NCBI RefSeq assembly: GCF_902813185.1
Contig: NZ_LR778301.1
Coordinates: 1,984,001-2,048,000, forward strand
Direction: 5' to 3'
DNA: 64,000 nt
Origin: Denitratisoma oestradiolicum
GTDB taxonomy: Bacteria; Pseudomonadota; Gammaproteobacteria; Burkholderiales; Rhodocyclaceae
In this document: positions 1-64,000 of the stretch, in pieces
Numbering within the stretch: position 1 is the stretch's first letter
How the letters are laid out: every line of letters starts with the position of its first letter
Translations under genes and position numbers: made by a program
The notes under the pieces: model-generated
Databases searched by the model: none
What the model was told of the DNA's origin: nothing
What the model saw: the letters and a program-made list of their open reading frames with translations, nothing else

Positions 1-65
1 GGCCCTTGGCTCGCCATTTAAGAAGGTGTCTCCCAAAGGCGCGGCTAATATAGGTAGCCGTAGAA

Positions 66-1391
66 TTGCCGCCAAAAATCATCCAAAGAATGTTTGCCCA
101 AAAACCCTTCAGAACGTCGATTCACGACTACGAGATCGATCAGTTGTTCCGTCGATTCCGACAAGTCATAGGGGATAGCAACTGGCGTCAGCGTGTCAAA
201 AAGCTCGAGGAAGAGATCCGGGGAAACAAATTCCTGAGGCATCACCACCTCAGCGAAAACGAAATCGCCTACCAACTCAATTACTGTAGCGACCTGGAGC
301 GGCAGTATGGCGCATTGCTAGTTGGCCGAATGGACCTGTCACCGGTCTATCCGGCGCTGGCGTTCGCGTCCCACTGCCTGAGCACGTTGGAGAGAATGGA
401 CGCCACCAACCGCACCCGGGCAATCGGGCGAATCCAGGGTGCTTTCCGGAATCCTGAGGACATGCGTGCCTTGCAGTTCGAGTTCACAGCGGGGCTACAT
501 TTCACCAAGCTTGGCCACCGGCTGGCGTGGCCCGAACTGGAAACCGGTGGGGATACCTACGATCTGCTGGTTGAAAATCTTGGGCCTGCGGGCTTGGAAG
601 TCGAATGCAAGGCTATTACGGACGAAAAGGGTCGGCGCATCAGCACCCGGCACGCGCTCGAATTTTGGAATCTGATGCAGCGGGATCTCATGGCTGCAAC
701 CCGGGGGCTGTACGGTGGCCTATCGATCGTGATGACGCTGTCCGACAAACTGCCGACCAGTTACACCGAGCGCAAGGAGTTGTCCAAGCTTGTGGCCAGA
801 ACGATTTTGTCCGGTAAGAGCCACGCGTATCCACTGGTGACCATTTCCATCCACGACTTTGATGCCCAACTCCTTCAGGGCATCGACTGGAACAACGTTG
901 GTCAGAACACGCGAGAATTGATCGAGTCGATCACCGGCACCCGCAATCGTCAGGCCATGATTACGGGGCTGAAGGGCGGCGGCGCCGTCATTTGCATCGT
1001 CCAGAGCAGGCTGGACGATTCCCTGTTCGACGCTATTCAGAAAACGGTCAAGAGAGCCGCTGCGAAGCAAATGACAGGTAGCCGCCCGGCGATGATTCTG
1101 TTGGAGTTCTGCGGCATATCGCCGGAAGGCATGGTGAACCTCGCGGAACACGACAACACCCCAGGTAATGCACCGACGTCACTCCGCCGGTGGGTCAGCG
1201 AATTCCTTTCGAATACCACTGATCGGGACCATATCGTGGGAATCGGATTCATCAGCAGAGGGGCGATGACCAAGCCCAGCGCAAACGTTGTCACAAGCAC
1301 TGGCTCCGCCTACGTATTCCACAGACGGGAAAGCCCTTACTGGGACGACGCTTTCAGCGGACTATTCGACCAAGAGAACATGCCCGTTTAG
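66..1391 (+). CDS. Hypothetical protein with a PD-(D/E)XK nuclease-like core
   Basis: I do not recognise a named family. The protein is 441 aa from a TTG at 66; an ATG at 90 (residue 9) is an equally good start, and neither has a strong Shine-Dalgarno. The central part reads like a restriction-endonuclease-fold core: a helix with Glu139 (QFEFTAGLHF), then GGDTYDLLVEN (Asp166), then LEVECKA (Glu180, Lys182), which fits D-x(13)-E-x-K. There is no signal peptide or membrane segment, so it should be cytoplasmic. It lies at the left edge of a block of defence genes, which makes a nuclease role plausible, but that rests on motif spacing and context only. Confidence 0.6.
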   Translation: MPPKIIQRMFAQKPFRTSIHDYEIDQLFRRFRQVIGDSNWRQRVKKLEEEIRGNKFLRHHHLSENEIAYQLNYCSDLERQYGALLVGRMDLSPVYPALAFASHCLSTLERMDATNRTRAIGRIQGAFRNPEDMRALQFEFTAGLHFTKLGHRLAWPELETGGDTYDLLVENLGPAGLEVECKAITDEKGRRISTRHALEFWNLMQRDLMAATRGLYGGLSIVMTLSDKLPTSYTERKELSKLVARTILSGKSHAYPLVTISIHDFDAQLLQGIDWNNVGQNTRELIESITGTRNRQAMITGLKGGGAVICIVQSRLDDSLFDAIQKTVKRAAAKQMTGSRPAMILLEFCGISPEGMVNLAEHDNTPGNAPTSLRRWVSEFLSNTTDRDHIVGIGFISRGAMTKPSANVVTSTGSAYVFHRRESPYWDDAFSGLFDQENMPV

Positions 1392-1492
1392 GCGCAGGTT
1401 CGTTGGTCGAGGTCAAGCAGTGTCCTATCTGCTAGCAGATTCGGTCAGTGGCGACACAAGCGGCTATGTCGCCGTTAATAGTGTCCAGTCGG

Positions 1493-1522
1493 TTGTCATT
1501 GCCGTTAAAGGTGCAATATACT
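1493..1522 (+). promoter_or_regulatory. Sigma70-type promoter for a small transcription unit
   Basis: TTGTCA (1493-1498), an 18-nt spacer and TATACT (1517-1522) make a near-consensus promoter. Just upstream is an inverted repeat, GGCGACA (1450-1456) and TGTCGCC (1467-1473), which could be an operator. The predicted transcript starts near 1529 inside a hairpin whose arms are 1526-1537 and 1552-1561, an arrangement typical of a 5'-end stabilising stem-loop. Confidence 0.6.
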
Positions 1523-1648
1523 GAAAACGGTAAAGACTTGGCAGTAGTGCTGTCTACCGTTGTCTCAATTCAAGACCTTGTAAGCGGCCTGGCGTTTTCT
1601 CTCCAGTTGTTCGTTGAGTTTTCAATCAATTTCAACATGGAGGTCTTT

Positions 1649-1747
1649 ATGGAAACTAACCTGTTCACCGTCTTCAATGCTGTGAAGTCCGAGTGCGCGT
1701 CACTATGGGGGATTAAGCGCCGGGCCGAAAGAGCAAGGGATACCTGA
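1649..1747 (+). CDS. 32-residue small peptide (unrecognised)
   Basis: The ATG at 1649 is preceded by a textbook Shine-Dalgarno, GGAGG at 1639-1643, with 5-nt spacing. The peptide is 32 aa (starts METNLFTVFN, ends RRAERARDT), amphipathic in its first half and strongly basic in its last ten residues; it has one Cys and no transmembrane segment. A good promoter lies about 125 nt upstream and a strong terminator 45 nt downstream, so this is a complete monocistronic unit. The roughly 120-nt leader is long for such a small gene, so the RNA itself may be the active product. I cannot assign a function. Confidence 0.55.
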   Translation: METNLFTVFNAVKSECASLWGIKRRAERARDT

Positions 1748-1792
1748 GAGCAGTGGGCAGTAGTCAAGAGCTGACGCGCCCCCACCAATTCC

Positions 1793-1824
1793 AGCCCGTT
1801 GAGCTAGCCTTCAACGGGCTTTTT
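1793..1824 (+). terminator. Rho-independent terminator
   Basis: A perfect 10-bp stem (1793-1802 with 1811-1820), an 8-nt loop and a run of five T residues (1820-1824). It closes the small-peptide unit. I see no gene in the 266 bases from 1825 to 2090, between this terminator and the end of the next, minus-strand gene. Confidence 0.9.
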
Positions 1825-2090
1825 CGTTGACCGTCTTTCGTATCCACGACCCCCTTCAAAATGCCGTCATGAGGGAGCCCAGTACGACGAACTGATACCT
1901 ACATTGTCGGAGGCAATAGATAACGCTCCCGCGAATGGCTATTCTGGGTTGCATACCAAACATTCGTACAAAGGAAGCTCACTGGCAGCTTCGGCCGACC
2001 ACCGGCCATTGTACTGGGATAGGCCGCTACCCTACTTTCGTTTGACATTATCGCCCGAGGTTCCCTCCCTCCATCGAATCTCTAAGAGGA

Positions 2091-4421
2091 TCAATGGAAC
2101 TGAGGATGGCCCTGTAATGCCGGCCGATAGACCTGCTCGAGCATTTGCTCGGCCCATTCGCTCCTGCCTGCAACGTTGGAGATGTGTGATAGGGCCTGCC
2201 CCAGTCTGTTGATGAGTGGCAGGGATCCAGTAGCCGCCGCTTCGCGCACCCATGCTTCTCGGTCGACTCCTGGAATATCTTGCACCAGAAGTTCCGTGAT
2301 GGACCAGGTAACGGGCTCCGCGATTCCGTTTTTGAGACACGACATTTCCCCATGATCTATCGCATGCGTGTGAAACTGCTCCAGTTCCTTACCAGGCCTG
2401 CGTAGCACTACAGGACAGGAGCCGATCTCCAACAACAACCAAGCAGCGACATTCAACAAGTCTCCGTCCTGATTGCAGAACGCTAAGTTAAATGGCCGAA
2501 GTTGGGACAGGATTAACCAACCATCAATATTGGCGACGGCGACTAAGTCCTCTTCGTCGAGATCGACCGTGAACGGCGGCGAGAGAATGTCGCGTGAGCG
2601 CATCGTCGTAGTGCCGTTCACGTCGACTTCGAAGTCGATTAGTCCGACCGACGGAATCATCGCAACCATCTTGGATCCGGGCGCAATTGGTCGCCGTACC
2701 GGCGGCAGTTTGAGCAGTCCGTTGATTAACAGCAGGTAGTCTCCTGGGCCTAGCTGCTGGAGCGACCGATTGATTGCATACGCGCCGATTGCATCGCCCA
2801 GGGGCATACGAGCACACGATTTCACAAGCCATTTGGCTGCCTCATCCGGATTCTTCTGTACCTTCCGTTGCAGAAGCGTGGCTAGCCTTACACCGACCTC
2901 GTGACCAAACAGTGCAGGAACACGAATGACATACAGCGAATCGCCAGAGTACGCTGTAGAGGCCTGGACTAAACCTGCTCGCACTAAATCGTGACAGCCA
3001 TCGCGATCGATGTTTTTTCTTGCATTTTCGCGTGTGACCGAGAAGACATACAGCGATGACAATCGGTCTCCGTGATGGCGCTTGGCCATTAGTTCATCGA
3101 CGTAGATGCGTGCGAGGGTTCTGATTTCGTTCCTTACGGCGCCAAGACAGGCGAACCTCTCGTCTGCGACCGAGAACATCTCCGTACCGAGTAGAGGAGG
3201 TAGTACTGCAGCCGATCCTTCAGGAAGGCTCTCCATCTGACTCGCCACGGCGGCGCGAAGCACCCATGGTGCGCGAAGCTCCGGTGCATATTGCCCTCCG
3301 TCCACAAGACCTCCACCCAGTTGGTAGAGGCAGTCGCGAGCGGACGCGAATTCATTGTCATCGTAGTTTCCGACCTCGATCCTTGTGCTGTTGCGGCCCA
3401 GCCGAGTTGGCTCGCGGCGGTTCGGCTTTAGTGTCAGATGGTCGAAATCGTTTTCATCTACAGCGACGACCAACTGAAGATGTGCACCCATCCCTCCCGA
3501 AATCATCTCGTCCAGTTCAGCACTGAGCACCGCGCCTCCCGATGGGAGCGAGTCAATGCACAAGACAAACCTGTAATCAGGCCGGCTTGCAACCCGCCGC
3601 AGCCACATCCGTGCATCATCTTGCGTTGCAGGCCAACTGAACAGCGCAGCCAGAACGTTCGCAAGGCGCCGGAATAGCCCTTCAGCACACGAGCTAGCCT
3701 CGATGAAGAGCACGGCCCAACCATTTGCATCTGCTGTTTCTTCCAGCTCTCGCAAAACTGAACTCTTCCCACAAAGAGGCGGCCCAGAAATAATAACAAC
3801 ACGGGTGTCAGCGGCACGGATGGCAATTCGCGCTGCTTCGGTCGCTTTCCTCGGTACAAGGAAGTTCTCCACAAAGCGCTGGCTAGAGGTCCACGATCCC
3901 GTGAGTTCATGCAGTTCCGTCGCATTCATCGCTGCAATTGCGGCAGCTGAGAGGTCGGTGCCAAGAAGTTTGCTAATTGCGCCTGTTATGGACGACTGTG
4001 CCGCGGCCGCGGCGGTGGCAATCCGGTGAGCGAGCTCCCCAGCGTCGATAGACGCTTCCTTTAGGAGCTTCATGTCATGGGTCTGATAGATGTTGGTGTC
4101 CGAGCCGTTGGTAATCACCACGATTGGGGCTCGGGTGAGCAATGCGTACGACGCTCCTTGCGCTTCATCATCAGCCGTGAGCGGTAGTCCTTCGCGCTTC
4201 AGTTCGATCACAGCCAGCGCTTCATCGCCTTGGTATACGAGAATATCCGCGCGCCCCTCGACATAGCTTTGACTACCGGCCTCCATTTCGGTGTGCCCGA
4301 CACGGACCTTGAATCGCTGTTGGATACGAAGACTTGTTGTTCCAGGAAAGACGCGCTGCAAGGTATCGGCGATCCTTGCTTCAAGCTCAGCTTCCGGCGG
4401 ACTTGTGGTCGTGATCGACAT
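2091..4421 (-). CDS. HsdR-N-type nuclease fused to a P-loop NTPase (single-gene defence candidate)
   Basis: A 776-aa protein. Residues about 10-125 look like the N-terminal nuclease domain of type I restriction HsdR subunits: GRADILVYQGDEALAVIELK, with Asp59, Glu73 and Lys75 as the D...ExK triad. A P-loop NTPase follows: Walker A GPPLCGKSS at about 213-221 and Walker B RFVLCIDSL with Asp290. The C-terminal 450 residues are mostly helical with no motif I know and could be the sensing half of a STAND-like ATPase. No helicase motifs and no HsdM or HsdS neighbours are present, so this is not a type I restriction enzyme. The likeliest role is a self-contained nuclease triggered by its ATPase, from architecture and island context only. 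Confidence 0.65.
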   Translation of the reverse strand: MSITTTSPPEAELEARIADTLQRVFPGTTSLRIQQRFKVRVGHTEMEAGSQSYVEGRADILVYQGDEALAVIELKREGLPLTADDEAQGASYALLTRAPIVVITNGSDTNIYQTHDMKLLKEASIDAGELAHRIATAAAAAQSSITGAISKLLGTDLSAAAIAAMNATELHELTGSWTSSQRFVENFLVPRKATEAARIAIRAADTRVVIISGPPLCGKSSVLRELEETADANGWAVLFIEASSCAEGLFRRLANVLAALFSWPATQDDARMWLRRVASRPDYRFVLCIDSLPSGGAVLSAELDEMISGGMGAHLQLVVAVDENDFDHLTLKPNRREPTRLGRNSTRIEVGNYDDNEFASARDCLYQLGGGLVDGGQYAPELRAPWVLRAAVASQMESLPEGSAAVLPPLLGTEMFSVADERFACLGAVRNEIRTLARIYVDELMAKRHHGDRLSSLYVFSVTRENARKNIDRDGCHDLVRAGLVQASTAYSGDSLYVIRVPALFGHEVGVRLATLLQRKVQKNPDEAAKWLVKSCARMPLGDAIGAYAINRSLQQLGPGDYLLLINGLLKLPPVRRPIAPGSKMVAMIPSVGLIDFEVDVNGTTTMRSRDILSPPFTVDLDEEDLVAVANIDGWLILSQLRPFNLAFCNQDGDLLNVAAWLLLEIGSCPVVLRRPGKELEQFHTHAIDHGEMSCLKNGIAEPVTWSITELLVQDIPGVDREAWVREAAATGSLPLINRLGQALSHISNVAGRSEWAEQMLEQVYRPALQGHPQFH

Positions 4422-4730
4422 TGTGAGATGTAATGGGTCAAGTCATGCACCGGTGTATTAGTCCTTGCCGGTAACATCGCGTCCGAAATAGGTGCAACAT
4501 TACGCAATTGCGCAACCGCCTAGGCGCTGAAACGGCACCGGCGAACGTACGACCAATGTCGGTCAAAACCTCAAGCAACTTTAATGTCTCTTTTGCCCGA
4601 GGAGTATGCCTAGGATTCCCCTTCGCCCCTGCGCTCTTTTTACATTATCCCCCGAATGCCCGGAACTCGGCCAATCTGGCCGTTCGCGTACCCGCCTGTC
4701 GAAGTCGGCAATGTGCCGGCTACCTGCCGC
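4422..4730. promoter_or_regulatory. Upstream region of the nuclease-NTPase gene with a palindrome
   Basis: A 309-nt gap with no convincing gene. It should hold the promoter of the leftward nuclease-NTPase gene, which starts at 4421. A perfect 10-bp palindrome CGCAATTGCG (4503-4512), extended imperfectly to 16 bp, is a candidate operator. I see no clear -35/-10 pair. Confidence 0.35.
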
Positions 4731-6701
4731 TTAGCTGAATGACGTTTTGACGTTGCCTGCCTCAAAGACGGCTTGAGTATGGATGGAACCATCTTCAAAC
4801 AGACCAAGCTGGCGCACATGTGCCTCAGCCTGTTCGGGATCAGCCGTAAAGAGAACAACAGCTAAGTCTTTTAGTGCCCTTGTGCAGCACACATAGAAAA
4901 GACGGCGTGTTCGATCCACCGTTGTTTCTTCGCCAGCATCGATGCGTTTTAGGTCGGTTTCAGAAGGCTTTTTGAGACCCAGGTATTTTTCATAGGAAAA
5001 CTGGAAATGGGTACTCTCCGCATCGTCTAGCACGACGAGCACCCTATCAAATTCAGCCCCCTTGATGCCTTGCTGAGTCCAAAAAGGTGAGCGCTCCGAA
5101 ATGTAGGTCTGGTACGCCTGAAGCTGTTTAGCAGGGCACGCTAAAAAAGCATCCATCGAGGCCATTTCCTTATCGGATTCATCGTCGTCTTCTTGGTCGT
5201 CGTCATCTTCTCCTCCTTCTGCGGGCGGGGCAGGTGGAGCTGCTTCGGGATCCAAGTAAGATGCTAGGCGGGGATCAAGGATTAGTAATCCTGCGGCATA
5301 CACTTGCTTCAAAAGGTCACCAATCGTTACGTTGGAATTCCCGACGATGCCTTCTGCAATTGAGGCAACAAGTTCGCTAAGTGCTTTAAGCCGTTCTGCG
5401 ACGTTCGCCCCAGCTAGAGTGTCTTTTTCAAGAAGGGGCGAATACTCCCGGATCAGCCGCATCGCTTCGAGCTGCCGCCCTTCTGTATGGGCAATCGCTA
5501 TCGGAATCAGAAATTTCACACACGGTGAAATGGGCCATGCAGAACCATCCAGAAAACCGTCTTTGAATGCCGCCGGCGCTTTGGAGTTGAGCGCCGTGTA
5601 AAGCTCTCCGAACCCTAAGCGCTTCGCGGCCATCTGGTGAACAATGACAAGAAGCTTGACCTGCTCTTCGTCACTATCACCAAGTCGCCAGCGACTATCA
5701 CCAGTTCGCGCCGCCATCCAGTCGCGTACTCGAACCAAGTTAGCATCTCGCGTATCGTCCGCAGGCAAGATGAAAAGGTGGGCCGAACCTTCAGGAGTTG
5801 GCCTGATGCCCTCAGGGCTTAGACGTTGGCCTGGAACCTGAACGAGGTCATCACCATCGCGTCGAATAGCGTTCGCAAGGTTCAAAACCTTAGTTGAGCA
5901 CCGAAAATTCTCCGGCTTTGGAATGTCGGCCCAATTGGGTGCCGCTTCAACCAAGCCGGTCCCCGTGGCATAAATACGCTGCATCGGGTCGCCGAAGAAA
6001 CCAAGGCAAAAGGTGACGCCGGGTTCGCGCTCAACGGTCTTCAATGCCTCTATAACTTCTGTGGTCGTATCCTGACTCTCGTCCACAAATACGAAAGGAA
6101 ATTGGCGCGCGAGAAGGGTTCGAAAAAGAGGCCGCTCCGCGATGAGGTAGGGCACAAGCCTCAAAATGTCGTCGTGCCCTAAAATCCCTTTTACATAGTC
6201 GCTACCTGTTCCGTATCGGAAGCCTTTGACTGCGGCGATCCGCCCCGACTGCCTTTGGAGACGCTCCAGATCTCGGGTGTCTTTGTCCTTGGTGCGCTGT
6301 TGAACCCTGGGGCCATAGGTTGCCTGTTTCTGTTCAAGTGCCTCAATTTTTTCCGTGATACGCGCAGTCACCCAGACGCGAATGTCGTTCTGAAACGGCT
6401 TGGCTAGCAGCCACATGAAGCTGTGGATCGTCGAAACGTGAACCAGCGGATCACTGCCGACATCCCTCCATATCTCTCCGGCTGCTATCTCGGTGTAGGT
6501 AATGCAAGCAATGCGCTGACGAAATTTTCTCAGCTTATCGCCATGTATTCGGATGGCCGATGACAGCCCCTTAATGAGAGAAGTGGTTTTTCCGGAACCA
6601 GCACCGGCCTTCATTATGAAGCTGCGCGGTGGAACGTTCCCAAGGCAGTTTCGCAGGTCGATGTCTGCCTGGGTGTCCGGCTTATTTGCTCGGCTACTCA
6701 T
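4731..6701 (-). CDS. gajB: Gabija-like helicase GajB (UvrD/PcrA family)
   Basis: A 656-aa superfamily 1 helicase. Visible motifs: Walker A GAGSGKTT (33-40), DEXX box FVFVDESQD, motif III LGFFGDPMQRIY, motif IV FRCSTKVLNLANAIR, motif V QGIKGAEFDRVLVV and motif VI RRLFYVCCTRALKDL. An acidic linker (GGEDDDDQEDDDESDKE) separates the 1B/2B-like region from the C-terminal RecA domain. Its start overlaps the end of the OLD-family nuclease gene by 8 nt, so the two are translationally coupled. OLD nuclease followed by UvrD-like helicase is the Gabija arrangement; the family's GajB is usually nearer 500 aa, so this is a long version. Class 2 OLD nucleases paired with UvrD-like helicases are the same grouping under another name. 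Confidence 0.8.
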   Translation of the reverse strand: MSSRANKPDTQADIDLRNCLGNVPPRSFIMKAGAGSGKTTSLIKGLSSAIRIHGDKLRKFRQRIACITYTEIAAGEIWRDVGSDPLVHVSTIHSFMWLLAKPFQNDIRVWVTARITEKIEALEQKQATYGPRVQQRTKDKDTRDLERLQRQSGRIAAVKGFRYGTGSDYVKGILGHDDILRLVPYLIAERPLFRTLLARQFPFVFVDESQDTTTEVIEALKTVEREPGVTFCLGFFGDPMQRIYATGTGLVEAAPNWADIPKPENFRCSTKVLNLANAIRRDGDDLVQVPGQRLSPEGIRPTPEGSAHLFILPADDTRDANLVRVRDWMAARTGDSRWRLGDSDEEQVKLLVIVHQMAAKRLGFGELYTALNSKAPAAFKDGFLDGSAWPISPCVKFLIPIAIAHTEGRQLEAMRLIREYSPLLEKDTLAGANVAERLKALSELVASIAEGIVGNSNVTIGDLLKQVYAAGLLILDPRLASYLDPEAAPPAPPAEGGEDDDDQEDDDESDKEMASMDAFLACPAKQLQAYQTYISERSPFWTQQGIKGAEFDRVLVVLDDAESTHFQFSYEKYLGLKKPSETDLKRIDAGEETTVDRTRRLFYVCCTRALKDLAVVLFTADPEQAEAHVRQLGLFEDGSIHTQAVFEAGNVKTSFS

Positions 6702-9006
6702 GCTCAGCCTCTATCACGCCAGCTTCTGCGATGGGAACGGCGTCAGGCAGTACGGTCTCAAGTTCGATCCGCACTTCATCCTTTAGCCAAACCAGTCCGT
6801 CACGGATGTATGCCGGGACATGCCACGCATCCTCATTTTCAGTGAGTACAGCGAGCGCGAACTTCGTCTTATCGAAATTTTTCCGCGAAACTTTCTGATG
6901 GAGGCCCTTGGCAAGCACGCTGGGATCGGCGGCTCCCCCCTTTACAATCAGGCCAAGAGGCTTCCTTGCTGCGGCTTGAGACCACTCTGGATTTTCGAGC
7001 CCAAAGTCCTCCTCAAGCGTGCGCCCACAAAGGTTTTCAGTGGAACCGTTCCAAGTTACGGCCCGTTCGGTCTGATAGGCGACGCGAACCTTTGCACCGT
7101 CTACAAGCTCGTGAGTTTTGTCGGCTTCCGAGGCGTTGCGCAAGTCTTCGATTGTTAGCTTGCCAGGAAGCCACTTTATAAGGGTTTGATTCGAGGTCGC
7201 AGCGCCTGGCTCATTGGGCAAACAAGCTTTACCGTACATTTTCTTGAGTGGGCCTGCCACCGGCTCGCCGACCGGATTTTGTCCGTCATCCTGAGCCTGC
7301 ACAGCGATGCCTTCCTCTTCATCAGCAGGAACGTCGAACTCCTCGACTTCCTCATCATCAACTGCATCGCCGGCCTCAGGAACGACGAGGGCGACGCTAT
7401 CAATATCGGTAACGATTAGTGTCGTTAGACCGAGAAACTCTATGAGCGATTGGAAACGATGACCAAAGGCCCCTCCGACCTCCAAAATACATAGACAAGC
7501 TGATCGGAGAGTTTTCGCAGCCTTCCGAATCATTACAGGTAAGAGCAATCTTTCAACATTGCCTTCAACAAGAATAGCGGCATCTGAGAAGAAGAGATCG
7601 CAGTGCGTCAGCTTCAAATATCTTTCTAGAAAATCCCGATCATCTGGCTGGGCTTGGTAGAAGGCAGATAGATTTAGAACGTCGGTCAACTGTTCATTGC
7701 CCACTTTCTTCCGGCGGAAGTACCGGATTGGCTTGAATCCTCGCTCGTAAAGAATGTGCGGCGAGTGGGTCGTTATGACCATTTGACTGCCAAAGATACT
7801 TCCGTCGTCGCCTTCTATGTTCAGAAGCTCAAGCACATTTCGGATGAATACCTGCTGGAGTTGGGCGTGCAGATGGGCCTCTGGCTCCTCCACGAAAATC
7901 AGGTGCAATGGAGGGCGATTGTCCATCGACATCCACCTCGCTTGGGCGTCCAAAATCTCCACGACCATATAGATCAAATTCTTGAACCCAAGTCCGTTGT
8001 AACTGTCAGGAAGCGTAGCAATGTCTTCGCCATCTCCGATTTGATAGTGGACTCGCGCATCCTGGCTCATAACATGGGCAGGGTCTAGCGCCGACATAAT
8101 TTTCAATCGCGGGTTGTTAATACCCGGATAGCCAAGCTTGGCGAGCCGATCAAGCATCGGCTTGAATACGCCATCTAAGTGAATGTTGAGCGCTTGCTCG
8201 GAGTCGAACAACGCCTTGAGAGCTGTGTGATCGTCTTGCCTTTGATTAAGGTTGCGCTTGTAAAAGCGACTTAAACGCTTTGATAGGTCTTCCGATCTCC
8301 CGCCGGCTTCCGGATTGGGATCAGCCAGGTGTCGTTGAGCCCCCAGACTGTCGATATGGATAAGCGATTTCAGAATCGTTCCGCCGCCTGGCTCTCCACC
8401 TAGTTCTTCTGGAACATAATCCCCGATCTCACGAAAGTTTTCATCAAACTGTGTGCGATCCAGGATGAAGTAGCGCAGCTCATATTCGCTCTTGAGTTCG
8501 CGCTGAAGATAGTCCGTCATGGAGCGAGGCCAAGGAACATATTGTGACCCTGGCGTCAGTTCCGCAGCCTGCTCTGTACCCTTAGCCTTGGCGTCTTGGT
8601 AATTTTGAATGAGGTTAATCGGATTTCGTGCAGTCAGGGAAACTCGTATGCCGACCTTGGTTCCCTCCCATGCTGTACTCGGAAGCAAGGGAATTACCAG
8701 ATAGAGGTCTGGCGCGGCAACCTCGAACCAGAGATCCAGCTCTATGCTTGGAAGTGAGATACCGTCGGGAACTGGTTCGTCCAGATTGATGCCACCAGCT
8801 TCATCGAAGGTTTTCCAACAAGAAGAGCTGAAATCATAAAGACTGAAACGATCCCTTCCTCCTGTGACAAACGCATGGATGGCCTGAGTTGCCGACGTTT
8901 TTCCGCTGTTATTCGATCCTACAAATATTGATATGTCGTCAGCCAACTCAATATGAGCGTCTTTCAGGCGTCGAAAATTTCTGAGACGATACGAGTGAAG
9001 ATGCAC
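6694..9006 (-). CDS. gajA: Gabija-like nuclease GajA (OLD family, ATPase plus TOPRIM)
   Basis: A 770-aa protein starting at GTG 9006, with GGAGG 5 nt upstream. The N-terminal ABC-type ATPase shows Walker A FVGSNNSGKTS (about 28-38), Walker B LHLIFVEEPEAHLHAQ and the switch His in VITTHSPHIL. From about residue 475 there is a TOPRIM domain: ILVEGNVERLLLP (catalytic Glu), then the VGG turn and TTLIVTDIDS. An acidic, low-complexity insert (DDEEVEEFDVPADEEE) follows the TOPRIM core. In Gabija, GajA is a nucleotide-sensing DNA-nicking nuclease that works with GajB. At 770 aa it is longer than the described GajA (about 580 aa). Confidence 0.82.
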   Translation of the reverse strand: MHLHSYRLRNFRRLKDAHIELADDISIFVGSNNSGKTSATQAIHAFVTGGRDRFSLYDFSSSCWKTFDEAGGINLDEPVPDGISLPSIELDLWFEVAAPDLYLVIPLLPSTAWEGTKVGIRVSLTARNPINLIQNYQDAKAKGTEQAAELTPGSQYVPWPRSMTDYLQRELKSEYELRYFILDRTQFDENFREIGDYVPEELGGEPGGGTILKSLIHIDSLGAQRHLADPNPEAGGRSEDLSKRLSRFYKRNLNQRQDDHTALKALFDSEQALNIHLDGVFKPMLDRLAKLGYPGINNPRLKIMSALDPAHVMSQDARVHYQIGDGEDIATLPDSYNGLGFKNLIYMVVEILDAQARWMSMDNRPPLHLIFVEEPEAHLHAQLQQVFIRNVLELLNIEGDDGSIFGSQMVITTHSPHILYERGFKPIRYFRRKKVGNEQLTDVLNLSAFYQAQPDDRDFLERYLKLTHCDLFFSDAAILVEGNVERLLLPVMIRKAAKTLRSACLCILEVGGAFGHRFQSLIEFLGLTTLIVTDIDSVALVVPEAGDAVDDEEVEEFDVPADEEEGIAVQAQDDGQNPVGEPVAGPLKKMYGKACLPNEPGAATSNQTLIKWLPGKLTIEDLRNASEADKTHELVDGAKVRVAYQTERAVTWNGSTENLCGRTLEEDFGLENPEWSQAAARKPLGLIVKGGAADPSVLAKGLHQKVSRKNFDKTKFALAVLTENEDAWHVPAYIRDGLVWLKDEVRIELETVLPDAVPIAEAGVIEAEHE

Positions 9007-9685
9007 GAATTCCTCCGCTGTTTTTGATGATTTCTAGGAGGCTGTATTCGCAAATTGATGACGAAGCGTTCTAAGAAGCATCACCACGCGGTAGCCGAAG
9101 GCAGCCATTCATGCAAATAATATGCGAAACACATCACTATGTCTCCGCTTATCGGACCGCGCAGCTCCAGGTTCGCTGCTCGCTCATCCCTGATGGGACT
9201 GGCTAGCGCCAGTCTTCCACGTCCCTGGCGCCTCCGGCCCTGCCTTCCGATCAGGGTCTGTACGCTTCGCTTGCCGTGCGGTCTCCCCTGGCTTCATTGC
9301 CTTCTCTCGACTATAGCCCGCAGCACTGTCCAAGAAGTCCGATGCGCTGATCGCGTAGGAACTGGCAACCCTGCGGAGTGCTGAGTCACCGCTGATAGCG
9401 GAGGCCAGTCCGCCAGGGCACCCTTAACGACAGAAGAGCGTCCCGGCGTGCCGCCGTCGGGCTCGCTGGCTATGACCTTAGCTGCCTCGATTACCTGAAG
9501 GTCCGCTGACGGCTGGACACCTGTCGCGCATCTGGCGATGGCTGTACGGCAGTTCAGGCCGAGAACCGGGCGACATTTAGTTGGCCGATTCGCAGCGGGA
9601 TTGACACGTCAAGTCCGCACCGCTAGGCCAAGGCAGCGCGGGTACTGCAATTGCACAAGCACGCGCATAGTCAGGGCGCTATACC
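9007..9685. other. 679-nt region without a recognisable gene
   Basis: This holds the upstream region of gajA on its right-to-left side and otherwise GC-rich sequence with no ORF I believe. In SXT/IncA/C-type elements the gene after the DUF4400 protein belongs to the mating-pair formation operon. Here that operon is absent and the Gabija pair follows, so this gap may be an insertion scar or decayed backbone. Confidence 0.4.
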
Positions 9686-10300
9686 CTAGAGCCGCTTCTG
9701 CAAATTGCTAACCCACAGCCAAAGCGAATAGGAGATAGCGACAATAAGCATTGGGGCCAGCAGCGATGGCATCGGCACCGGAACCACGATCCATCCGGCC
9801 AGCCCTGCCAGCACCATCCACATCACCCGAACTCCCAGCTTGTGCCGAATCGGGCTTTGGGCAACGAAGGAATACTTCCGGATTTCCCGAACAAAATGTC
9901 CGTCCAGGTAGGCCGCCAACATGAGGGGAATCCCCGGGAGAAGCCATCCCATCAGCACCTGTAGCCGGTAGGCAATCAATCCAATCCACAGCCAGGTTGC
10001 CATGATCCGGTCCTGCGTCCAGCGGCTGAACCCCGCGTTTCCCAGCGGGCCCTGCCCTATGGCTTCCGCATCGCGGATGTACCCCCGGAAATCTCCGGCC
10101 AGCGACCTCTGTAGATCATCGAAGGTCCGGCCATAGACGGCGTTCTCGCCTCTGCCGGCCATGGCATAGACTTCGGCGCGTTCCGCGGTCCAGGCATTTC
10201 GGATGACGCCCGGCGGAATGAACACCCACACCGCCACAATCAGGATGAATGCTGAGATGGCAATGAAGGTACTCAAGCCGGTATCGGCGGTTTTGGCCAT
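9686..10300 (-). CDS. DUF4400-family conjugation protein (inner membrane)
   Basis: A 204-aa membrane protein with a hydrophobic N-terminal segment (ISAFILIVAVWVFIPPGV), a soluble loop of about 85 residues, and two or three further hydrophobic stretches including VMWMVLAGLAGWIVVPVP and LAPMLIVAISYSLWLWV. It starts in a 1-nt overlap with the traD stop codon. A DUF4400 protein directly after the coupling protein is the order seen in SXT/R391 and IncA/C transfer regions, so it is probably an accessory of the coupling protein. Its exact role is unknown. Confidence 0.7.
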   Translation of the reverse strand: MAKTADTGLSTFIAISAFILIVAVWVFIPPGVIRNAWTAERAEVYAMAGRGENAVYGRTFDDLQRSLAGDFRGYIRDAEAIGQGPLGNAGFSRWTQDRIMATWLWIGLIAYRLQVLMGWLLPGIPLMLAAYLDGHFVREIRKYSFVAQSPIRHKLGVRVMWMVLAGLAGWIVVPVPMPSLLAPMLIVAISYSLWLWVSNLQKRL

Positions 10301-12111
10301 CAGCCCTCGGCCAACAGGATGGGGACACGCCCCTTGAGCGTTCGACCGCCCGACAGACGCGCAATGAAGTGGAGCGGCGGCAACTCTCCCAGCATCGCCG
10401 CAGGGAACAGTTCTGCCTCTTCCTCGAGAATCTGCTCTTGGTAGGAAGCGGTGTATTCGTCATGGATATGGGTATCGACGTTGTGCCCGTACCGCAGCAT
10501 CATCGAGCGCACCTTTATCGGCGGCATGCCTTCGGCGATGTATTTCTGTGTCTCGGAATCCAGAACGCGCAGGGCAATCTTGTTGTTGGTGTTGGCGAGC
10601 ACCTGTCGCGCCTTGTTCTCGTCTCCCAGTCGGCTGGCGAAATCGGCGAAGGTCTGCGTCGCAATCGTTACCCGGAACTCCGCGCCACCGCCTTTGTTCA
10701 TGAGCTGTATAGCCGGTTGGTTGAGCACTTCCGCCGCCTCGTCGATGAATAGGTTCACTGGCGTCAGCGAATCGATGCCGTAGTTGTAGCGGTCGCCGGC
10801 AACGGCGGCGAGGTCGGCCAGCATGATGGAGCCGATGGCGCTGCCAACCGTGGAATCCGCCAGGGAATCGAGGCCGATATAGACGACCTTGTTGCCACGG
10901 ATAATCTTCGACATGTCCGTCACCAGACGTTGATGACCCGGCTCGAAATCCGGGGACAGCAGCTCCTGTAGCGGATCGCTGGTCAGCATCGAGAGAATCG
11001 GAATCAGCGAGGCCACCATCTTCTGGAAGTGATCCCGGTTGTGTTCGTAGGTCGAGATCAGGCCATCGAGGTCGACAGACTGCGCTTCGTGGATAGCAAT
11101 GTCCTGGTAGAAGGTGATGTAGGCCTCAAGCAAGCGATCCTTGTAACGTCGGATGTATGACGCAGCGCGGGTTTCCCAGTCCCTCACGTGGCTGGTGAAG
11201 TGAATCTTCAAGACTCGCAGGAGGAGGTTTTCCGGGCCGCCTTCGACGTAGCGCCGAAGCTGTACCAGGTTGGGCCGATGACCGGTGGCGATCATGCCGT
11301 TGGTGATGTCGTTGAGCACCTTCCAGCCAAAGGCCGTGAAGGGATCGGCGCCGGTCTCCGAGGGAATCAATGCCGCCACTCGACTGGCCAGTTCTGTCTT
11401 TCGGTTCCAGTTACGCAGCGGGTCGATGCACGCTGAACGATCAGGATGGGCCGGATGAAAGTACACGAACCGATCGCCTGCCCCGCAGGCTTCGCAAGCA
11501 GCACGGGCATTGCGGGCCAGTGCATGATCGCCTTTCGGGTCGATGATGATGACAGTCTCGCCCCGGAAGATCGCCTGCGCGATGAGCAGATCAAAAATCC
11601 GGGTCTTGCCGACACGGGTTGTCCCAACAATGAGGGTATGTCCGACCAGATGGGCAAGCTCGGAGTAGAGATCGCTTTCCGGCGCCAGGCCATGAATCCA
11701 GTAGGCCCCTTCGGTCTGCTGGGCAGCTTTGCCTAATGTTCGGACAACGCCTAGCGCAATCAGGGTATGGAGCTTGGTCGCCTCGATGTCGGTCCAGGGG
11801 AAACCCTTGCCAAGCCAGAAGGCGTTCTGCTGAGCGGACTCGCGCGCTTTCTTTGCCAGCGCCGCCAAATCGATGAACTCTTTGCCGAACAGTTTGAGTC
11901 GGGATGCCTCGACCAGCCTCCTGTAGGCCTGATAACCCCGCCACGCCGCGGCGACGGCACAGCCGATGGCAAGGATGGCGGCGAATTGCGAGAACAGCGG
12001 GGTGGCAACGGCGAACAGCAGGATGAGCAGCGCGCCACTTACCCAAACGAGCGCCATTCTGGCCTCGAAGTTCGGTCGCCAGGGAAGCTCGAAATCGTAG
12101 GGTGAGGCCAT
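10300..12111 (-). CDS. traD: Type IV coupling protein TraD (VirD4/TraG family)
   Basis: A 603-aa ATPase that would dock the relaxosome to a type IV secretion channel. Two N-terminal membrane segments (about 20-55) are followed by the ATPase domain: Walker A VGTTRVGKTR, Walker B VIIIDPKGDHA, and the distal NLFIDEAAEVLNQP and IATQTFADF motifs typical of the family. Length and segments match the TraD of SXT/IncA/C (MOB-H) elements better than F or IncP TraD. It overlaps the DUF4400 gene by 1 nt. The relaxase usually encoded beside it is not in the window, so transfer cannot work from these genes alone. Confidence 0.85.
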   Translation of the reverse strand: MASPYDFELPWRPNFEARMALVWVSGALLILLFAVATPLFSQFAAILAIGCAVAAAWRGYQAYRRLVEASRLKLFGKEFIDLAALAKKARESAQQNAFWLGKGFPWTDIEATKLHTLIALGVVRTLGKAAQQTEGAYWIHGLAPESDLYSELAHLVGHTLIVGTTRVGKTRIFDLLIAQAIFRGETVIIIDPKGDHALARNARAACEACGAGDRFVYFHPAHPDRSACIDPLRNWNRKTELASRVAALIPSETGADPFTAFGWKVLNDITNGMIATGHRPNLVQLRRYVEGGPENLLLRVLKIHFTSHVRDWETRAASYIRRYKDRLLEAYITFYQDIAIHEAQSVDLDGLISTYEHNRDHFQKMVASLIPILSMLTSDPLQELLSPDFEPGHQRLVTDMSKIIRGNKVVYIGLDSLADSTVGSAIGSIMLADLAAVAGDRYNYGIDSLTPVNLFIDEAAEVLNQPAIQLMNKGGGAEFRVTIATQTFADFASRLGDENKARQVLANTNNKIALRVLDSETQKYIAEGMPPIKVRSMMLRYGHNVDTHIHDEYTASYQEQILEEEAELFPAAMLGELPPLHFIARLSGGRTLKGRVPILLAEG

Positions 12112-12134
12112 TGCCGATCACCGGAAATTTGCGA

Positions 12135-12548
12135 TCAGGCCCCTGCCCCGCCGCCGCTCGCCTTCGACAACAAGTGCATTACCGCCACGCCGGACCAGAT
12201 CGCCACCGGCCACTCGATCCCGGGAATCCAGATCGAGAGGACCAGCAGTGCCTGGATGCCCATCGACAAAATGCCCAGAGCGGCGGCGAGGCGACGATTG
12301 ATCTGTCCATCCTTCCTCGATACGGCAAGAATCAGCCCCAGCCAGACGAGGGTAGTGACCATCGCGAGCGACCAAGACCTGCCCCGCACAAGCTGCTCGG
12401 CCAGTCCGCCCAACAGCGTTCCCGACATGGCGACCCCAACGAAGCCCATCGAGTCCGGCATTCGACGCCAGTCTCCACGGAAGCTCAAGAACTGCCAGCA
12501 ATGCCACGTCACGGATGCCATCAGGCCGGGTTTTGCTACTTGTTGCAT
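12135..12548 (-). CDS. Small integral membrane protein upstream of traD
   Basis: A 137-aa protein. I chose ATG 12548 because GGGAGCAAGG lies just upstream; a longer in-frame opening to 12737 has no such site. About four hydrophobic segments alternate with basic loops (for example TLVWLGLILAVSRKDGQINRR and ALLVLSIWIPGIEWPVAIW). No family recognised. It ends 23 nt before traD starts, so it is likely the first gene of the traD/DUF4400 transcript. Confidence 0.6.
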   Translation of the reverse strand: MQQVAKPGLMASVTWHCWQFLSFRGDWRRMPDSMGFVGVAMSGTLLGGLAEQLVRGRSWSLAMVTTLVWLGLILAVSRKDGQINRRLAAALGILSMGIQALLVLSIWIPGIEWPVAIWSGVAVMHLLSKASGGGAGA

Positions 12549-12745
12549 ACCTTGCTCCCTACTCAAAAGACAAGAGGCGCCCCGTTTCGTGGGGCGGTCG
12601 ATGCGATCTGCCGTGATGGAGGCACCAATTTCTGGGCTTGCACGACCTCGCATTGCCGGTGTTGAAGCTGGGGCACCGCCGGCTGGCCCCGCGACATCCA
12701 GATCAAGGCAATTCGCCTCATCCGTTTCCTGCTGCAATCCATCTT

Positions 12746-12781
12746 ACGGATTTCGAAAAATATGCAACTTTCGAAATCCGT
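12746..12781. repeat. 13-bp perfect inverted repeat beside the origin
   Basis: Arms 12746-12758 and 12769-12781 (ACGGATTTCGAAA and its complement) flank a 10-nt AT-rich loop. There is no T-tract on either strand. It sits at the AT-rich edge of the origin and could be a protein-binding site or an unwinding element. Confidence 0.6.
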
Positions 12782-12807
12782 CCTGGCAGGTCGCATTTCC
12801 GAACGGG

Positions 12808-13092
12808 TTATCCACAGCGGCCAGCGCGGGGCCGTAGTTATCCACGTGAAAACTGTCTCATCGAGATAATTCCGCAATCGACCGCCAGCAGGGCTTCGGG
12901 CAAAACGACGAAAGTTATCCACGTGAAATCGGTCTCGCCGCCATGTGAAATCTGTCTCACAAGCATGTGACAACTGTCTCACCAACATCGCTGAACGCCT
13001 TGTGTGGCAAGGCTTGCAGGCCATCCCCAAGTAGTAGCAGGTAATCTGCATGTAGATTTACAAGTAGTACCGGAGTACCGACCTGTGGATAA
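12808..13092. other. Replication origin (oriV): iterons and DnaA boxes
   Basis: Four 18-bp iterons with consensus CAYGTGAAAWCTGTCTCA lie in one direction at 12843-12860, 12920-12937, 12942-12959 and 12964-12981. The last three are spaced exactly 22 bp start to start and the first is 77 bp away, so all lie on multiples of about 11 bp (same helical face). DnaA boxes: TTATCCACA at 12808-12816, TTATCCACG at 12838-12846 and 12915-12923, and an inverted TTATCCACA at 13084-13092. The origin lies just beyond the 3' end of repA, which points toward it. This is a standard iteron-plasmid layout. Confidence 0.88.
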
Positions 13093-13117
13093 ACCGCCAG
13101 AAACGGAGAACCGCGAA

Positions 13118-14050
13118 TCAGGATGGCAACGAAGAAAGCCTCGCGCCACCGGTATGGCGAAGACGCAAACGGCTGGCCACCACAAAGAGCCCGGTGTCCT
13201 GCGCAGTTACGTTGGCCTCCGGATAGAACAGCAGAGCTTCCTTGAGTCGCTGTAGGAATCGCTTCTTGAAGTCGAGCAACCCTCGCGGCGTATTGCCGTA
13301 GTCGGCGCCGAACTGAAGCTTCAATGACTGCCAGGGGATGAGAACGCTGGAGCGATTGGTGACACGCAGGAGAAATATCCGGTAGACCAGCCAAGAATAA
13401 ACATCCATCGCAAAGGGTGACTTGGAGAGCGCGTGCAAGACGCGCATGTCGATTGGCACAGGCGACTCTGTTACGTTCCGAAAGAATTCGCTCGATAGCT
13501 TGAGCGTGCTTTCCCAAAGCATCCGGTCATCGGGGCGGTGAGGATCCCAGAGCACAAATGCCTCGTCGGCAATGGGCATGTTCTTCAGTCCAAAGCGTCC
13601 ATGGCTTTGGTAGGTGATGGACAACATCGACGAGAAAAGCTTGAGCGATTGCGCGCGCAGCCGCTGGCAATCCCGTCCGTCCGTTCGCATCCCGAGTTTG
13701 CGCAGGAAGTCGTTCTGGCTTTTGCCGAGACCCAGCATAGGTGACTTGGTCTTCACGGCCTCCGTACATATCCACGCCAGGAGAAGGCGCGGGACGGTGC
13801 CGAATGGGAGACCGATACGCGGGTTGGCGATGATGGACAACGACACGGAACCACTCGTTCGTTCGAAGAACGGCACGCCGGGATCGCTATGGGGCAAGGT
13901 CGTTTGAACCAGAGCCTGCCCCATGAAGGCGAGCGACCGGACGTCGACTTCGACGTCGTTGATTTCCGAAGCCAGGGCAATCAGCTTGCCGGCCCGAGAG
14001 GCGCCGGTCACTGATCGCCCCCGATAGCAATGCAGGGGCAGCGCGCGCAC
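13118..14050 (-). CDS. repA: Plasmid replication initiator RepA
   Basis: A 310-aa protein of the plasmid-encoded RepA family. Recognisable blocks are the N-terminal VPFFERTSGSVSLSI, then IGLPFGTVPRLLLAWICTEA, SQNDFLRKLG, and a C-terminal winged-helix-like region MDVYSWLVYRIFLLR followed by IPWQSLKLQFGADYG. It would bind the four iterons immediately downstream and recruit the host replisome. A plasmid-type initiator with a nearby parM argues that this element replicates autonomously at least part of the time. Confidence 0.85.
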   Translation of the reverse strand: MRALPLHCYRGRSVTGASRAGKLIALASEINDVEVDVRSLAFMGQALVQTTLPHSDPGVPFFERTSGSVSLSIIANPRIGLPFGTVPRLLLAWICTEAVKTKSPMLGLGKSQNDFLRKLGMRTDGRDCQRLRAQSLKLFSSMLSITYQSHGRFGLKNMPIADEAFVLWDPHRPDDRMLWESTLKLSSEFFRNVTESPVPIDMRVLHALSKSPFAMDVYSWLVYRIFLLRVTNRSSVLIPWQSLKLQFGADYGNTPRGLLDFKKRFLQRLKEALLFYPEANVTAQDTGLFVVASRLRLRHTGGARLSSLPS

Positions 14051-14250
14051 GACCGAAGGTGAATGAGGACGGCTGCAAGGTGGGCGCGCATGCCCAAGGT
14101 TTTAGCGTCGGAAGTTCGTTCCGAACTGGTGAAATGCGCACTTTCCGGCTGTGTTTCGGTTACCTTGTCGGCGATGATGGCCTTGCACGAAATATCGTAT
14201 ATATTCCGGCCTTCGGATTCATTTCCATGCCGTAATCATCGTCGATACCC

Positions 14251-17181
14251 ATGAGTCTCCTGTATCGCACTTCTGCCCAGAAGGCCCAACCCCCCGCGCC
14301 AGGAACGCGCGTCCTGATCCGAGACGAAGAATGGCTGGTGCGCAATGCCGACCAATGCGCGTCGGGCGGCTATCAGGTCAGTTGTGTTGGTGTGTCCGAG
14401 ACCGTACGCAATCGGGAAGCCGTCTTCCTGTCCGCCTTGGATGAGGTCGAAGTCATTGATCCACGCGAAACCGAGCTGATCGACGACGCGTCTCCGGGCT
14501 TCACGGCCTCCCTGCTGTATCTCGAAGCGCGCCTGCGCCAGACCGTGCCCACCGGCGATGCGCTGGCGCTGGGGCATATGGGCGTCATGGATGCGCTACC
14601 GTTCCAGCTTGAGCCAACGCACCGCGTACTCAAGCAACTGCGGCCGCGCATCCTGATTGCCGACACGGTGGGCCTGGGCAAGACCCTGGAGGCAGGCATC
14701 CTCACAGCAGAACTGATGCGGCGCGGCAAGGGCCGGCGCATTCTCGTCGTCACCACGCGCGCCATGATGCGGCAGTTCCAGCAGGAATTCTGGAGCCGCT
14801 TTTCGATAGCGCTCACGCGGCTTGACTCGGCGGGGGTCCAACGCATCCGTCGACGGATTCCCGCCAACCACAATCCTTTCCAGTACCTCGACCGCTCCAT
14901 CATCTCGGTCGATACGCTCAAGCGCGATGGCGAGTACCGGCACCACCTGGAAAAAGCCTGGTGGGACATCATCATCATCGACGAAGCACACAACGTCAGC
15001 TACAAGGGCAATCGCACCCAGAGTAATCGCCTGGCCGACTTGCTGGCGCGCCGTTCCGATGCACTGATCCTGCTGACCGCAACTCCGCACAACGGCAAGA
15101 AGGAAAGCTTCGCCAGCCTCGTGCGCATGCTCGATCCGACCGTGCTGCCGCCCAAGGCCGACTACACCAAAGCCGATGTCGAGCACCTGTTCGTCCGCCG
15201 CTTCAAGCGCGATGTGCGCGAGCAGATTCGCCAGGAGTTTCCCGAGCGGGAAGTCTTCAAGTTTTCCGCAGTCGCTACGCCAGCCGAAAACGCCGCCTTT
15301 GACGCCTTGGCAGCGCTCAAGCTGAAGTCCGACGAGGGCACGCGCGAAGGCGTCATGCTGTTCCGCACCACGCTCGAAAAAGCCTTGTTCTCGTCGCCAG
15401 CGGCCTGCCTGCAAACCCTCGACGAACGCCTGCGGCGTACGCGCGCCAAGGATGCCGCCCATCCCGATATCGGGCCGCTGCAAGCCTTGCGTGAGGCAGT
15501 CGCGGCGGTCGGACCCGAGTCATTTTCCAAATTCAAAGAACTTGTAAGCCGCCTGCGTGGCGAAGGCAAGCACGGTGACGACAAGAAGCGCTGGCACTGG
15601 AACGGCAAGGTTGCCGACGATCGTCTCGTCGTCTTCACCGAACGGATCGAGACCCTCAATTTCCTGCGCGAGCATCTTTCACGTGCACTTGGCCTGCCCG
15701 ACAGTGCCGTCGCAATCCTGCACGGGCAACTGCCGGATGATGACATGCAGAAGATCGTCGAAGACTTCGGCAAAACGCTTTCGCCGCTGCGCCTGCTCAT
15801 CGCATCGGACGTTGCTTCCGAGGGTCTGAACCTGCATTACTGCGCCCATAGGCTGGTGCACTTCGATATTCCCTGGTCGCTGATGGTCTTCCAGCAACGC
15901 AACGGCCGGGTCGATCGATACGGGCAGGGGCAGACACCCCTGCTCGCCTACTGCATGACCGATCCGTCCCACGAGAAGATTCGTGGCGACGTGCGCAACA
16001 TCGAGATACTCATCGACAAGGATGCCGAGGCGGCACGGAACATCGGCGACCCGTCAAGTTTCATGGGGCTCTACGACGAAGAACTCGAAGTGGCCAAGGT
16101 TGCTCACGCCATCGAATCCGGTTTGAGCACTGAAGCCTTCGCCGCCGAGTTGTTCAGTGCAGACTCCGAGCTTGATGGCTTTGCCATGCTCGACGATTTC
16201 TTCGAAAGCGCGCCGGTGCTCAGGGATTCGGCAATGGAGCACACGCCGGCATATGCCGGCACGCCGATCAGCGTTCCGCCATCGCTCTTTGCCGACCATT
16301 TCGCCTACGCCAGGAATGGACTCGACTGGTTGCACACGCTCAACCCGCGCGAGAACCCTTCGCCGCGTTGCGACGACGGCAAGTCGTCGCTGGCCTTTCA
16401 GCCCAATGCCGATCTGGGGCAGTTGCTCGAACGGGAACTGGCGCCGGAGATGTGGCCGCGCGACAACGTGTTCGCGCTTTCCGCCGACATTGACGAAGTG
16501 AGCAACGCCATTCGCCATGCCCGTGATACACAGGAGTGGCCGGGCATCCAATATCTCTGGCCACTCCACCCGATATTGCAATGGCTGGATTACAAGATGC
16601 TGGCGATATTCGGCCGGCAGAAAGCGCCTGTCGTGCGCGTGCCGCGCGGCCTTGCCGCCGGTGAGGCGCTCGTCCTGCTGACCGGGCAAATTCCCAACCG
16701 TCGCGGTCAATCCGTGCTGGCCGAGTGGATGGGAGTGCGCCTGACTGTCGCCGATAGCCTTGCCGTGGGCACGCATTCCCTGCCCGAGGTCATGGCACTG
16801 ACGGGGCTTCGTTCCGGCGAACTCATCAACGACGGCGCGCCGCTGGCTGCATCCAGCCTCGAACGCTTGCTTGCACCGGCACTCGACGAAGCGGCGCGGG
16901 TGGTGAGGAACAGGAAGCGCGAGTTCGATGCCTGTTACGGACAAAGCCTGAAGAAGGAACTTGATCACCTGCAGGAACTGCGCAGCCGCCATGCAGCGCA
17001 GTTGGAAATCGATTTCGCCCAGACGCCCGATGCCCTGGCCCAAAGTCGCAAAAAGAAGCGCGAGGCCGATACCGACGACCTTTTCGCCCAATACCAGCAA
17101 TGGGCGCGGCAGACACTGGAACTCGACGACCGGGCGCAATTCACCGTTGTCGCCGTGCTGGTGCCGGGAAGCGCAGCATGA
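14251..17181 (+). CDS. SNF2-family helicase, DrmD-like (DISARM class 1 relative)
   Basis: A 976-aa SNF2/RapA-type DNA translocase, first gene of the six-gene defence cluster. Motifs: Walker A DTVGLGKTLEAG (about 136-147), DEAH box IIIIDEAHN (about 241-249), motif III LILLTATPHNG and motif VI QQRNGRVDRYGQ. The last 200 residues are helical and charged with no known motif. It overlaps the methylase gene in an ATGA junction. SNF2 helicase followed by an Eco57I-like adenine methylase is the class 1 DISARM order (drmD, drmMI), the main basis for the call. An inverted repeat AGTTCG/CGAACT (14113-14127) lies about 125 nt upstream and may be an operator. Confidence 0.75.
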   Translation: MSLLYRTSAQKAQPPAPGTRVLIRDEEWLVRNADQCASGGYQVSCVGVSETVRNREAVFLSALDEVEVIDPRETELIDDASPGFTASLLYLEARLRQTVPTGDALALGHMGVMDALPFQLEPTHRVLKQLRPRILIADTVGLGKTLEAGILTAELMRRGKGRRILVVTTRAMMRQFQQEFWSRFSIALTRLDSAGVQRIRRRIPANHNPFQYLDRSIISVDTLKRDGEYRHHLEKAWWDIIIIDEAHNVSYKGNRTQSNRLADLLARRSDALILLTATPHNGKKESFASLVRMLDPTVLPPKADYTKADVEHLFVRRFKRDVREQIRQEFPEREVFKFSAVATPAENAAFDALAALKLKSDEGTREGVMLFRTTLEKALFSSPAACLQTLDERLRRTRAKDAAHPDIGPLQALREAVAAVGPESFSKFKELVSRLRGEGKHGDDKKRWHWNGKVADDRLVVFTERIETLNFLREHLSRALGLPDSAVAILHGQLPDDDMQKIVEDFGKTLSPLRLLIASDVASEGLNLHYCAHRLVHFDIPWSLMVFQQRNGRVDRYGQGQTPLLAYCMTDPSHEKIRGDVRNIEILIDKDAEAARNIGDPSSFMGLYDEELEVAKVAHAIESGLSTEAFAAELFSADSELDGFAMLDDFFESAPVLRDSAMEHTPAYAGTPISVPPSLFADHFAYARNGLDWLHTLNPRENPSPRCDDGKSSLAFQPNADLGQLLERELAPEMWPRDNVFALSADIDEVSNAIRHARDTQEWPGIQYLWPLHPILQWLDYKMLAIFGRQKAPVVRVPRGLAAGEALVLLTGQIPNRRGQSVLAEWMGVRLTVADSLAVGTHSLPEVMALTGLRSGELINDGAPLAASSLERLLAPALDEAARVVRNRKREFDACYGQSLKKELDHLQELRSRHAAQLEIDFAQTPDALAQSRKKKREADTDDLFAQYQQWARQTLELDDRAQFTVVAVLVPGSAA

Positions 17182-20100
17182 GTTTCACCGCCGCCGGGCT
17201 GGAAAACGTCAACGAGTTCTACAGCCAGCACTACCTCGATGAAATCGTCGAGCGCGACCTCAAGGATCTGTTCGAACGATGGAAGCAGGAAGGCGCGACC
17301 AGCCCGCCGTCGCGGCTGCGTGCATCCATCAACGGCTATTACCGCCAGCACGACAAGTTCCTGCGCGAAAAGACATTGCCCGCACGCCGCGCGCTGCTCG
17401 CCGACCTGACCGAGCCGATTCTCGGCGCGCTCGGCTACACCCTGCAACAGGAATCGCTGGCCCTCGACGACCTGGCGCTGTCGGCGCTGGCCGTTTATCG
17501 CAATGCCAAGGGCACACCGACACTGGTCGTGTTGCCCGCTGTTGCCTCGCATGGCGATGACGACCTCGCCACGCTCGACCTCTCTCCACGTCAGCCGGAC
17601 GAGCCGGAACAGGGTGAGGCCAAGGCTGGCGAGACCTGGGAGGAGGCACTGACCAAGGCGGTCTTTGCCGACAGCGCCCCGCCGCGCTGGGTGCTGCTGG
17701 TATCCCACGACGAATGGCTGCTCATCGACCGCGACAAATGGGGCCGCAAAGCCTTCCTGCGCTTCAAGCTGTCAGAGCTTTTCGCGCTGCGCGACGACAA
17801 ACTGCTGCGCGCCTTCGCCGCGCTGGCCGGGATCGGCTCGGTGCTGCCGGCCGAAGGCATCGCGCTGCTCGACACCCTGACCGACAGTTCGCATCGCCAT
17901 GCCTTCGAGGTCTCGGGCGACCTCAAGTACGCGCTACGCGAGGCCATCGAGCTTATCGCCAACGAGGCCATTCGCCACAAGCGCGAAGTCGCCAAGGAAA
18001 AGGTCTTCGACCGCAACGACATCGACCTTGCCCGCGAACTGTCACGCGAATGTCTGCGCTACATGTACCGGCTGCTCTTTGTTTTCTATCTCGAAGCGCG
18101 ACCCGAACTGGGCTACGCGCCGGTGGAAGCCGAAGCCTATCTCAAGGGCTACAGCCTCGAACATCTGCGCGATCTCGAACAGTTGCCGCTGACGACGGAC
18201 GAGTCGCTGAACGGCAATTACATCCACGAAACCCTGAAGCTGCTGTTCAAGCTGATCTGGGAGGGCTTCCCAGTCGCGGGCGCCGATGGTCAACATGACA
18301 TGCTGCCAACCCTGGGCGACAACACCGGCTTCATCCTGCCGCCCTTGCAGGGGCACCTTTTCGATCCCGATGCGACACCCATCCTCAATTCGGTGCGGCT
18401 GCGCAACCGCGTCCTGCAGCGAGTCATTCGGCTGATGTCGCTGTCACGCGAGGGCTCGAAGCGGCGCGGTCGCATCAGCTACGGCACGCTCGGCATCAAC
18501 CAGCTTGGTTCGGTGTATGAAGCGCTGCTCTCCTTCCGTGGTTTCTTCGCCGAGGAAGAACTCTACGAGGTGCGCCCCGATCCGAACCGCAAGAAGGAAG
18601 ATGCCGGCGAGGAAGGCGACTCCGGCGAAGCGGATGACGATCGTCCCGACACCGATGGCGACGACCTGTTCGGCGATAGCGAACCGGTACGCGCGGAAAA
18701 GCCCAAGAAGGAAGATTTCGATCCGCTCGCCCCGGCCTGGTTCGTCCCGGCGCGCGACATCGGCCAATTCAAGCCCGTCGAAACCCTGTTCGGCGGCGAG
18801 GCGCGCAAGTACGCCAAGGGCACCTTTATCTATCGCCTTGCCGGCCGCGAGCGCGAGAAAAGCGCCTCGTACTACACGCCCGAAGTTCTGACACGCTGTC
18901 TGGTCGAGCATGCAGTGGCCCCGCTGCTCGAAACTTGCGCCAGCGCCGACGATATCCTGCGCCTGACGGTCTGCGAACCCGCGATGGGCAGTGCGGCCTT
19001 CCTCAACGAGGCCATCGACCAGTTGGCCGAAGCCTACTTGCTGAGAAAGGAAAAGGAAGTCGGCGAGACCATCGACCACGACCGGCGCGCCGAGGAGAAG
19101 CAGCGCGTCAAGATGTACCTCGCCGACAACAACGTCTTCGGCGTCGACCTCAACCCGGTAGCAGTGGAACTCGCCGAAGTTTCGCTGTGGCTCAATGCCA
19201 TCTTCAAGGGCGCGCATGTGCCCTGGTTCGGCCTGCAACTCTTCAATGGCAACTCACTGGTTGGCTGCCGGCGCGATGTCTTTACCACCGCGCAGCTTTC
19301 GCCGGGGCGTGGCGAAGGCGGACAGGCGGAGCGCGACTGGCGCGTCGCCGTGCCGCGCCGTGTCGCCAGCGCCGACTTTCGCCAACAGGGCGACATCTGG
19401 CATTTCCTGCTGCCGGCCGACGGCATGGTCAGCGTCACCGACAAAGTCGTCAAGACCCTCGAACCGGTGCGCACGGATGCGATCAAGGTCTGGCGCAAGG
19501 CATTTCTGAAGCCGCTGGAAGCCAACGAAATCGCTCGCGTCGAGAAACTTGCGGAAGGGGTTGAAGCGCTGTGGCGGCAACATGCCGAAGAAGTCGCCCG
19601 CGTGCGCCGCGCTACGGCAGACGAATTGCATGTCTGGCCCGACCCGGCGCCGAATCGTGCGCCGACGACCACCAAGCAGAAGGACGCCATCTACGCCCGC
19701 GAGATGCTTTCCGAACGGGTGCGCAATGCCTCGCCCTACCGACGTCTCAAGCTGGTCATGGACTACTGGTGCGCCCTCTGGTTCTGGCCGGTGACGGGGG
19801 CGGAAGACCTGCCAACACGCGAGGAATGGTGGTTCGATCTGGAGACCCTCATCCTCGGCAATGCAACCCTGGCGCCGGTGGCGGCCACCGACTTCTTTCC
19901 CGAAACCATGCCACAGCAGAACATCGACTTCACCGTAGAGCGCGACCGCTACGGCCACGTCAATCTCGACGTCCTGCTGGAAAACAACCCGCGCCTGAAG
20001 CGCGCCGCCGTCATCGCCGGGACGCAGCGCTTCTTCCACTGGGAACTGGAGTTCGCCGACCTGTTCAAGGCGCGCGGCGGTTTCGATCTGATTCTCGGCA

Positions 20101-22106
20101 ACCCGCCCTGGATCAAGGTGGAGTGGAACGAGAAGGCGATGCTTGCGGAATACTCGCCGCTGTTTGCGCTGCGGAAGTTGTCTGCTAAGGAAGCGGCCGA
20201 CCGGCGCGAGGCGGTGTTTGATGCTGCACCGAATGCGCGGGAAGACTACATCGAGGAATGCGCCGGGCAGGAGGGTATGCAGGCGTTCATGAACGCGACG
20301 CAGAATTTTCCTGTGCTAGTCGGGCAAAAATCCAACCTTTACAAGTGCTTCTTACCAGTGGCTTGGCGTTTAGGTCATCCTGGTCATGGTATTCAGGGAA
20401 TGCTCCATCCAGAAGGTGTCTTCGACGATCCTGATGGTGGTGTTATGCGAGCGCCGACTCTTGCGCGGCTGCGGGCGCACTACCAGTTCATCAACGAATT
20501 GCAGCTTTTCCCCGAGGTGGATCACCACACCAAGTTCAGCATCAACGTTTATGGCCCACCGCAGAAGCCACATTTCTTGCACATCGCCAACCTGTTTGAT
20601 CCGGCGACCATCCGCGCCTGCATCGAACACCCCGGCGGCGGCGCAACACCCGGCATAAAGAGCGAAGCTGGGCGCTGGCAAACGGCGGGGCACAAGAACC
20701 GGATCATCGAGGTTGATACAGCTACATTGGCTATCTTCGCCAAGCTCTACGATGAGCCAGGCACACCGCCGGAGCAGGCACGGCTACCCGCGGTACATTC
20801 GAGCGAACTTGCTGCTGTCTTGTTAACACTGGCTACCTACCCAAGACGCCTTGGTGCGCTCACGGATCAGGACGTGCTTTTTAACGCCACGCATTGGAAC
20901 GAAAAAAATGCACAGACAGATGGCACCATTCGACGGGATACGGGCTTTGTAACAGGCCCAGCAGAATTTGTGCTTTCGGGCCCGCATTTTTTCGTAGGCA
21001 ACCCGTTAAATAAGACTCCAAGAGCAACATGCACAACAAATAGTCACTATGACGTTATCGATTTAACAAGCGCGCCTGATTCGTACCTGCCTCGAGTTAA
21101 CTATCGACCGGCATGCGACTTGGCAACTTACTCTTCAAGAGTGCCAAGAGTAAGTTGGAAAGAGGAAGGAAGAAGGCAGCCAATGGCTCAGTATTATCGA
21201 GTCGCAAATCGCCGAATGTTTAGCGCGACTGCTGAGCGCTCTGTAATCACAACAATTATTCCGAAGGGCTTCAACCACATCAACACAATTGTTTCAGCCG
21301 TATTTCGGGAAAATTCAGTGCTGCTCGATATGGCGGCGCTCACTGCATCTTTGCCGATTGACTTTTTCATTCGTACAACCGGAAAAACTGATCTGTGGGA
21401 GTCAACGCTACGTGCTCTGCCTCTGTTCTCGGGCAGACAACTTCATTTGCGCATTCTCGCCCTCAACTGCCTCACCACCCACTACGCCGACCTCTGGCGC
21501 GAGTGCTGGCAAGACGACTTCCGCCGCGACCGCTTCGCCAGCACCGACCCGCGCCTGCCCGCCGATTTCTTCAGCAAGCTCACCCCGGAATGGACGCGCC
21601 ACTGCGCCCTGCGCAGCGACTACGCCCGCCGCCAGGCGCTGGTGGAAATCGACGTGCTCGCCTCGCTGGCCCTCGGCCTGACGCTCGACGAACTGCTGAC
21701 CATCTACCGCGTGCAGTTCCCGGTGATGCGCCAGTACGAAGCCGACACCTGGTACGACACCAATGGCCGCATCGTCTTCACCGCCAGCAAGGGCCTGGTC
21801 GGCGTCGGCCTGCCGCGCAAGGCCGGTAAGCGCGATATGCCCTGCGAGATCATCTTCCCGGACGGCCAGACCCAATCCCGCCCCCTGGGCTGGGAGGACG
21901 CACGGAAACTGCCGGATGGCAGCCGCATTCGCCGTCCCGTCAGCACCGACTTTTTGCCCGGCGGCCCGGTGCAGCGCATTGTCGAATACCTTGCCCCCTT
22001 CACCCTTGCCAATCGGGAAGCGGACTACCGCACGGCCTGGCCGGTGTTCGAAAGCCGGTCAGGCAGCCCCGCGCCTTTGGCCGGGGTTACTGAAACAGTG
22101 GCCTGA
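17178..22106 (+). CDS. Eco57I-like N6-adenine methylase, DrmMI-like
   Basis: A 1642-aa protein; ATG 17178 overlaps the stop of the previous gene. The N-terminal 590 residues include a DNA-binding and charged linker (acidic stretch GEEGDSGEADDDRPDTDGDD). The class-gamma methylase core shows motif I CEPAMGSAAFLNEA (about 599) and motif IV ILGNPPWIKVEW (about 973-984), an NPPW adenine-N6 catalytic motif. No nuclease motif is visible, so restriction would come from other subunits. The stretch from about 20300 to 21430, covering the likely target-recognition domain, is clearly lower in GC than its flanks. In DISARM the equivalent enzyme marks host DNA as self. Confidence 0.75.
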   Translation: MSFTAAGLENVNEFYSQHYLDEIVERDLKDLFERWKQEGATSPPSRLRASINGYYRQHDKFLREKTLPARRALLADLTEPILGALGYTLQQESLALDDLALSALAVYRNAKGTPTLVVLPAVASHGDDDLATLDLSPRQPDEPEQGEAKAGETWEEALTKAVFADSAPPRWVLLVSHDEWLLIDRDKWGRKAFLRFKLSELFALRDDKLLRAFAALAGIGSVLPAEGIALLDTLTDSSHRHAFEVSGDLKYALREAIELIANEAIRHKREVAKEKVFDRNDIDLARELSRECLRYMYRLLFVFYLEARPELGYAPVEAEAYLKGYSLEHLRDLEQLPLTTDESLNGNYIHETLKLLFKLIWEGFPVAGADGQHDMLPTLGDNTGFILPPLQGHLFDPDATPILNSVRLRNRVLQRVIRLMSLSREGSKRRGRISYGTLGINQLGSVYEALLSFRGFFAEEELYEVRPDPNRKKEDAGEEGDSGEADDDRPDTDGDDLFGDSEPVRAEKPKKEDFDPLAPAWFVPARDIGQFKPVETLFGGEARKYAKGTFIYRLAGREREKSASYYTPEVLTRCLVEHAVAPLLETCASADDILRLTVCEPAMGSAAFLNEAIDQLAEAYLLRKEKEVGETIDHDRRAEEKQRVKMYLADNNVFGVDLNPVAVELAEVSLWLNAIFKGAHVPWFGLQLFNGNSLVGCRRDVFTTAQLSPGRGEGGQAERDWRVAVPRRVASADFRQQGDIWHFLLPADGMVSVTDKVVKTLEPVRTDAIKVWRKAFLKPLEANEIARVEKLAEGVEALWRQHAEEVARVRRATADELHVWPDPAPNRAPTTTKQKDAIYAREMLSERVRNASPYRRLKLVMDYWCALWFWPVTGAEDLPTREEWWFDLETLILGNATLAPVAATDFFPETMPQQNIDFTVERDRYGHVNLDVLLENNPRLKRAAVIAGTQRFFHWELEFADLFKARGGFDLILGNPPWIKVEWNEKAMLAEYSPLFALRKLSAKEAADRREAVFDAAPNAREDYIEECAGQEGMQAFMNATQNFPVLVGQKSNLYKCFLPVAWRLGHPGHGIQGMLHPEGVFDDPDGGVMRAPTLARLRAHYQFINELQLFPEVDHHTKFSINVYGPPQKPHFLHIANLFDPATIRACIEHPGGGATPGIKSEAGRWQTAGHKNRIIEVDTATLAIFAKLYDEPGTPPEQARLPAVHSSELAAVLLTLATYPRRLGALTDQDVLFNATHWNEKNAQTDGTIRRDTGFVTGPAEFVLSGPHFFVGNPLNKTPRATCTTNSHYDVIDLTSAPDSYLPRVNYRPACDLATYSSRVPRVSWKEEGRRQPMAQYYRVANRRMFSATAERSVITTIIPKGFNHINTIVSAVFRENSVLLDMAALTASLPIDFFIRTTGKTDLWESTLRALPLFSGRQLHLRILALNCLTTHYADLWRECWQDDFRRDRFASTDPRLPADFFSKLTPEWTRHCALRSDYARRQALVEIDVLASLALGLTLDELLTIYRVQFPVMRQYEADTWYDTNGRIVFTASKGLVGVGLPRKAGKRDMPCEIIFPDGQTQSRPLGWEDARKLPDGSRIRRPVSTDFLPGGPVQRIVEYLAPFTLANREADYRTAWPVFESRSGSPAPLAGVTETVA

Positions 22107-22137
22107 ATTCGGCAGATTCTCAGCCTAGATCGGCGGC

Positions 22138-22154
22138 GCGCCGAGGCGCTTTTT
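22138..22154 (+). terminator. Weak terminator-like hairpin after the methylase
   Basis: GCGCC and GGCGC arms (22138-22142, 22145-22149) are followed by five T residues (22150-22154). The loop as drawn is only 2 nt, so the real stem is probably 4 bp with a 4-nt loop. With the promoter just downstream it suggests the cluster is read as two transcripts. Confidence 0.35.
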
Positions 22155-22165
22155 AGTGCTTTATA

Positions 22166-22194
22166 TTGACAAGTATAAATTAGTACGAGAATAT
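22166..22194 (+). promoter_or_regulatory. Promoter for the second half of the defence cluster
   Basis: A consensus -35 TTGACA (22166-22171) and GAATAT (22189-22194) at 17-nt spacing; a perfect TATAAT at 22192-22197 gives a 20-nt spacing. The region is far more AT-rich than the genes on either side. A TTTATA/TATAAA inverted repeat spans the -35 box and could be an operator. Confidence 0.55.
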
Positions 22195-22224
22195 AATTAC
22201 AGATAAATTCCGGTCGAGGTTGCC

Positions 22225-23376
22225 ATGACGCAGGAGCAAAGCCGCTTTTCGTTTCACCGCCAAGCCTTGGCGGAAGATCTGTGCAGCAGCCTGGAAGGCA
22301 AGGGTCTGGTCGATAACTCGTCCGGCCTGTTCCTGGCGGCCCCCCGCCGTACCGGCAAGAGCACCTTTCTGCGCGAAGACCTGGTGCCCGAGGCCACGCG
22401 CCGCAACTGGTCGTGCATTTATGTCGACCTGTGGTCCGACCGATCGCGCGACCCGGCGTTGCTGCTTGCCGAGGCGATCAAGAGCGCTATCGCCGAACAC
22501 TTGGGCGCCATCGCAAAAATGGCCAAGTCGACCGGGCTCGACAAGCTCAACATCATGGGTGCCCTCAGCTTCGATTTGTCCAAGGTAGGCCAGGCCGGCG
22601 GCATCACCCTGGCGGACGCCCTGGCGCATCTTGCCGACAAGGCGGGCCAACCTGTCTTGCTGATCGTCGATGAGGCGCAGCATGCGCTGACCAGCGACGA
22701 AGGCGTCAATGCCATGTTCGCGCTGAAGGCAGCACGCGACAGCCTCAACCAGGGCAAGGCCGGGACACGCCTGTTTCTGGTCTTCACCGGCTCGCACCGC
22801 GACAAGCTGGCGCACCTGGTTCTGAAGAAAGACCAGCCGTTTTTCGGCTCGCAGGTCACCCCCTTCCCGCTGCTCAAGCAGGACTTCACGGATGCCTATA
22901 CCGACTGGGTGAATGCTCGGCTTGCTGCCGGCAATCAGTTCGGCAAGCAGGACATGTACGAAGCCTTCCAATGGGTTGGCCATCGGCCCGAATTGCTGAA
23001 AACGATGATTGGCGAAATCGCGCTGGATCTGGGGACCGCCGGCAATCTGGGGCAAATGCTCAAGCAGGGCGCCGAAGGCATACGCAACCGGATCTGGGAC
23101 AGCATGGAAAGCGAAGTTGCCGGCCTGACCGAATTGCAGCAGGCGGTGCTTGAGGTCATGGTGAAGAAGGGCAAGGACTTTTCTCCCTTCACCGAGGATT
23201 CGCTGAAAGCCTACCGCGAGATCCTAGGCCAGGAGGCGCTTGCCGCGCACACGGTGCAGGCGGCGCTGGACGGCTTGCGCGAGAAGAACCTGATCTGGCG
23301 CTCCGCACGTGGCGCCTACGCCCTGGAAGACGAAAGCCTGGCGCAGTGGTTCAGCCAGATACGCGGGAATCGGTGA
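22225..23376 (+). CDS. AAA/ORC-like ATPase of the defence cluster
   Basis: A 383-aa P-loop ATPase. Walker A is LAAPRRTGKSTF (about 38-48) and Walker B PVLLIVDEAQHAL (about 144-156); a sensor-like LFLVFTGSHRDKL follows. The C-terminal third (from about 290) reads like a winged-helix tail (LQQAVLEVMVKKGKDF), as in ORC/Cdc6-like and transposition-regulator ATPases. It has its own promoter and lies 50 nt before the giant helicase gene. No such ATPase belongs to canonical DISARM. A loading or signalling ATPase for the helicases is a reasonable guess from context. Confidence 0.65.
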   Translation: MTQEQSRFSFHRQALAEDLCSSLEGKGLVDNSSGLFLAAPRRTGKSTFLREDLVPEATRRNWSCIYVDLWSDRSRDPALLLAEAIKSAIAEHLGAIAKMAKSTGLDKLNIMGALSFDLSKVGQAGGITLADALAHLADKAGQPVLLIVDEAQHALTSDEGVNAMFALKAARDSLNQGKAGTRLFLVFTGSHRDKLAHLVLKKDQPFFGSQVTPFPLLKQDFTDAYTDWVNARLAAGNQFGKQDMYEAFQWVGHRPELLKTMIGEIALDLGTAGNLGQMLKQGAEGIRNRIWDSMESEVAGLTELQQAVLEVMVKKGKDFSPFTEDSLKAYREILGQEALAAHTVQAALDGLREKNLIWRSARGAYALEDESLAQWFSQIRGNR

Positions 23377-23426
23377 TGTCCGAAATCACCACGCTTGCAG
23401 TCCTGTCGGACTAAGCGGCCCCAATC

Positions 23427-26400
23427 ATGCAGCCACTGATCGTCGCCAATGAAGTTCGTCGCTGCGTTGCTGATTTTCTCGCCACGGCCTTCCCATCGAC
23501 GACTCCGGGTTTTCAGGGGCTGATCGACCGCTTTCTGGCACACCCCGCCAATCTGTTTCGCGGCCCTTACCTGAGTGTCGCTTTACCATTTCGCGCCGGC
23601 CACGAGGCCGGTACGCGCTTTGGCTGGCTGCCCGAGGGCTTCACTCCACACGCGCATCAAACCCGCGCCTGGGATCGGCTGACGGGCGACGATGCCCTGT
23701 CCACGCTGGTGGCGACGGGCACGGGCTCGGGCAAAACTGAGTGCTTCCTGTTCCCTGTCCTCGAACACTGCCGCGAGCAAGCGGCACTGGGGCGGCGCGG
23801 CATCAAGGCGGTGATCCTTTATCCGATGAATGCGCTGGCCACGGACCAGGCAGCGCGCCTGGCAAAACAGATTCTCGGCACGCCCGCGCTGGCCGGGATA
23901 CGCGCCGGCTTGTATGTGGGTGAGACACCGGACGAGGAATCCGACAGCGTGCGGGTGCTGCTCGATGGCAGCTTTTCGCTGATCACCGACCGGGCGGAGC
24001 TGCGCCGGAATCCGCCGGACATTCTGCTCACCAACTACAAGATGCTCGACTTCCTGCTCATCCGGGCCGATGACGTCGGGCTGTGGGCGCACAACCGGCC
24101 GGACACTCTGCGCTACCTTGTCGTCGATGAACTGCATACCTTCGACGGCGCGCAGGGCACCGATCTGGCCTGCCTGATCCGCCGCGTCAAGGCACGGCTC
24201 GATACGCCGCCCCGGCACCTGATCTGTGTCGGCACGTCGGCGACCCTGGGCGACGACAGCGAAGGCTCATTGCTCGACTTTGCCAGTGACGTATTCGGAG
24301 AGAAGGTCGATGACAAGGCGGTGATCGGCGAGGATCGCCTGTCGGTCGGCGAATATCTGGCCGATTGCACGGTCGAGAGCATGAACTGGCCGCGTCCGTC
24401 CGATGCCGATGTTCTGGATTCCAACCGCCATGCGTCCATGGCCGACTACCTTGCCAGCCAGTATCGCTTGTGGTTCGACGAGGTGGTGACGGCCGACGAG
24501 GTGGAACAGCGCGAGTGGCGCGTAGCATTGGGTGAGCGCCTGAAAAGCCACGTCGCGTTTCAGAATCTGCTGCGCGATCTCGACAAGCTGGGCCGGCGCG
24601 CCGTGCCCATCGATGATCTGGTGACGCAACTTTCACGGCGCCTGCGTGCAGACGAACAACCGTCGTACGTGGCGCGCTGGCTGGAAAGCCTCGTTGCCCT
24701 GATCTCTCACGCACGCAGGAAGAAACTGCCGACCAAGGCGGCGATCGACAGCGATGACGATCTGCTCCCCCTGCTGTCGGTTCGCGTCGAACTCTGGTTG
24801 CGCGAGTTGCGGCGGATGGTGGCCAGGATGGCGACCGAACCGGTGCTGCGTCATCAGGCGGATCTCGGTACTGCCGACAAGGGCGTGCACCTGCCGGTCA
24901 TCCATTGCCGCGACTGCCACGCCACCGGCTGGGGTGCGACGATTCCCAAGACCAGTCCGAACCAGTTGCATGCGGACTTGCAGGCGTTCTATACGGCCTT
25001 CTTTGCCGAAGACGTGTCAACGCGCTTCATCTATCCCAGCGGTGACACGCCAGCCAATCGCCGCTTCTTCGAGCCGAAGAAGGTTTGCGTCAGTTGCGGC
25101 ACCCTGCACACGATTGAACATCCCACCTGCGGCCACTGCGGCGCGGGCTCCGACGGCGGGCCGGGCCTGTTGCGCGTGGACATCGCCGCGAACCGCAAGG
25201 AAGTACGACGGAATGGCAGCCCATTGACGGTGGCGCACCACGACTGTCCCTATTGCGGCGGACACAAGACGCTGACCATTCTTGGTTCTCAGGCGGCGAG
25301 CCTGGCCAGCGTCGCCATCAGCCAATTGTTCGCCAGCCGTTTCAACGCGGACAAGAAGCTGATCGCCTTTTCGGACTCGGTACAGGATGCGGCCCATCGG
25401 GCGGGGTTCTTCGCGGCACGCACCTGGCGCCTGAACCTGCGGCCGGCGATGGCGCAAGTGATCGCTGCGGCCGATGCCAGCGGCAAACCGCTGGCGCTGG
25501 CGGACCTCTACCCGGCGTTTGCAGCCTTCTGGCAGGAGCGCCTGGGCATCGCCGGTTTCGTTGCCAATTTCCTGCCGCCCCAACTGAACTGGTTGCGCGA
25601 TGCCGAGACCTTGTCCGAAACCGGTGCCTTGCCCGAGGGCAGCGACATCCCTCGTCTGATGGGCAATGTGCTGCCCTGGGTGGTGCTGGCCGAGTTCGGT
25701 CAGGATGCCCATGTGGGGCGCACCCTGCCGGCCACCTTGACGGCCGCAGTTGCCGTGGATGAAGAACGACGGCAGCGCGCGATTCGCGATCTGGCTGGCC
25801 GCCTGAAAGAGGAAGTTGCCGCGCTCGCCGCCGTGTCGGATGCGGAGGCGGAGCGCTTCATCGATGGCTTGATCTCCCGCATGCAGGAAATTGGCGCGTG
25901 GTGGGACAAGGGACTGGTGTTCTATGCGCGACAAGGCGCGCGCGCCTTCGCTTACCGCAAGAATCCGGCGGAATACCGTCTGCTGTCCGGGCCGCGTCCG
26001 CCCCGGTTTTTGACCCTGCCGGAGTATTTCAATTGCGACAGTGTGCAGCTCGACACGTCGGGGATTTTTCGCGACTGGGCGTACAAGAGTTTTACGGCTC
26101 TGGCTGCCGTCGCTCTGGGCGCCGATGCCATGGTGTCGGAAATTTACCGCCTGGCCCTGCTTGCCCTGCAAGAAGCCGGTATCGCGCATGCCGAAGAAGG
26201 TGAGAAGGAAGTTGCAGTCTGGGGCCTGGAGCCCGGCGTCTTTACGCTGCGGGCGGGTGCTACACGCTGGCAATGCGCTAGCTGCCAACAGTCGTCGGTG
26301 GCGGCGACCGATGTTGATTTGACGGGAGAGCCATGCCGGCGGCTGGGCTGCACGGGCGTTCTGGTGCCGACGACCGATGTCGGCGGCTTCTATCGACGGC

Positions 26401-29400
26401 TTTATTTGTCGGCGGAAATCCAGCGTGTGTTCGCCCGCGAACACACCGGCCTGCTCGATAGACGAACGCGTGAAGGTGTCGAGCGTTCCTTCATGGCCAA
26501 GCTGGCACGACCAGGAAAGGTGAATCTGCTCTCGGCGACGCCGACACTCGAAATGGGTATCGATATCGGCGATCTCTCGGCAACGTTGCTCTGTTCGGTG
26601 CCGCCGGCCCAGGCAAACTATCTGCAACGTGCCGGTCGCGCCGGTCGCGCAACAGGGAACGCATTTCTGCTCACCTTCGCGGCAGCGCGCCCGCACGATC
26701 TCTACTTCTGGGCGGCACCACGCGAGATGGTGGCCGGAAACGTCGCGTCGCCCGGTGTCTTCCTCAACGCGTCGGCGGTGCTGGAACGACAGCTCACTGC
26801 TTTTGCACTGGATGCCTGGGTTCGGGAAGTCGGCAAAAAGGCAAAGATCCCCCATACCATCCGCCCTGTGCTCGGTGCGGTGATGAAACCGAACACGGCG
26901 CAATTTCCCTACCCCTGGCTGGATTATGCAGAGCGCAATCGGTCCTTGCTGCTGGAAAGGTTCATTCGTCTGTTCGATCACGGCGCCAATGTCCTGACCG
27001 CAGAAACCTGCGAGTGGCTGTCACGGTTCATTGCTGGCGATTCGGGCACCGAGGGCAGTCTGCCCTGGAAGATTGTCAGTCGCCTGCGCTCCATCGCCGA
27101 AGACGTCGATGAGTTCCGCAAGCGCCGCGAACGCGTCGATGTGGAAATCAAGAAGGTCGATGCGATGCCGGTAAAAGGCGAGAGCGACGAAGAAGAACTT
27201 GCCGAACTGAAGCAGGAAAGCGCAGCACTGGGCAAACTGATCGCCGGCATTCTCGACCGCGCGACGTTCAATGTGCTGACCGATGAAGGACTGCTGCCGA
27301 ACTACGCCTTCCCGGAACAGGGAGTGCTATTGCATTCCGTCATTCTGCGCAACCGCAAGACAGGCGCTGCGGGTGATGCTGGGGGCGAAGCGCTGGCGCC
27401 ATTGACCCTTGAGTATGAACGTCCGGGCTCTGCCGCGATTACCGAGTTGGCGCCGGGCAGCCTGTTTTATGCCGAAAGCCGCAAGGTGACGATCGAGCAG
27501 GTTGATGTATCGAAGGATCGCCCGTCGAAGTGGCGCTTCTGTCGCCAATGCGCATATTGCGAACCCGAGGGTCTCGGCATCAGCCACACGGCATGCCCTC
27601 GCTGTGGCGATCCGGTGTGGAGCGACATGGGCCGCGTGCGCGACATGCTGCGATTGACCAAGGTTTATGCGCGAACGCCCGATCACCTCGCACGTATCGC
27701 AGATGACTCCGACGAGCGCGAACGGCGCTTCTTTGTACGGCAGGCGCTAGTTGATAGTCCGCCGGATGCGGTGCGGCAGGCGTTTGCGATTGAGCGTCCC
27801 GAGTTTCCGTTTGCTTTCGAGTTCCTGAATCGAGTGTCGTTCCGCGAGGTCAATTTTGGCGAGCGTCAGCCCGATGGCGCGCCGATGATCATCGCCGGCG
27901 TCGAATTGCCGCGCCCCGGCTTTGCCATCTGCCCTGACTGCGGAACGCTGCAACGGCGTCGTCGCCAGGGCGAGGAATTCCGCAATCACGCGCCCTATTG
28001 TCCACATCGCAAGGATGAGAGTGCTCCGGCTCAGCAATGCGTCTTCCTGTACCGCGAATTCGACAGCGAGGGTATTCGTCTCTACCTGCCCGAAGCAACT
28101 TTTGGCGGCGCCGATGAACGCTTGCAGTCTTTTGTCGCCGCGTTGCAGCTCGGATTGGCCAAGCGTTTTCGTGGCGCGGTGGATCATCTGCGCATCGCAC
28201 TGGATATCCGGCTTGCCACGGGCGAAGAATCGCCGCGTCAGTATCTGGTGATCTACGACAGCGTGCCTGGCGGTACCGGATACCTGAAGGAACTGATGCG
28301 TGACGAGCAGCCGCTCTTCGAGGTGTTTGAAGCCGCACTGGCGGCGATGGATACCTGCGAATGCAATCACGATCCGGACAAGGACGGTTGCTACCGCTGC
28401 CTGTTTGCGTACCGCAACAGCCATGACCGTGAGGAGATTTCGCGCCGGATGGCGCAGAAGCTATTGCGCGAGATTCTCGACCATCGCGGGCAGTTGAAGC
28501 CCGTCGACGGCCTTTCGAAACTCAAACCCAGCAATCCTCTTTTCGATAGCGAACTGGAAGCGCGGTTTGTCGAAGCCTTGCGCAGGCCGGGTGCCGATCT
28601 ACACGATCGCTTCGTCGTGACCGAGGTGCTGGTCAAGGGCAAACCGGGATACCAGGTATCGTGCGGTGGACCACGTGGGCGTCGGTGGCGGCTTGAACCC
28701 CAGGTGGAGCTTTGGGTCGCCGACGGGGTAGTCATTCCGAGCAAGCCGGATTTCGTGTTCTGGCCGGACGACGACAGTGGAGACTCGCCGATCGCCGTGT
28801 TTCTCGATGGCTGGAAGTATCACCGGGACATCATCCCCGTCGACCTGGCGAAACGGATGGCCATTGCAAAGAGCGGGCGTTTTTCGGTATGGACGCTAAC
28901 CTGGGCGGATGTTGACCACTGGTTGAATCCCAAGGCAGATACGCCTGTTTCTCCCTGGCCGACATTACTGGCTTCGGACAAGGACGTAGTCGGCAACCTG
29001 CTGAGGAACCTCGGTCTCAGCCACATGTTGGGCTTCAGGGCGCTACCGACGATGGCGCAGATGCGTACCCGTCTCTGTGGGCTCGACCATGAAATGATGC
29101 GCCGGCACGCGGCGGTCCTCGGCCTCGGTGTCTTGTTGCCACACGGCGATCCAACTGTGGCCGCACAGGTTGCGACTTCGTCGTTCGCGATTCAATTGCA
29201 GGATCTGGAACTGCCTGGACTCCCTCAACAAGCCGACAGCCGCGTTGGCGGGCGACGCCTGGCGGAAGACATCATTCTTGTCGCTGCAGGAATCAATGCG
29301 GATCAGGCCAAACAGATGATGAGCGGGCATGTAAATCGCGAAGCGGAGCCAGGGGTGCTGATTCGCTGGCATGCCGATGAAGGGATTCCTGAAGCCGATT

Positions 29401-29849
29401 TACTCGCCGCATGGCATGGCTTATGGCAGACAGGCAATCTCCTGTTTCCGCTGACGCGCTGTTGGGCAGGCGCCGACGACGGAGCAGACTGGAGCGCGTT
29501 CCATGATGCACCACTGGTGCGCGCGCCGATCAGCGGTTCGATGGACCTGGCGTGGATCGAGGTGGCGGAGTTGGTGTCTGCGGACCTGCAGGGTCTGGTC
29601 GTCTCTCTGAGTTCGGACGGATTCGAGGCCCCCATTGTCGGGTTTGAGCTTCTGGACGACAAAGGCAGGGTCGTGTCCGATGCCGAGCTTGCCTGGCAAG
29701 AGCACCGGATAGCTGTGTTTCTTGCGGATTGCGCGACGAGCCTGATCAAGGAATTTTCTGATCGAGGATGGCGTTGTTTCGTCGTTGGCGACACGGAGCT
29801 TGAGGCGAAACTAATAGCCGCACTTAAGGGCAAAGAGAGGAAAGCATGA
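23427..29849 (+). CDS. Giant DEAD/DEAH helicase with DUF1998 and a Vsr-like nuclease segment
   Basis: A 2140-aa superfamily 2 helicase. N-terminal half: Walker A VATGTGSGKTECF (about 90-102), Walker B YLVVDELHTF (a DELH box), motif III VGTSATLGD and a C-terminal RecA domain with NYLQRAGRAGRATGN. Several Cys pairs may bind zinc: HCRDCHATGWG, CVSCGTLHTIEHPTCGHCG, DCPYCGG, CRQCAYC with CPRCGD, and CECNHDPDKDGCYRCLFAYRN of the DUF1998 region. Near residues 1770-1800, KPDFVFWP and IAVFLDGWKYH resemble the core of Vsr/PD-(D/E)XK nucleases. The last 340 residues are unassigned. It may combine the roles of DrmA and DrmB plus a nuclease. It overlaps the next gene in an ATGA junction. Confidence 0.7.
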   Translation: MQPLIVANEVRRCVADFLATAFPSTTPGFQGLIDRFLAHPANLFRGPYLSVALPFRAGHEAGTRFGWLPEGFTPHAHQTRAWDRLTGDDALSTLVATGTGSGKTECFLFPVLEHCREQAALGRRGIKAVILYPMNALATDQAARLAKQILGTPALAGIRAGLYVGETPDEESDSVRVLLDGSFSLITDRAELRRNPPDILLTNYKMLDFLLIRADDVGLWAHNRPDTLRYLVVDELHTFDGAQGTDLACLIRRVKARLDTPPRHLICVGTSATLGDDSEGSLLDFASDVFGEKVDDKAVIGEDRLSVGEYLADCTVESMNWPRPSDADVLDSNRHASMADYLASQYRLWFDEVVTADEVEQREWRVALGERLKSHVAFQNLLRDLDKLGRRAVPIDDLVTQLSRRLRADEQPSYVARWLESLVALISHARRKKLPTKAAIDSDDDLLPLLSVRVELWLRELRRMVARMATEPVLRHQADLGTADKGVHLPVIHCRDCHATGWGATIPKTSPNQLHADLQAFYTAFFAEDVSTRFIYPSGDTPANRRFFEPKKVCVSCGTLHTIEHPTCGHCGAGSDGGPGLLRVDIAANRKEVRRNGSPLTVAHHDCPYCGGHKTLTILGSQAASLASVAISQLFASRFNADKKLIAFSDSVQDAAHRAGFFAARTWRLNLRPAMAQVIAAADASGKPLALADLYPAFAAFWQERLGIAGFVANFLPPQLNWLRDAETLSETGALPEGSDIPRLMGNVLPWVVLAEFGQDAHVGRTLPATLTAAVAVDEERRQRAIRDLAGRLKEEVAALAAVSDAEAERFIDGLISRMQEIGAWWDKGLVFYARQGARAFAYRKNPAEYRLLSGPRPPRFLTLPEYFNCDSVQLDTSGIFRDWAYKSFTALAAVALGADAMVSEIYRLALLALQEAGIAHAEEGEKEVAVWGLEPGVFTLRAGATRWQCASCQQSSVAATDVDLTGEPCRRLGCTGVLVPTTDVGGFYRRLYLSAEIQRVFAREHTGLLDRRTREGVERSFMAKLARPGKVNLLSATPTLEMGIDIGDLSATLLCSVPPAQANYLQRAGRAGRATGNAFLLTFAAARPHDLYFWAAPREMVAGNVASPGVFLNASAVLERQLTAFALDAWVREVGKKAKIPHTIRPVLGAVMKPNTAQFPYPWLDYAERNRSLLLERFIRLFDHGANVLTAETCEWLSRFIAGDSGTEGSLPWKIVSRLRSIAEDVDEFRKRRERVDVEIKKVDAMPVKGESDEEELAELKQESAALGKLIAGILDRATFNVLTDEGLLPNYAFPEQGVLLHSVILRNRKTGAAGDAGGEALAPLTLEYERPGSAAITELAPGSLFYAESRKVTIEQVDVSKDRPSKWRFCRQCAYCEPEGLGISHTACPRCGDPVWSDMGRVRDMLRLTKVYARTPDHLARIADDSDERERRFFVRQALVDSPPDAVRQAFAIERPEFPFAFEFLNRVSFREVNFGERQPDGAPMIIAGVELPRPGFAICPDCGTLQRRRRQGEEFRNHAPYCPHRKDESAPAQQCVFLYREFDSEGIRLYLPEATFGGADERLQSFVAALQLGLAKRFRGAVDHLRIALDIRLATGEESPRQYLVIYDSVPGGTGYLKELMRDEQPLFEVFEAALAAMDTCECNHDPDKDGCYRCLFAYRNSHDREEISRRMAQKLLREILDHRGQLKPVDGLSKLKPSNPLFDSELEARFVEALRRPGADLHDRFVVTEVLVKGKPGYQVSCGGPRGRRWRLEPQVELWVADGVVIPSKPDFVFWPDDDSGDSPIAVFLDGWKYHRDIIPVDLAKRMAIAKSGRFSVWTLTWADVDHWLNPKADTPVSPWPTLLASDKDVVGNLLRNLGLSHMLGFRALPTMAQMRTRLCGLDHEMMRRHAAVLGLGVLLPHGDPTVAAQVATSSFAIQLQDLELPGLPQQADSRVGGRRLAEDIILVAAGINADQAKQMMSGHVNREAEPGVLIRWHADEGIPEADLLAAWHGLWQTGNLLFPLTRCWAGADDGADWSAFHDAPLVRAPISGSMDLAWIEVAELVSADLQGLVVSLSSDGFEAPIVGFELLDDKGRVVSDAELAWQEHRIAVFLADCATSLIKEFSDRGWRCFVVGDTELEAKLIAALKGKERKA

Positions 29850-31936
29850 GCACGGCACCCAAGATTGCACTGTCGGATGATTTCTTGAAATCATTCGCCG
29901 CGATTCCCCGAGATAAGCAGCAAGCAGTGCTGAAGTTCGTGGCACTGTTCCGCCAGAATCCACGGGCACCCGGCATCAACTACGAGACGATTCACAATGC
30001 CGCAGATTCCAACATGCGCTCGGTGCGAATCGATCAAGCCTTGCGGGGCATCATTCTCAAACCGGTCAGCGGTGAGGTGTATTGCCTGCTGTGGGTAGAC
30101 CGACATGACGATGCCTATCGCTGGGCAGCCACGCATCGCGTCGCGATTCACCCGGACCTCGGCAGCATTCAGGTCTTCGCCGTTGAAGCGGTTGCCGAAT
30201 CAGCTGCTGTGCCTCCAAGACCGCCCGAGGCCAAGGGCTTCTTCGACTCACTGAAGGATCGCGAAATTCGTCGCATGGGCGTTCCCGAGGAAGCCTTGGC
30301 TCGTGTGCGAGCCATCACCACTGAAGATGGCCTCGAATCGCTTCAGGCTACCTTGCCTGAAGACGCGTTTGAAGCACTGTACCTGTTCGCTGCTGGTGAC
30401 TCCTACGACAAGATCATCGCCGATCACGAGGCGGTCGCAGGCGTTGTCGATACGGAGGATTTCGGCAAGGCATTGGATCAGGATGCGACCCGGCGTCACT
30501 TCGTCGTGATCACCGACGACAGTGACCTCGATGGACTTCTGGCGGCGCCGCTGGAACGTTGGCGTGTGTTCCTGCATCCCAGTCAACGCCGGATGGTGGA
30601 TAGGGACTGGAACGGACCGGTACGCGTGCTCGGCGGTGCCGGAACGGGCAAGACGGTCGTGGCAATGCATCGGGCGGCCTGGCTGGCACGGAAATATCGC
30701 GACTTGCCGGGAAAGCCGGTTCTCTTCACGACTTTCACCCGAACCTTGGCTGACGACATCCGCTCCCATGTCGCTTCACTTTGTACGCCGCAGGAAATCG
30801 AAAAGATCGCTGTCGTCAATATGGACCAGTGGGCGATCAGCCTGTTGCGTCGATTCGGTTATCAGCATGAACTGCTGTACGACGACGGGCGTCGCCGCGA
30901 GTTCTGGCGGCTGGCGCTGACTCGGGCACCAGGCAATTGCACGTTCCCGACGGCATTCTTTCGCGCCGAGTACGAACGCGTGATATTGCCGAATGGCTGT
31001 GAAACGGGTGAGGACTACATGCGCGCCAGCCGGCTTGGCCGAGGCGGACAACTTGGTCGCGTGCAGCGCAAAGCGCTGTGGCCGGTCTTTGCCGAATATC
31101 GCGCCCAACTGCATGCCGCCAACCTTAGGGAACCGGAGGAAGCCTTCCGCGACGCACGTGTCCTACTCCAACTGGAAAAGGAGTCCCTGGGCATTCGGTC
31201 GATCATCGTCGATGAGACGCAGGACATGAGCGCTGCAGCGCTTGGCTTGCTGAGAGCGGCGATACCGACCGCAGAAAACGATCTGTTTCTGGTCGGTGAT
31301 GCCCATCAGCGCATATATCGCCACAAGGTGGCCCTTTCCAAGGTCGGCATCGAAGTCCGTGGCCGCAGCCGCCGACTTCGCGTGAATTACCGGACTACGG
31401 ATGAAATCCGGCGCTGGGCCGTGGCGCAACTGGAAGGATGCGAGGTTGACGACCTCGATGGTGAATTGGATACGCTAAAGGGCTACCGTTCCCTGACCCA
31501 CGGCGGGATGCCTGACATCACTTCGTTTTCGGATGCAGTATCGGAAAAATCGCGGCTGCTTGCCGTACTCGCGGAACTCACGGGAGATAACCTCGACTCA
31601 TCCAACGTTTGCCTGGTGTGTCGCACCAACGAAGAACTTGATCATTACCAGAGCACGCTGGAAGCGGATGGAATCAAGACGCTCAAGCTTGACAGGAATA
31701 CGGCCGACGACCGGAGCGTTGAAGGCATTCGCCTCGCCACCATGCATCGCGTCAAGGGACTCGAATTTGAGGTTGTGATCATTGTCGGGTATCGATCCCC
31801 CGATTACTACGCGGAACATTTCTCCCGCGACGAAGATGCCGGAGTCGTGTCGGATTCAATACTCAGCGAGCGGTGCTTGCTACATGTTGCAGCGACCCGC
31901 GCCAAGCGACATCTGGTTTGTTTATTGAGGACCTGA
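29846..31936 (+). CDS. UvrD-like helicase with a RelE-like N-terminal domain
   Basis: A 696-aa protein. Residues 1-115 resemble a RelE/ParE-type fold (SDDFLKSFAAIPRDKQQAVL, then RSVRIDQALRGIILKP and YRWAATHRVAIHP). An SF1 helicase core follows: Walker A VLGGAGTGKTVVAMHRA, DEXX IIVDETQDMSAAA, motif III LFLVGDAHQRIYRHK, motif IV LRVNYRTTDEIRRWA, motif V TMHRVKGLEFEVVII and motif VI LHVAATRAKRHL. This RelE-helicase layout is seen in other bacterial genomes, where the N-domain may bind nucleic acid and need not be a toxin. Its gene overlaps the giant helicase gene and sits 4 nt before the GHKL gene, so all three are co-translated. Confidence 0.7.
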   Translation: MSTAPKIALSDDFLKSFAAIPRDKQQAVLKFVALFRQNPRAPGINYETIHNAADSNMRSVRIDQALRGIILKPVSGEVYCLLWVDRHDDAYRWAATHRVAIHPDLGSIQVFAVEAVAESAAVPPRPPEAKGFFDSLKDREIRRMGVPEEALARVRAITTEDGLESLQATLPEDAFEALYLFAAGDSYDKIIADHEAVAGVVDTEDFGKALDQDATRRHFVVITDDSDLDGLLAAPLERWRVFLHPSQRRMVDRDWNGPVRVLGGAGTGKTVVAMHRAAWLARKYRDLPGKPVLFTTFTRTLADDIRSHVASLCTPQEIEKIAVVNMDQWAISLLRRFGYQHELLYDDGRRREFWRLALTRAPGNCTFPTAFFRAEYERVILPNGCETGEDYMRASRLGRGGQLGRVQRKALWPVFAEYRAQLHAANLREPEEAFRDARVLLQLEKESLGIRSIIVDETQDMSAAALGLLRAAIPTAENDLFLVGDAHQRIYRHKVALSKVGIEVRGRSRRLRVNYRTTDEIRRWAVAQLEGCEVDDLDGELDTLKGYRSLTHGGMPDITSFSDAVSEKSRLLAVLAELTGDNLDSSNVCLVCRTNEELDHYQSTLEADGIKTLKLDRNTADDRSVEGIRLATMHRVKGLEFEVVIIVGYRSPDYYAEHFSRDEDAGVVSDSILSERCLLHVAATRAKRHLVCLLRT

Positions 31937-31940
31937 GACG

Positions 31941-33698
31941 ATGACCAAGAACAAAAGCGCTCGATTCCAGGTGGATTCTCGCCTCGCGAGATTACTGAGC
32001 CAGGAATATTCTTCTACTGAAAAGGCGCTCAAGGAACTGATAGATAACGCCTGGGATGCCGATGCAGACTCAGTAAGCGTCACGCTACCAGCTCCAATGA
32101 GTGACGAACCAATCGTGGTCGTCGATGATGGATGCGGAATGACTACCGAAGAAGTGAGGCGGCACTACCTTGCCATCGCTGCCGACCGTCGAATACATCG
32201 CGGGGATCGTTCAACCAATAAACAGCGTCTGATCAAGGGGCGTAAAGGTGTTGGGAAGTTTGCCGGGCTAATGGCGGCTTCCATAATGACGCTTGAAACA
32301 TCTGCACGTGGTGTTCTGACCAGCTTCACCTTGCGACTCGGTGATCTTGCCGAAGTAGACGATATTGAGCACCTGCCTATCGAGCTTGTTACTCAACCCT
32401 GTGATGATTCTTCTCGCGGTACGCGAATTACTCTGCACGGCCTGCATTCAAATCTGGCATTCCCGGACCCGAAAAAGTTTCGTCAAATTCTCTTGCAAGA
32501 ATACGGCCGCGAAGCTGGGTTCGTCGTTAGCGTGAACGACAAGACTCTTGGCGTTGATGATGTCGACGGGAGCTACCAGAACCAAACACTGACTATTGAG
32601 GATGTGGGTGACGTACGCCTCGCCTTTGCGATCGGCGAAACCAGGTCGGTCTCCCGACAGCCAGGAATCGTCATCCGCGTCGACGGAAAGACTGTAGGCA
32701 AGCCTTCTTTCTTCGGTTTGGATGAACAAGAGGATTTCCCACCAAAACTGCTGAAGCGTCTCTACGGTGAAATTGATGCCGACGGTCTTCGCGATCACGT
32801 TACGGCCGGTTGGGACAGCCTTGTCGAGAACAGTGAGTTGCTGGCCCGCGTCACCGAAGCGATAAGGCCAGTGGTATTTACCGCTTTCAAGGAACGGTAT
32901 GGGCGTGAAATTCAACTCGCTCAGGCCCGCTTGCGCCGTGAAGTTCATGAACGACTGGCGGCGTTGCCAGAGCACCGGCGTGAATATGCCGAAAGAGCCG
33001 TAAAGAAAGTCCTCGACCGGTTCTTTGGAGAGCCGCCGGAAAAGATTGAGCCGTATGTCTTTGTCCTGCTTGAGGCTATTGAACGCTCTGACTATGGGGC
33101 CGTCGTAGAGCATCTGGCCGAAGCTCAGCGACGCGATGTGGCCACGCTGGCGGACGCACTCGAACGGTTCGGTTTGGCTGATATGGCGCATTTGGTGGAG
33201 CAGGCAAATGCCAGGCAGGCGTTCTTGGATCGCTTGGAGTCATTGACCCTCGCTCCGGAAACGCTGGAGGCGACCATGCACAAGGCTATAGAGCGGAACC
33301 TATGGATATTTGGCCCAGAGTATTCACTTTTCAGCTCGAACAAAACATTGCAGCGCCATGCCGACGAAATGCTTGGCAAACAGTTCGTAGGTGAACGGGC
33401 AAATAATCGGCCCGACCTATTACTGAATGAAAACCTCAATGGCGAATGTCTCCTGATCGAGTTCAAGCGACCTTCTCACCCTCTGAATCGAGACGACTAT
33501 ACCCAAGCGACGAACTATCGTCACGATTTGGCGAAGATCGTAAGTAAGCCGATACGTGTGTTGGTAGTTGGTGGCCGACGCTCACCGGACTTTCCGACCA
33601 CTAATCGTGAACCAGACGTAAGCGTCGCCACGTTCGGTGACGTTATTTCGTCCGCGCGGCGGCAACTGGAGTGGCAGTTGAAGGTCCAGGAAGTGTGA
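31941..33698 (+). CDS. GHKL (Hsp90/MutL-like) ATPase fused to a PD-(D/E)XK nuclease
   Basis: A 585-aa protein, last gene of the cluster. The Bergerat ATP fold shows the N box KELIDNAWDADAD (Glu32, Asn36), G1 VVDDGCGM (Asp62/63) and G2 KGRKGVGKFAGL (about 99-110). The middle is helical. The C-terminus has NRPDLLLNEN (Asp near 491), then CLLIEFKRPSHP (Glu near 507, Lys near 509) and a downstream Gln/Tyr-rich helix (YTQATNYRHDL), a good PD-(D/E)XK nuclease signature. The pairing of an ATP-driven clamp with a nuclease is used in several antiphage proteins. I do not recognise a named family. Confidence 0.7.
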   Translation: MTKNKSARFQVDSRLARLLSQEYSSTEKALKELIDNAWDADADSVSVTLPAPMSDEPIVVVDDGCGMTTEEVRRHYLAIAADRRIHRGDRSTNKQRLIKGRKGVGKFAGLMAASIMTLETSARGVLTSFTLRLGDLAEVDDIEHLPIELVTQPCDDSSRGTRITLHGLHSNLAFPDPKKFRQILLQEYGREAGFVVSVNDKTLGVDDVDGSYQNQTLTIEDVGDVRLAFAIGETRSVSRQPGIVIRVDGKTVGKPSFFGLDEQEDFPPKLLKRLYGEIDADGLRDHVTAGWDSLVENSELLARVTEAIRPVVFTAFKERYGREIQLAQARLRREVHERLAALPEHRREYAERAVKKVLDRFFGEPPEKIEPYVFVLLEAIERSDYGAVVEHLAEAQRRDVATLADALERFGLADMAHLVEQANARQAFLDRLESLTLAPETLEATMHKAIERNLWIFGPEYSLFSSNKTLQRHADEMLGKQFVGERANNRPDLLLNENLNGECLLIEFKRPSHPLNRDDYTQATNYRHDLAKIVSKPIRVLVVGGRRSPDFPTTNREPDVSVATFGDVISSARRQLEWQLKVQEV

Positions 33699-33767
33699 TG
33701 CTTTTCGAATGGCCGCCACGACTGCCTTTTGTTTTCGCATGAAATTCGTGGCCGCTCAGACACTGGA

Positions 33768-36700
33768 TTACCGCAACTTCACAAAGATCTCAGTTGGTAG
33801 GGCCCCTCCCTCGATTGGTACCGTCATCTCGACAATTGCTTTGACCTGATCATCGACATTAGAACGAGAGAAGTCAAACCATGTTGGGAATTTCTTTGGA
33901 CCAGTACACTGCACCACACGCCAGTAGCTAACGCCTTGATCCATGCGAACGGTAAGTACCTTACCGTTCGAGAATTTCACTTCGAGAACGCGACCATGCT
34001 GTACGGAAAACTTGCTTGGGACCAACACTTTTGTTTGCAACCCTAGATACTCAAACGATTCCTTGGTCACTTCATCTCGTACGCTCAAGTCAGGCCAGTC
34101 TGAATACACCGTATTAAACGCTCGACTTTCTCCACCACTTCTCACGGCAGTCGTTGTGATTACCAATTCAGGGTTGTCCCAGCGATCTGTTCCGACGAAT
34201 TCCTTCAGTCGGCTGACCAAGTCCACTAACAGTGCAACTGACAGCGGCGAGAAGAGGTACCGATCACTGTAGGAAATCGAGGTGATATCAGCGCTCGCCA
34301 TCTCAAATTGCTGAGATGCACCTTTGTGTTCGCTGGCAATGACTTCCCAGAACCTCGTTCCGAACCCTTGCAGGGGCCCATCGATTTCGTGATGAATCAC
34401 TATTTCTCGATCACCATCGTCTGATACCTTTGGACGAATTTCGGACGATTCCACTTTTGCTGTGACGATGCCTGAACCGTCCGGAAGCGTTCCGATAACC
34501 AATGGTGTGCTCGAAGATCCCCATTCATCGTTAGGGCACAGCGAGGTCTTGTCAGTGCTTGCCCATGCGATCGAGTGGGATCCGTGACTGATCTCTGCGA
34601 TGATTGCTGCACCACCTTTTACTGGGAGTGCCTTGGTTAGGCCGATCGTAATAGTGGGGTGATCGGACAAACTCGACAGCGCAAAACGATCCGCTTCTTC
34701 AAGGCTATCGAAAAGGGATTTTTCAATAACGATTTCGAGTGGCCTTGATAGGGCGGCGAGGCGGTAAGCCAGCAGCCTGAGAGAAGAAGTGGCGATGTCG
34801 GCTAGTTCAGGAGAGCCTCCAGCGAATAACCTGGTCCGAACGGCGGCGGAATGGCTACTTTCACGCAATACGGCTGAGACGATTCCGGCAATTTCGACCT
34901 TGGAACTATCCCCGAGGTATCGCAGCGATTCCGGAATCTTCAACATATCGAGCCATCCCGGAGTGATGATGGCAAGAGCAGAATGCCTATCCAGTACGCC
35001 GGCCTCAAACCGTTGATCGAAGTCGAGCACGCATTGTGGGCAGCTGCTGTCACAGCCCTTCGGACAATCCAGTCGCTTTGCGGCTTCCCGGAACATGTCA
35101 TTTACCAGCCGTTCTGCGCTTGACGCATAACCGGCAGCGAAACGGTCAAAGATGAAGAGCGATTGGCATCGCGCGTCATCAGTTGCCCGAGTCTCTTGAA
35201 CGTCACAGCCCAACTCATTGGTTTGCACACCCAGTAGTGCGGCCAATGCGTCCCGAAGTGCGACGGCAATCGTAAGGGCTACACCTCGATCCGTTACCCA
35301 CTGACCATTGATGTCCCTAAGCTGTATCTCGAGTACATCGGTCCTGACCTGATGTCCTAAAACGATCCCAGTCTTGACTTGATATTGATTGGTACTCCCA
35401 GCGCAAACTCTGTCCTCTGAGCGGCTGCGCAGTTTCCTATGTTCAGAGCCGGATTCAAAAACCTTAGGCGGGTTTCCATCTGAAAGCATTGGCTCGGCCC
35501 GGCCACAAGCAAGACATAACGCATATCCTTTGCCATGCAAGCCCGCAGAATGGTGATAAACGCGTCCATCACTTGTGACGCGAAAGCGCCCCAAAGCTGG
35601 GTTCGGCATGGGCGCCCATGAACCTCTAGCGCTAATCCATGGACGTTCAACAGGCACAAATTGCTGGGCCGTGACATCGTTGTGCGGTTCAACGTAGAAA
35701 TCAACCGAGAAGCCGGCTGGTTCCAAGAACTGCTGGATATCATTGGACTGAACCGATGCCCCACAGGCGTCGCAGTGAGTCGCCAGGTTCAGTGAAGACG
35801 TAGTTCCACTAGCCCCACAACTCCGACAACGCCACGCAAATTTAAGCGCTTGGGTCTCACGTGCATCCTGTTGGGTGGCGGGAATATGCCAGTTCAAGGT
35901 AATACCCGCAGATTTATAAACAAGCCCATCCATGACGAGCTCTGCGCCGGGTGCGTATTCCCGAAGAGCGGTCGTCAAGTCTCGGCTGGCCAGGTCCCGC
36001 TTCATGAATCGGTTATCGTCTCGCCCGCGCTTTGCAGGGGAGTCCGCCGGCGGGAGACGCTTGGCTGCGCTCACCGTGGTGTTATCGAAGCTTGCAATGG
36101 AAGTAGGGAAGCCATAGCTGGGGAGAAAACCCTGGGTCGCCAGCTCACGAAGAAGATATTCTTCCGCGAGTCGTCGTTTTTGGAATCCGATGGCCTTAGC
36201 AGCAGGATCGGTGGTGGAGCCAGGGCCCAATCCACCTTCCTGTTCGAGCAACGCCTTCCATTCGACCTGCCATTTTTCGAAGATGGATAGCATTTCTAAA
36301 CCACTTTGCAGAACGAGCCGATCAGTATCCTGGCCTTCAAACAGGCTATGCCGAACAAGTCGTTTCAGACCCAAATCCACATCATGAAATGAGGAGGGGA
36401 TATAGGCTTCACACCAGTGAGCAAATCGTTTGGATGGCCCGCTATCCTGATCGTCGAAGAACCAACCACAGGTCAACTTCGTCATATCCTGGGGGTTCGC
36501 TTGGAGCAATTCGGCGAGGAATCGCGCAAGAATCATCGCGTTGACGTGTCGCTGAACAATGACGGCGCTATTCAGGGACACCATTGGTGGCGGCAACTTG
36601 GCATCAAACGCCCAACGCGTATTGAGAAATACGCTTTGATCATGAGGATTTGACTTGCACAACGTAACGGCAGTGGAGCGGGTTTCTCGCCTTCGGCCAG

Positions 36701-39700
36701 CCCGACCGGCCCGTTGTAGATAATTGGCGGGATGCGGCGGCACATTATTCATTGCTACCATCTGAACGCCGCCGATATCGATTCCCATTTCCATGGTCGT
36801 GGAGCACGACAGAAGGTTGATCCAGCCTTCCTTAAAACGTTTTTCGTATTTGGCCAAGAGTTCCGACGACTGTTGGGCCGAATGTTCCGCAGCTGAGAAA
36901 TACGGAGCTGACTCGATTACTCGGTCATTCACGTTCGACCAAAGTCCTTCCTCGCGCAGCTTGATCAGACCTTTCTGATTTCCAAGCCATTCTCGAGCCC
37001 TTCGGATGCGTATGGGACCTTCAACTTCGCCGCCAAATGCCAGATCGTAGATAGGAAGGTCTACACGTTCGCAAAGTGCAATGTCTTCTCGCATGATTCG
37101 CGGAAGATAGGGGGTTACCCCTCGGATTGTCGTGTCCAGAAAACGTCTCGTCACTGGGCAAATCCAAGCGTTAGGAATAGTCGAGAACGCCATATCCTGT
37201 AGCCGGAGGATGTATCCACTGCCAGTCATGGTCAGGGTTGTCATGACTTGTTGCCATGCGGCTAGGAGCAAACTGTCGACAGAGTCCTGTCCCATTTGCG
37301 TCTCTACATCGACTTTCAAAAGGTAGGCGAGGAGACGAACCACGCCACTTTGAGCTTTGGATCGTCTTGCCGACGGCCATCGACGCTGGCCACGTGCAGT
37401 TTCAGCCTGATTGGGCGAGACAACCCAGTTACGCGGAAAGCGCACGCCCATCCAGTTTCGCCATAAATCCGGGATATCGAGACTGCCCCCACCACGGACA
37501 AAGTAGTCGATCGTGATTTTCAGGAAATCCTTCCATTCCTGGAGTGTGAAACCCCGGCCAGTCCAATCGGCTGGCGCTGTAGTGATCTGGTCGAGACGAG
37601 GGTATCGAAGCGAAATCATCCCCAGGGTTTCGAGGTTGTTCTGTCGTTTGGGACGACGACCAAGTTCTCTCACCATCAGCATCCCGGACAAATTGGAGGC
37701 ACCTTCGTGACCGCCGAACACTGCTTGCGAATAGCCTTGATACGTATGTAGCATCGCCCGGAACTCATGGCCTTCTTGAGCGATAGCGGCTTGCAGCGTC
37801 TGAAATGGCACGGCAGCAGGGGCATTAGTCGTCGCAAGTCGTGCGCGCGCTTCCTCCAGCATCTGAACTATGGGAGCCTTCGCTGCATCAGGCATTCCGG
37901 GAGTCGCCAGGATGTTCTCGAACTGCAGAACCTGTTTCTGGATTTCGTCTTGACCCGCTCCCGCAATGGGCGCGCTTGCCATTAGGACGTGGTGGTAGAT
38001 CAGTCCGCGAGCTTTAGTTCGCTCAGCATCCTGCTGCAACTTAGCAGCCAGTCTCGCCGTGCCTTGGCGACTATCGCTAAACGTCAGAAGGCGTCGACCG
38101 CGATAAGGATGATCGGCAGGATCTTCCCCGTCGGGGGCATATTCCAACAAGGTTGGGAGCAGTCCGCCTAAGAGGAATGGTGCTCCGATTCTCGCCTTTC
38201 GGAAAAGCCGGTCGGTTCGCGCATCCTTGGCGCCGCATGCGGGGCAGCCAAGTCCGTCACCGCCATCCTCGAAAACGATCAGAGCAAGTGCTTCTGGATC
38301 GCTGCTTTCAACAATTTGGCGTGTCCTGCGATTGACGTGCATCACGCCCGTATGAGGAAGACTTCGGTTGGCGATAAGCATCTGATGGCCGCGTCCGTCG
38401 CCTTGCTCTTCTTCTAACTCGTCTGGTTCGTCCGATTCCTCCTCATCCATTTCAAGTTCGAACTCATCAACAGCAGACTCGGGTATGGCTTGAACAATAG
38501 CGCCTTTGCTTTCTTTGGATAGGAGATAGATAGACCCGCACTCGTCGCAGGAAGCAAACTCATACGCGGGAGCACCGCAGGTACAGTGATTTCTTGGGCC
38601 TAGGAATACTTGTCCGAATGGCCACGAGGGGTCATCAAGCTTTGTTCCACGTCTTTCGGGACATTTGGAATCCGAGCAGCACCATAGCCCAGTAAGAGTT
38701 TGATGAAATATGTGGGCGCGGAGCGGAAGGTATGGAGCGCCTGCGGTATCCACCGTGCTGGTCAATAAATCGAGCCAATCCAGGGCCTGTTGTTGCTGTT
38801 CAAGGGTATAGGTTGGTGCTGGCCCAAAGATGACCGAACAAACTTCAGAGAGTCGTGCGACAGGCGTTATCTTTCGCGCAACAAAGAGGTCTCGAATCTT
38901 TCGCGCGATGGTATTGCCGGCCAGAGATAAATAGCGCTTCGGGGACTCCTCATTCCCTGAGTCGATTTCACGAAGTGCATCGATGGACAGCTGCTTTTCA
39001 GTCGCCAATGAAGGTAAGGCCGGTACTTGTCGGTTGGCGGATACGAGATAAACGCGAGAAACATCAACGCCAGCAACCTGTGCCAGAAACTCCTTTAGGC
39101 GAACACCTGCTGGTCCTTCTGGATCGCCGATCGTTGCGGACGTCGCTATGAATCGAACATTGTCTGAACTTACGCCGTATGCGTGAATAACACGCCGGAT
39201 CAGCAGTGCTAATTCGGCAGCTTGAGAACCAACGTAGGTATGTGCTTCATCAAGGACGATCCACTCAAGCTTTCCTTGCGACTTACTGAGGATATCTGCG
39301 TCTTGGGTCCTTACCAGCATGTACTCCAGCATCGTGGCATTCGTCACGAGGATGGGAGAAGGGGAGGCACGAAGGGTCTTGCGGTCCTGAACTTCGCATC
39401 CACTCTGAGCTACAACCCCTGCAGGAAGCGTTTCGGGGGTCAGACCGTTATAGAGGCAAAACCGAATTTTGTTTCCGAAGCCATGTGTCCAGGCCCGAAG
39501 ACGATCCCGCTGGCTGTTGATCAGAGCGTTGAGGGGATATAGAAACAGTGCGCGAACGCCGACTAATTGACTCCCCAGTGCCGCCTGTTCGCGGGCAAGT
39601 CGATCCAAGATAGGCACCATGAAGCATTCAGTTTTCCCGGAGCCGGTTCCGCTGGTCACGACGAGTGATTTCGCGGGTTCTTCAGCGAGAATCTTCCAAG

Positions 39701-40031
39701 ACTGAAGCTGGTGAACGTAGGGGGTACGGTCCTTCCCAAAGCGATATTCGCCCACCAGATCTGGTGGCGGTGAATCCATTGCCTCCACCACGGAAGATGC
39801 GAGGAGGTTTCCGGACAAATCGCTCATTCGGCAAGGGCTTGGCGACCAGCCAAACACTGCCTCGAAGGTTGGATCAGCCAGAAAACTTCCGGTGTCTCCG
39901 TATGGACGATCAAACACCTCCATCAGATGCCGACGCAGCGGCACATTCGAGAAGCCGAGCCAACTCACCGTTCCATAATTGGCCCGATTCGATAGCGCCG
40001 TAAGCATGTCGGCAAAGTAACGTTGCTCCAT
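33768..40031 (-). CDS. druE: Druantia DruE-like giant DEAD helicase with DUF1998
   Basis: A 2087-aa protein from ATG 40031 (AGGA lies about 10 nt upstream); a longer frame opens at 40112 but overlaps the upstream gene. Motifs: Walker A VVTSGTGSGKTECF, DEAH IVLDEAHTYVGSQ, motif III FIATSATIGD and motif VI YLQRAGRAGRRRE. Zinc-type Cys pairs include CTCGAPAYEFASCDECG, CPACGAKD, CRSCGAS with CDACGA, and the DUF1998 end CDSSCPQCVLDFD. Size and layout match DruE, the common subunit of all Druantia types. It is only distantly similar to the other giant helicase on the opposite strand; their 3' ends are 69 nt apart. Confidence 0.7.
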   Translation of the reverse strand: MEQRYFADMLTALSNRANYGTVSWLGFSNVPLRRHLMEVFDRPYGDTGSFLADPTFEAVFGWSPSPCRMSDLSGNLLASSVVEAMDSPPPDLVGEYRFGKDRTPYVHQLQSWKILAEEPAKSLVVTSGTGSGKTECFMVPILDRLAREQAALGSQLVGVRALFLYPLNALINSQRDRLRAWTHGFGNKIRFCLYNGLTPETLPAGVVAQSGCEVQDRKTLRASPSPILVTNATMLEYMLVRTQDADILSKSQGKLEWIVLDEAHTYVGSQAAELALLIRRVIHAYGVSSDNVRFIATSATIGDPEGPAGVRLKEFLAQVAGVDVSRVYLVSANRQVPALPSLATEKQLSIDALREIDSGNEESPKRYLSLAGNTIARKIRDLFVARKITPVARLSEVCSVIFGPAPTYTLEQQQQALDWLDLLTSTVDTAGAPYLPLRAHIFHQTLTGLWCCSDSKCPERRGTKLDDPSWPFGQVFLGPRNHCTCGAPAYEFASCDECGSIYLLSKESKGAIVQAIPESAVDEFELEMDEEESDEPDELEEEQGDGRGHQMLIANRSLPHTGVMHVNRRTRQIVESSDPEALALIVFEDGGDGLGCPACGAKDARTDRLFRKARIGAPFLLGGLLPTLLEYAPDGEDPADHPYRGRRLLTFSDSRQGTARLAAKLQQDAERTKARGLIYHHVLMASAPIAGAGQDEIQKQVLQFENILATPGMPDAAKAPIVQMLEEARARLATTNAPAAVPFQTLQAAIAQEGHEFRAMLHTYQGYSQAVFGGHEGASNLSGMLMVRELGRRPKRQNNLETLGMISLRYPRLDQITTAPADWTGRGFTLQEWKDFLKITIDYFVRGGGSLDIPDLWRNWMGVRFPRNWVVSPNQAETARGQRRWPSARRSKAQSGVVRLLAYLLKVDVETQMGQDSVDSLLLAAWQQVMTTLTMTGSGYILRLQDMAFSTIPNAWICPVTRRFLDTTIRGVTPYLPRIMREDIALCERVDLPIYDLAFGGEVEGPIRIRRAREWLGNQKGLIKLREEGLWSNVNDRVIESAPYFSAAEHSAQQSSELLAKYEKRFKEGWINLLSCSTTMEMGIDIGGVQMVAMNNVPPHPANYLQRAGRAGRRRETRSTAVTLCKSNPHDQSVFLNTRWAFDAKLPPPMVSLNSAVIVQRHVNAMILARFLAELLQANPQDMTKLTCGWFFDDQDSGPSKRFAHWCEAYIPSSFHDVDLGLKRLVRHSLFEGQDTDRLVLQSGLEMLSIFEKWQVEWKALLEQEGGLGPGSTTDPAAKAIGFQKRRLAEEYLLRELATQGFLPSYGFPTSIASFDNTTVSAAKRLPPADSPAKRGRDDNRFMKRDLASRDLTTALREYAPGAELVMDGLVYKSAGITLNWHIPATQQDARETQALKFAWRCRSCGASGTTSSLNLATHCDACGASVQSNDIQQFLEPAGFSVDFYVEPHNDVTAQQFVPVERPWISARGSWAPMPNPALGRFRVTSDGRVYHHSAGLHGKGYALCLACGRAEPMLSDGNPPKVFESGSEHRKLRSRSEDRVCAGSTNQYQVKTGIVLGHQVRTDVLEIQLRDINGQWVTDRGVALTIAVALRDALAALLGVQTNELGCDVQETRATDDARCQSLFIFDRFAAGYASSAERLVNDMFREAAKRLDCPKGCDSSCPQCVLDFDQRFEAGVLDRHSALAIITPGWLDMLKIPESLRYLGDSSKVEIAGIVSAVLRESSHSAAVRTRLFAGGSPELADIATSSLRLLAYRLAALSRPLEIVIEKSLFDSLEEADRFALSSLSDHPTITIGLTKALPVKGGAAIIAEISHGSHSIAWASTDKTSLCPNDEWGSSSTPLVIGTLPDGSGIVTAKVESSEIRPKVSDDGDREIVIHHEIDGPLQGFGTRFWEVIASEHKGASQQFEMASADITSISYSDRYLFSPLSVALLVDLVSRLKEFVGTDRWDNPELVITTTAVRSGGESRAFNTVYSDWPDLSVRDEVTKESFEYLGLQTKVLVPSKFSVQHGRVLEVKFSNGKVLTVRMDQGVSYWRVVQCTGPKKFPTWFDFSRSNVDDQVKAIVEMTVPIEGGALPTEIFVKLR

Positions 40032-40036
40032 TTTTC

Positions 40037-42517
40037 TTATTCCTGGCTGATCTGAATTGTTCCCGTTGCGATGCACCGAGCAATCGTTAAGTCGAAGGCT
40101 TCGGAGAACCATTCAGGATCAAAGGACTGAATTTTTCGTATTGAGGAGATAGCTCTCGCATCCTGTCCCAGATCCAAGGCAAACGATCCTGAGGCGTGTA
40201 GCGCGAGATAGATCGGCGCATTGATGACCGAATCATGAAAGCCGTGCCGCTCTGGGCAGAAAAAGGCTGCACCACCATTCCGGCGAGCTGCTGCAATTTC
40301 ATCGCTGAATGCTGCAGGCCAGTTTCCCTCGGCATTATTGCGGAGCAATTGCTGTACTCGAGAGTTTTCACCACCAAACAACTGGTTGGCAAAAAACTGA
40401 TCCATGACTGGATGTTTGGCAACAGTCAAATCTTGATTGACTACACCTGTTGCCAAAGCGCGAGCCGCTTCCAACAGCACGCGAAGTGAAAGGCACGATG
40501 AAGCCAGCGCTTGAATTCGTCGATCAAGATGGGTCGAAATCACTATCTGGCTGGTTTCCACCCCGTACCAGGATTCTCCTTGGGTACTGAGTGCACGCAT
40601 CGCTTGAGCCCATGCGGATAAAGGGACGGTTTCCCAGGCGAAAGGCAATTCGTTCGGGAACCTCTCGGCAAAGTCTGTAGCCAGTCCTCCCATACGAATG
40701 GCTAAAGCCGCCATTCCTGCAGGGGAGTGGGTGAGCCGTCTCCACAAATCGAGGGTCGATAATGGCAAATGTCCGAATAATCCAGCCAACTGCTCGACCA
40801 AGCTCCAATCGTTGTCTAGAAAGTCGGTGGAGATTCGGTCAACCACTTTATCGAGAGCGACCTTACGGTACCTCTCTGATGAAATGCCCAATGCGACCGC
40901 CAGGCCGATCTCAGGGTCCGTTTCTGGGGGTTCAACTGTATCCCCGGGAGGGATCTCGTCAGCGTCGTCCTTGACTGAGCCCACAGCCCAGAGCATCGGA
41001 CGGAAAATCAGTTTTGCATCATTGCCGGGATAAATGAGCCATGGACCGTTTGGCAAGTCCGTAGCGGGGAATAACCAGGTTCCTGATGGCACGCCCTCCG
41101 AAAATGATGGCGACAAGCGCAGAGGTTCTTCGCCAGGCGCATTCATTCGCACTGCATAGACAGGAAGGCTTTCTATCTCGTCTAGGGTTAATTGGGCCAG
41201 TTGTTCCTGGGGGAGGCCCACTTCAGTTCGCTTCGAATCACGCTCAAGCTCAAGCGCGTATCGAGCTATGCGGAGGTTCGAGTATTCCCCAGTAGACAAC
41301 TTCAGTCTGACGCTGACGAAGGCGTCCAGATCTTCTGCTCCTGCCAGCATCCGCTGAATATCAAGGGCGTAGTCGATCAATCGTATTTCTACCCGAGTCT
41401 CACCTGGACTCGGGATGATTGTTTGAACATTTTCACTGACAGGATGGGCATGATTGCCTCGATGAAGCCCCAGTCGTAGTTCAGCCCGATGAGACCCATT
41501 TCCCAGAAACCCAACCATCCGAATTCCGCATATCTTCCCGACTGCCAGGAGGGCGTTCTTGCCAAGGTGGTCGCCACTCGGGTCAATGGCACGAACCCCC
41601 TTCGCCGGAAACGGGACTCTGATTCCCGCTTCATCCGGATTGCCACGCCATATAGCGCGAATGTCTATCCATTCCGGCGGATTGCCATTCCCGGTGTAGG
41701 TGAGCGCCACAAGTAAATTTTGACCATCATGAGTCGTCTGAAATGACACCGCTGGGGAATCGCACGTTATGGCGAGTAAGCTCCAGTTTGAGAATCGCAA
41801 GCAGCCCTTTGATATGTCCGGTCCAGGCTCTATCGTCATTGTTGCTTGCGGCGGTAGCAGGACCAAGCGGGTACGCCACTTGGCTTCGCCTTGAGATGGC
41901 CAGAATGCAGTGACCGGACCGACAAGCTGATCTGGTGTCTGAGTAACTCGGCCACCCTGAACTCGCCACGCGATTAAGCCTTGAACCGCTTGCTCCAAGC
42001 CCGACTCTGAGACCTGAAACAATCTTGGAACGCCACGGAAGGCGCGATCCGGGTGGGTAAAGGTGTCCCAAATGCGTGAGCCGCGAAGTTCAAATTGGTC
42101 GGTTGATGCCGCTGCTTGGCCGCACCGAATTTTGTAGAACAGGCCATCCGGGTCTTCGGCACGTACAACCCCGGTGATCGCCCATACGTTACGTGAGCCG
42201 TCCGGTAACGTGCCCTTATTGACCAGAGAGCCCTCATCATCGGCGCTCACGGTCCAGTTTGACGGGGCGCACAAGAGACCACTGATTCCCGATATTGAGC
42301 CCGATCCTTGCCGAGTAAATCGATATGATCGTGCCGAATCAGCATTAGCTTCGAAGATCCAGGGCAGCTCTGCATCCAGAGCCTCGCCGCGAGTGATTTC
42401 TCGATAATGCGACTGGCCTGTGGCCGTCAGAAGCAACATGGAATGTTCTGAGGCCGCTATATCGTCACGGCTATCGAGAGGGCGCCGATCGATTCGAAAG
42501 CGTTCCTGTCCAGCCAA
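40037..42517 (-). CDS. DruH-like protein, C-terminal part (probably frameshifted from its N-terminus)
   Basis: An 826-codon frame from TTG 42517 that ends 5 nt before the DruE-like gene. There is no catalytic motif I can name; it is a long mixed alpha/beta protein with several beta-rich repeats in the first half. The TTG has no Shine-Dalgarno and lies 61 nt inside the preceding frame. Reading upstream of the TTG in this frame gives LRKLAGQERFRIDRRPLD, which continues naturally from RRMSLF of the preceding frame if one base is restored near 42522-42525. Joined, the two would make about 1154 aa, the size expected of the single large Druantia type III partner. The alternatives are two true overlapping genes or a sequencing error. 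Confidence 0.5.
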   Translation of the reverse strand: MAGQERFRIDRRPLDSRDDIAASEHSMLLLTATGQSHYREITRGEALDAELPWIFEANADSARSYRFTRQGSGSISGISGLLCAPSNWTVSADDEGSLVNKGTLPDGSRNVWAITGVVRAEDPDGLFYKIRCGQAAASTDQFELRGSRIWDTFTHPDRAFRGVPRLFQVSESGLEQAVQGLIAWRVQGGRVTQTPDQLVGPVTAFWPSQGEAKWRTRLVLLPPQATMTIEPGPDISKGCLRFSNWSLLAITCDSPAVSFQTTHDGQNLLVALTYTGNGNPPEWIDIRAIWRGNPDEAGIRVPFPAKGVRAIDPSGDHLGKNALLAVGKICGIRMVGFLGNGSHRAELRLGLHRGNHAHPVSENVQTIIPSPGETRVEIRLIDYALDIQRMLAGAEDLDAFVSVRLKLSTGEYSNLRIARYALELERDSKRTEVGLPQEQLAQLTLDEIESLPVYAVRMNAPGEEPLRLSPSFSEGVPSGTWLFPATDLPNGPWLIYPGNDAKLIFRPMLWAVGSVKDDADEIPPGDTVEPPETDPEIGLAVALGISSERYRKVALDKVVDRISTDFLDNDWSLVEQLAGLFGHLPLSTLDLWRRLTHSPAGMAALAIRMGGLATDFAERFPNELPFAWETVPLSAWAQAMRALSTQGESWYGVETSQIVISTHLDRRIQALASSCLSLRVLLEAARALATGVVNQDLTVAKHPVMDQFFANQLFGGENSRVQQLLRNNAEGNWPAAFSDEIAAARRNGGAAFFCPERHGFHDSVINAPIYLALHASGSFALDLGQDARAISSIRKIQSFDPEWFSEAFDLTIARCIATGTIQISQE

Positions 42518-43500
42518 TTTTCGAAGAGCGACATCCGTCGATTTATCGCTCCTATGAATCGCAAAGTTGGCGTTCGGGGCAGATCCTGCGCTTCGATGCT
42601 AAAGAGGCTTCCCAAGGCGGACGCATCCAGATACTCAGGCAAAACTATGTCTGAACGGAGATTCCACGCGTCATCGTCATTGGACTCAAGCCGGCGCTCC
42701 ACCACGATATGCTGGACTTGCTTAACGATTTTTCCAGCCGCATCTCGAATCAGCTGTTCAATGAGCCCCTTGGCCTGGTCATCTTCGACAGGTAAAGGGA
42801 AATAGTCGCGCCAATTTGGAACGGCTTTATCGAGCTTCTCAATGGCACTTTCAGAGTGTGTAAGGCGGGCAGCGTCCTTCAATCGCAAGACGGTGACCAC
42901 AACCTCAGTGAGAAGAACAAAGACTTCAGTCTGTCGGTACGTGCTTGGCAGATAGGTCGATAAACTTCTGACCCATTCTTGTATCTCCCTGGCGTCGGTC
43001 GTTCCCGACGAGGCAAGCTGGAGTACACGACCAAGAACCTTGCCGATGTTGCCTCTGGCCGTGCCCAGCAGTTGCATAGGGAGGCCACCTTGGAAGGCAA
43101 TGCTTCCCAGAAAGCGAAGACCATGCGCATCAGATAAGCGAAGTTTCCACTCCTGGAAACCGCGTTCGACGCAGTCGCTACGCTGGGCCTGTGTCCAGCC
43201 GTCAGCGGGGGCACCAATTGCGTTAAGAATGGGATCCCAAGTAAACCCTGTGCCATCGTACCTACGCCGCCACCACTCAGCGGCATAGAGCACGAAAAGT
43301 GCAGGAAAGAAATCAAGCCGTCGGACTACGTCACCAAGCGTAGCAATCGTGAGGTAGGTTGAAATACGCTCATGAAGGATCGCCTCAAGATCATTGAACT
43401 CCTCGGTTGTCACTCTGTAACTGTATAGAGGACGACCGGTTGGATAGTTCAGCTCGCGCCGATCTAAGAAACTGCGTTTCCATTGCGTTATCGGATGCAC
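42457..43500 (-). CDS. DruH-like protein, N-terminal part
   Basis: 347 aa from GTG 43500, chosen because GGGGGGAGG precedes it by 7 nt; a TTG at 43521 is possible but poorer. The protein has an N-terminal DRRELNYPTGRPLYSYR block and a mostly helical body with no catalytic motif. The frame carries on 60 nt past the point where the next frame opens and ends in EN-WLDRNAFES and a short unrelated tail, as expected after a frameshift. Its leftward operon (this, the 826-codon frame, the DruE-like helicase) fits Druantia type III (DruH, DruE). Confidence 0.5.
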   Translation of the reverse strand: MHPITQWKRSFLDRRELNYPTGRPLYSYRVTTEEFNDLEAILHERISTYLTIATLGDVVRRLDFFPALFVLYAAEWWRRRYDGTGFTWDPILNAIGAPADGWTQAQRSDCVERGFQEWKLRLSDAHGLRFLGSIAFQGGLPMQLLGTARGNIGKVLGRVLQLASSGTTDAREIQEWVRSLSTYLPSTYRQTEVFVLLTEVVVTVLRLKDAARLTHSESAIEKLDKAVPNWRDYFPLPVEDDQAKGLIEQLIRDAAGKIVKQVQHIVVERRLESNDDDAWNLRSDIVLPEYLDASALGSLFSIEAQDLPRTPTLRFIGAINRRMSLFENWLDRNAFESIGALSIAVTI

Positions 43501-43860
43501 TACGGGGCCTCCCCCCTGCAAGTGTTCATCTCACCAGCACCATAATTATCCTGAGTCAAGTAGGGGGCATTTCATCACATCCCGCCTTCATGAGATACCC
43601 CCCCAATAGCCCGGCAATGCTCCTGGCGACTCGCTTGGATCGAATATGTCGGAGCGCCTTATAACCTTTGTGATACGTGCCTCCAGTGAATACAGCGCCG
43701 AAACAATGTCAGAGCGGTGTTCCTCTGGAATGACGCTAGCCTTTCTTCTACTGGTAATCATCCCCTTCGATTCTTTCGACGGATGAGTTGAAGATCAGGC
43801 TGATGACTCAAGCGTAGGGGCATAATCGCGCATTGACCACTGACCAGGACGGAGTCTCGA
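43501..43860. promoter_or_regulatory. Divergent intergenic region between the Druantia-like and SbcCD-like operons
   Basis: 360 nt with no gene. It must carry the promoters for both divergent operons. A possible -10 CATAAT lies near 43821-43827 for the rightward genes, and GGACGGAG precedes their first ATG. No repeat or operator stood out. Confidence 0.35.
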
Positions 43861-45123
43861 ATGCGCTTCATCCATTGTGCCGACCTGCATCTCGACAGTC
43901 CCCTGCGCGGCCTCGAGCAGTACGAAGGTGCACCAGCCCAGGAGATGCGTGGAGCCACCCGCCGCGCGTTTGAAAACATCGTCGATCTCGCCATCGAGCG
44001 CGAAACAGATTTCGTCCTCATTGCCGGAGACGTCTTTGATGGCGACCTACAGGACTTCAACGCCGCTCTCTTCTTCGCCAACCAGCTACGCCGCCTCAAC
44101 GATGCAGGAATCCGCGTTTTCATCGTGCGCGGTAACCACGATGCCGTCAGCAAGATCTCGAAATCCGTTCCCCTTCCCGCGAACGTCCATGTCTTCAAGG
44201 CCAACAAGCCCGAGACCGTGACCATCGCGGCACTCGGCGTCGCCATCCATGGCCAAAGTTTCGCCACAGGGGCCGTGACGGAGGATCTCGCTGCTGCCTA
44301 CCCCGAGGTCATCCCGAGGATTCTCAATATCGGTCTCTTGCACACGGCGCTGGCCGGTCGCGAAGGCCATGAGCCGTATGCGCCAACGACAACTGAACGC
44401 CTTGTGGCCAAGGGCTACGATTACTGGGCTCTCGGACACGTTCATGCGCGCGAGATCGTGCAGAAGGATCCCTGGATCGTCTTCCCTGGCAACACGCAAG
44501 GCAGACACTCTCGTGAGCTTGGACCCAAGGGCTGCATGGTCGTTGAGGCGGATGAACAGGGGATTCGGTCCGTCGAATTCGTGGAAACCGATGTCGCCCG
44601 CTGGCAGCATTTGTCGATCGATGCCACTGATCTCGTCTCGCTGGATGACTTTCAGGCAGCTATCCAGTCGGCGGTGCGGGGTGCAGTGCATGACGCCGGC
44701 GACCGCGTTCTTGCCCTGCGTTTGTTTGTCACGGGTCGCACGTCGTTGCATGGGCGCCTTGTCACAAGTCCCGATGGCTCCCGAGCGGAGATATGCGCAT
44801 GGCTCAACGAAGCGTCGGGCGGCATGGCCTGGCTCGAAAAGCTCAAGCTCTCCATCGCAGCACCACTAGATCTTGCTGCCCTCGCAGAGCACGACGATCC
44901 CATCGGCTTCCTCATACGCAAACTCGACGAACTCGCCGCTGATTCTACGGCCCTTGCGACGCTGGCCAGCCCAACCCTGTCCGAACTCAGTCTGAAGATC
45001 CCTGCGGAGCTGCGAGAACACGATTCGGCATTTAATCCCCTATCGCCTGAGCTCCAGGCCGAAGCCCTGGCCACCGCGCGTGAACGCCTCCTTGCAGCAA
45101 TTTCGGTGGAGGGTGCGCAATGA
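43861..45123 (+). CDS. SbcD/Mre11-like phosphoesterase (YhaO type)
   Basis: A 420-aa metallophosphoesterase. All metal-binding motifs are visible: RFIHCADLHLDSP (Asp, His), VLIAGDVFDGD, FIVRGNHDAVS, LLHTALAG and ALGHVHAREIV. The order and the long C-terminal half match YhaO/SbcD nucleases. It overlaps the next gene by 4 nt (ATGA), and that gene encodes the ATPase partner. Such pairs resect and cleave DNA ends. Being inside a defence island, this copy may act in phage defence, but a plain repair role is equally possible. Confidence 0.8.
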   Translation: MRFIHCADLHLDSPLRGLEQYEGAPAQEMRGATRRAFENIVDLAIERETDFVLIAGDVFDGDLQDFNAALFFANQLRRLNDAGIRVFIVRGNHDAVSKISKSVPLPANVHVFKANKPETVTIAALGVAIHGQSFATGAVTEDLAAAYPEVIPRILNIGLLHTALAGREGHEPYAPTTTERLVAKGYDYWALGHVHAREIVQKDPWIVFPGNTQGRHSRELGPKGCMVVEADEQGIRSVEFVETDVARWQHLSIDATDLVSLDDFQAAIQSAVRGAVHDAGDRVLALRLFVTGRTSLHGRLVTSPDGSRAEICAWLNEASGGMAWLEKLKLSIAAPLDLAALAEHDDPIGFLIRKLDELAADSTALATLASPTLSELSLKIPAELREHDSAFNPLSPELQAEALATARERLLAAISVEGAQ

Positions 45124-48100
45124 GGATCGCCCGCCTTGACCTCAAGGCCTACGGCCATTTCACCGACCACCCGCTCGAATTTTCTGGTGTACCGGACTTC
45201 CATATCGTCTACGGCCCCAATGAAGCTGGGAAGACCACGATGTCGCGCGCGCTGCAGGCGGCCCTGTTCGGTTTTCCCAGAAGCACCACGGACGACTTCA
45301 AGCACTCCTATGCCAACCTCCGCGTCGGCGTCGTGCTTGAGTCGGCCGAAGGCACATTGGCGGCAATGCGTCGCAAGGCGACCAAGAACAGCCTCATCAA
45401 GTTCGACCCGACCACAGGCGAGGAGCTGGGCGAGGCGATCCCTGACGATTTGCTGCCGCGCTGGATGGGCGGGCTGTCCGAGGGTCTTTACACATCGATG
45501 TTCAGCCTCGGTCACGATGAACTTGTCGCCGGTGGTAAAGCGCTCAGTGCAGGCGAGGGTGAAATCGGCCAAAGCCTCTTCGAGGCCGGCGCCGGCTTAA
45601 CTTCGATTCGCACACTGCGCGAGCAGCTCCAGGGTGAAGCCGATCGATTGTTCCGTCCCCAAGCCCGTACGTTAGCCATTCACCAGACAATTAACACCTA
45701 CGCCGCAGCAAAGAAAGTAGCGAGGGAGGCGCAAACACGGCCAGCACAATGGGAGACCCTCCGCAAGGCCGCCGATGAGGCGAAGCATGTCTACGAAACC
45801 GCCCGAGGGGAGCAGGAGCGCCTACAGCAGGAGTCTCGCCGCCTTGAACGCCTGGCGGCCGTGCTGCCGGACATTGCCTCCCGCACGCATGCACTTGAAC
45901 GCCTCGTGGCTTTGGGTGAGGTCAAGCAGCTCGAAGCGGATGCCCGTGAAAAACGCATCGCCGCCGAAGCCCGCCTGCAGCACGCTGAGGACACCTTGAC
46001 GCAAGCCAACGATGATCTCGCGCGTCTCCAACAGGAACTAGACGACGTACCGCGTTTTCCGGTCATGATCGCCGAGGGCGGCGCAATCGAGGCGGCCTAT
46101 TACTCCCTTGATTCCTTCCGCGAGGCACGCGACGACGCGGCGGCAGCTGGTGGCCGCATCGAGCTTGCCCGTCGCCAAGTCGCTGAACTAGCAGCCGTCA
46201 TTGGCGAGATGTCGCAAGACGACCTGCGTTCCGTTATTCCAGGCGCCACGCTGCGTGCCCGCGTCCAGGGCCTCGATGCCGAGGGTCAAGCAATCAAGAG
46301 GGACCTGCGGCTGGCTGTTGAAACGCGGGACACGACACAAACAGAATTGCAGGAGCTCAGCGCTGAGCTGGATGACCTCGGGCCGCAAAGCGTTCCACCA
46401 TCGCTGCCTGCCGCCTTGCGCGCCTTCGATGCCGATGGCAACCCTGAAGTGCAGGCGGCCGAGCTTGCGCGCCAGGTAAAAACACAGCGAGCCCGCCTAG
46501 AGTCCGATGCCAAAGCGCTTTCGGACAAGGGCCTGAACGCCGTGGTTACCATGACCACGCCCATGCCGTCAGAGATCCAGTCCTTCCGGGAAAGACGCGA
46601 CGAACTGAAATCGAGGCAACAGTCCATCAGGGACCGCCTAAACGGACTTGAGGATGACTTGGGCAGTGTGTCCGGTGAGATCGAAGGCCTCCTTCATATC
46701 GGCGACGTGCCGACCGCCGAGCACTTGGCCGAGCAGCGCGGGGTGCGTGACGACCTGTGGCAGAAGATTCGTCGCAAGGCGTTCCCCGACGACAAAGAGA
46801 TTCTGGTTCCGTTGCCGACGGCGACCGAATACGAGATGGCGGTGCTGGCTGCCGACGGTACGGCCGATACCCGATTCACCGATGCGGCACGCGTCTCGCT
46901 GCATGCCGAATTGGTGAAACGCCAACGACAGATGCAGAACGGAATAGAGATCGAGCACGGACGGCTATCGGAAGTCGAAAGACAGATCGATGACCTCAAG
47001 CAGTCGTGGATGGCGCTCATTTCAAAGCATGGATTGCCTGTGCAAGCGGTTCCAGAAGTTTCGGAATGGATCGCTGGCCGCGAGTCCCTCATGCAGCGCT
47101 ATCAGGACTTCATGGAGATTGAGGCTCAGGCTGCCGACGCATCGAGCAGAACAACGTCCGGACGTATTCGCCTGTCGGAGGCACTCATTGAAGCGGGCCT
47201 GCCGTCATGCGACGACGAATCCCTTGCCCAGGCGATCGCGCGCGCGCGGAAGCACATCGATGAGGCCGGAAAGGCGGCAACCAGTCAACAGCATCTCATG
47301 CGCCGGAAAACGCAGGCCGAGGGCCGTCTAGCCAAAATTGAGGGAGAGATCGGCGACCAGGAAAAAGCACTGGTGGACTGGCGAACCCTGTGGGAGCGGT
47401 CGATGGGCGACATTCGCCTTGATGGCGGCGCCCTCGGCATCGAAGCAACGGCGCGTCTGGCCCAGTTCTCGGAGTTCGAAACGGCCCTCGATGCTCTTGA
47501 CGAGGGGCACGCCGCTCTCAATGCGGCGCACGTAACAGTGACGCGGACGGAAGACGAAGCGAAACGCCTCGGCACGGTCGTTGGCTATGCCTCAGAAGAG
47601 CGTCCGGCCGATGCCGTCATCGAGACACTCTACGAACGCCTCAAGAATGCCCGCGACCAGGAGCAGCGAGCCAGAACCCTGACGGAGAAGACGGAAGAAA
47701 TTCGTCGGCTCAAGGCACAGAACGAACAGGCCATAACGGCGGCCAAGGGGGAGATCGCCACCCTGATGGCAGCTGCCGGATGCCAAAGCCTGCCTGATCT
47801 CGTCGAAGCCGAAAATCTTAGTGCCGATCGCATCCGTCTCGATGCAGAACTTGCGGCGATCAACGCTCGCCTCGTGCAGGCTTCAGCGCTTCCCTTGCAG
47901 GATTTGCTTGTACAGGCGGAGGGTCAGGATCTGGTGCTGGTTCATGCCGCCCTTGATCGTGTTGGAGAGGATCTCAAGACGGCTGTTACCCAGGTCCAGG
48001 TTCTGCATACGGGGCAGATCACCGCGCAGGCGGCCCTTGATCGAATCGACGGCACAGCCCAGGCAGGCGCCGCAGAGCAGGAAGCCGCCGAGGCCGCCGC

Positions 48101-48599
48101 TCACCTGTCCACCTTGATTGCTGATTACGCTGCCGCGCGTCTGGCTTCCGCTGTCCTGTCCGATGTCATTGAGGCATACCAGGAGCGCCACCAGGGACCG
48201 CTCCTGGCGCGTGCGTCTACACTGTTCGCCGCAATCACCGATGGCAAGTTTGCTGGCGTGGCTACGGACTTCGACGAGGACAAGACGATCCTTGTCGGTG
48301 TGCGCGACAGCGGCCGGCGTGAGAAAGTTGCCGCCTTGAGCTCAGGTCGCCGTGACCAGCTGTTCCTTGCTTTGCGCCTGGCGGCCATTGAGCGCCATAT
48401 AGCGAGCCAGGGGCCGCTGCCCGTCGTGGTCGACGACATCGTGATCAACTTTGATGACGCGGCAGCAAGCGCCACTTTCAAGGTGTTGTCTCAACTGGCA
48501 CAGAAGACGCAGGTGCTGTTCTTCACACACCATGAGCACCTTCTCGATCGCGCGGCAGGTGTCGTGGGTGCGGGACAATTTCAGGCACACAGGCTCTGA
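45120..48599 (+). CDS. SbcC/Rad50-like ATPase (YhaN type)
   Basis: 1159 aa. The N-terminal ATPase half begins RIARLDLKAYGHFTDHPLEF with Walker A VYGPNEAGKTT (about 31-41). A long coiled-coil middle, rich in Glu, Gln, Arg and Ala, spans about 170-960. The C-terminal half has the ABC signature ALSSGRRDQLFLALRLA, Walker B LPVVVDDIVINFDD and the switch FFTHHEHLLD. The start YGHFTDHPLEF is characteristic of the YhaN family and differs from SbcC. It forms the expected complex with the phosphoesterase encoded just upstream. Confidence 0.8.
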   Translation: MRIARLDLKAYGHFTDHPLEFSGVPDFHIVYGPNEAGKTTMSRALQAALFGFPRSTTDDFKHSYANLRVGVVLESAEGTLAAMRRKATKNSLIKFDPTTGEELGEAIPDDLLPRWMGGLSEGLYTSMFSLGHDELVAGGKALSAGEGEIGQSLFEAGAGLTSIRTLREQLQGEADRLFRPQARTLAIHQTINTYAAAKKVAREAQTRPAQWETLRKAADEAKHVYETARGEQERLQQESRRLERLAAVLPDIASRTHALERLVALGEVKQLEADAREKRIAAEARLQHAEDTLTQANDDLARLQQELDDVPRFPVMIAEGGAIEAAYYSLDSFREARDDAAAAGGRIELARRQVAELAAVIGEMSQDDLRSVIPGATLRARVQGLDAEGQAIKRDLRLAVETRDTTQTELQELSAELDDLGPQSVPPSLPAALRAFDADGNPEVQAAELARQVKTQRARLESDAKALSDKGLNAVVTMTTPMPSEIQSFRERRDELKSRQQSIRDRLNGLEDDLGSVSGEIEGLLHIGDVPTAEHLAEQRGVRDDLWQKIRRKAFPDDKEILVPLPTATEYEMAVLAADGTADTRFTDAARVSLHAELVKRQRQMQNGIEIEHGRLSEVERQIDDLKQSWMALISKHGLPVQAVPEVSEWIAGRESLMQRYQDFMEIEAQAADASSRTTSGRIRLSEALIEAGLPSCDDESLAQAIARARKHIDEAGKAATSQQHLMRRKTQAEGRLAKIEGEIGDQEKALVDWRTLWERSMGDIRLDGGALGIEATARLAQFSEFETALDALDEGHAALNAAHVTVTRTEDEAKRLGTVVGYASEERPADAVIETLYERLKNARDQEQRARTLTEKTEEIRRLKAQNEQAITAAKGEIATLMAAAGCQSLPDLVEAENLSADRIRLDAELAAINARLVQASALPLQDLLVQAEGQDLVLVHAALDRVGEDLKTAVTQVQVLHTGQITAQAALDRIDGTAQAGAAEQEAAEAAAHLSTLIADYAAARLASAVLSDVIEAYQERHQGPLLARASTLFAAITDGKFAGVATDFDEDKTILVGVRDSGRREKVAALSSGRRDQLFLALRLAAIERHIASQGPLPVVVDDIVINFDDAAASATFKVLSQLAQKTQVLFFTHHEHLLDRAAGVVGAGQFQAHRL

Positions 48600-48653
48600 A
48601 TGGCACACAAGAGCCTCTCTGTTTTCCCGACAGCATCAATCCTCCAGATCAAG

Positions 48654-48944
48654 TCAGACGCCAATCTCGACTCGCGCCCACTTCATCACCGTTCCTTGAT
48701 CCGTCTCCACAGGGCGAGCCACGAGCAGGATAGGGCCCTGCGCTACCAAACTCGCTGCCAACCGGCTATTCACTGCGTCCGCCCATCCGCCATGAAGTCC
48801 GAGTTGTTTCTCGCACTCCGCTTCCTCGATCAGGTGGCACACCTCGTCAAGAGAAATCTCGGTCAGCGAAATATTCGCGGTCAGCGACGCCAGCATTCCA
48901 ATGTCGAACTGGTCGGTCAGCAGGTAACGAGGCGCTTTGTTCAT
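48654..48944 (-). CDS. Small hypothetical protein downstream of the MobI-like gene
   Basis: 96 aa, soluble, acidic in the middle (EEAECEKQLGLHGG), with no family that I recognise. Its ATG at 48944 overlaps the stop of the MobI-like gene (ATGA), so it is almost certainly co-translated with it and probably takes part in the same mobilisation step. Confidence 0.6.
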   Translation of the reverse strand: MNKAPRYLLTDQFDIGMLASLTANISLTEISLDEVCHLIEEAECEKQLGLHGGWADAVNSRLAASLVAQGPILLVARPVETDQGTVMKWARVEIGV

Positions 48945-49426
48945 GCCGGCACCTCTATCTCGGCCTCTTGTTCAACTCCGGCCATGAATCGCTCCAGCCT
49001 GCTCAACGTGGTGAGCATGTCCGCGATGTAATGCGCCTGGCGTCGATATTGAGCGGCTTCCGCCTCGACCTCCTTGACCAGATCGTTGTCCCATCCCGAC
49101 GTATGCCGGAGCAGGTCGTTCATGTTGTAGCAGTAGACCTGAGCATCCCTTCTGGCGCTTTTGTTGCGCTTGCGGATGTAGTCCCTGACCATGACGCGGC
49201 CATCCTTTTTCGTGTCTTCCCATTTGATGAAATACCATTCGAGGGCCAGGGCATTGCCTCGCTGACGCACCCGGAATTGAAGCGTGTTTTTGTCCTTCCA
49301 CTTCTTCCCCCTGTTGGCATCCACGACTTCTTGCAGGTAGCGATTACCAAGGTCTTTGGCATTCTCGAAAATTTCTTTCAGCAACGCTTCCAGCAGCGTG
49401 CGAGCTTCTCCAATCTGGCCTTCCAT
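48941..49426 (-). CDS. MobI-like mobilisation protein
   Basis: 161 aa from ATG 49426, preceded by GGAGAG; a start at 49444 is less likely. It is basic and helical, with LQEVVDANRGKKWKDKN, then RVRQRGNALALEWYFIKW and RDYIRKRNKSARRDAQ, and a C-terminal helix EAEAAQYRRQAHYIADML. This layout matches the MobI(A/C) proteins, which assist transfer initiation at oriT in SXT/IncA/C elements. In those elements oriT lies next to mobI, so it should be sought upstream (49427-49925). Identification is from memory of the family pattern. Confidence 0.6.
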   Translation of the reverse strand: MEGQIGEARTLLEALLKEIFENAKDLGNRYLQEVVDANRGKKWKDKNTLQFRVRQRGNALALEWYFIKWEDTKKDGRVMVRDYIRKRNKSARRDAQVYCYNMNDLLRHTSGWDNDLVKEVEAEAAQYRRQAHYIADMLTTLSRLERFMAGVEQEAEIEVPA

Positions 49427-49719
49427 ACGTAGTTCTCTCCACATCTTAAAGATCAGGCTTCGTCGCCCACCAAATCCTTTTGCAGCTCGCCTCCGCGATG
49501 GAAGCCAACTGCCCGTCCCTCATTACCGACAAATCACCCTGCTCAAGCCCCTGAATCCTGTCTGAACGCCAAACCGGACCGAATCAGGAGCCTTTTCTCG
49601 CAGTCGTAGCCATGCCATGAATAGGCATTGCCTTCTCGCTAGGCCAGGCCGGTGATGTTTCCCTCTGTCGATAAGGATTCAAGAGCCGCATCGTATTCAC
49701 CGCCCCGCTTCTCGTGCAC

Positions 49720-49750
49720 CCGAAATGCGTCCTTTTCGGGCGCATTTCGG
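49720..49750. repeat. 10-bp perfect inverted repeat in the mobI-parM gap (candidate oriT or partition site)
   Basis: CCGAAATGCG (49720-49729) and its complement (49741-49750) around an 11-nt loop. It lies in the 499-nt gap (49427-49925) between the divergent mobI-like and parM genes, where an oriT, a centromere-like parC site or a regulator site would be expected. The rest of the gap shows no gene I believe. Confidence 0.55.
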
Positions 49751-49925
49751 CATCCAATATCGGCCTCATGCCAATAGGATCAGGTGCTCTGGCGGTGCGC
49801 GCAACGTTAACAATCGCTTCAAATTGCGTTGCAACCTTGCAGATTTTCTGCGGTGTCACTGCCGGCCATCTCGACCCGATCCTGGGTGTCGCGAATCACT
49901 GAAGTGCTACTGGAGACAATCCGCA

Positions 49926-50900
49926 ATGAATGTTCTTGGAATCGATATTGGCTACTCCAACCTCAAGCTGGCCTATGGCGAACAAGGCGGCGAACCCAAG
50001 GTTTTGCTGCGTCCCGCTGGCGCGGCGCCGGCCGACCGGCTTGGAGAAAAAATCGGTGGCGGCGAAAACGAAGACTTTCTGCGCGTACTGGTGAACGGCT
50101 CGCCGTTCGTCGCCGGGCTGTCCCCCGATCGCGCCGAGCTTTGGAGCCGGGAGCTGCACGAAGATTACCCATCCACCGACTCGTATCGCGCCCTCTTCCA
50201 TGCCGGTCTGTTGCTCTCGGAGCTCGACCAGATCGACCTCGTCGTGACAGGATTGCCGGTCAATCAGTACCTCAACCCCGAGTTGCGCGAACGCTTGTCC
50301 GGGCAAATGCAGGGCGAACACCAAATCACTCCGCGCAGGAAGATCACTATCACGAAGGTCAAGGTCGTTCCGCAGCCGGTGGGGGGATTCGTCGACTACG
50401 TCTGGAGCCTGCCGGATGCCGCGGAAATAGAAGACAGCCGGGTCCTGGTGCTCGACCCCGGCTTCTTTTCCGTCGACTGGGTTTTGATCAGCAACGGCGA
50501 GTTGCGGCGCCAGTCCTGTGGCACCAGCCTGGAGGCGTCATCGGTGATCCTCGACGAGGCCGCTCGGCTGATTGCGGAAGATTTCGGCGGCAACGTCGGC
50601 AGGGAGCGCATCGAACACACGCTTCGCAATGGGCATGCCCAGGTGCGGCTATTTGGCGAGCGGATCGATGTCGCCCCCTATCTCAAGAAGGCTGCCGACA
50701 AGGTCGGCCCCATCGTGACTACCCGGCTGCGTGAATCCTTGCGGAAAGAGAACACCAGTGCGGACATGGTGCTGCTGGTCGGCGGCGGCGCCGGATTTTT
50801 TGAATCGGCGGTCAAGGATGCTTTTCCGCAGTTGAAGGTAACGACGTCAGAAGCGCCGGTGTTTGCCAATGCGCGGGGATTTTGGCGCATGGGAGCATGA
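49926..50900 (+). CDS. parM: ParM/StbA actin-like plasmid segregation ATPase
   Basis: 324 aa from ATG 49926 with GGAG 11 nt upstream; longer openings to 49725 have no support. Actin-fold motifs: phosphate 1 VLGIDIGYSNLKLAYG, phosphate 2 VLVLDPGFFSVDW and the adenosine motif VLLVGGGAGFFE. ParM filaments push plasmid copies apart during cell division and need an adaptor protein and a centromere. The small gene that follows is the natural adaptor candidate. With repA this supports a replicating, stably inherited element. Confidence 0.85.
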   Translation: MNVLGIDIGYSNLKLAYGEQGGEPKVLLRPAGAAPADRLGEKIGGGENEDFLRVLVNGSPFVAGLSPDRAELWSRELHEDYPSTDSYRALFHAGLLLSELDQIDLVVTGLPVNQYLNPELRERLSGQMQGEHQITPRRKITITKVKVVPQPVGGFVDYVWSLPDAAEIEDSRVLVLDPGFFSVDWVLISNGELRRQSCGTSLEASSVILDEAARLIAEDFGGNVGRERIEHTLRNGHAQVRLFGERIDVAPYLKKAADKVGPIVTTRLRESLRKENTSADMVLLVGGGAGFFESAVKDAFPQLKVTTSEAPVFANARGFWRMGA

Positions 50901-50901
50901 T

Positions 50902-51168
50902 GTGTCAGCGCTCCGGATCGTCGTAAAGATTCCCGCCGGCACCTACCCGGAACTGTGTGCCGACTTGTCTCAGGTCAGCCCGCGCGAGCGGGCGGAGCGC
51001 ATGCGCCTGCTGGCGATGATCGGGCTGATGAATCTCACCGAGACCGGACAACGAACACCCCATGCCGGGGTGAACAGCACGCCGGTGCATGGTCAGTCGC
51101 CACCTCCGCAACGGCATTCAGCCGCATCGAGGCTCATCAAGAAATTGAGCGCCGGACTTCAAGATTGA
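50902..51168 (+). CDS. Small basic protein after parM (ParR/StbB-type adaptor candidate)
   Basis: 88 aa from GTG 50902, chosen because GGGAG lies 6 nt upstream; the frame opens earlier inside parM. The N-terminal IVVKIPAGTYPELCADLSQ and the helical RERAERMRLLAMIGLM suit a small DNA-binding adaptor; the C-terminus is basic (SRLIKKLSAGL). It starts one base after the parM stop, so it is translationally coupled. No direct homology recognised. Confidence 0.55.
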   Translation: MSALRIVVKIPAGTYPELCADLSQVSPRERAERMRLLAMIGLMNLTETGQRTPHAGVNSTPVHGQSPPPQRHSAASRLIKKLSAGLQD

Positions 51169-51216
51169 CGAGCAGTCCTTCTGACAGCCACCATCCATGC
51201 CGGAACGCCGCAGCGA

Positions 51217-51711
51217 TCAACGTCGTCGGCTGAGCGCACAAAAAGGGCATGATCGGGCGTGCGACTCATTGGGTTCGTAGATGAATCCGGCTTGGCAATG
51301 AGGACAACGCTGCCAGACCACAATTTTTGCCCGCACATCCCGAATGGCATACCAGGCTGCGTTGATGTCGAGATCGCCACTCCCGACCCGGTCGTGCATT
51401 TTCCAGGCCCGCAGCAGCATCGACGCCGTGACGGACTTTCCATCGCCGTCGTCGAGCCGGTTATAGAGCGCGACAAAGCTCGATAGATTGGCCACCGACA
51501 TCACGTCGCTGATGAAGGATCGAACGGAGTCGGGCAGCTTCCCATTTGGCGGACTCTCCGTGTGAAGCTGCCGCCAGCGCAACCGCAGAGGCTTCGAGTG
51601 GATATCCGTCAGGTAGTGAATGATCGGCACCCTGAGCTTCAGGCGGATCAGTTCATAGGCGACCCGGCTGTTTTCCAGCTCTTCAGGGGAAAGTAGGGCC
51701 GCCATGGCCAT
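51217..51711 (-). CDS. flhC: FlhC-family transcriptional activator (SetC/AcaC type)
   Basis: 164 aa. The family's zinc site is clear near the C-terminus: RCPHCQAGFIY and SCPFCALSRRR (four Cys). The body (AYELIRLKLRVPIIHYLT, LRLRWRQLH, SMLLRAWKMHDRV) is typical FlhC. It overlaps the FlhD-family gene by 29 nt, the usual flhD-flhC arrangement. In SXT/R391 and IncA/C elements, FlhDC relatives (SetCD, AcaCD) are the master activators of transfer genes. Context here (TraD, MobI, S24 repressor next door, no flagellar genes) favours that role over flagellar control. Confidence 0.85.
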   Translation of the reverse strand: MAMAALLSPEELENSRVAYELIRLKLRVPIIHYLTDIHSKPLRLRWRQLHTESPPNGKLPDSVRSFISDVMSVANLSSFVALYNRLDDGDGKSVTASMLLRAWKMHDRVGSGDLDINAAWYAIRDVRAKIVVWQRCPHCQAGFIYEPNESHARSCPFCALSRRR

Positions 51712-51985
51712 TACCTACCAGGGTCGCCTGAGCATAGGTACTTTTCGCATCCCGTGGCATAAGGAGCAGCCTGTTCAAGGCTGGATCGGTCAGCCTGAGC
51801 GTGTAGAGCGAAACGCCCACCTCCTCGGCCAGTTCCTCGATTTCATCCATATCGAGCGAGGCAATCCGCTCGATAGCTGACCGGGGAAGTCCGGTCATGA
51901 TTTCCGCTGCCTTCCCATCCTGCGCCAGTTGGCGCGTAAGTAGCAGGAATTGCCGGTTGATCTTCCGTATGTCGCGTCGCACCAT
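51683..51985 (-). CDS. flhD: FlhD-family transcriptional activator (SetD/AcaD type)
   Basis: 100 aa from ATG 51985. An in-frame ATG at 52021 is ruled out because it lies inside the -10 box of its own promoter. DIRKINRQFLLLTRQLAQDG and the C-terminal LAEEVGVSLYTLRLTDPALNRLL match FlhD, which forms a ring with FlhC. No strong Shine-Dalgarno is visible, so translation may be weak. The gene is read divergently from the S24 repressor with interlocked promoters, the arrangement expected of a repressor-controlled activator. Confidence 0.8.
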   Translation of the reverse strand: MVRRDIRKINRQFLLLTRQLAQDGKAAEIMTGLPRSAIERIASLDMDEIEELAEEVGVSLYTLRLTDPALNRLLLMPRDAKSTYAQATLVGNGHGGPTFP

Positions 51986-52003
51986 AAGACAAAAGTAATA
52001 AAG

Positions 52004-52051
52004 TTGACAATCAGTACGCATAGTATATTACACTTATCGAACCAATAACAA
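52004..52051. promoter_or_regulatory. Interlocked divergent promoters of flhDC and the S24 repressor
   Basis: Rightward: -35 TTGACA (52004-52009), 16-nt spacer, -10 TATTAC (52026-52031). Leftward: -35 TTGTTA (52051-52046), 18-nt spacer, -10 TATACT (52027-52022). The two -10 boxes overlap, so polymerase cannot sit on both at once. The element TATTACACTT (52026-52035) recurs exactly at 52748-52757, which suggests repressor half-sites. Confidence 0.65.
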
Positions 52052-52066
52052 CATAACGCATAAATT

Positions 52067-52714
52067 ATGTCCGACACCGAAGCGATGACCGCATCGAGGA
52101 ACAATCCCGTTGCCGAGATTCTGGAAGCGTTGATGACCAAGCATCGACTGAATCAGACGGCGCTGGCGCAACGCTCTGGGGTTTCCCAGCCCGCCATCAA
52201 CCGGATACTCAGGGAACGCACCAAAGCCAAACACCCGCGCAAGGAGACGCTCCAGAAAATTGCAGCGGCCCTTGGGGTGACTCCGGGCCAATTGACGGGC
52301 GAGGAACCCATCGCGATCCGAACGTTCGCAAAAGGAATGGTCCCATTTGTTCAATGGGAAAACCTCACGGGATCACCTCTCAGCGGCGAACCCATTCAGC
52401 ACAGCTCACTCGTGATCTGCCCGGTCGAACACGGCGACCTGACATTTGCCCTCCCCGTCGTTGGCGAGGCGATGACAGGAGAAGATGGCTACCGGGAAGG
52501 CGACATCATTTTCATCGACCCCGGCGCTCATCATGGGCACGGCAAGGATGTCGTCGTCGTCAAGGGCCAATCCGCCTTTTTCCGCCGCATGGTGATTACG
52601 CCGGAAGGTCAATTCCTCAAAGCACTGAACCCAAGTTGGCCAACTCCGATCATCCCATTGACGAACGATGCCATTGTTTGCGGCACCATTGTGTTCTCTG
52701 GGCGAGTTCGATAG
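52067..52714 (+). CDS. XRE/S24-family repressor lacking the autoproteolysis residues (SetR-like)
   Basis: 215 aa. A HTH_XRE domain (about 20-75: LNQTALAQRSGVSQPAINRIL) is joined to a LexA/CI-type S24 domain. The Ser site, normally G-D/E-S-M, reads VVGEAMTGEDGYREGD, so Ser is Ala. The Lys site, normally near VKRL, reads AFFRRMVI, so Lys is Arg. The domain still carries its structural landmarks (DIIFIDPGAHHGHGKDVVVVKGQ, ALNPSWP). It probably represses the divergent flhDC genes and itself, but RecA-stimulated self-cleavage should not occur. An alternative is a long-lived cytosolic regulator with another inducer. Confidence 0.78.
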   Translation: MSDTEAMTASRNNPVAEILEALMTKHRLNQTALAQRSGVSQPAINRILRERTKAKHPRKETLQKIAAALGVTPGQLTGEEPIAIRTFAKGMVPFVQWENLTGSPLSGEPIQHSSLVICPVEHGDLTFALPVVGEAMTGEDGYREGDIIFIDPGAHHGHGKDVVVVKGQSAFFRRMVITPEGQFLKALNPSWPTPIIPLTNDAIVCGTIVFSGRVR

Positions 52715-52738
52715 CCATTACCGCGAGAATCCGCACAA

Positions 52739-52754
52739 TGTAATTCTTATTACA
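52739..52754. promoter_or_regulatory. Candidate operator downstream of the S24 repressor
   Basis: A perfect inverted repeat TGTAAT-4 nt-ATTACA. Its right half with the following bases (TATTACACTT, 52748-52757) is identical to ten bases inside the repressor's own promoter, so both are likely bound by the same protein. Confidence 0.5.
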
Positions 52755-52849
52755 CTTGACGAGGCGATGAACGCATTGCGCTTTGGACAAAAAAAGCTAT
52801 TTGCATTCTGAGGCTGGAAACCAGGTATCAACGGCACCCTGGAACTGAG

Positions 52850-52917
52850 CCGTTTTGTGCAAGACAGGGTTGCCTGACACCGAAACCCGACGGCCCGTTA
52901 CGTGCAATATAGGGTTG
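52850..52917 (+). repeat. Imperfect 23-bp direct repeat at the backbone/cargo junction
   Basis: Copies at 52850-52872 and 52895-52917 match at 19 of 23 positions (core GTGCAAnAnAGGGTTG). They lie in the gene-free gap (52715-53005) between the element's regulators and the chlorine-metabolism genes. They could be recombinase or regulator binding sites. Confidence 0.45.
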
Positions 52918-53005
52918 GGCGATGAAAGGCCAATGACGGCAATGCAGTGTTTACCTTCACTGGCGGGCCTGAAATGACGATGCCTTGAGCGGCGGCTTAC
53001 TGAGT

Positions 53006-53737
53006 CTACCCGCCGTTCCAGCAGGTAGAATTGGGGTCAGGTGGCGGTCCGGGCTCGGCCAGCGGTCGCTCAGCCTTCGAAAACCTGGCTGCCTCTATGG
53101 CAGCACTACTTCCCGCCCACCATCTGTACCCAAGATTCTTCGCGCGATCTGCTTGCGGCTGCCACCCCCACCATGCACGCAAGCCCAGCAGGGTAAGGAG
53201 GATCACGGCATAGATCACTGGCTGCGTTGTGTCAGCCTTAACCATCCACCGGTAGTGCAGCACGGCGACGACTCCTATCAGGTAGACCGTGCGATGTAGG
53301 GCTTGCCAACGCCAGCCACCTAGACGGCGCACCATGGCGTTGGTCGATGTCGCCCCCAGCGACACCAGCAGCGTGAAAGCGCACATACCGGCGGTGATGA
53401 AGGGACGTTTGACGATGTCCTTCAGAATCGCGTCCCAGTCGAAGAACTGGTCAAACCAGAGGTAGGTGGTGAGATGCAGACAAGCGTAGAAGAAGCAGAA
53501 CAAACCCAGCATACGGCGCAGCCGCGGCAGCCACGACCATCCCGTCAGCCGCCGCAGCGGCGTGATCGTCAGTGTAACTAGCAAGAAGTTCAGCGCCCAG
53601 ATACCCATACCGCGCGTGACGGCTTCTATCGGGTTGGCCCCAAGCATGTCGCGCATGAAGCCTACAACATACCCGACCAGCGGCAACAGACTGACCACTA
53701 AGAGGGTTGCTTTCGCCCATGCAATACGGCGATCCAT
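53006..53737 (-). CDS. msrQ: MsrQ, heme-b membrane subunit of methionine sulfoxide reductase (YedZ)
   Basis: 243 aa from ATG 53737, overlapping the msrP stop by one base; the frame's longer opening to 54001 lies inside msrP. About six hydrophobic segments with conserved His in CLHLTTYLWF and ALHRTVYLIGVVAVLHYRW, the heme-binding positions. MsrQ passes electrons from the quinone pool or flavin to MsrP, which reduces methionine sulfoxide in periplasmic proteins. In Azospira the yedY1/yedZ1 pair repairs hypochlorite damage beside the (per)chlorate genes, matching this location. Confidence 0.88.
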   Translation of the reverse strand: MDRRIAWAKATLLVVSLLPLVGYVVGFMRDMLGANPIEAVTRGMGIWALNFLLVTLTITPLRRLTGWSWLPRLRRMLGLFCFFYACLHLTTYLWFDQFFDWDAILKDIVKRPFITAGMCAFTLLVSLGATSTNAMVRRLGGWRWQALHRTVYLIGVVAVLHYRWMVKADTTQPVIYAVILLTLLGLRAWWGWQPQADRAKNLGYRWWAGSSAAIEAARFSKAERPLAEPGPPPDPNSTCWNGG

Positions 53738-54675
53738 CAGAAGTTCTTCCGCAGATCCATGCCGGCATAGAGCTGGCTGACCTGGTCGGCATAGCCATTG
53801 AACAGGCGCGTCTTCCGCTTGAGGAATTCCCCCAGCCGCCGTTCTGTCGCCTGGCTCCAGCGCCGGTGGTCCACTTCTGGATTGACGTTGGAATAGAAAC
53901 CGTATTCCTGCGGCCCGGCCTTCATCCACGCAGTGCGCGGTTCCTGATCGGTGAAACGGACGAGCACGATGGACTTCGCGCTCTTGAAACCGTATTTCCA
54001 CGGCACGACTATGCGTATCGGCGCGCCGTTCTGGTTAGGTAGCACAGCACCGTAAAGGCCTACGCAGGCGATTGCGAGAGGGTGGTTGGCCTCATCGAGA
54101 CGCAGCCCCTCGACGTAGGGGAAGTCGATCAGCCTTTGGCGCACACCCGGCATCGCCTCGGGCTGGACGTCGGTGTAGAACTCAACGTACTTTGCGCTGC
54201 TCAGCGGCTCTACCTGCTTGAGCAGTACCGACAGCGGGAAGCCGACCCAGGGGATAACCATGCTCCAGCCCTCTACGCAGCGCAGACGGTAGATGCGCTC
54301 TTCCAGCGGAGCCAACCGCATGATGTCCTCGATGGCCAGGATCTTGGGCTTGCGCACGAGGCCATCCAGGGTCACCGCCCAGGGCGTCGTGCGCATCTTG
54401 CCTGCAATGGGCGCGGGGTCTTCCTTTCCACTTCCAAATTCGTAGTAATTGTTGTAGCTGGTGACGTGTTGGTTTGGCGTGAGCGACTCATTGGTCGAGA
54501 AGCTGCTCTTGCTCGCAACTGCGAGACTCGTGGCTACCGGCGCCGCTTGAGCTGCGGGCAGCAGCAGTCCGGCAGTGGCGCCTGCGGCAAGACGAAGGAA
54601 CTCACGCCGCTGCTCGAATATCTTCTGTGGGGTAATTTCAGAAGGTAAGACATCTGCGGGAAACTTGATCAACAT
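53737..54675 (-). CDS. msrP: MsrP, periplasmic molybdenum methionine sulfoxide reductase (YedY)
   Basis: 312 aa. A Tat signal ([24 protein letters not shown]) exports it folded. Mo-cofactor residues are recognisable: [14 protein letters not shown] and the Cys ligand in [17 protein letters not shown]. The C-terminal half carries the Arg-rich [16 protein letters not shown] and [14 protein letters not shown] typical of the family. It reduces methionine sulfoxide made by hypochlorite. It sits in a five-gene leftward operon sigF-nrsF-DUF1223-msrP-msrQ and should be induced with it. Confidence 0.9.
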
Positions 54676-54707
54676 GGCTAGTCTTTCTTAGATTCGTACC
54701 GAAAGTG

Positions 54708-55499
54708 CTAACGCACAAGGCGACACGATCCGGTACTTACAGCCTGCAAAACCCGGCCACTATGGCGATCCTGCACGAAAGCAGCAACACCGAGTTGTGC
54801 GACCTGCCAGCCAGGATCGATGCTTAATTCCCTTTTCTCGTTAATCCGACCTCCCGGCATTGGCAATGGCCCAACCAGTGTCCGCACGACGTGATCGTGG
54901 TGCAGGGTCGTGCCTTGGTTCTCGCCAGCGCTCACCGTCGAGACAATCTGGTTTTCGGTAACGGCGAGAACCAGTTCTAGTCCTTCTGCACTCGCCGGCG
55001 CGGTAGCCTCGGTGCTGATGGTCAGTAGGCCTGGGCGCGACAGCGAGGCACTGATTGTGATACGGACCGCAGCCGTCTGGGCGTTGATGCGGCGAATCTC
55101 CGCCGCAATACCACCGTGCCAATCCCGCACCTCACTGCCGGAAACGAAAAAGTGCGGCGTGAAGACGCCGCGGTGGCCATTCCACCCGACAAGTCGCGAC
55201 TGCCGACCAGCAAATGCCTGCTGCGCAAAGATGTCCTTCCATCCGATGTAGTCCCAGTAGGGCACATGCAGCGCCAGAGGGACGATCGAACCGGGTCGAT
55301 TACGCGCGCCGGCGGCCTCGCGCAGCCACGCATCTGCGGGCGGACAGCTTGAGCATCCTTCCGACGTGTAGAGTTCAATGAGCGCCGCCGTCTGCGCTCC
55401 ACTGGATGCGCTACAGGTCTGCGCGTCTGCTGCGCCAACCACAAACTGAAGCGCTACGGCGGCAAGCAACGCGGCATGCCGGCGATAGAGTCTTACCAC
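54708..55499 (-). CDS. DUF1223 thioredoxin-like exported protein
   Basis: 263 aa from GTG 55499, which overlaps the nrsF stop; the frame opens to 55757 but that part lies inside nrsF. The N-terminus is a signal peptide (RRHAALLAAVALQFVVGAADA). The thioredoxin-like motif YTSEGCSSCPPADAWL carries a CxxC pair, and the rest follows DUF1223 (GIAAEIRRINAQTAAVRI). A periplasmic thiol-redox or chaperone role is likely. Its place inside the hypochlorite-response operon implies a part in oxidative repair, but no reaction is established for the family. Confidence 0.8.
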   Translation of the reverse strand: MVRLYRRHAALLAAVALQFVVGAADAQTCSASSGAQTAALIELYTSEGCSSCPPADAWLREAAGARNRPGSIVPLALHVPYWDYIGWKDIFAQQAFAGRQSRLVGWNGHRGVFTPHFFVSGSEVRDWHGGIAAEIRRINAQTAAVRITISASLSRPGLLTISTEATAPASAEGLELVLAVTENQIVSTVSAGENQGTTLHHDHVVRTLVGPLPMPGGRINEKRELSIDPGWQVAQLGVAAFVQDRHSGRVLQAVSTGSCRLVR

Positions 55500-56134
55500 C
55501 GCAACAAGCGACGCCCAACCGATGCGCCGACACCGACGGGGACGAGAATGCCCAGCAAATACCAAGTGCCAATAAACGGGGCTTCCATTTCCGGGCAATG
55601 CAGGCAATAAACCAATGCGCCGACTGCACCGGAAAACAACCCGGCGGCAGCACCGGCGAGGCGCAGTTGTGTCGGCGCGAGGCCTTGAACCGCCCAAAAT
55701 GTCGTAACGAAAACAGGTACCGACAACATCGTGATTAGGGTCGGGCAGACCATCCACGTCTGGCCTAGGAGCAGACTCAGCCGTTCACCAGGATCGGCAT
55801 TTATCAGGATGAAGGTAATCAACACCCAGATGGCAATAACCGGCAGGCTGATCCCTACAGGAACAAGTCCGAGCCTGGCTCCCGGCCGCGAAAGGCGCAC
55901 CATGGCGAGAAAGCCAGCTATGGCAAGGAATCCGGAGAATCCTACTTTCATCCAGAACTTCGGCAAGGCAAGTGCGGGGAGCAAGTCCGGGCGCAAGCCA
56001 AGAGTGACGAGCATCAGCAGGATCGAGGCGGGTAATCCCCAAAAGATTGCAGTGGAGAAACGACGCTTCGCTTCGTAAGGCTCAACGGCACCCACCCCAG
56101 TTGCCAGCATGGTCACAAGATCATCGGTTCTCAT
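55493..56134 (-). CDS. nrsF: NrsF anti-sigma factor (DUF1109 family)
   Basis: 213 aa with a short cytoplasmic N-terminus ([25 protein letters not shown]) and six transmembrane segments, the last ones containing Cys ([14 protein letters not shown], and WMVCPTLI). In Azospira and Caulobacter, NrsF holds SigF inactive and releases it on oxidant or metal stress; the periplasmic Cys residues are candidates for sensing. It overlaps sigF by 4 nt (ATGA), so sigma and anti-sigma are made in step. Confidence 0.88.
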
Positions 56135-56709
56135 GCGCCATCCTTTATCTTTGCTGCGAGTGTTCGCAGCCCCCGGTGCACGCCTACCTTGACTGCCGAT
56201 TCCGACATACCGGTTTTTTGAGCAGTTGCCGCTATCGACAGCCCCTCTAGCTTTGTGTGGATGATAGGCAGGCGTTGCCGTTCTGGCAGTTGGTCGAGCA
56301 GTTTGCCCAGATCGCGCCTTACTTCAGCAGCTTCGTTGTCTGCCGAGGAAAATAAATCGCCCACGTCGTCGAGCGAATCAGTCAGCGAATCGCGATGCTT
56401 ACGCCGACGCAGCAGATCGACCAGCTTGTACTTCGCGATCGCATGGACCCATGAAGTCAGTGGCTGATTTGCATCGTAAGTATGGCGTTGGTTATGCACG
56501 GCCAAAAGAGATTCCTGTACAAGATCCTCAACTTCATTAGACAGATGGGCGAGACGCTTCCTCAGGAAGGCTCGCAAATGAGCGCTGAGCTCCTTTAGAA
56601 ACGCATGGTAGGCATGTGCGTCCCCAGCCAAGCCACGGACCAGAAGACTCTGTAGCCGCTCCTCGCTTTCGCTCAATCGCCCTTCATTGCTAATTCGCTG
56701 CATCGACAC
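56131..56709 (-). CDS. sigF: SigF, ECF sigma factor of the reactive-chlorine response
   Basis: 192 codons from GTG 56709, or 190 from ATG 56703. Region 2 ([40 protein letters not shown]) and region 4 ([41 protein letters not shown]) are clear. It should recruit polymerase to the methionine-repair genes when released by NrsF. Oddity: a perfect GTAACC-N16-CGAA motif on its own strand (56719-56694) covers the start codons, so transcripts from it would begin downstream, and the true start may be a later codon such as TTG at 56676. Confidence 0.88.
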
Positions 56710-56719
56710 CCCTGGTTAC
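56694..56719 (-). promoter_or_regulatory. SigF-type promoter motif overlapping the sigF start
   Basis: GTAACC (56719-56714), exactly 16 nt, then CGAA (56697-56694). This is the motif I recall for Caulobacter SigF promoters (GTAACC-N16-CGAA). It points into sigF and its operon, supporting autoregulation. It overlaps the presumed start codons. Confidence 0.6.
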
Positions 56720-56780
56720 ACCAGCAAATAATAAAACTCTCACCCTTTGGCCGATAGCTAAATATATTTGTTCAGCGCTG

Positions 56781-56806
56781 TAACTACTGACCGACTTGCT
56801 GCGAAT
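56781..56806 (+). promoter_or_regulatory. SigF-type promoter motif reading toward mrpX
   Basis: GTAACT (56781-56786), 16 nt, then CGAA (56803-56806); one mismatch to the motif. It points toward mrpX and would leave a leader of about 215 nt. The 320-nt gap (56710-57029) otherwise shows nothing but these divergent sites. Confidence 0.5.
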
Positions 56807-57029
56807 TAGAACATCGACCGCAACAATTCACGTGCCACTCCGGTCCATGGTAAGCGGTTGAGGTATCCACGAAGGGATTGAATCACATGCATTCGCGTGT
56901 CCGCCGCGTATCACGGGCGCTTTCAGGGAAGGCACAGCTTCATCTGATCCGTTGGTATGCATTGTGGAAGCCTTCGATTACCGGCATCTACGTCATTCAA
57001 TCATTCCATCATTCACAAAGGAGTTCTCC

Positions 57030-57290
57030 ATGAGCAGGATCACCGTAGCCATTCTGTCCCTCGGACTTGTATTGGCCAGTACTGCAAGCTTTGCAGAAGA
57101 CACCATGAAGAAGGATGCCATGGCCAAGGACTCCATGATGAAGGAGGACATGGGCAAGAATGGGAAGAAGAATGGCATGAAGAAGGAGGCCATGAGCAAG
57201 GATCACATGGCAAAGGACATGAAGAAGGACGCCATGAAGAAAGATGCCATGGCCAAGGATGGCATGGCCAAAGACGAAATGAAGAAGTAA
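57030..57290 (+). CDS. mrpX: MrpX, periplasmic methionine-rich peptide
   Basis: 86 aa from ATG 57030 with AAAGGAG 6 nt upstream. A signal peptide of about 22 residues (MSRITVAILSLGLVLASTASFA) precedes a mature chain of about 64 residues built almost wholly of Met, Lys, Asp, Ala and Gly in a repeated MKKDAMAKD-like pattern, with 13 Met. In Azospira, MrpX soaks up hypochlorite by methionine oxidation and is renewed by YedY1/MsrP. Its location between the SigF operon and cld fits. The signal peptide resembles that of Cld encoded next. Confidence 0.85.
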   Translation: MSRITVAILSLGLVLASTASFAEDTMKKDAMAKDSMMKEDMGKNGKKNGMKKEAMSKDHMAKDMKKDAMKKDAMAKDGMAKDEMKK

Positions 57291-57319
57291 TCGGTTGCGG
57301 CGTGAAATGAAATCCGTCA

Positions 57320-57337
57320 GGAGGCCGTCTGGCCTCC
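57320..57337 (+). terminator. GC-rich hairpin after mrpX
   Basis: GGAGGCC/GGCCTCC (57320-57326, 57331-57337), a perfect 7-bp stem with a 4-nt loop about 30 nt after mrpX. No T-run follows, so it may act as a Rho-dependent end or a 3' stabiliser. Confidence 0.5.
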
Positions 57338-57403
57338 GACTGATTCTTGCGCAAATAACCGCTTGATCTCCATGCTCGCCACAACGATATAAATCTATAT
57401 GCC

Positions 57404-57429
57404 TTCGTTGAATGAGTGACTTTGGTTAC
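57404..57429 (-). promoter_or_regulatory. SigF-type promoter motif antisense to mrpX
   Basis: GTAACC (57429-57424), 16 nt, then CGAA (57407-57404), a perfect match on the minus strand. It would direct transcription leftward across the mrpX 3' end. No minus-strand gene I believe lies there, so it is an antisense promoter, a relic of an earlier gene order, or chance. Confidence 0.4.
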
Positions 57430-57470
57430 AGCCTCGAAAAAAATAAATCCATTATGCAATTTTCGTTGCC

Positions 57471-57484
57471 TTGATTTATATCAA
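57471..57484. promoter_or_regulatory. FNR/Anr-type site upstream of cld
   Basis: TTGATTTATATCAA is a perfect match to the FNR consensus TTGAT-N4-ATCAA. Its centre lies about 87 nt before the cld ATG. If it sits at -41.5, transcription would start near 57519 and a -10 would fall near 57505-57510 (TTCAAT). This implies anaerobic induction of cld. Confidence 0.8.
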
Positions 57485-57540
57485 CTTTGCGGCGTGTTTT
57501 TTGGTTCAATTTACCGGCCATCCGCATTAGCAACTTTTAA

Positions 57541-58419
<879 letters not shown>

Positions 58420-58430
58420 CACTCCCTCGG

Positions 58431-58474
58431 TCCGGCCGCCGACCGGAACGTCGGCACGGTGGCCGGATGCTTTT
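58431..58474 (+). terminator. Strong hairpin between cld and the reductase genes
   Basis: Outer stem TCCGGCC/GGCCGGA (58431-58437, 58461-58467), inner stem GCCGAC/GTCGGC (58438-58443, 58450-58455), then a short T-run (58471-58474). It could end most cld transcripts and let some read into the reductase genes, keeping cld output above that of the reductase. Confidence 0.6.
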
Positions 58475-58512
58475 CATCCAAGGGACTTATGTAATTCATT
58501 CGGGGAAACATC

Positions 58513-61056
58513 ATGACAATCAGTCGCCGCCAGTTCATCAAGGGCAGCCTGTCCGTTGCCGCTGCCGCCGGACTGCCGTTCTCACTGAATCGTCCGGCCC
58601 TCGCGGCACTCGTCGAGCGCAAGGATAGGCCGTGGGAAGACGGCTATCGCAACCTATTCAAGGGTGAGCGCAAGGTGCGCACCATCAACATGCCGAACTG
58701 CACCGGATCATGCGCCTGGAACGTGATCGTCAAGGACGGCATCGTATTGCGCGTCGAGCAACCGCTGGACTATCCTGACGACGAATACAACCCACGCGGC
58801 TGTATGAAGGGCGCGACCTACCATCGGCGTGTCTATTCCCCGAACCGCGTCAAGTTCCCCATGAAGCGCATCGGCCCGCGTGGCGCCGGCCAGTGGCAAC
58901 GCATCTCCTGGGACGAGGCGCTGGATTTCATCGCCAGCGAGATCAAACGCATCGCCGCGAAATATGGCCAGAACACGATCTGGGTCTACCCGCCTGTACC
59001 GGCCACAGGCATCGTCAAGCAAGGTGCCGGCTTCCGCTTCGCCTCGGTAAACGGCTTTGGTATCGGCACTTTCTACAACTGGTATGGAGACCTGCCGCTA
59101 GCGCATCCGATCACCTGGAACGTGCAAACCGAGGAACACGAGTTTAAGGATCTACTCAACACCAAGTACGCCATCATCTGGGGATCGGACATGTTGCAGA
59201 CGCGCATGCCTGACGCCCACTTCTTTACCGACATACGCGCCAAGGGCGTCAAGCTCGTATATATCGCGCCATACTTCGATCCGACCGCAAGCGCGGTGGA
59301 CGAATGGGTGCGTGTCCGACCGGGCACGGACGGCGCCCTAGCGCTCGGCATGTGCCATGTCGTGGTCAAGCGCGGCCTGACGGACGACAATCATCTGCTC
59401 AAGACCACTAGCGGCCCCCTACTGGTGCGCAACGACAACCAGAAGTACCTTAAGGCGACGGATGTCTTGGCCGACGGCGACGCCAAGGCCTTCATGATCT
59501 GGGACAAGGCCGCCGGCAAGGCCATGCCTGACACCTATTTCAGCGACAAGCCGGCGCTGACCGGCACCTTCGATGTCACCCTCAAGGATGGCAAGAAGGT
59601 CGGCTGCTCCACTGCCCACACGCTACTGCTGAAGAAGCTCGAAGACTACGATCCGAAAACCGTGTCGGAAATCACCGGCGTGCCGGCTGATGTCATCGAG
59701 CGCATTGCGGTCGAATACGCTTCCGCCAAGCCTGCCAGCATCTGGGCCGGTACCGGTATCAACCACTGGTACCACGGTGACCTCATCGGCCGCGCGACCA
59801 TCGAACTAGCCTGCCTGACCGGCAATGTTGGTGTCAACGGCGGTGGCGTCAGTCCCTGGGCCGGGCAGTATCTGATGCGTCTCAATCCAACGGATTACTT
59901 CTTTCCAAAGAAGGAAGGTGGCAAACCGGATGATCGTTATCGCGCCGTGCCGCTCGATACCGCTTATGTGGTCAATGGCCCGACTGAAACCATGGCCAAC
60001 AAGGACAAGCTGTGGCGGCAGATCCGCTGCATCTGGGCGGCCGGCGGTAACCTTCTCGGCGAAGCCTCCGACCAGAGCAACCTGACGCGCAAGGTGTTGC
60101 CGCAGATCGAATTGATCGTTTCACCGGAAATCGAGATGAGCACCACGGCGCAATTGGCCGACATCGTGCTACCGGTGGTGAGTTGGTTCGAACTGCCCTA
60201 CGACATTGCCACCACGCCGTCGCATCCGTATATCCAACTGGCCGAAGGCTCCATCGAGCCGATGTTTGAGGCGAAAACCGATATCGAGATTTACTACGAG
60301 ATGTGTAAGCGCCTCGGTACTGGCGACATCTTCAAGTTCAACCGGCCCGAGCCCGCCATCGAACTCCTGCTCGAAACCGGCGGACCGCAGGTCAAAGGCA
60401 TTACCTTCGAGCGCCTGAAGAAGGAACGTTGTATCAAGGTTAATTTGCCCAGCTCACCGTACGCCTCATTCACCGAGGAAATCCAGGGCAAGAAGAAGTT
60501 CAAGACGGCATCGGGTCGCCAGGAACTCTACAAGGACGAAGACCGCTTCATCCAGTACGGTGAGCAACTACCGGTGCACAAAGAACCCCACGTCGCCACG
60601 CCTTATGGACCTTCCAAGGTGTGGAGCGAAGCCAAGAAAGAACGCAATCCTTTGTACGAAAAGTATCCGATGGTCTATCACGCTCGTCACACCCGCTGGA
60701 GCGTGCATTCGTCATGGCGCACCACCGAGGAGGTTCTAAAGCTCGACGATATCGGTCAGCCGTTGCTGGAACTCAATCCGGTCGATGCCGCCAAGCGCGG
60801 AATCGTTGCCGGAGATTGGGCAACGGCCTACAACGAGCACGGCTTCGTCAAGGCCAAGGTCAAACTGCGTGAATCGGTGCCGCCGGGCGCGGTGCTGATC
60901 TATTTCGGCTGGCAGCGCGACCAGATTCGCGAGGGCCACTGGAACGCGTTGACGCACAACGACATCAACCCCATCCACGAAATCTACTTCATTCCCAACG
61001 TCTGGGGGCCGGTCTCCGGCCACTTCGACAAGTTGTGTGAAGTCAAGAAATCGTAA
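58513..61056 (+). CDS. Type II DMSO-reductase-family molybdoenzyme, catalytic alpha subunit (probable (per)chlorate reductase)
   Basis: 847 aa with a Tat signal (ISRRQFIKGSLSVAAAA), so periplasmic. It belongs to the type II group (Pcr, Clr, Ser, Ddh, NarG). The Mo-ligating Asp is in NWYGDLPLAHPITW (Asp193), preceded by a conserved GIGTFYNWY. The N-terminal Fe-S motif is MPNCTGSCAW...YNPRGCMKG (Cys63, Cys67, Cys97), but the first ligand, usually His four residues before the first Cys, is Asn59. It is shorter than the described PcrA or ClrA (about 910-930 aa). Being directly after cld makes (per)chlorate reduction the likely reaction, but its substrate is not proven. Confidence 0.82.
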   Translation: MTISRRQFIKGSLSVAAAAGLPFSLNRPALAALVERKDRPWEDGYRNLFKGERKVRTINMPNCTGSCAWNVIVKDGIVLRVEQPLDYPDDEYNPRGCMKGATYHRRVYSPNRVKFPMKRIGPRGAGQWQRISWDEALDFIASEIKRIAAKYGQNTIWVYPPVPATGIVKQGAGFRFASVNGFGIGTFYNWYGDLPLAHPITWNVQTEEHEFKDLLNTKYAIIWGSDMLQTRMPDAHFFTDIRAKGVKLVYIAPYFDPTASAVDEWVRVRPGTDGALALGMCHVVVKRGLTDDNHLLKTTSGPLLVRNDNQKYLKATDVLADGDAKAFMIWDKAAGKAMPDTYFSDKPALTGTFDVTLKDGKKVGCSTAHTLLLKKLEDYDPKTVSEITGVPADVIERIAVEYASAKPASIWAGTGINHWYHGDLIGRATIELACLTGNVGVNGGGVSPWAGQYLMRLNPTDYFFPKKEGGKPDDRYRAVPLDTAYVVNGPTETMANKDKLWRQIRCIWAAGGNLLGEASDQSNLTRKVLPQIELIVSPEIEMSTTAQLADIVLPVVSWFELPYDIATTPSHPYIQLAEGSIEPMFEAKTDIEIYYEMCKRLGTGDIFKFNRPEPAIELLLETGGPQVKGITFERLKKERCIKVNLPSSPYASFTEEIQGKKKFKTASGRQELYKDEDRFIQYGEQLPVHKEPHVATPYGPSKVWSEAKKERNPLYEKYPMVYHARHTRWSVHSSWRTTEEVLKLDDIGQPLLELNPVDAAKRGIVAGDWATAYNEHGFVKAKVKLRESVPPGAVLIYFGWQRDQIREGHWNALTHNDINPIHEIYFIPNVWGPVSGHFDKLCEVKKS

Positions 61057-61071
61057 GCAAGGAGAGCCGCC

Positions 61072-61938
61072 ATGTCAGAAAAGCTTTGGCAAAAATACTA
61101 CGGGCAGCCCAACCCGCTCTACGGCAACCGCGTGCAGTTCGGCATGCTGCTTGACCTCAACAAATGCATTGGCTGCCATACCTGCTCCATGTCGTGCAAG
61201 CAGACTTGGACCAACGGCCCCGGCCAGGAAAACATGTTCTGGAACAGCGTCGCCACGCAGCCTTACGGTAAGTATCCGCGCAAGAACGGCAGCAAGAATC
61301 CAGCCGATTGGGACTATCGTTTTTCCAACTTGTACCAGGATACGCCCAAGGGCAAATTCCCCAAGCTCTGGCAGTTCTACTTGCCTCGCCCCTGCAACCA
61401 CTGCTCCAATCCGGCCTGCTTGCCTGCCTGCCCGACACGCTCGATCTACAAGACCGAAGATGGCATCGTGCTCATCGACCAGGACAAGTGCGAAGGCTTC
61501 CAGTACTGCGTCAAGGCTTGCCCCTACGACAAGATCTACTACAACGCGGTGACGAAGAAATCGCAGAAGTGCATGTTCTGCTTCCCGCTCCTGGAAAAGG
61601 GACAGGAACCGCAGTGCGTGAAGACCTGCGTCGGCAAGATCCGTATCTTCGGCAACCTGATGGACCCCGAGAGCACGATCTCGAAAATGATCCGCGATCC
61701 GTCCCTGGGGGTTAAACCCTACGATCCGGAGGTGAACCTGAAGGCGACCCACCGCGTCATCAATCCCATTCAAAGCCGTCAGTACCGGCCCGACTTCGGC
61801 ACCATTCCATCGGTCTGGTACGTGCCGCCGAAGAATGTCCCGCCCGCAGAAGTCGAAAAGTATTTCGGCCTTGCCATGGGTGGGCTGATCGACGAGCCTC
61901 ACCATGTCGAGGCGCCGGTCAAGATGAAGGACATCTAA
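61072..61938 (+). CDS. Iron-sulfur beta subunit of the molybdoenzyme
   Basis: 288 aa with no signal peptide, so it is exported with alpha via the Tat pathway, as in Pcr/Clr. Four Cys groups suit four clusters: NKCIGCHTCSMSCKQTW, CNHCSNPACLPACPTR, CEGFQYCVKACPY and QKCMFC...QCVKTCV. In the third group the second Cys is Phe, as the NarH/Clr-type position carries an aromatic residue, so that cluster is probably [3Fe-4S]. Electrons would pass from the cytochrome to alpha. It is shorter than PcrB/ClrB (about 330 aa). Confidence 0.85.
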   Translation: MSEKLWQKYYGQPNPLYGNRVQFGMLLDLNKCIGCHTCSMSCKQTWTNGPGQENMFWNSVATQPYGKYPRKNGSKNPADWDYRFSNLYQDTPKGKFPKLWQFYLPRPCNHCSNPACLPACPTRSIYKTEDGIVLIDQDKCEGFQYCVKACPYDKIYYNAVTKKSQKCMFCFPLLEKGQEPQCVKTCVGKIRIFGNLMDPESTISKMIRDPSLGVKPYDPEVNLKATHRVINPIQSRQYRPDFGTIPSVWYVPPKNVPPAEVEKYFGLAMGGLIDEPHHVEAPVKMKDI

Positions 61939-61945
61939 CAGGGAT

Positions 61946-62710
61946 ATGGTAGCCATGAATGCACTGACTCAAGCAGAACTCGACGCCGCTGCGATGGGCG
62001 ATCTGACCAGTCACCCCTGTTCGGTAGCGCTGGCGCGGGCACGCCTCTATCACTTCCTGGAACTGGCGTTGGCGCATCCCGGCGAGGATGGATTCGACTA
62101 CTTTCGCCAGGAGTCTACCGAGCAGGAGTATCTAGACATCTACGCCGGTTTGCTGGAACAGGACGCGGAGCTTTCGGCAACAGGACTGGCAGCGGCCAGC
62201 GCCTTTTTCGCGCGACTGAAAGAACTGTCCTTCCAGGACGTCGAGGCCGCCCATATCGCCTTGTTCTCGGCGAATTATCCGCGCCTGCCATGTCCGCCGT
62301 ATGGTTCGCTATATACCGCGCCCGATAGTGAAAAACGCTTGGCGGCAATGCTTGAGATCAAAGAGTTCTACCAGCAAAACGGCGTCGACATCGCCGACAC
62401 CTTCGACGATCTGCCCGATCATCTATGTGTCGAACTGGAGTTTTCCCATTTGCTGTGCTTCAGGGAAAACGCAGCCGTCACCAACGACGACGCCGACATT
62501 TTCGCTGGGGTACAGCATGTGCAAGCGGAGTTCCTTGACAAGTTTCTGCTGCCGCTCGGCAACAGTCTCGCCGATCACGCCGCCGCCGCAATGCCCGACA
62601 ATTTGTACGCTGATTTGCTCGCGACACTGCGATGCTTCCTTCTCCAGCATCGTCGGGAACTTGGTACTAGCGTCGAATCTTCATCACAAGATCAGGAGAT
62701 CCAGTCATGA
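61946..62710 (+). CDS. TorD/NarJ-type molybdoenzyme chaperone (delta subunit)
   Basis: 254 aa, cytoplasmic; ATG at 61946 or 61955. The body is all helical with the family blocks PCPPYGSLYT (near residue 113) and DLPDHLCVELEFSHLLCF. Such chaperones bind the Tat signal peptide of the alpha subunit and help insert the molybdenum cofactor before export; they are not part of the finished enzyme. Gene order alpha-beta-delta matches ClrABD and SerABD. The last 4 nt overlap the cytochrome gene (ATGA). Confidence 0.85.
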   Translation: MVAMNALTQAELDAAAMGDLTSHPCSVALARARLYHFLELALAHPGEDGFDYFRQESTEQEYLDIYAGLLEQDAELSATGLAAASAFFARLKELSFQDVEAAHIALFSANYPRLPCPPYGSLYTAPDSEKRLAAMLEIKEFYQQNGVDIADTFDDLPDHLCVELEFSHLLCFRENAAVTNDDADIFAGVQHVQAEFLDKFLLPLGNSLADHAAAAMPDNLYADLLATLRCFLLQHRRELGTSVESSSQDQEIQS

Positions 62711-63177
62711 AAACCATCTCTGTACTGTCGCTCGTCGCCAGCGTAACAGCGGCATTGACCGGTCCGTCAGCTGCTGCGGACACGAAAGGGGGCCCGATGA
62801 AGGTCGTGGCGATGGCCAACATGTGGGGCGAAACCCCGACACCTCATTTCAAAGTTACAGGAAAGCCCGTTTCCGCCGCGCGCGGTCAAGATGTCTTCAT
62901 GGATCATTGTGCGATCTGTCACGGACTCTATGGCAAAGGGGATGGGCCACGGTCGGCATTTTTCCAGGCTGGGGTGCAGTACATAGCCGATCTTTCAAAT
63001 GCGGACACGATCAAAGGACGGGACGAGCAGTTGCGGGAGAGCGTCCGCGAAGGTTTGCGACGCTTTCCGGAGCCAGCCTATGTCATGCCCCAGTTCAAGT
63101 ACATCCTTTCCGAGGAAGAAATCCGCAGCGCTCTTGCTTACGTAAAGACCTTGCCCAGCAAGTCGACAAAGCATTAG
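62707..63177 (+). CDS. Periplasmic monoheme cytochrome c
   Basis: 156 aa. A signal peptide of about 24 residues (MKTISVLSLVASVTAALTGPSAAA) precedes a single heme motif, CAICH, and the distal axial Met is probably that of YVMPQFKYIL. This places it in the class I cytochromes c. It probably feeds electrons to the beta subunit, or replaces the gamma subunit: ClrC is a cytochrome b and PcrC a multiheme cytochrome, so a lone monoheme partner is different from both. Co-translated with the chaperone gene. Confidence 0.85.
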   Translation: MKTISVLSLVASVTAALTGPSAAADTKGGPMKVVAMANMWGETPTPHFKVTGKPVSAARGQDVFMDHCAICHGLYGKGDGPRSAFFQAGVQYIADLSNADTIKGRDEQLRESVREGLRRFPEPAYVMPQFKYILSEEEIRSALAYVKTLPSKSTKH

Positions 63178-63236
63178 TTAGAACTCTCGGATACAGTTGT
63201 TCTGTAGTAACTTCTCAAACCAATTCGAATATTGGA

Positions 63237-63593
63237 ATGGATATGGAATCAAGAATATTTTCGGTAACAGAATATATTCGTCCATTTGACGGCGAACCAA
63301 TTCGTTCAGTGGTACTGGAAACGAAAGACTCATCTGTTGTTGTTTGGCATACCCATCCTGGGCAAGAAGTAGCCTCTCATGTTCACCCGCACGGCCAAGA
63401 TACTTGGACAGTTATCTCTGGTGAGGCTGAGTATTACCAAGGTGGAGGCATAGTCGCTCATCTAAAGGCTGGAGATATTGCCATAGCAAAACCTGGGCAA
63501 GTGCATGGCGCTTTAAATACTGGCCCAGTACCGTTTGTATTTGTCTCAGTGGTTGCACCTGGCAACGCGGGTTTTGCGTTAGCTGAAAAATAG
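63237..63593 (+). CDS. Small cupin-domain protein
   Basis: 118 aa; ATG 63237, or 63243 two codons later, with a weak Shine-Dalgarno. A single cupin barrel: WHTHPGQEVASHVHPHGQDTW gives the metal-binding His cluster and ISGEAEYYQGG and PGQVHGALN complete the two cupin motifs. No signal peptide. It could bind a metal or a small molecule. It is AT-rich compared with the reductase genes, suggesting a separate origin, and its link to the operon is positional only. Confidence 0.75.
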   Translation: MDMESRIFSVTEYIRPFDGEPIRSVVLETKDSSVVVWHTHPGQEVASHVHPHGQDTWTVISGEAEYYQGGGIVAHLKAGDIAIAKPGQVHGALNTGPVPFVFVSVVAPGNAGFALAEK

Positions 63594-64000
63594 TCTTTCT
63601 CAAATGTGTGCCCAAGAGAGTTAACGAATAAGGTTAGATCGTGCGCAGCCACGATCTGAACCGATTGTTGGACGAGCCCGGCCCTGAGCGCGGCTCATAG
63701 CAAATATGTATTTGGGAAGTTTCCCGGTTTGACGTCTTGCCTGGAAAACGGCGGCTTGAAACACCGCGGCTGCCTGCCGTTGAGGCCGGCGATGCCGATT
63801 CAGGCGTTGATCGGCGTATTGCGCCAGGATGCGAGGCGAACGGAACGCTCAGCTTGTGGGCGCTGATATCCCGTTGCCGGAAAGAGGCGTGGTGCTTACA
63901 TGGTCAGAGGGTGCCCCCGGCGGCAAGCAGGGCCGGTGCAGGCCCCGCGAACAGTGTTCGAATCCGCGTCTTCACAATCACCATCACCGCCCCGCAGCAA
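63594..64000. other. Right edge without a supported gene
   Basis: 407 nt with no feature that I can support. A minus-strand frame at the very edge (about 63906-64000) reads IVKTRIRTLFAGPAPALLAAGGTL before a stop and could be the end of a gene outside the window. Confidence 0.3.

Follow-up and report, generated by a model that had tools for sequence, protein, structure and literature searches.

An ARMADA type II-like defence locus in Denitratisoma oestradiolicum and a recurrent cargo slot between armB and armC

Six co-directional genes of Denitratisoma oestradiolicum raise the question of whether they form a defence system of their own or an elaboration of one already named. They occupy positions 14251-33698 (+ strand) of the 64,000-nucleotide stretch of contig NZ_LR778301.1 (assembly GCF_902813185.1) that was analyzed here, referred to below as the window, and their open reading frames (ORFs) encode proteins of 976, 1668, 383, 2140, 696, and 585 aa. 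The original prediction was that this set of six enzymes is an undescribed system that departs from DISARM. The gene set itself was confirmed, with the ORFs at these coordinates and with Pfam and PADLOC (a collection of defence-gene profiles) returning matching enzyme families. The six ORFs nevertheless look like a known type, the four-gene core of ARMADA type II, accompanied by two guest genes that are here called g3 and g6. The new point of the analysis is the position of g3, which is a recurrent cargo slot between armB and armC.

14251..17181, + strand: armA, BrxHII/RapA-like SNF2 helicase, 976 aa (Pfam SNF2/Helicase_C)
17178..22106, + strand: armB, PglX-like/type IIG-like adenine methyltransferase (Pfam Eco57I/N6_Mtase)
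22107..23426, + strand: cargo slot between armB and armC, 1320 bp in the window, 0 to 13.6 kb in relatives
22225..23376, + strand: g3, guest AAA ATPase, ORC/Cdc6-STAND-like, with a C-terminal winged-helix-like part, 383 aa
23427..29849, + strand: armC, YprA-family DEAD helicase with MZB/DUF1998 and a C-terminal nuclease-like region, 2140 aa
29550..29780, + strand: C-terminal tail domain of ArmC, about 77 aa, common to tailed ZorE (Zorya II)
29846..31936, + strand: armD, UvrD/GajB-like helicase with a RelE-like N-terminal region (by orthology only), 696 aa
31941..33698, + strand: g6, GHKL ATPase fused to a Shedu-like PD-(D/E)xK region, 585 aa
33768..40112, - strand: DruE of Druantia III, 2114 aa, convergent with g6 (PADLOC DruE3, 2296 bits)
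40037..43521, - strand: DruH of Druantia III, two overlapping ORFs (PADLOC DruH3 matches both pieces)

Identity of the six genes

The main text of a recent preprint describes ARMADA type II as a BrxHII/RapA-like ArmA, a PglX-like ArmB, a YprA-like ArmC, and a RelE-GajB-like ArmD (Bell et al., 2025, PMC12458937), and the name is used in the same sense in the available text of a review (PMC12904381) and of one Druantia preprint. Four of the six families in the window are thus already part of a described system. Alignment of the window's proteins with their counterparts in seven plasmid loci (L008-L014) gave identities of 38-44% (ArmA), 38-49% (ArmB), 33-42% (ArmC), and 38-46% (ArmD). Orthology and gene order agree with the Escherichia coli plasmid locus L008; in the window the order is A-B-C-D, with g3 inserted after B. 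The proteins of L008 reproduce the published numbering of the eight residues that Bell et al. mutated, and the window and the other six loci have the identical residue at each of the eight positions. The Walker residues K144 and D244 of ArmA correspond to K136 and D236 of the E. coli protein; N1001 (NPPW) and G630 (GxG) of ArmB, K103 and D234 of ArmC, and K269 and D456 of ArmD are invariant. Because of this orthology, the gene order, the eight conserved residues, and the adjoining Druantia III, we assign genes 1, 2, 4, and 5, on sequence grounds, to ArmA, ArmB, ArmC, and ArmD of ARMADA type II.

Parts of these proteins are annotated less directly. The Pfam matches of ArmC are DEAD, Helicase_C, and MZB, the last placing DUF1998 in the same protein as the helicase; its nuclease segment has no Pfam match, and six residues there (E1711, D1775, D1794, H1799, D1806, and R1810) are invariant among the eight aligned ArmC proteins and compatible with a putative Vsr-like nuclease. 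ArmD matches UvrD-helicase and UvrD_C, and its N terminus aligns with that of E. coli ArmD; neither Pfam nor a profile search for PDB relatives turned up RelE. The putative RelE region of ArmD and nuclease of ArmC are assigned solely by orthology to the proteins of Bell et al.

The prediction also took the cluster to be tightly packed, which holds for three junctions: an ATGA overlap joins armA and armB (17178-17181), a 4-nt overlap joins armC and armD (29846-29849), and 4 nt separate armD from g6. It does not hold for g3, which lies 118 bp behind armB and 50 bp ahead of armC. Since the ATGA overlap is at 17178, armB probably starts there and not at 17100, where its ORF opens. No promoter match was found ahead of g3 on the strand of that gene, and matches in the region are no more numerous than in shuffled sequence.

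DISARM class 1 has in common with the cluster an SNF2 helicase, an adenine methylase, and a DUF1998 theme, and the profile scores reflect this: ArmA matches DrmD, DrmA, and BrxHII, and ArmB, which matches REase_MTase_IIG (845 bits), also matches DrmMI (190 bits). However, DUF1998 (MZB) is part of the helicase protein itself, the best PADLOC family for ArmC is DruE, far above DrmA, ArmD is an addition, and the Pfam matches of the six proteins include neither a PLD domain nor a standalone DUF1998 protein. The departure from DISARM, with no DrmC and no separate DrmB, therefore stands as predicted, and we reject a DISARM variant as extremely improbable. Druantia III has points in common with the cluster, DruE being the best family for ArmC, adjoining the cluster, and occurring with DruH inside the slot of a relative (L142), but the cluster has SNF2, methylase, and UvrD proteins and no DruH among its PADLOC matches.

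The closest described system remains ARMADA type II of E. coli NCTC 12900/ATCC 8739, for which the preprint text gives the same four core genes, order, and catalytic residues with Druantia III nearby, and reports that many E. coli carry the two systems side by side. By comparison, the window adds an AAA ATPase between armB and armC and a GHKL-Shedu protein behind armD, and its Druantia III operon is convergent with the cluster, whereas it is co-directional in the E. coli strain described there. The two DruH pieces (40037-42517 and 42457-43521, - strand) are in different frames, next to a full-length DruE ORF. Beside the Druantia operon lie genes for a metallophosphatase and an AAA_27/SMC-like protein (43861-48599, + strand; 4-nt overlap; SbcCD-like). 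Elsewhere in the window are overlapping (8 nt) OLD nuclease and UvrD helicase genes (4731-9006, - strand) that are Gabija-like and 31-33% identical to the two Gabija genes occupying the L131 slot. Genes for chlorite dismutase and then a molybdopterin oxidoreductase, an Fe-S protein, and a delta subunit (57565-62710, + strand), which we read as chlorate or perchlorate respiration, are found near the defence island. Actin-like ALP (49725) and RepA_C (13118) genes are present although the contig exceeds 2 Mb.

The two guest genes

The Pfam match of g3 is AAA_22. That of g6 is GHKL HATPase_c_3, with the GHKL motif residues present; its SduA_C match is weak (23.5 bits, under the cut-off of 27). PADLOC SduA gives 2e-4, D492, E507, and K509 are invariant, and a 67% identical relative (P0069) is named a Shedu SduA-domain protein by its source. 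At the level of architecture, g6, with its putative nuclease part, closely resembles VcSduA of Shedu type I-D (formerly paraMORC3), which the available text of PMC12137116 describes as a GHKL N terminus and a PD-(D/E)xK C terminus in one protein; g6 differs in belonging to an ARMADA operon, where it follows armD after 4 nt, and in its sub-cut-off SduA_C score. In L192, g6 is found in what looks like a type I restriction-modification locus, and a slot protein of L144 resembles g6 in the GHKL part alone (30% over residues 5-170). Among viral contigs, no relative of g3 and a single relative of g6 (43%) were found.

Could all six genes be one integrated new system, with g3 and g6 as obligatory ARMADA components? 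All six are co-directional, and g6 begins only 4 nt behind armD. Among the ARMADA loci fetched first, however, tblastn (E ≤ 1e-8) found g3 or g6 in none besides the window, and both are missing from the nearest relatives of the window as well (ArmC 74-79% identical). Conversely, seven plasmid loci with homologues of g3 or g6 (L001-L007) have no Arm gene within the fetched stretch. According to the preprint text, the four-gene E. coli set is enough for defence. Given this distribution and the composition of ARMADA type II, we reject the undescribed six-gene system and regard obligatory roles for g3 and g6 as very improbable. Our reading is an armA-armB-armC-armD operon in which g3 is seated in the slot between armB and armC and g6 is appended behind armD, to which, on comparative evidence, we give a probability of roughly 0.85.

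A recurrent slot between armB and armC

We surveyed the 80 loci most similar to the window's ArmD, near-copies included (L020 and L021, for example, are 99.5% identical). The gap between armB and armC could be measured in 51 loci, the window among them (53 measured rows minus two refetched loci), after leaving out contig ends, loci with armB off the contig or strand, those without armC, and those in which the order differs (L012 and L078 are examples). It is at most 50 bp in 13 loci, 51-500 bp in 3, and greater than 500 bp in 35, of which 20 exceed 3000 bp; in L138, one of the 35, it was measured to an armB 3' remnant, the full armB lying elsewhere on the opposite strand. Counted by junction rows, in which a few loci appear twice, gaps of more than 500 bp are found at 5/29 armA-armB, 39/55 armB-armC, and 1/84 armC-armD junctions. 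Ten further regions of the window's own family were fetched; three had already been counted, two had no visible armB, and all five new ones (L183, L186, L187, L189, and L190) have an armB-armC gap of more than 500 bp.

On a tree of 56 ARMADA ArmD proteins, explaining the label "occupied" takes at least 8 changes, 5 of them forced by well-supported branches, against a mean of 14.1 in shuffles. Slot occupancy is thus inherited yet also changing, because the label is more clustered than in shuffles and still requires at least 8 changes. The sister loci of Haematobacter (L013, occupied) and Gemmobacter (L014, closed) differ in this way. In E. coli, ArmC-ArmD matches were found in 525 of 5426 genomes, and the seam is closed in 514, judged by the presence of ≥80% of a 600-bp fragment that spans the uninterrupted seam, a criterion under which joined pieces could conceal an insert of up to about 800 bp.

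Pairwise comparisons place the edges of the slot. The nearest relatives of the window (L017/L182 and L183, ArmC 79% and 74%) have three small ORFs in place of g3, the first Gp49/HigB-like by Pfam and the second, as we read it, HigA-like; homology with the window ends in the last armB codons and restarts at the armC start. From the armC ATG onward, identity between the loci of Pseudomonas cichorii (L019) and P. lactis (L020) is 96.9% over 17.9 kb, and their slot proteins both have a GmrSD N-terminal domain (Pfam) without significant blastp similarity to each other (best E, 0.014). Since armB has diverged between these two loci as well as the slot (aligned parts 73-80% identical), the exchanged piece must be larger than the slot and extend at least partly into armB; its sharp edge is the armC start. 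Partial copies of the armB 3' end (L135 and L138) and of the armC 5' end (L140) at long seams suggest that recombination at these ends is a route of cargo gain. At the slot edges of the window, a search for repeats found short imperfect matches only and no inverted pair.

In the literature searched, which for the preprint comprises the main text while its supplements may list the slot, we found no description of it. That main text contains neither "accessory" nor GHKL, and its passages on inserted, embedded, toxin, or variable elements, among those listed, describe no slot; its statement that ARMADA type II has a "strict gene order" we counted against our reading. No paper on nested defence systems was found. 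A parallel is BREX, for which PMC12839542, in the text available, reports nuclease, Schlafen, GmrSD, OLD/TOPRIM, and Shedu-type genes within core loci and proposes them as auxiliary or backup effectors; unlike the ARMADA slot, no single preferred junction is named there, and the word ARMADA is absent from the main text.

Slot contents and the ArmC tail

Genes in the slot run with the operon in 71/77 cases and against it in 6, compared with 56/119 with the operon in the 4 kb downstream of armD in 47 loci (Fisher p, 1e-11); the ORFs, which are non-independent, were called by a purpose-built gene finder that had learned armC codon usage, and two slots gave none. In L131, L141, and L086/L142, no more than about 60 bp separate the final slot gene from the armC start. 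Apart from the window, 34 slots are occupied, and in 19 of them at least one gene could be named. Some slots hold whole systems: Gabija, accompanied by Schlafen (L131), Zorya II as ZorA-ZorB-ZorE (L141), and Druantia III as DruH and DruE (L142). A DruE-like helicase is found in L136 and a distant DruE-like match in L138. Others hold GmrSD (L019, L020, L075, and, by identity, L021), HNH (L018), a protein kinase (L025), a Schlafen AlbA_2-HATPase (L069), Gp49/HigB-like (L017), a weak Abi_C (L034), DUF3644 (L027), AAA_21 (L047 and L128), HipA (L130), or a GHKL protein (L144); gene calls are poor in some long slots (L142-L145). A pooled scan of 75 of the 93 slot proteins called at ≥80 aa, which is the source of information on most of the other 15 slots, gave 5 Schlafen, 5 AAA_15, and 2 PIN matches in Pfam, and in PADLOC the commonest families include AriA, GajA, PtuA, and AbiLi. 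These matches come from slot proteins alone, and as the loci lie in defence islands, occupancy of the slot is by itself no evidence of function.

One feature connects ArmC to a slot guest. PADLOC ZorE2 matches ArmC residues 2040-2123 (6.7e-8), and phmmer with a ZorE tail as query reaches the window (E, 4e-6). This domain of about 75 aa, present in ArmC and in a tailed branch of ZorE, is also seen in proteins of L058, L130, L133, L136, and L049. Copies lie at L141:6122-6340, L087:2939-3160, and L039:9687-9899, and a 13-row alignment leaves only P28, W49, and W74 of the window's piece invariant. From the common tail one might guess that an interaction surface is shared by some of the effectors seated in the slot.

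A stricter form of this idea, in which the tail of ArmC or ZorE marks ArmD partners by docking, is not supported as a rule. A tail-bearing ORF directly precedes ArmD in 82 of the 85 ArmD loci with upstream sequence (three further loci lack such sequence), and 101/117 tail-bearing ORFs are ArmC-like, so that most of these cases are ArmC itself. In L039, L041, and L057, where no ArmC was found, the order is ZorA-ZorB-ZorE(tail)-ArmD, an arrangement of Zorya II plus ArmD, and L049, also without ArmC, has a 1623-aa tailed protein. Against the rule, an ArmD (E ≤ 1e-60) occurs in 1/5 genomes with tailed ZorE, three of the five from one genus, and in 1/6 with tail-less ZorE, and two plasmids with tailed ZorE have no ArmD within the stretch examined.

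How would such a locus work? In E. coli, the preprint text reports, all four ARMADA II genes are needed (deletions and point mutants) and defence is direct and non-abortive, and DruE is described in the available text of PMC13192584 as loading on ssDNA-containing DNA and working as a helicase-nuclease. From their families, ArmA and ArmB may combine translocase and methylase in one module for marking or inspecting DNA. ArmC, by analogy with its relative DruE, would load on ssDNA-containing phage replication intermediates, unwind them, and cut with its putative C-terminal nuclease, and ArmD, as a UvrD-type helicase, could extend the unwinding. The guest g3 might be an ATP-switch regulator or sensor, and g6 a second-line nuclease that works autonomously and is gated by ATP bound to its GHKL part, like VcSduA. 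ARMADA II would then consist of two stable pairs, AB and CD, with other defence genes seated at the seam in operon direction, perhaps as backup or extra effectors. Its strongest form, a two-part AB/CD chassis with a dedicated internal seat whose guests, complete Zorya II, Gabija, and Druantia III included, are co-transcribed and form a second line guarding the core or dependent on it, we put forward tentatively, as a possibility that falls short of even odds.

The competing account gives the seam no special role and takes AB and CD as two separate operons of one system, with neutral island passengers between them. It would accommodate L012, where CD lies ahead of AB, the full armB on the opposite strand in the genomes of L078 and L079, and the divergence of L019 and L020 on the armB side as well as in the slot; the window also has a terminator-like hairpin after armB, though shuffled sequence contains such hairpins at least as often. 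Neutral passengers would not be expected to follow the operon strand so much more often than genes downstream of armD, or to end so close to armC in L131, L141, and L086/L142. We consider this account possible but doubtful.

Under the reading of an ARMADA type II operon with a cargo slot, comparison with relatives suggests that the system contains an internal slot where bacteria keep swapping other defence genes. A fixed seam, closed in E. coli and with lineage-specific partners elsewhere, would preserve a natural record of systems working together. The synergy of Druantia and ARMADA reported in E. coli would become testable as a question of arrangement, by comparing nested with merely adjacent systems. 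Most catalogues list phage-defence systems singly, and the seam would also supply untested candidates for their partners.
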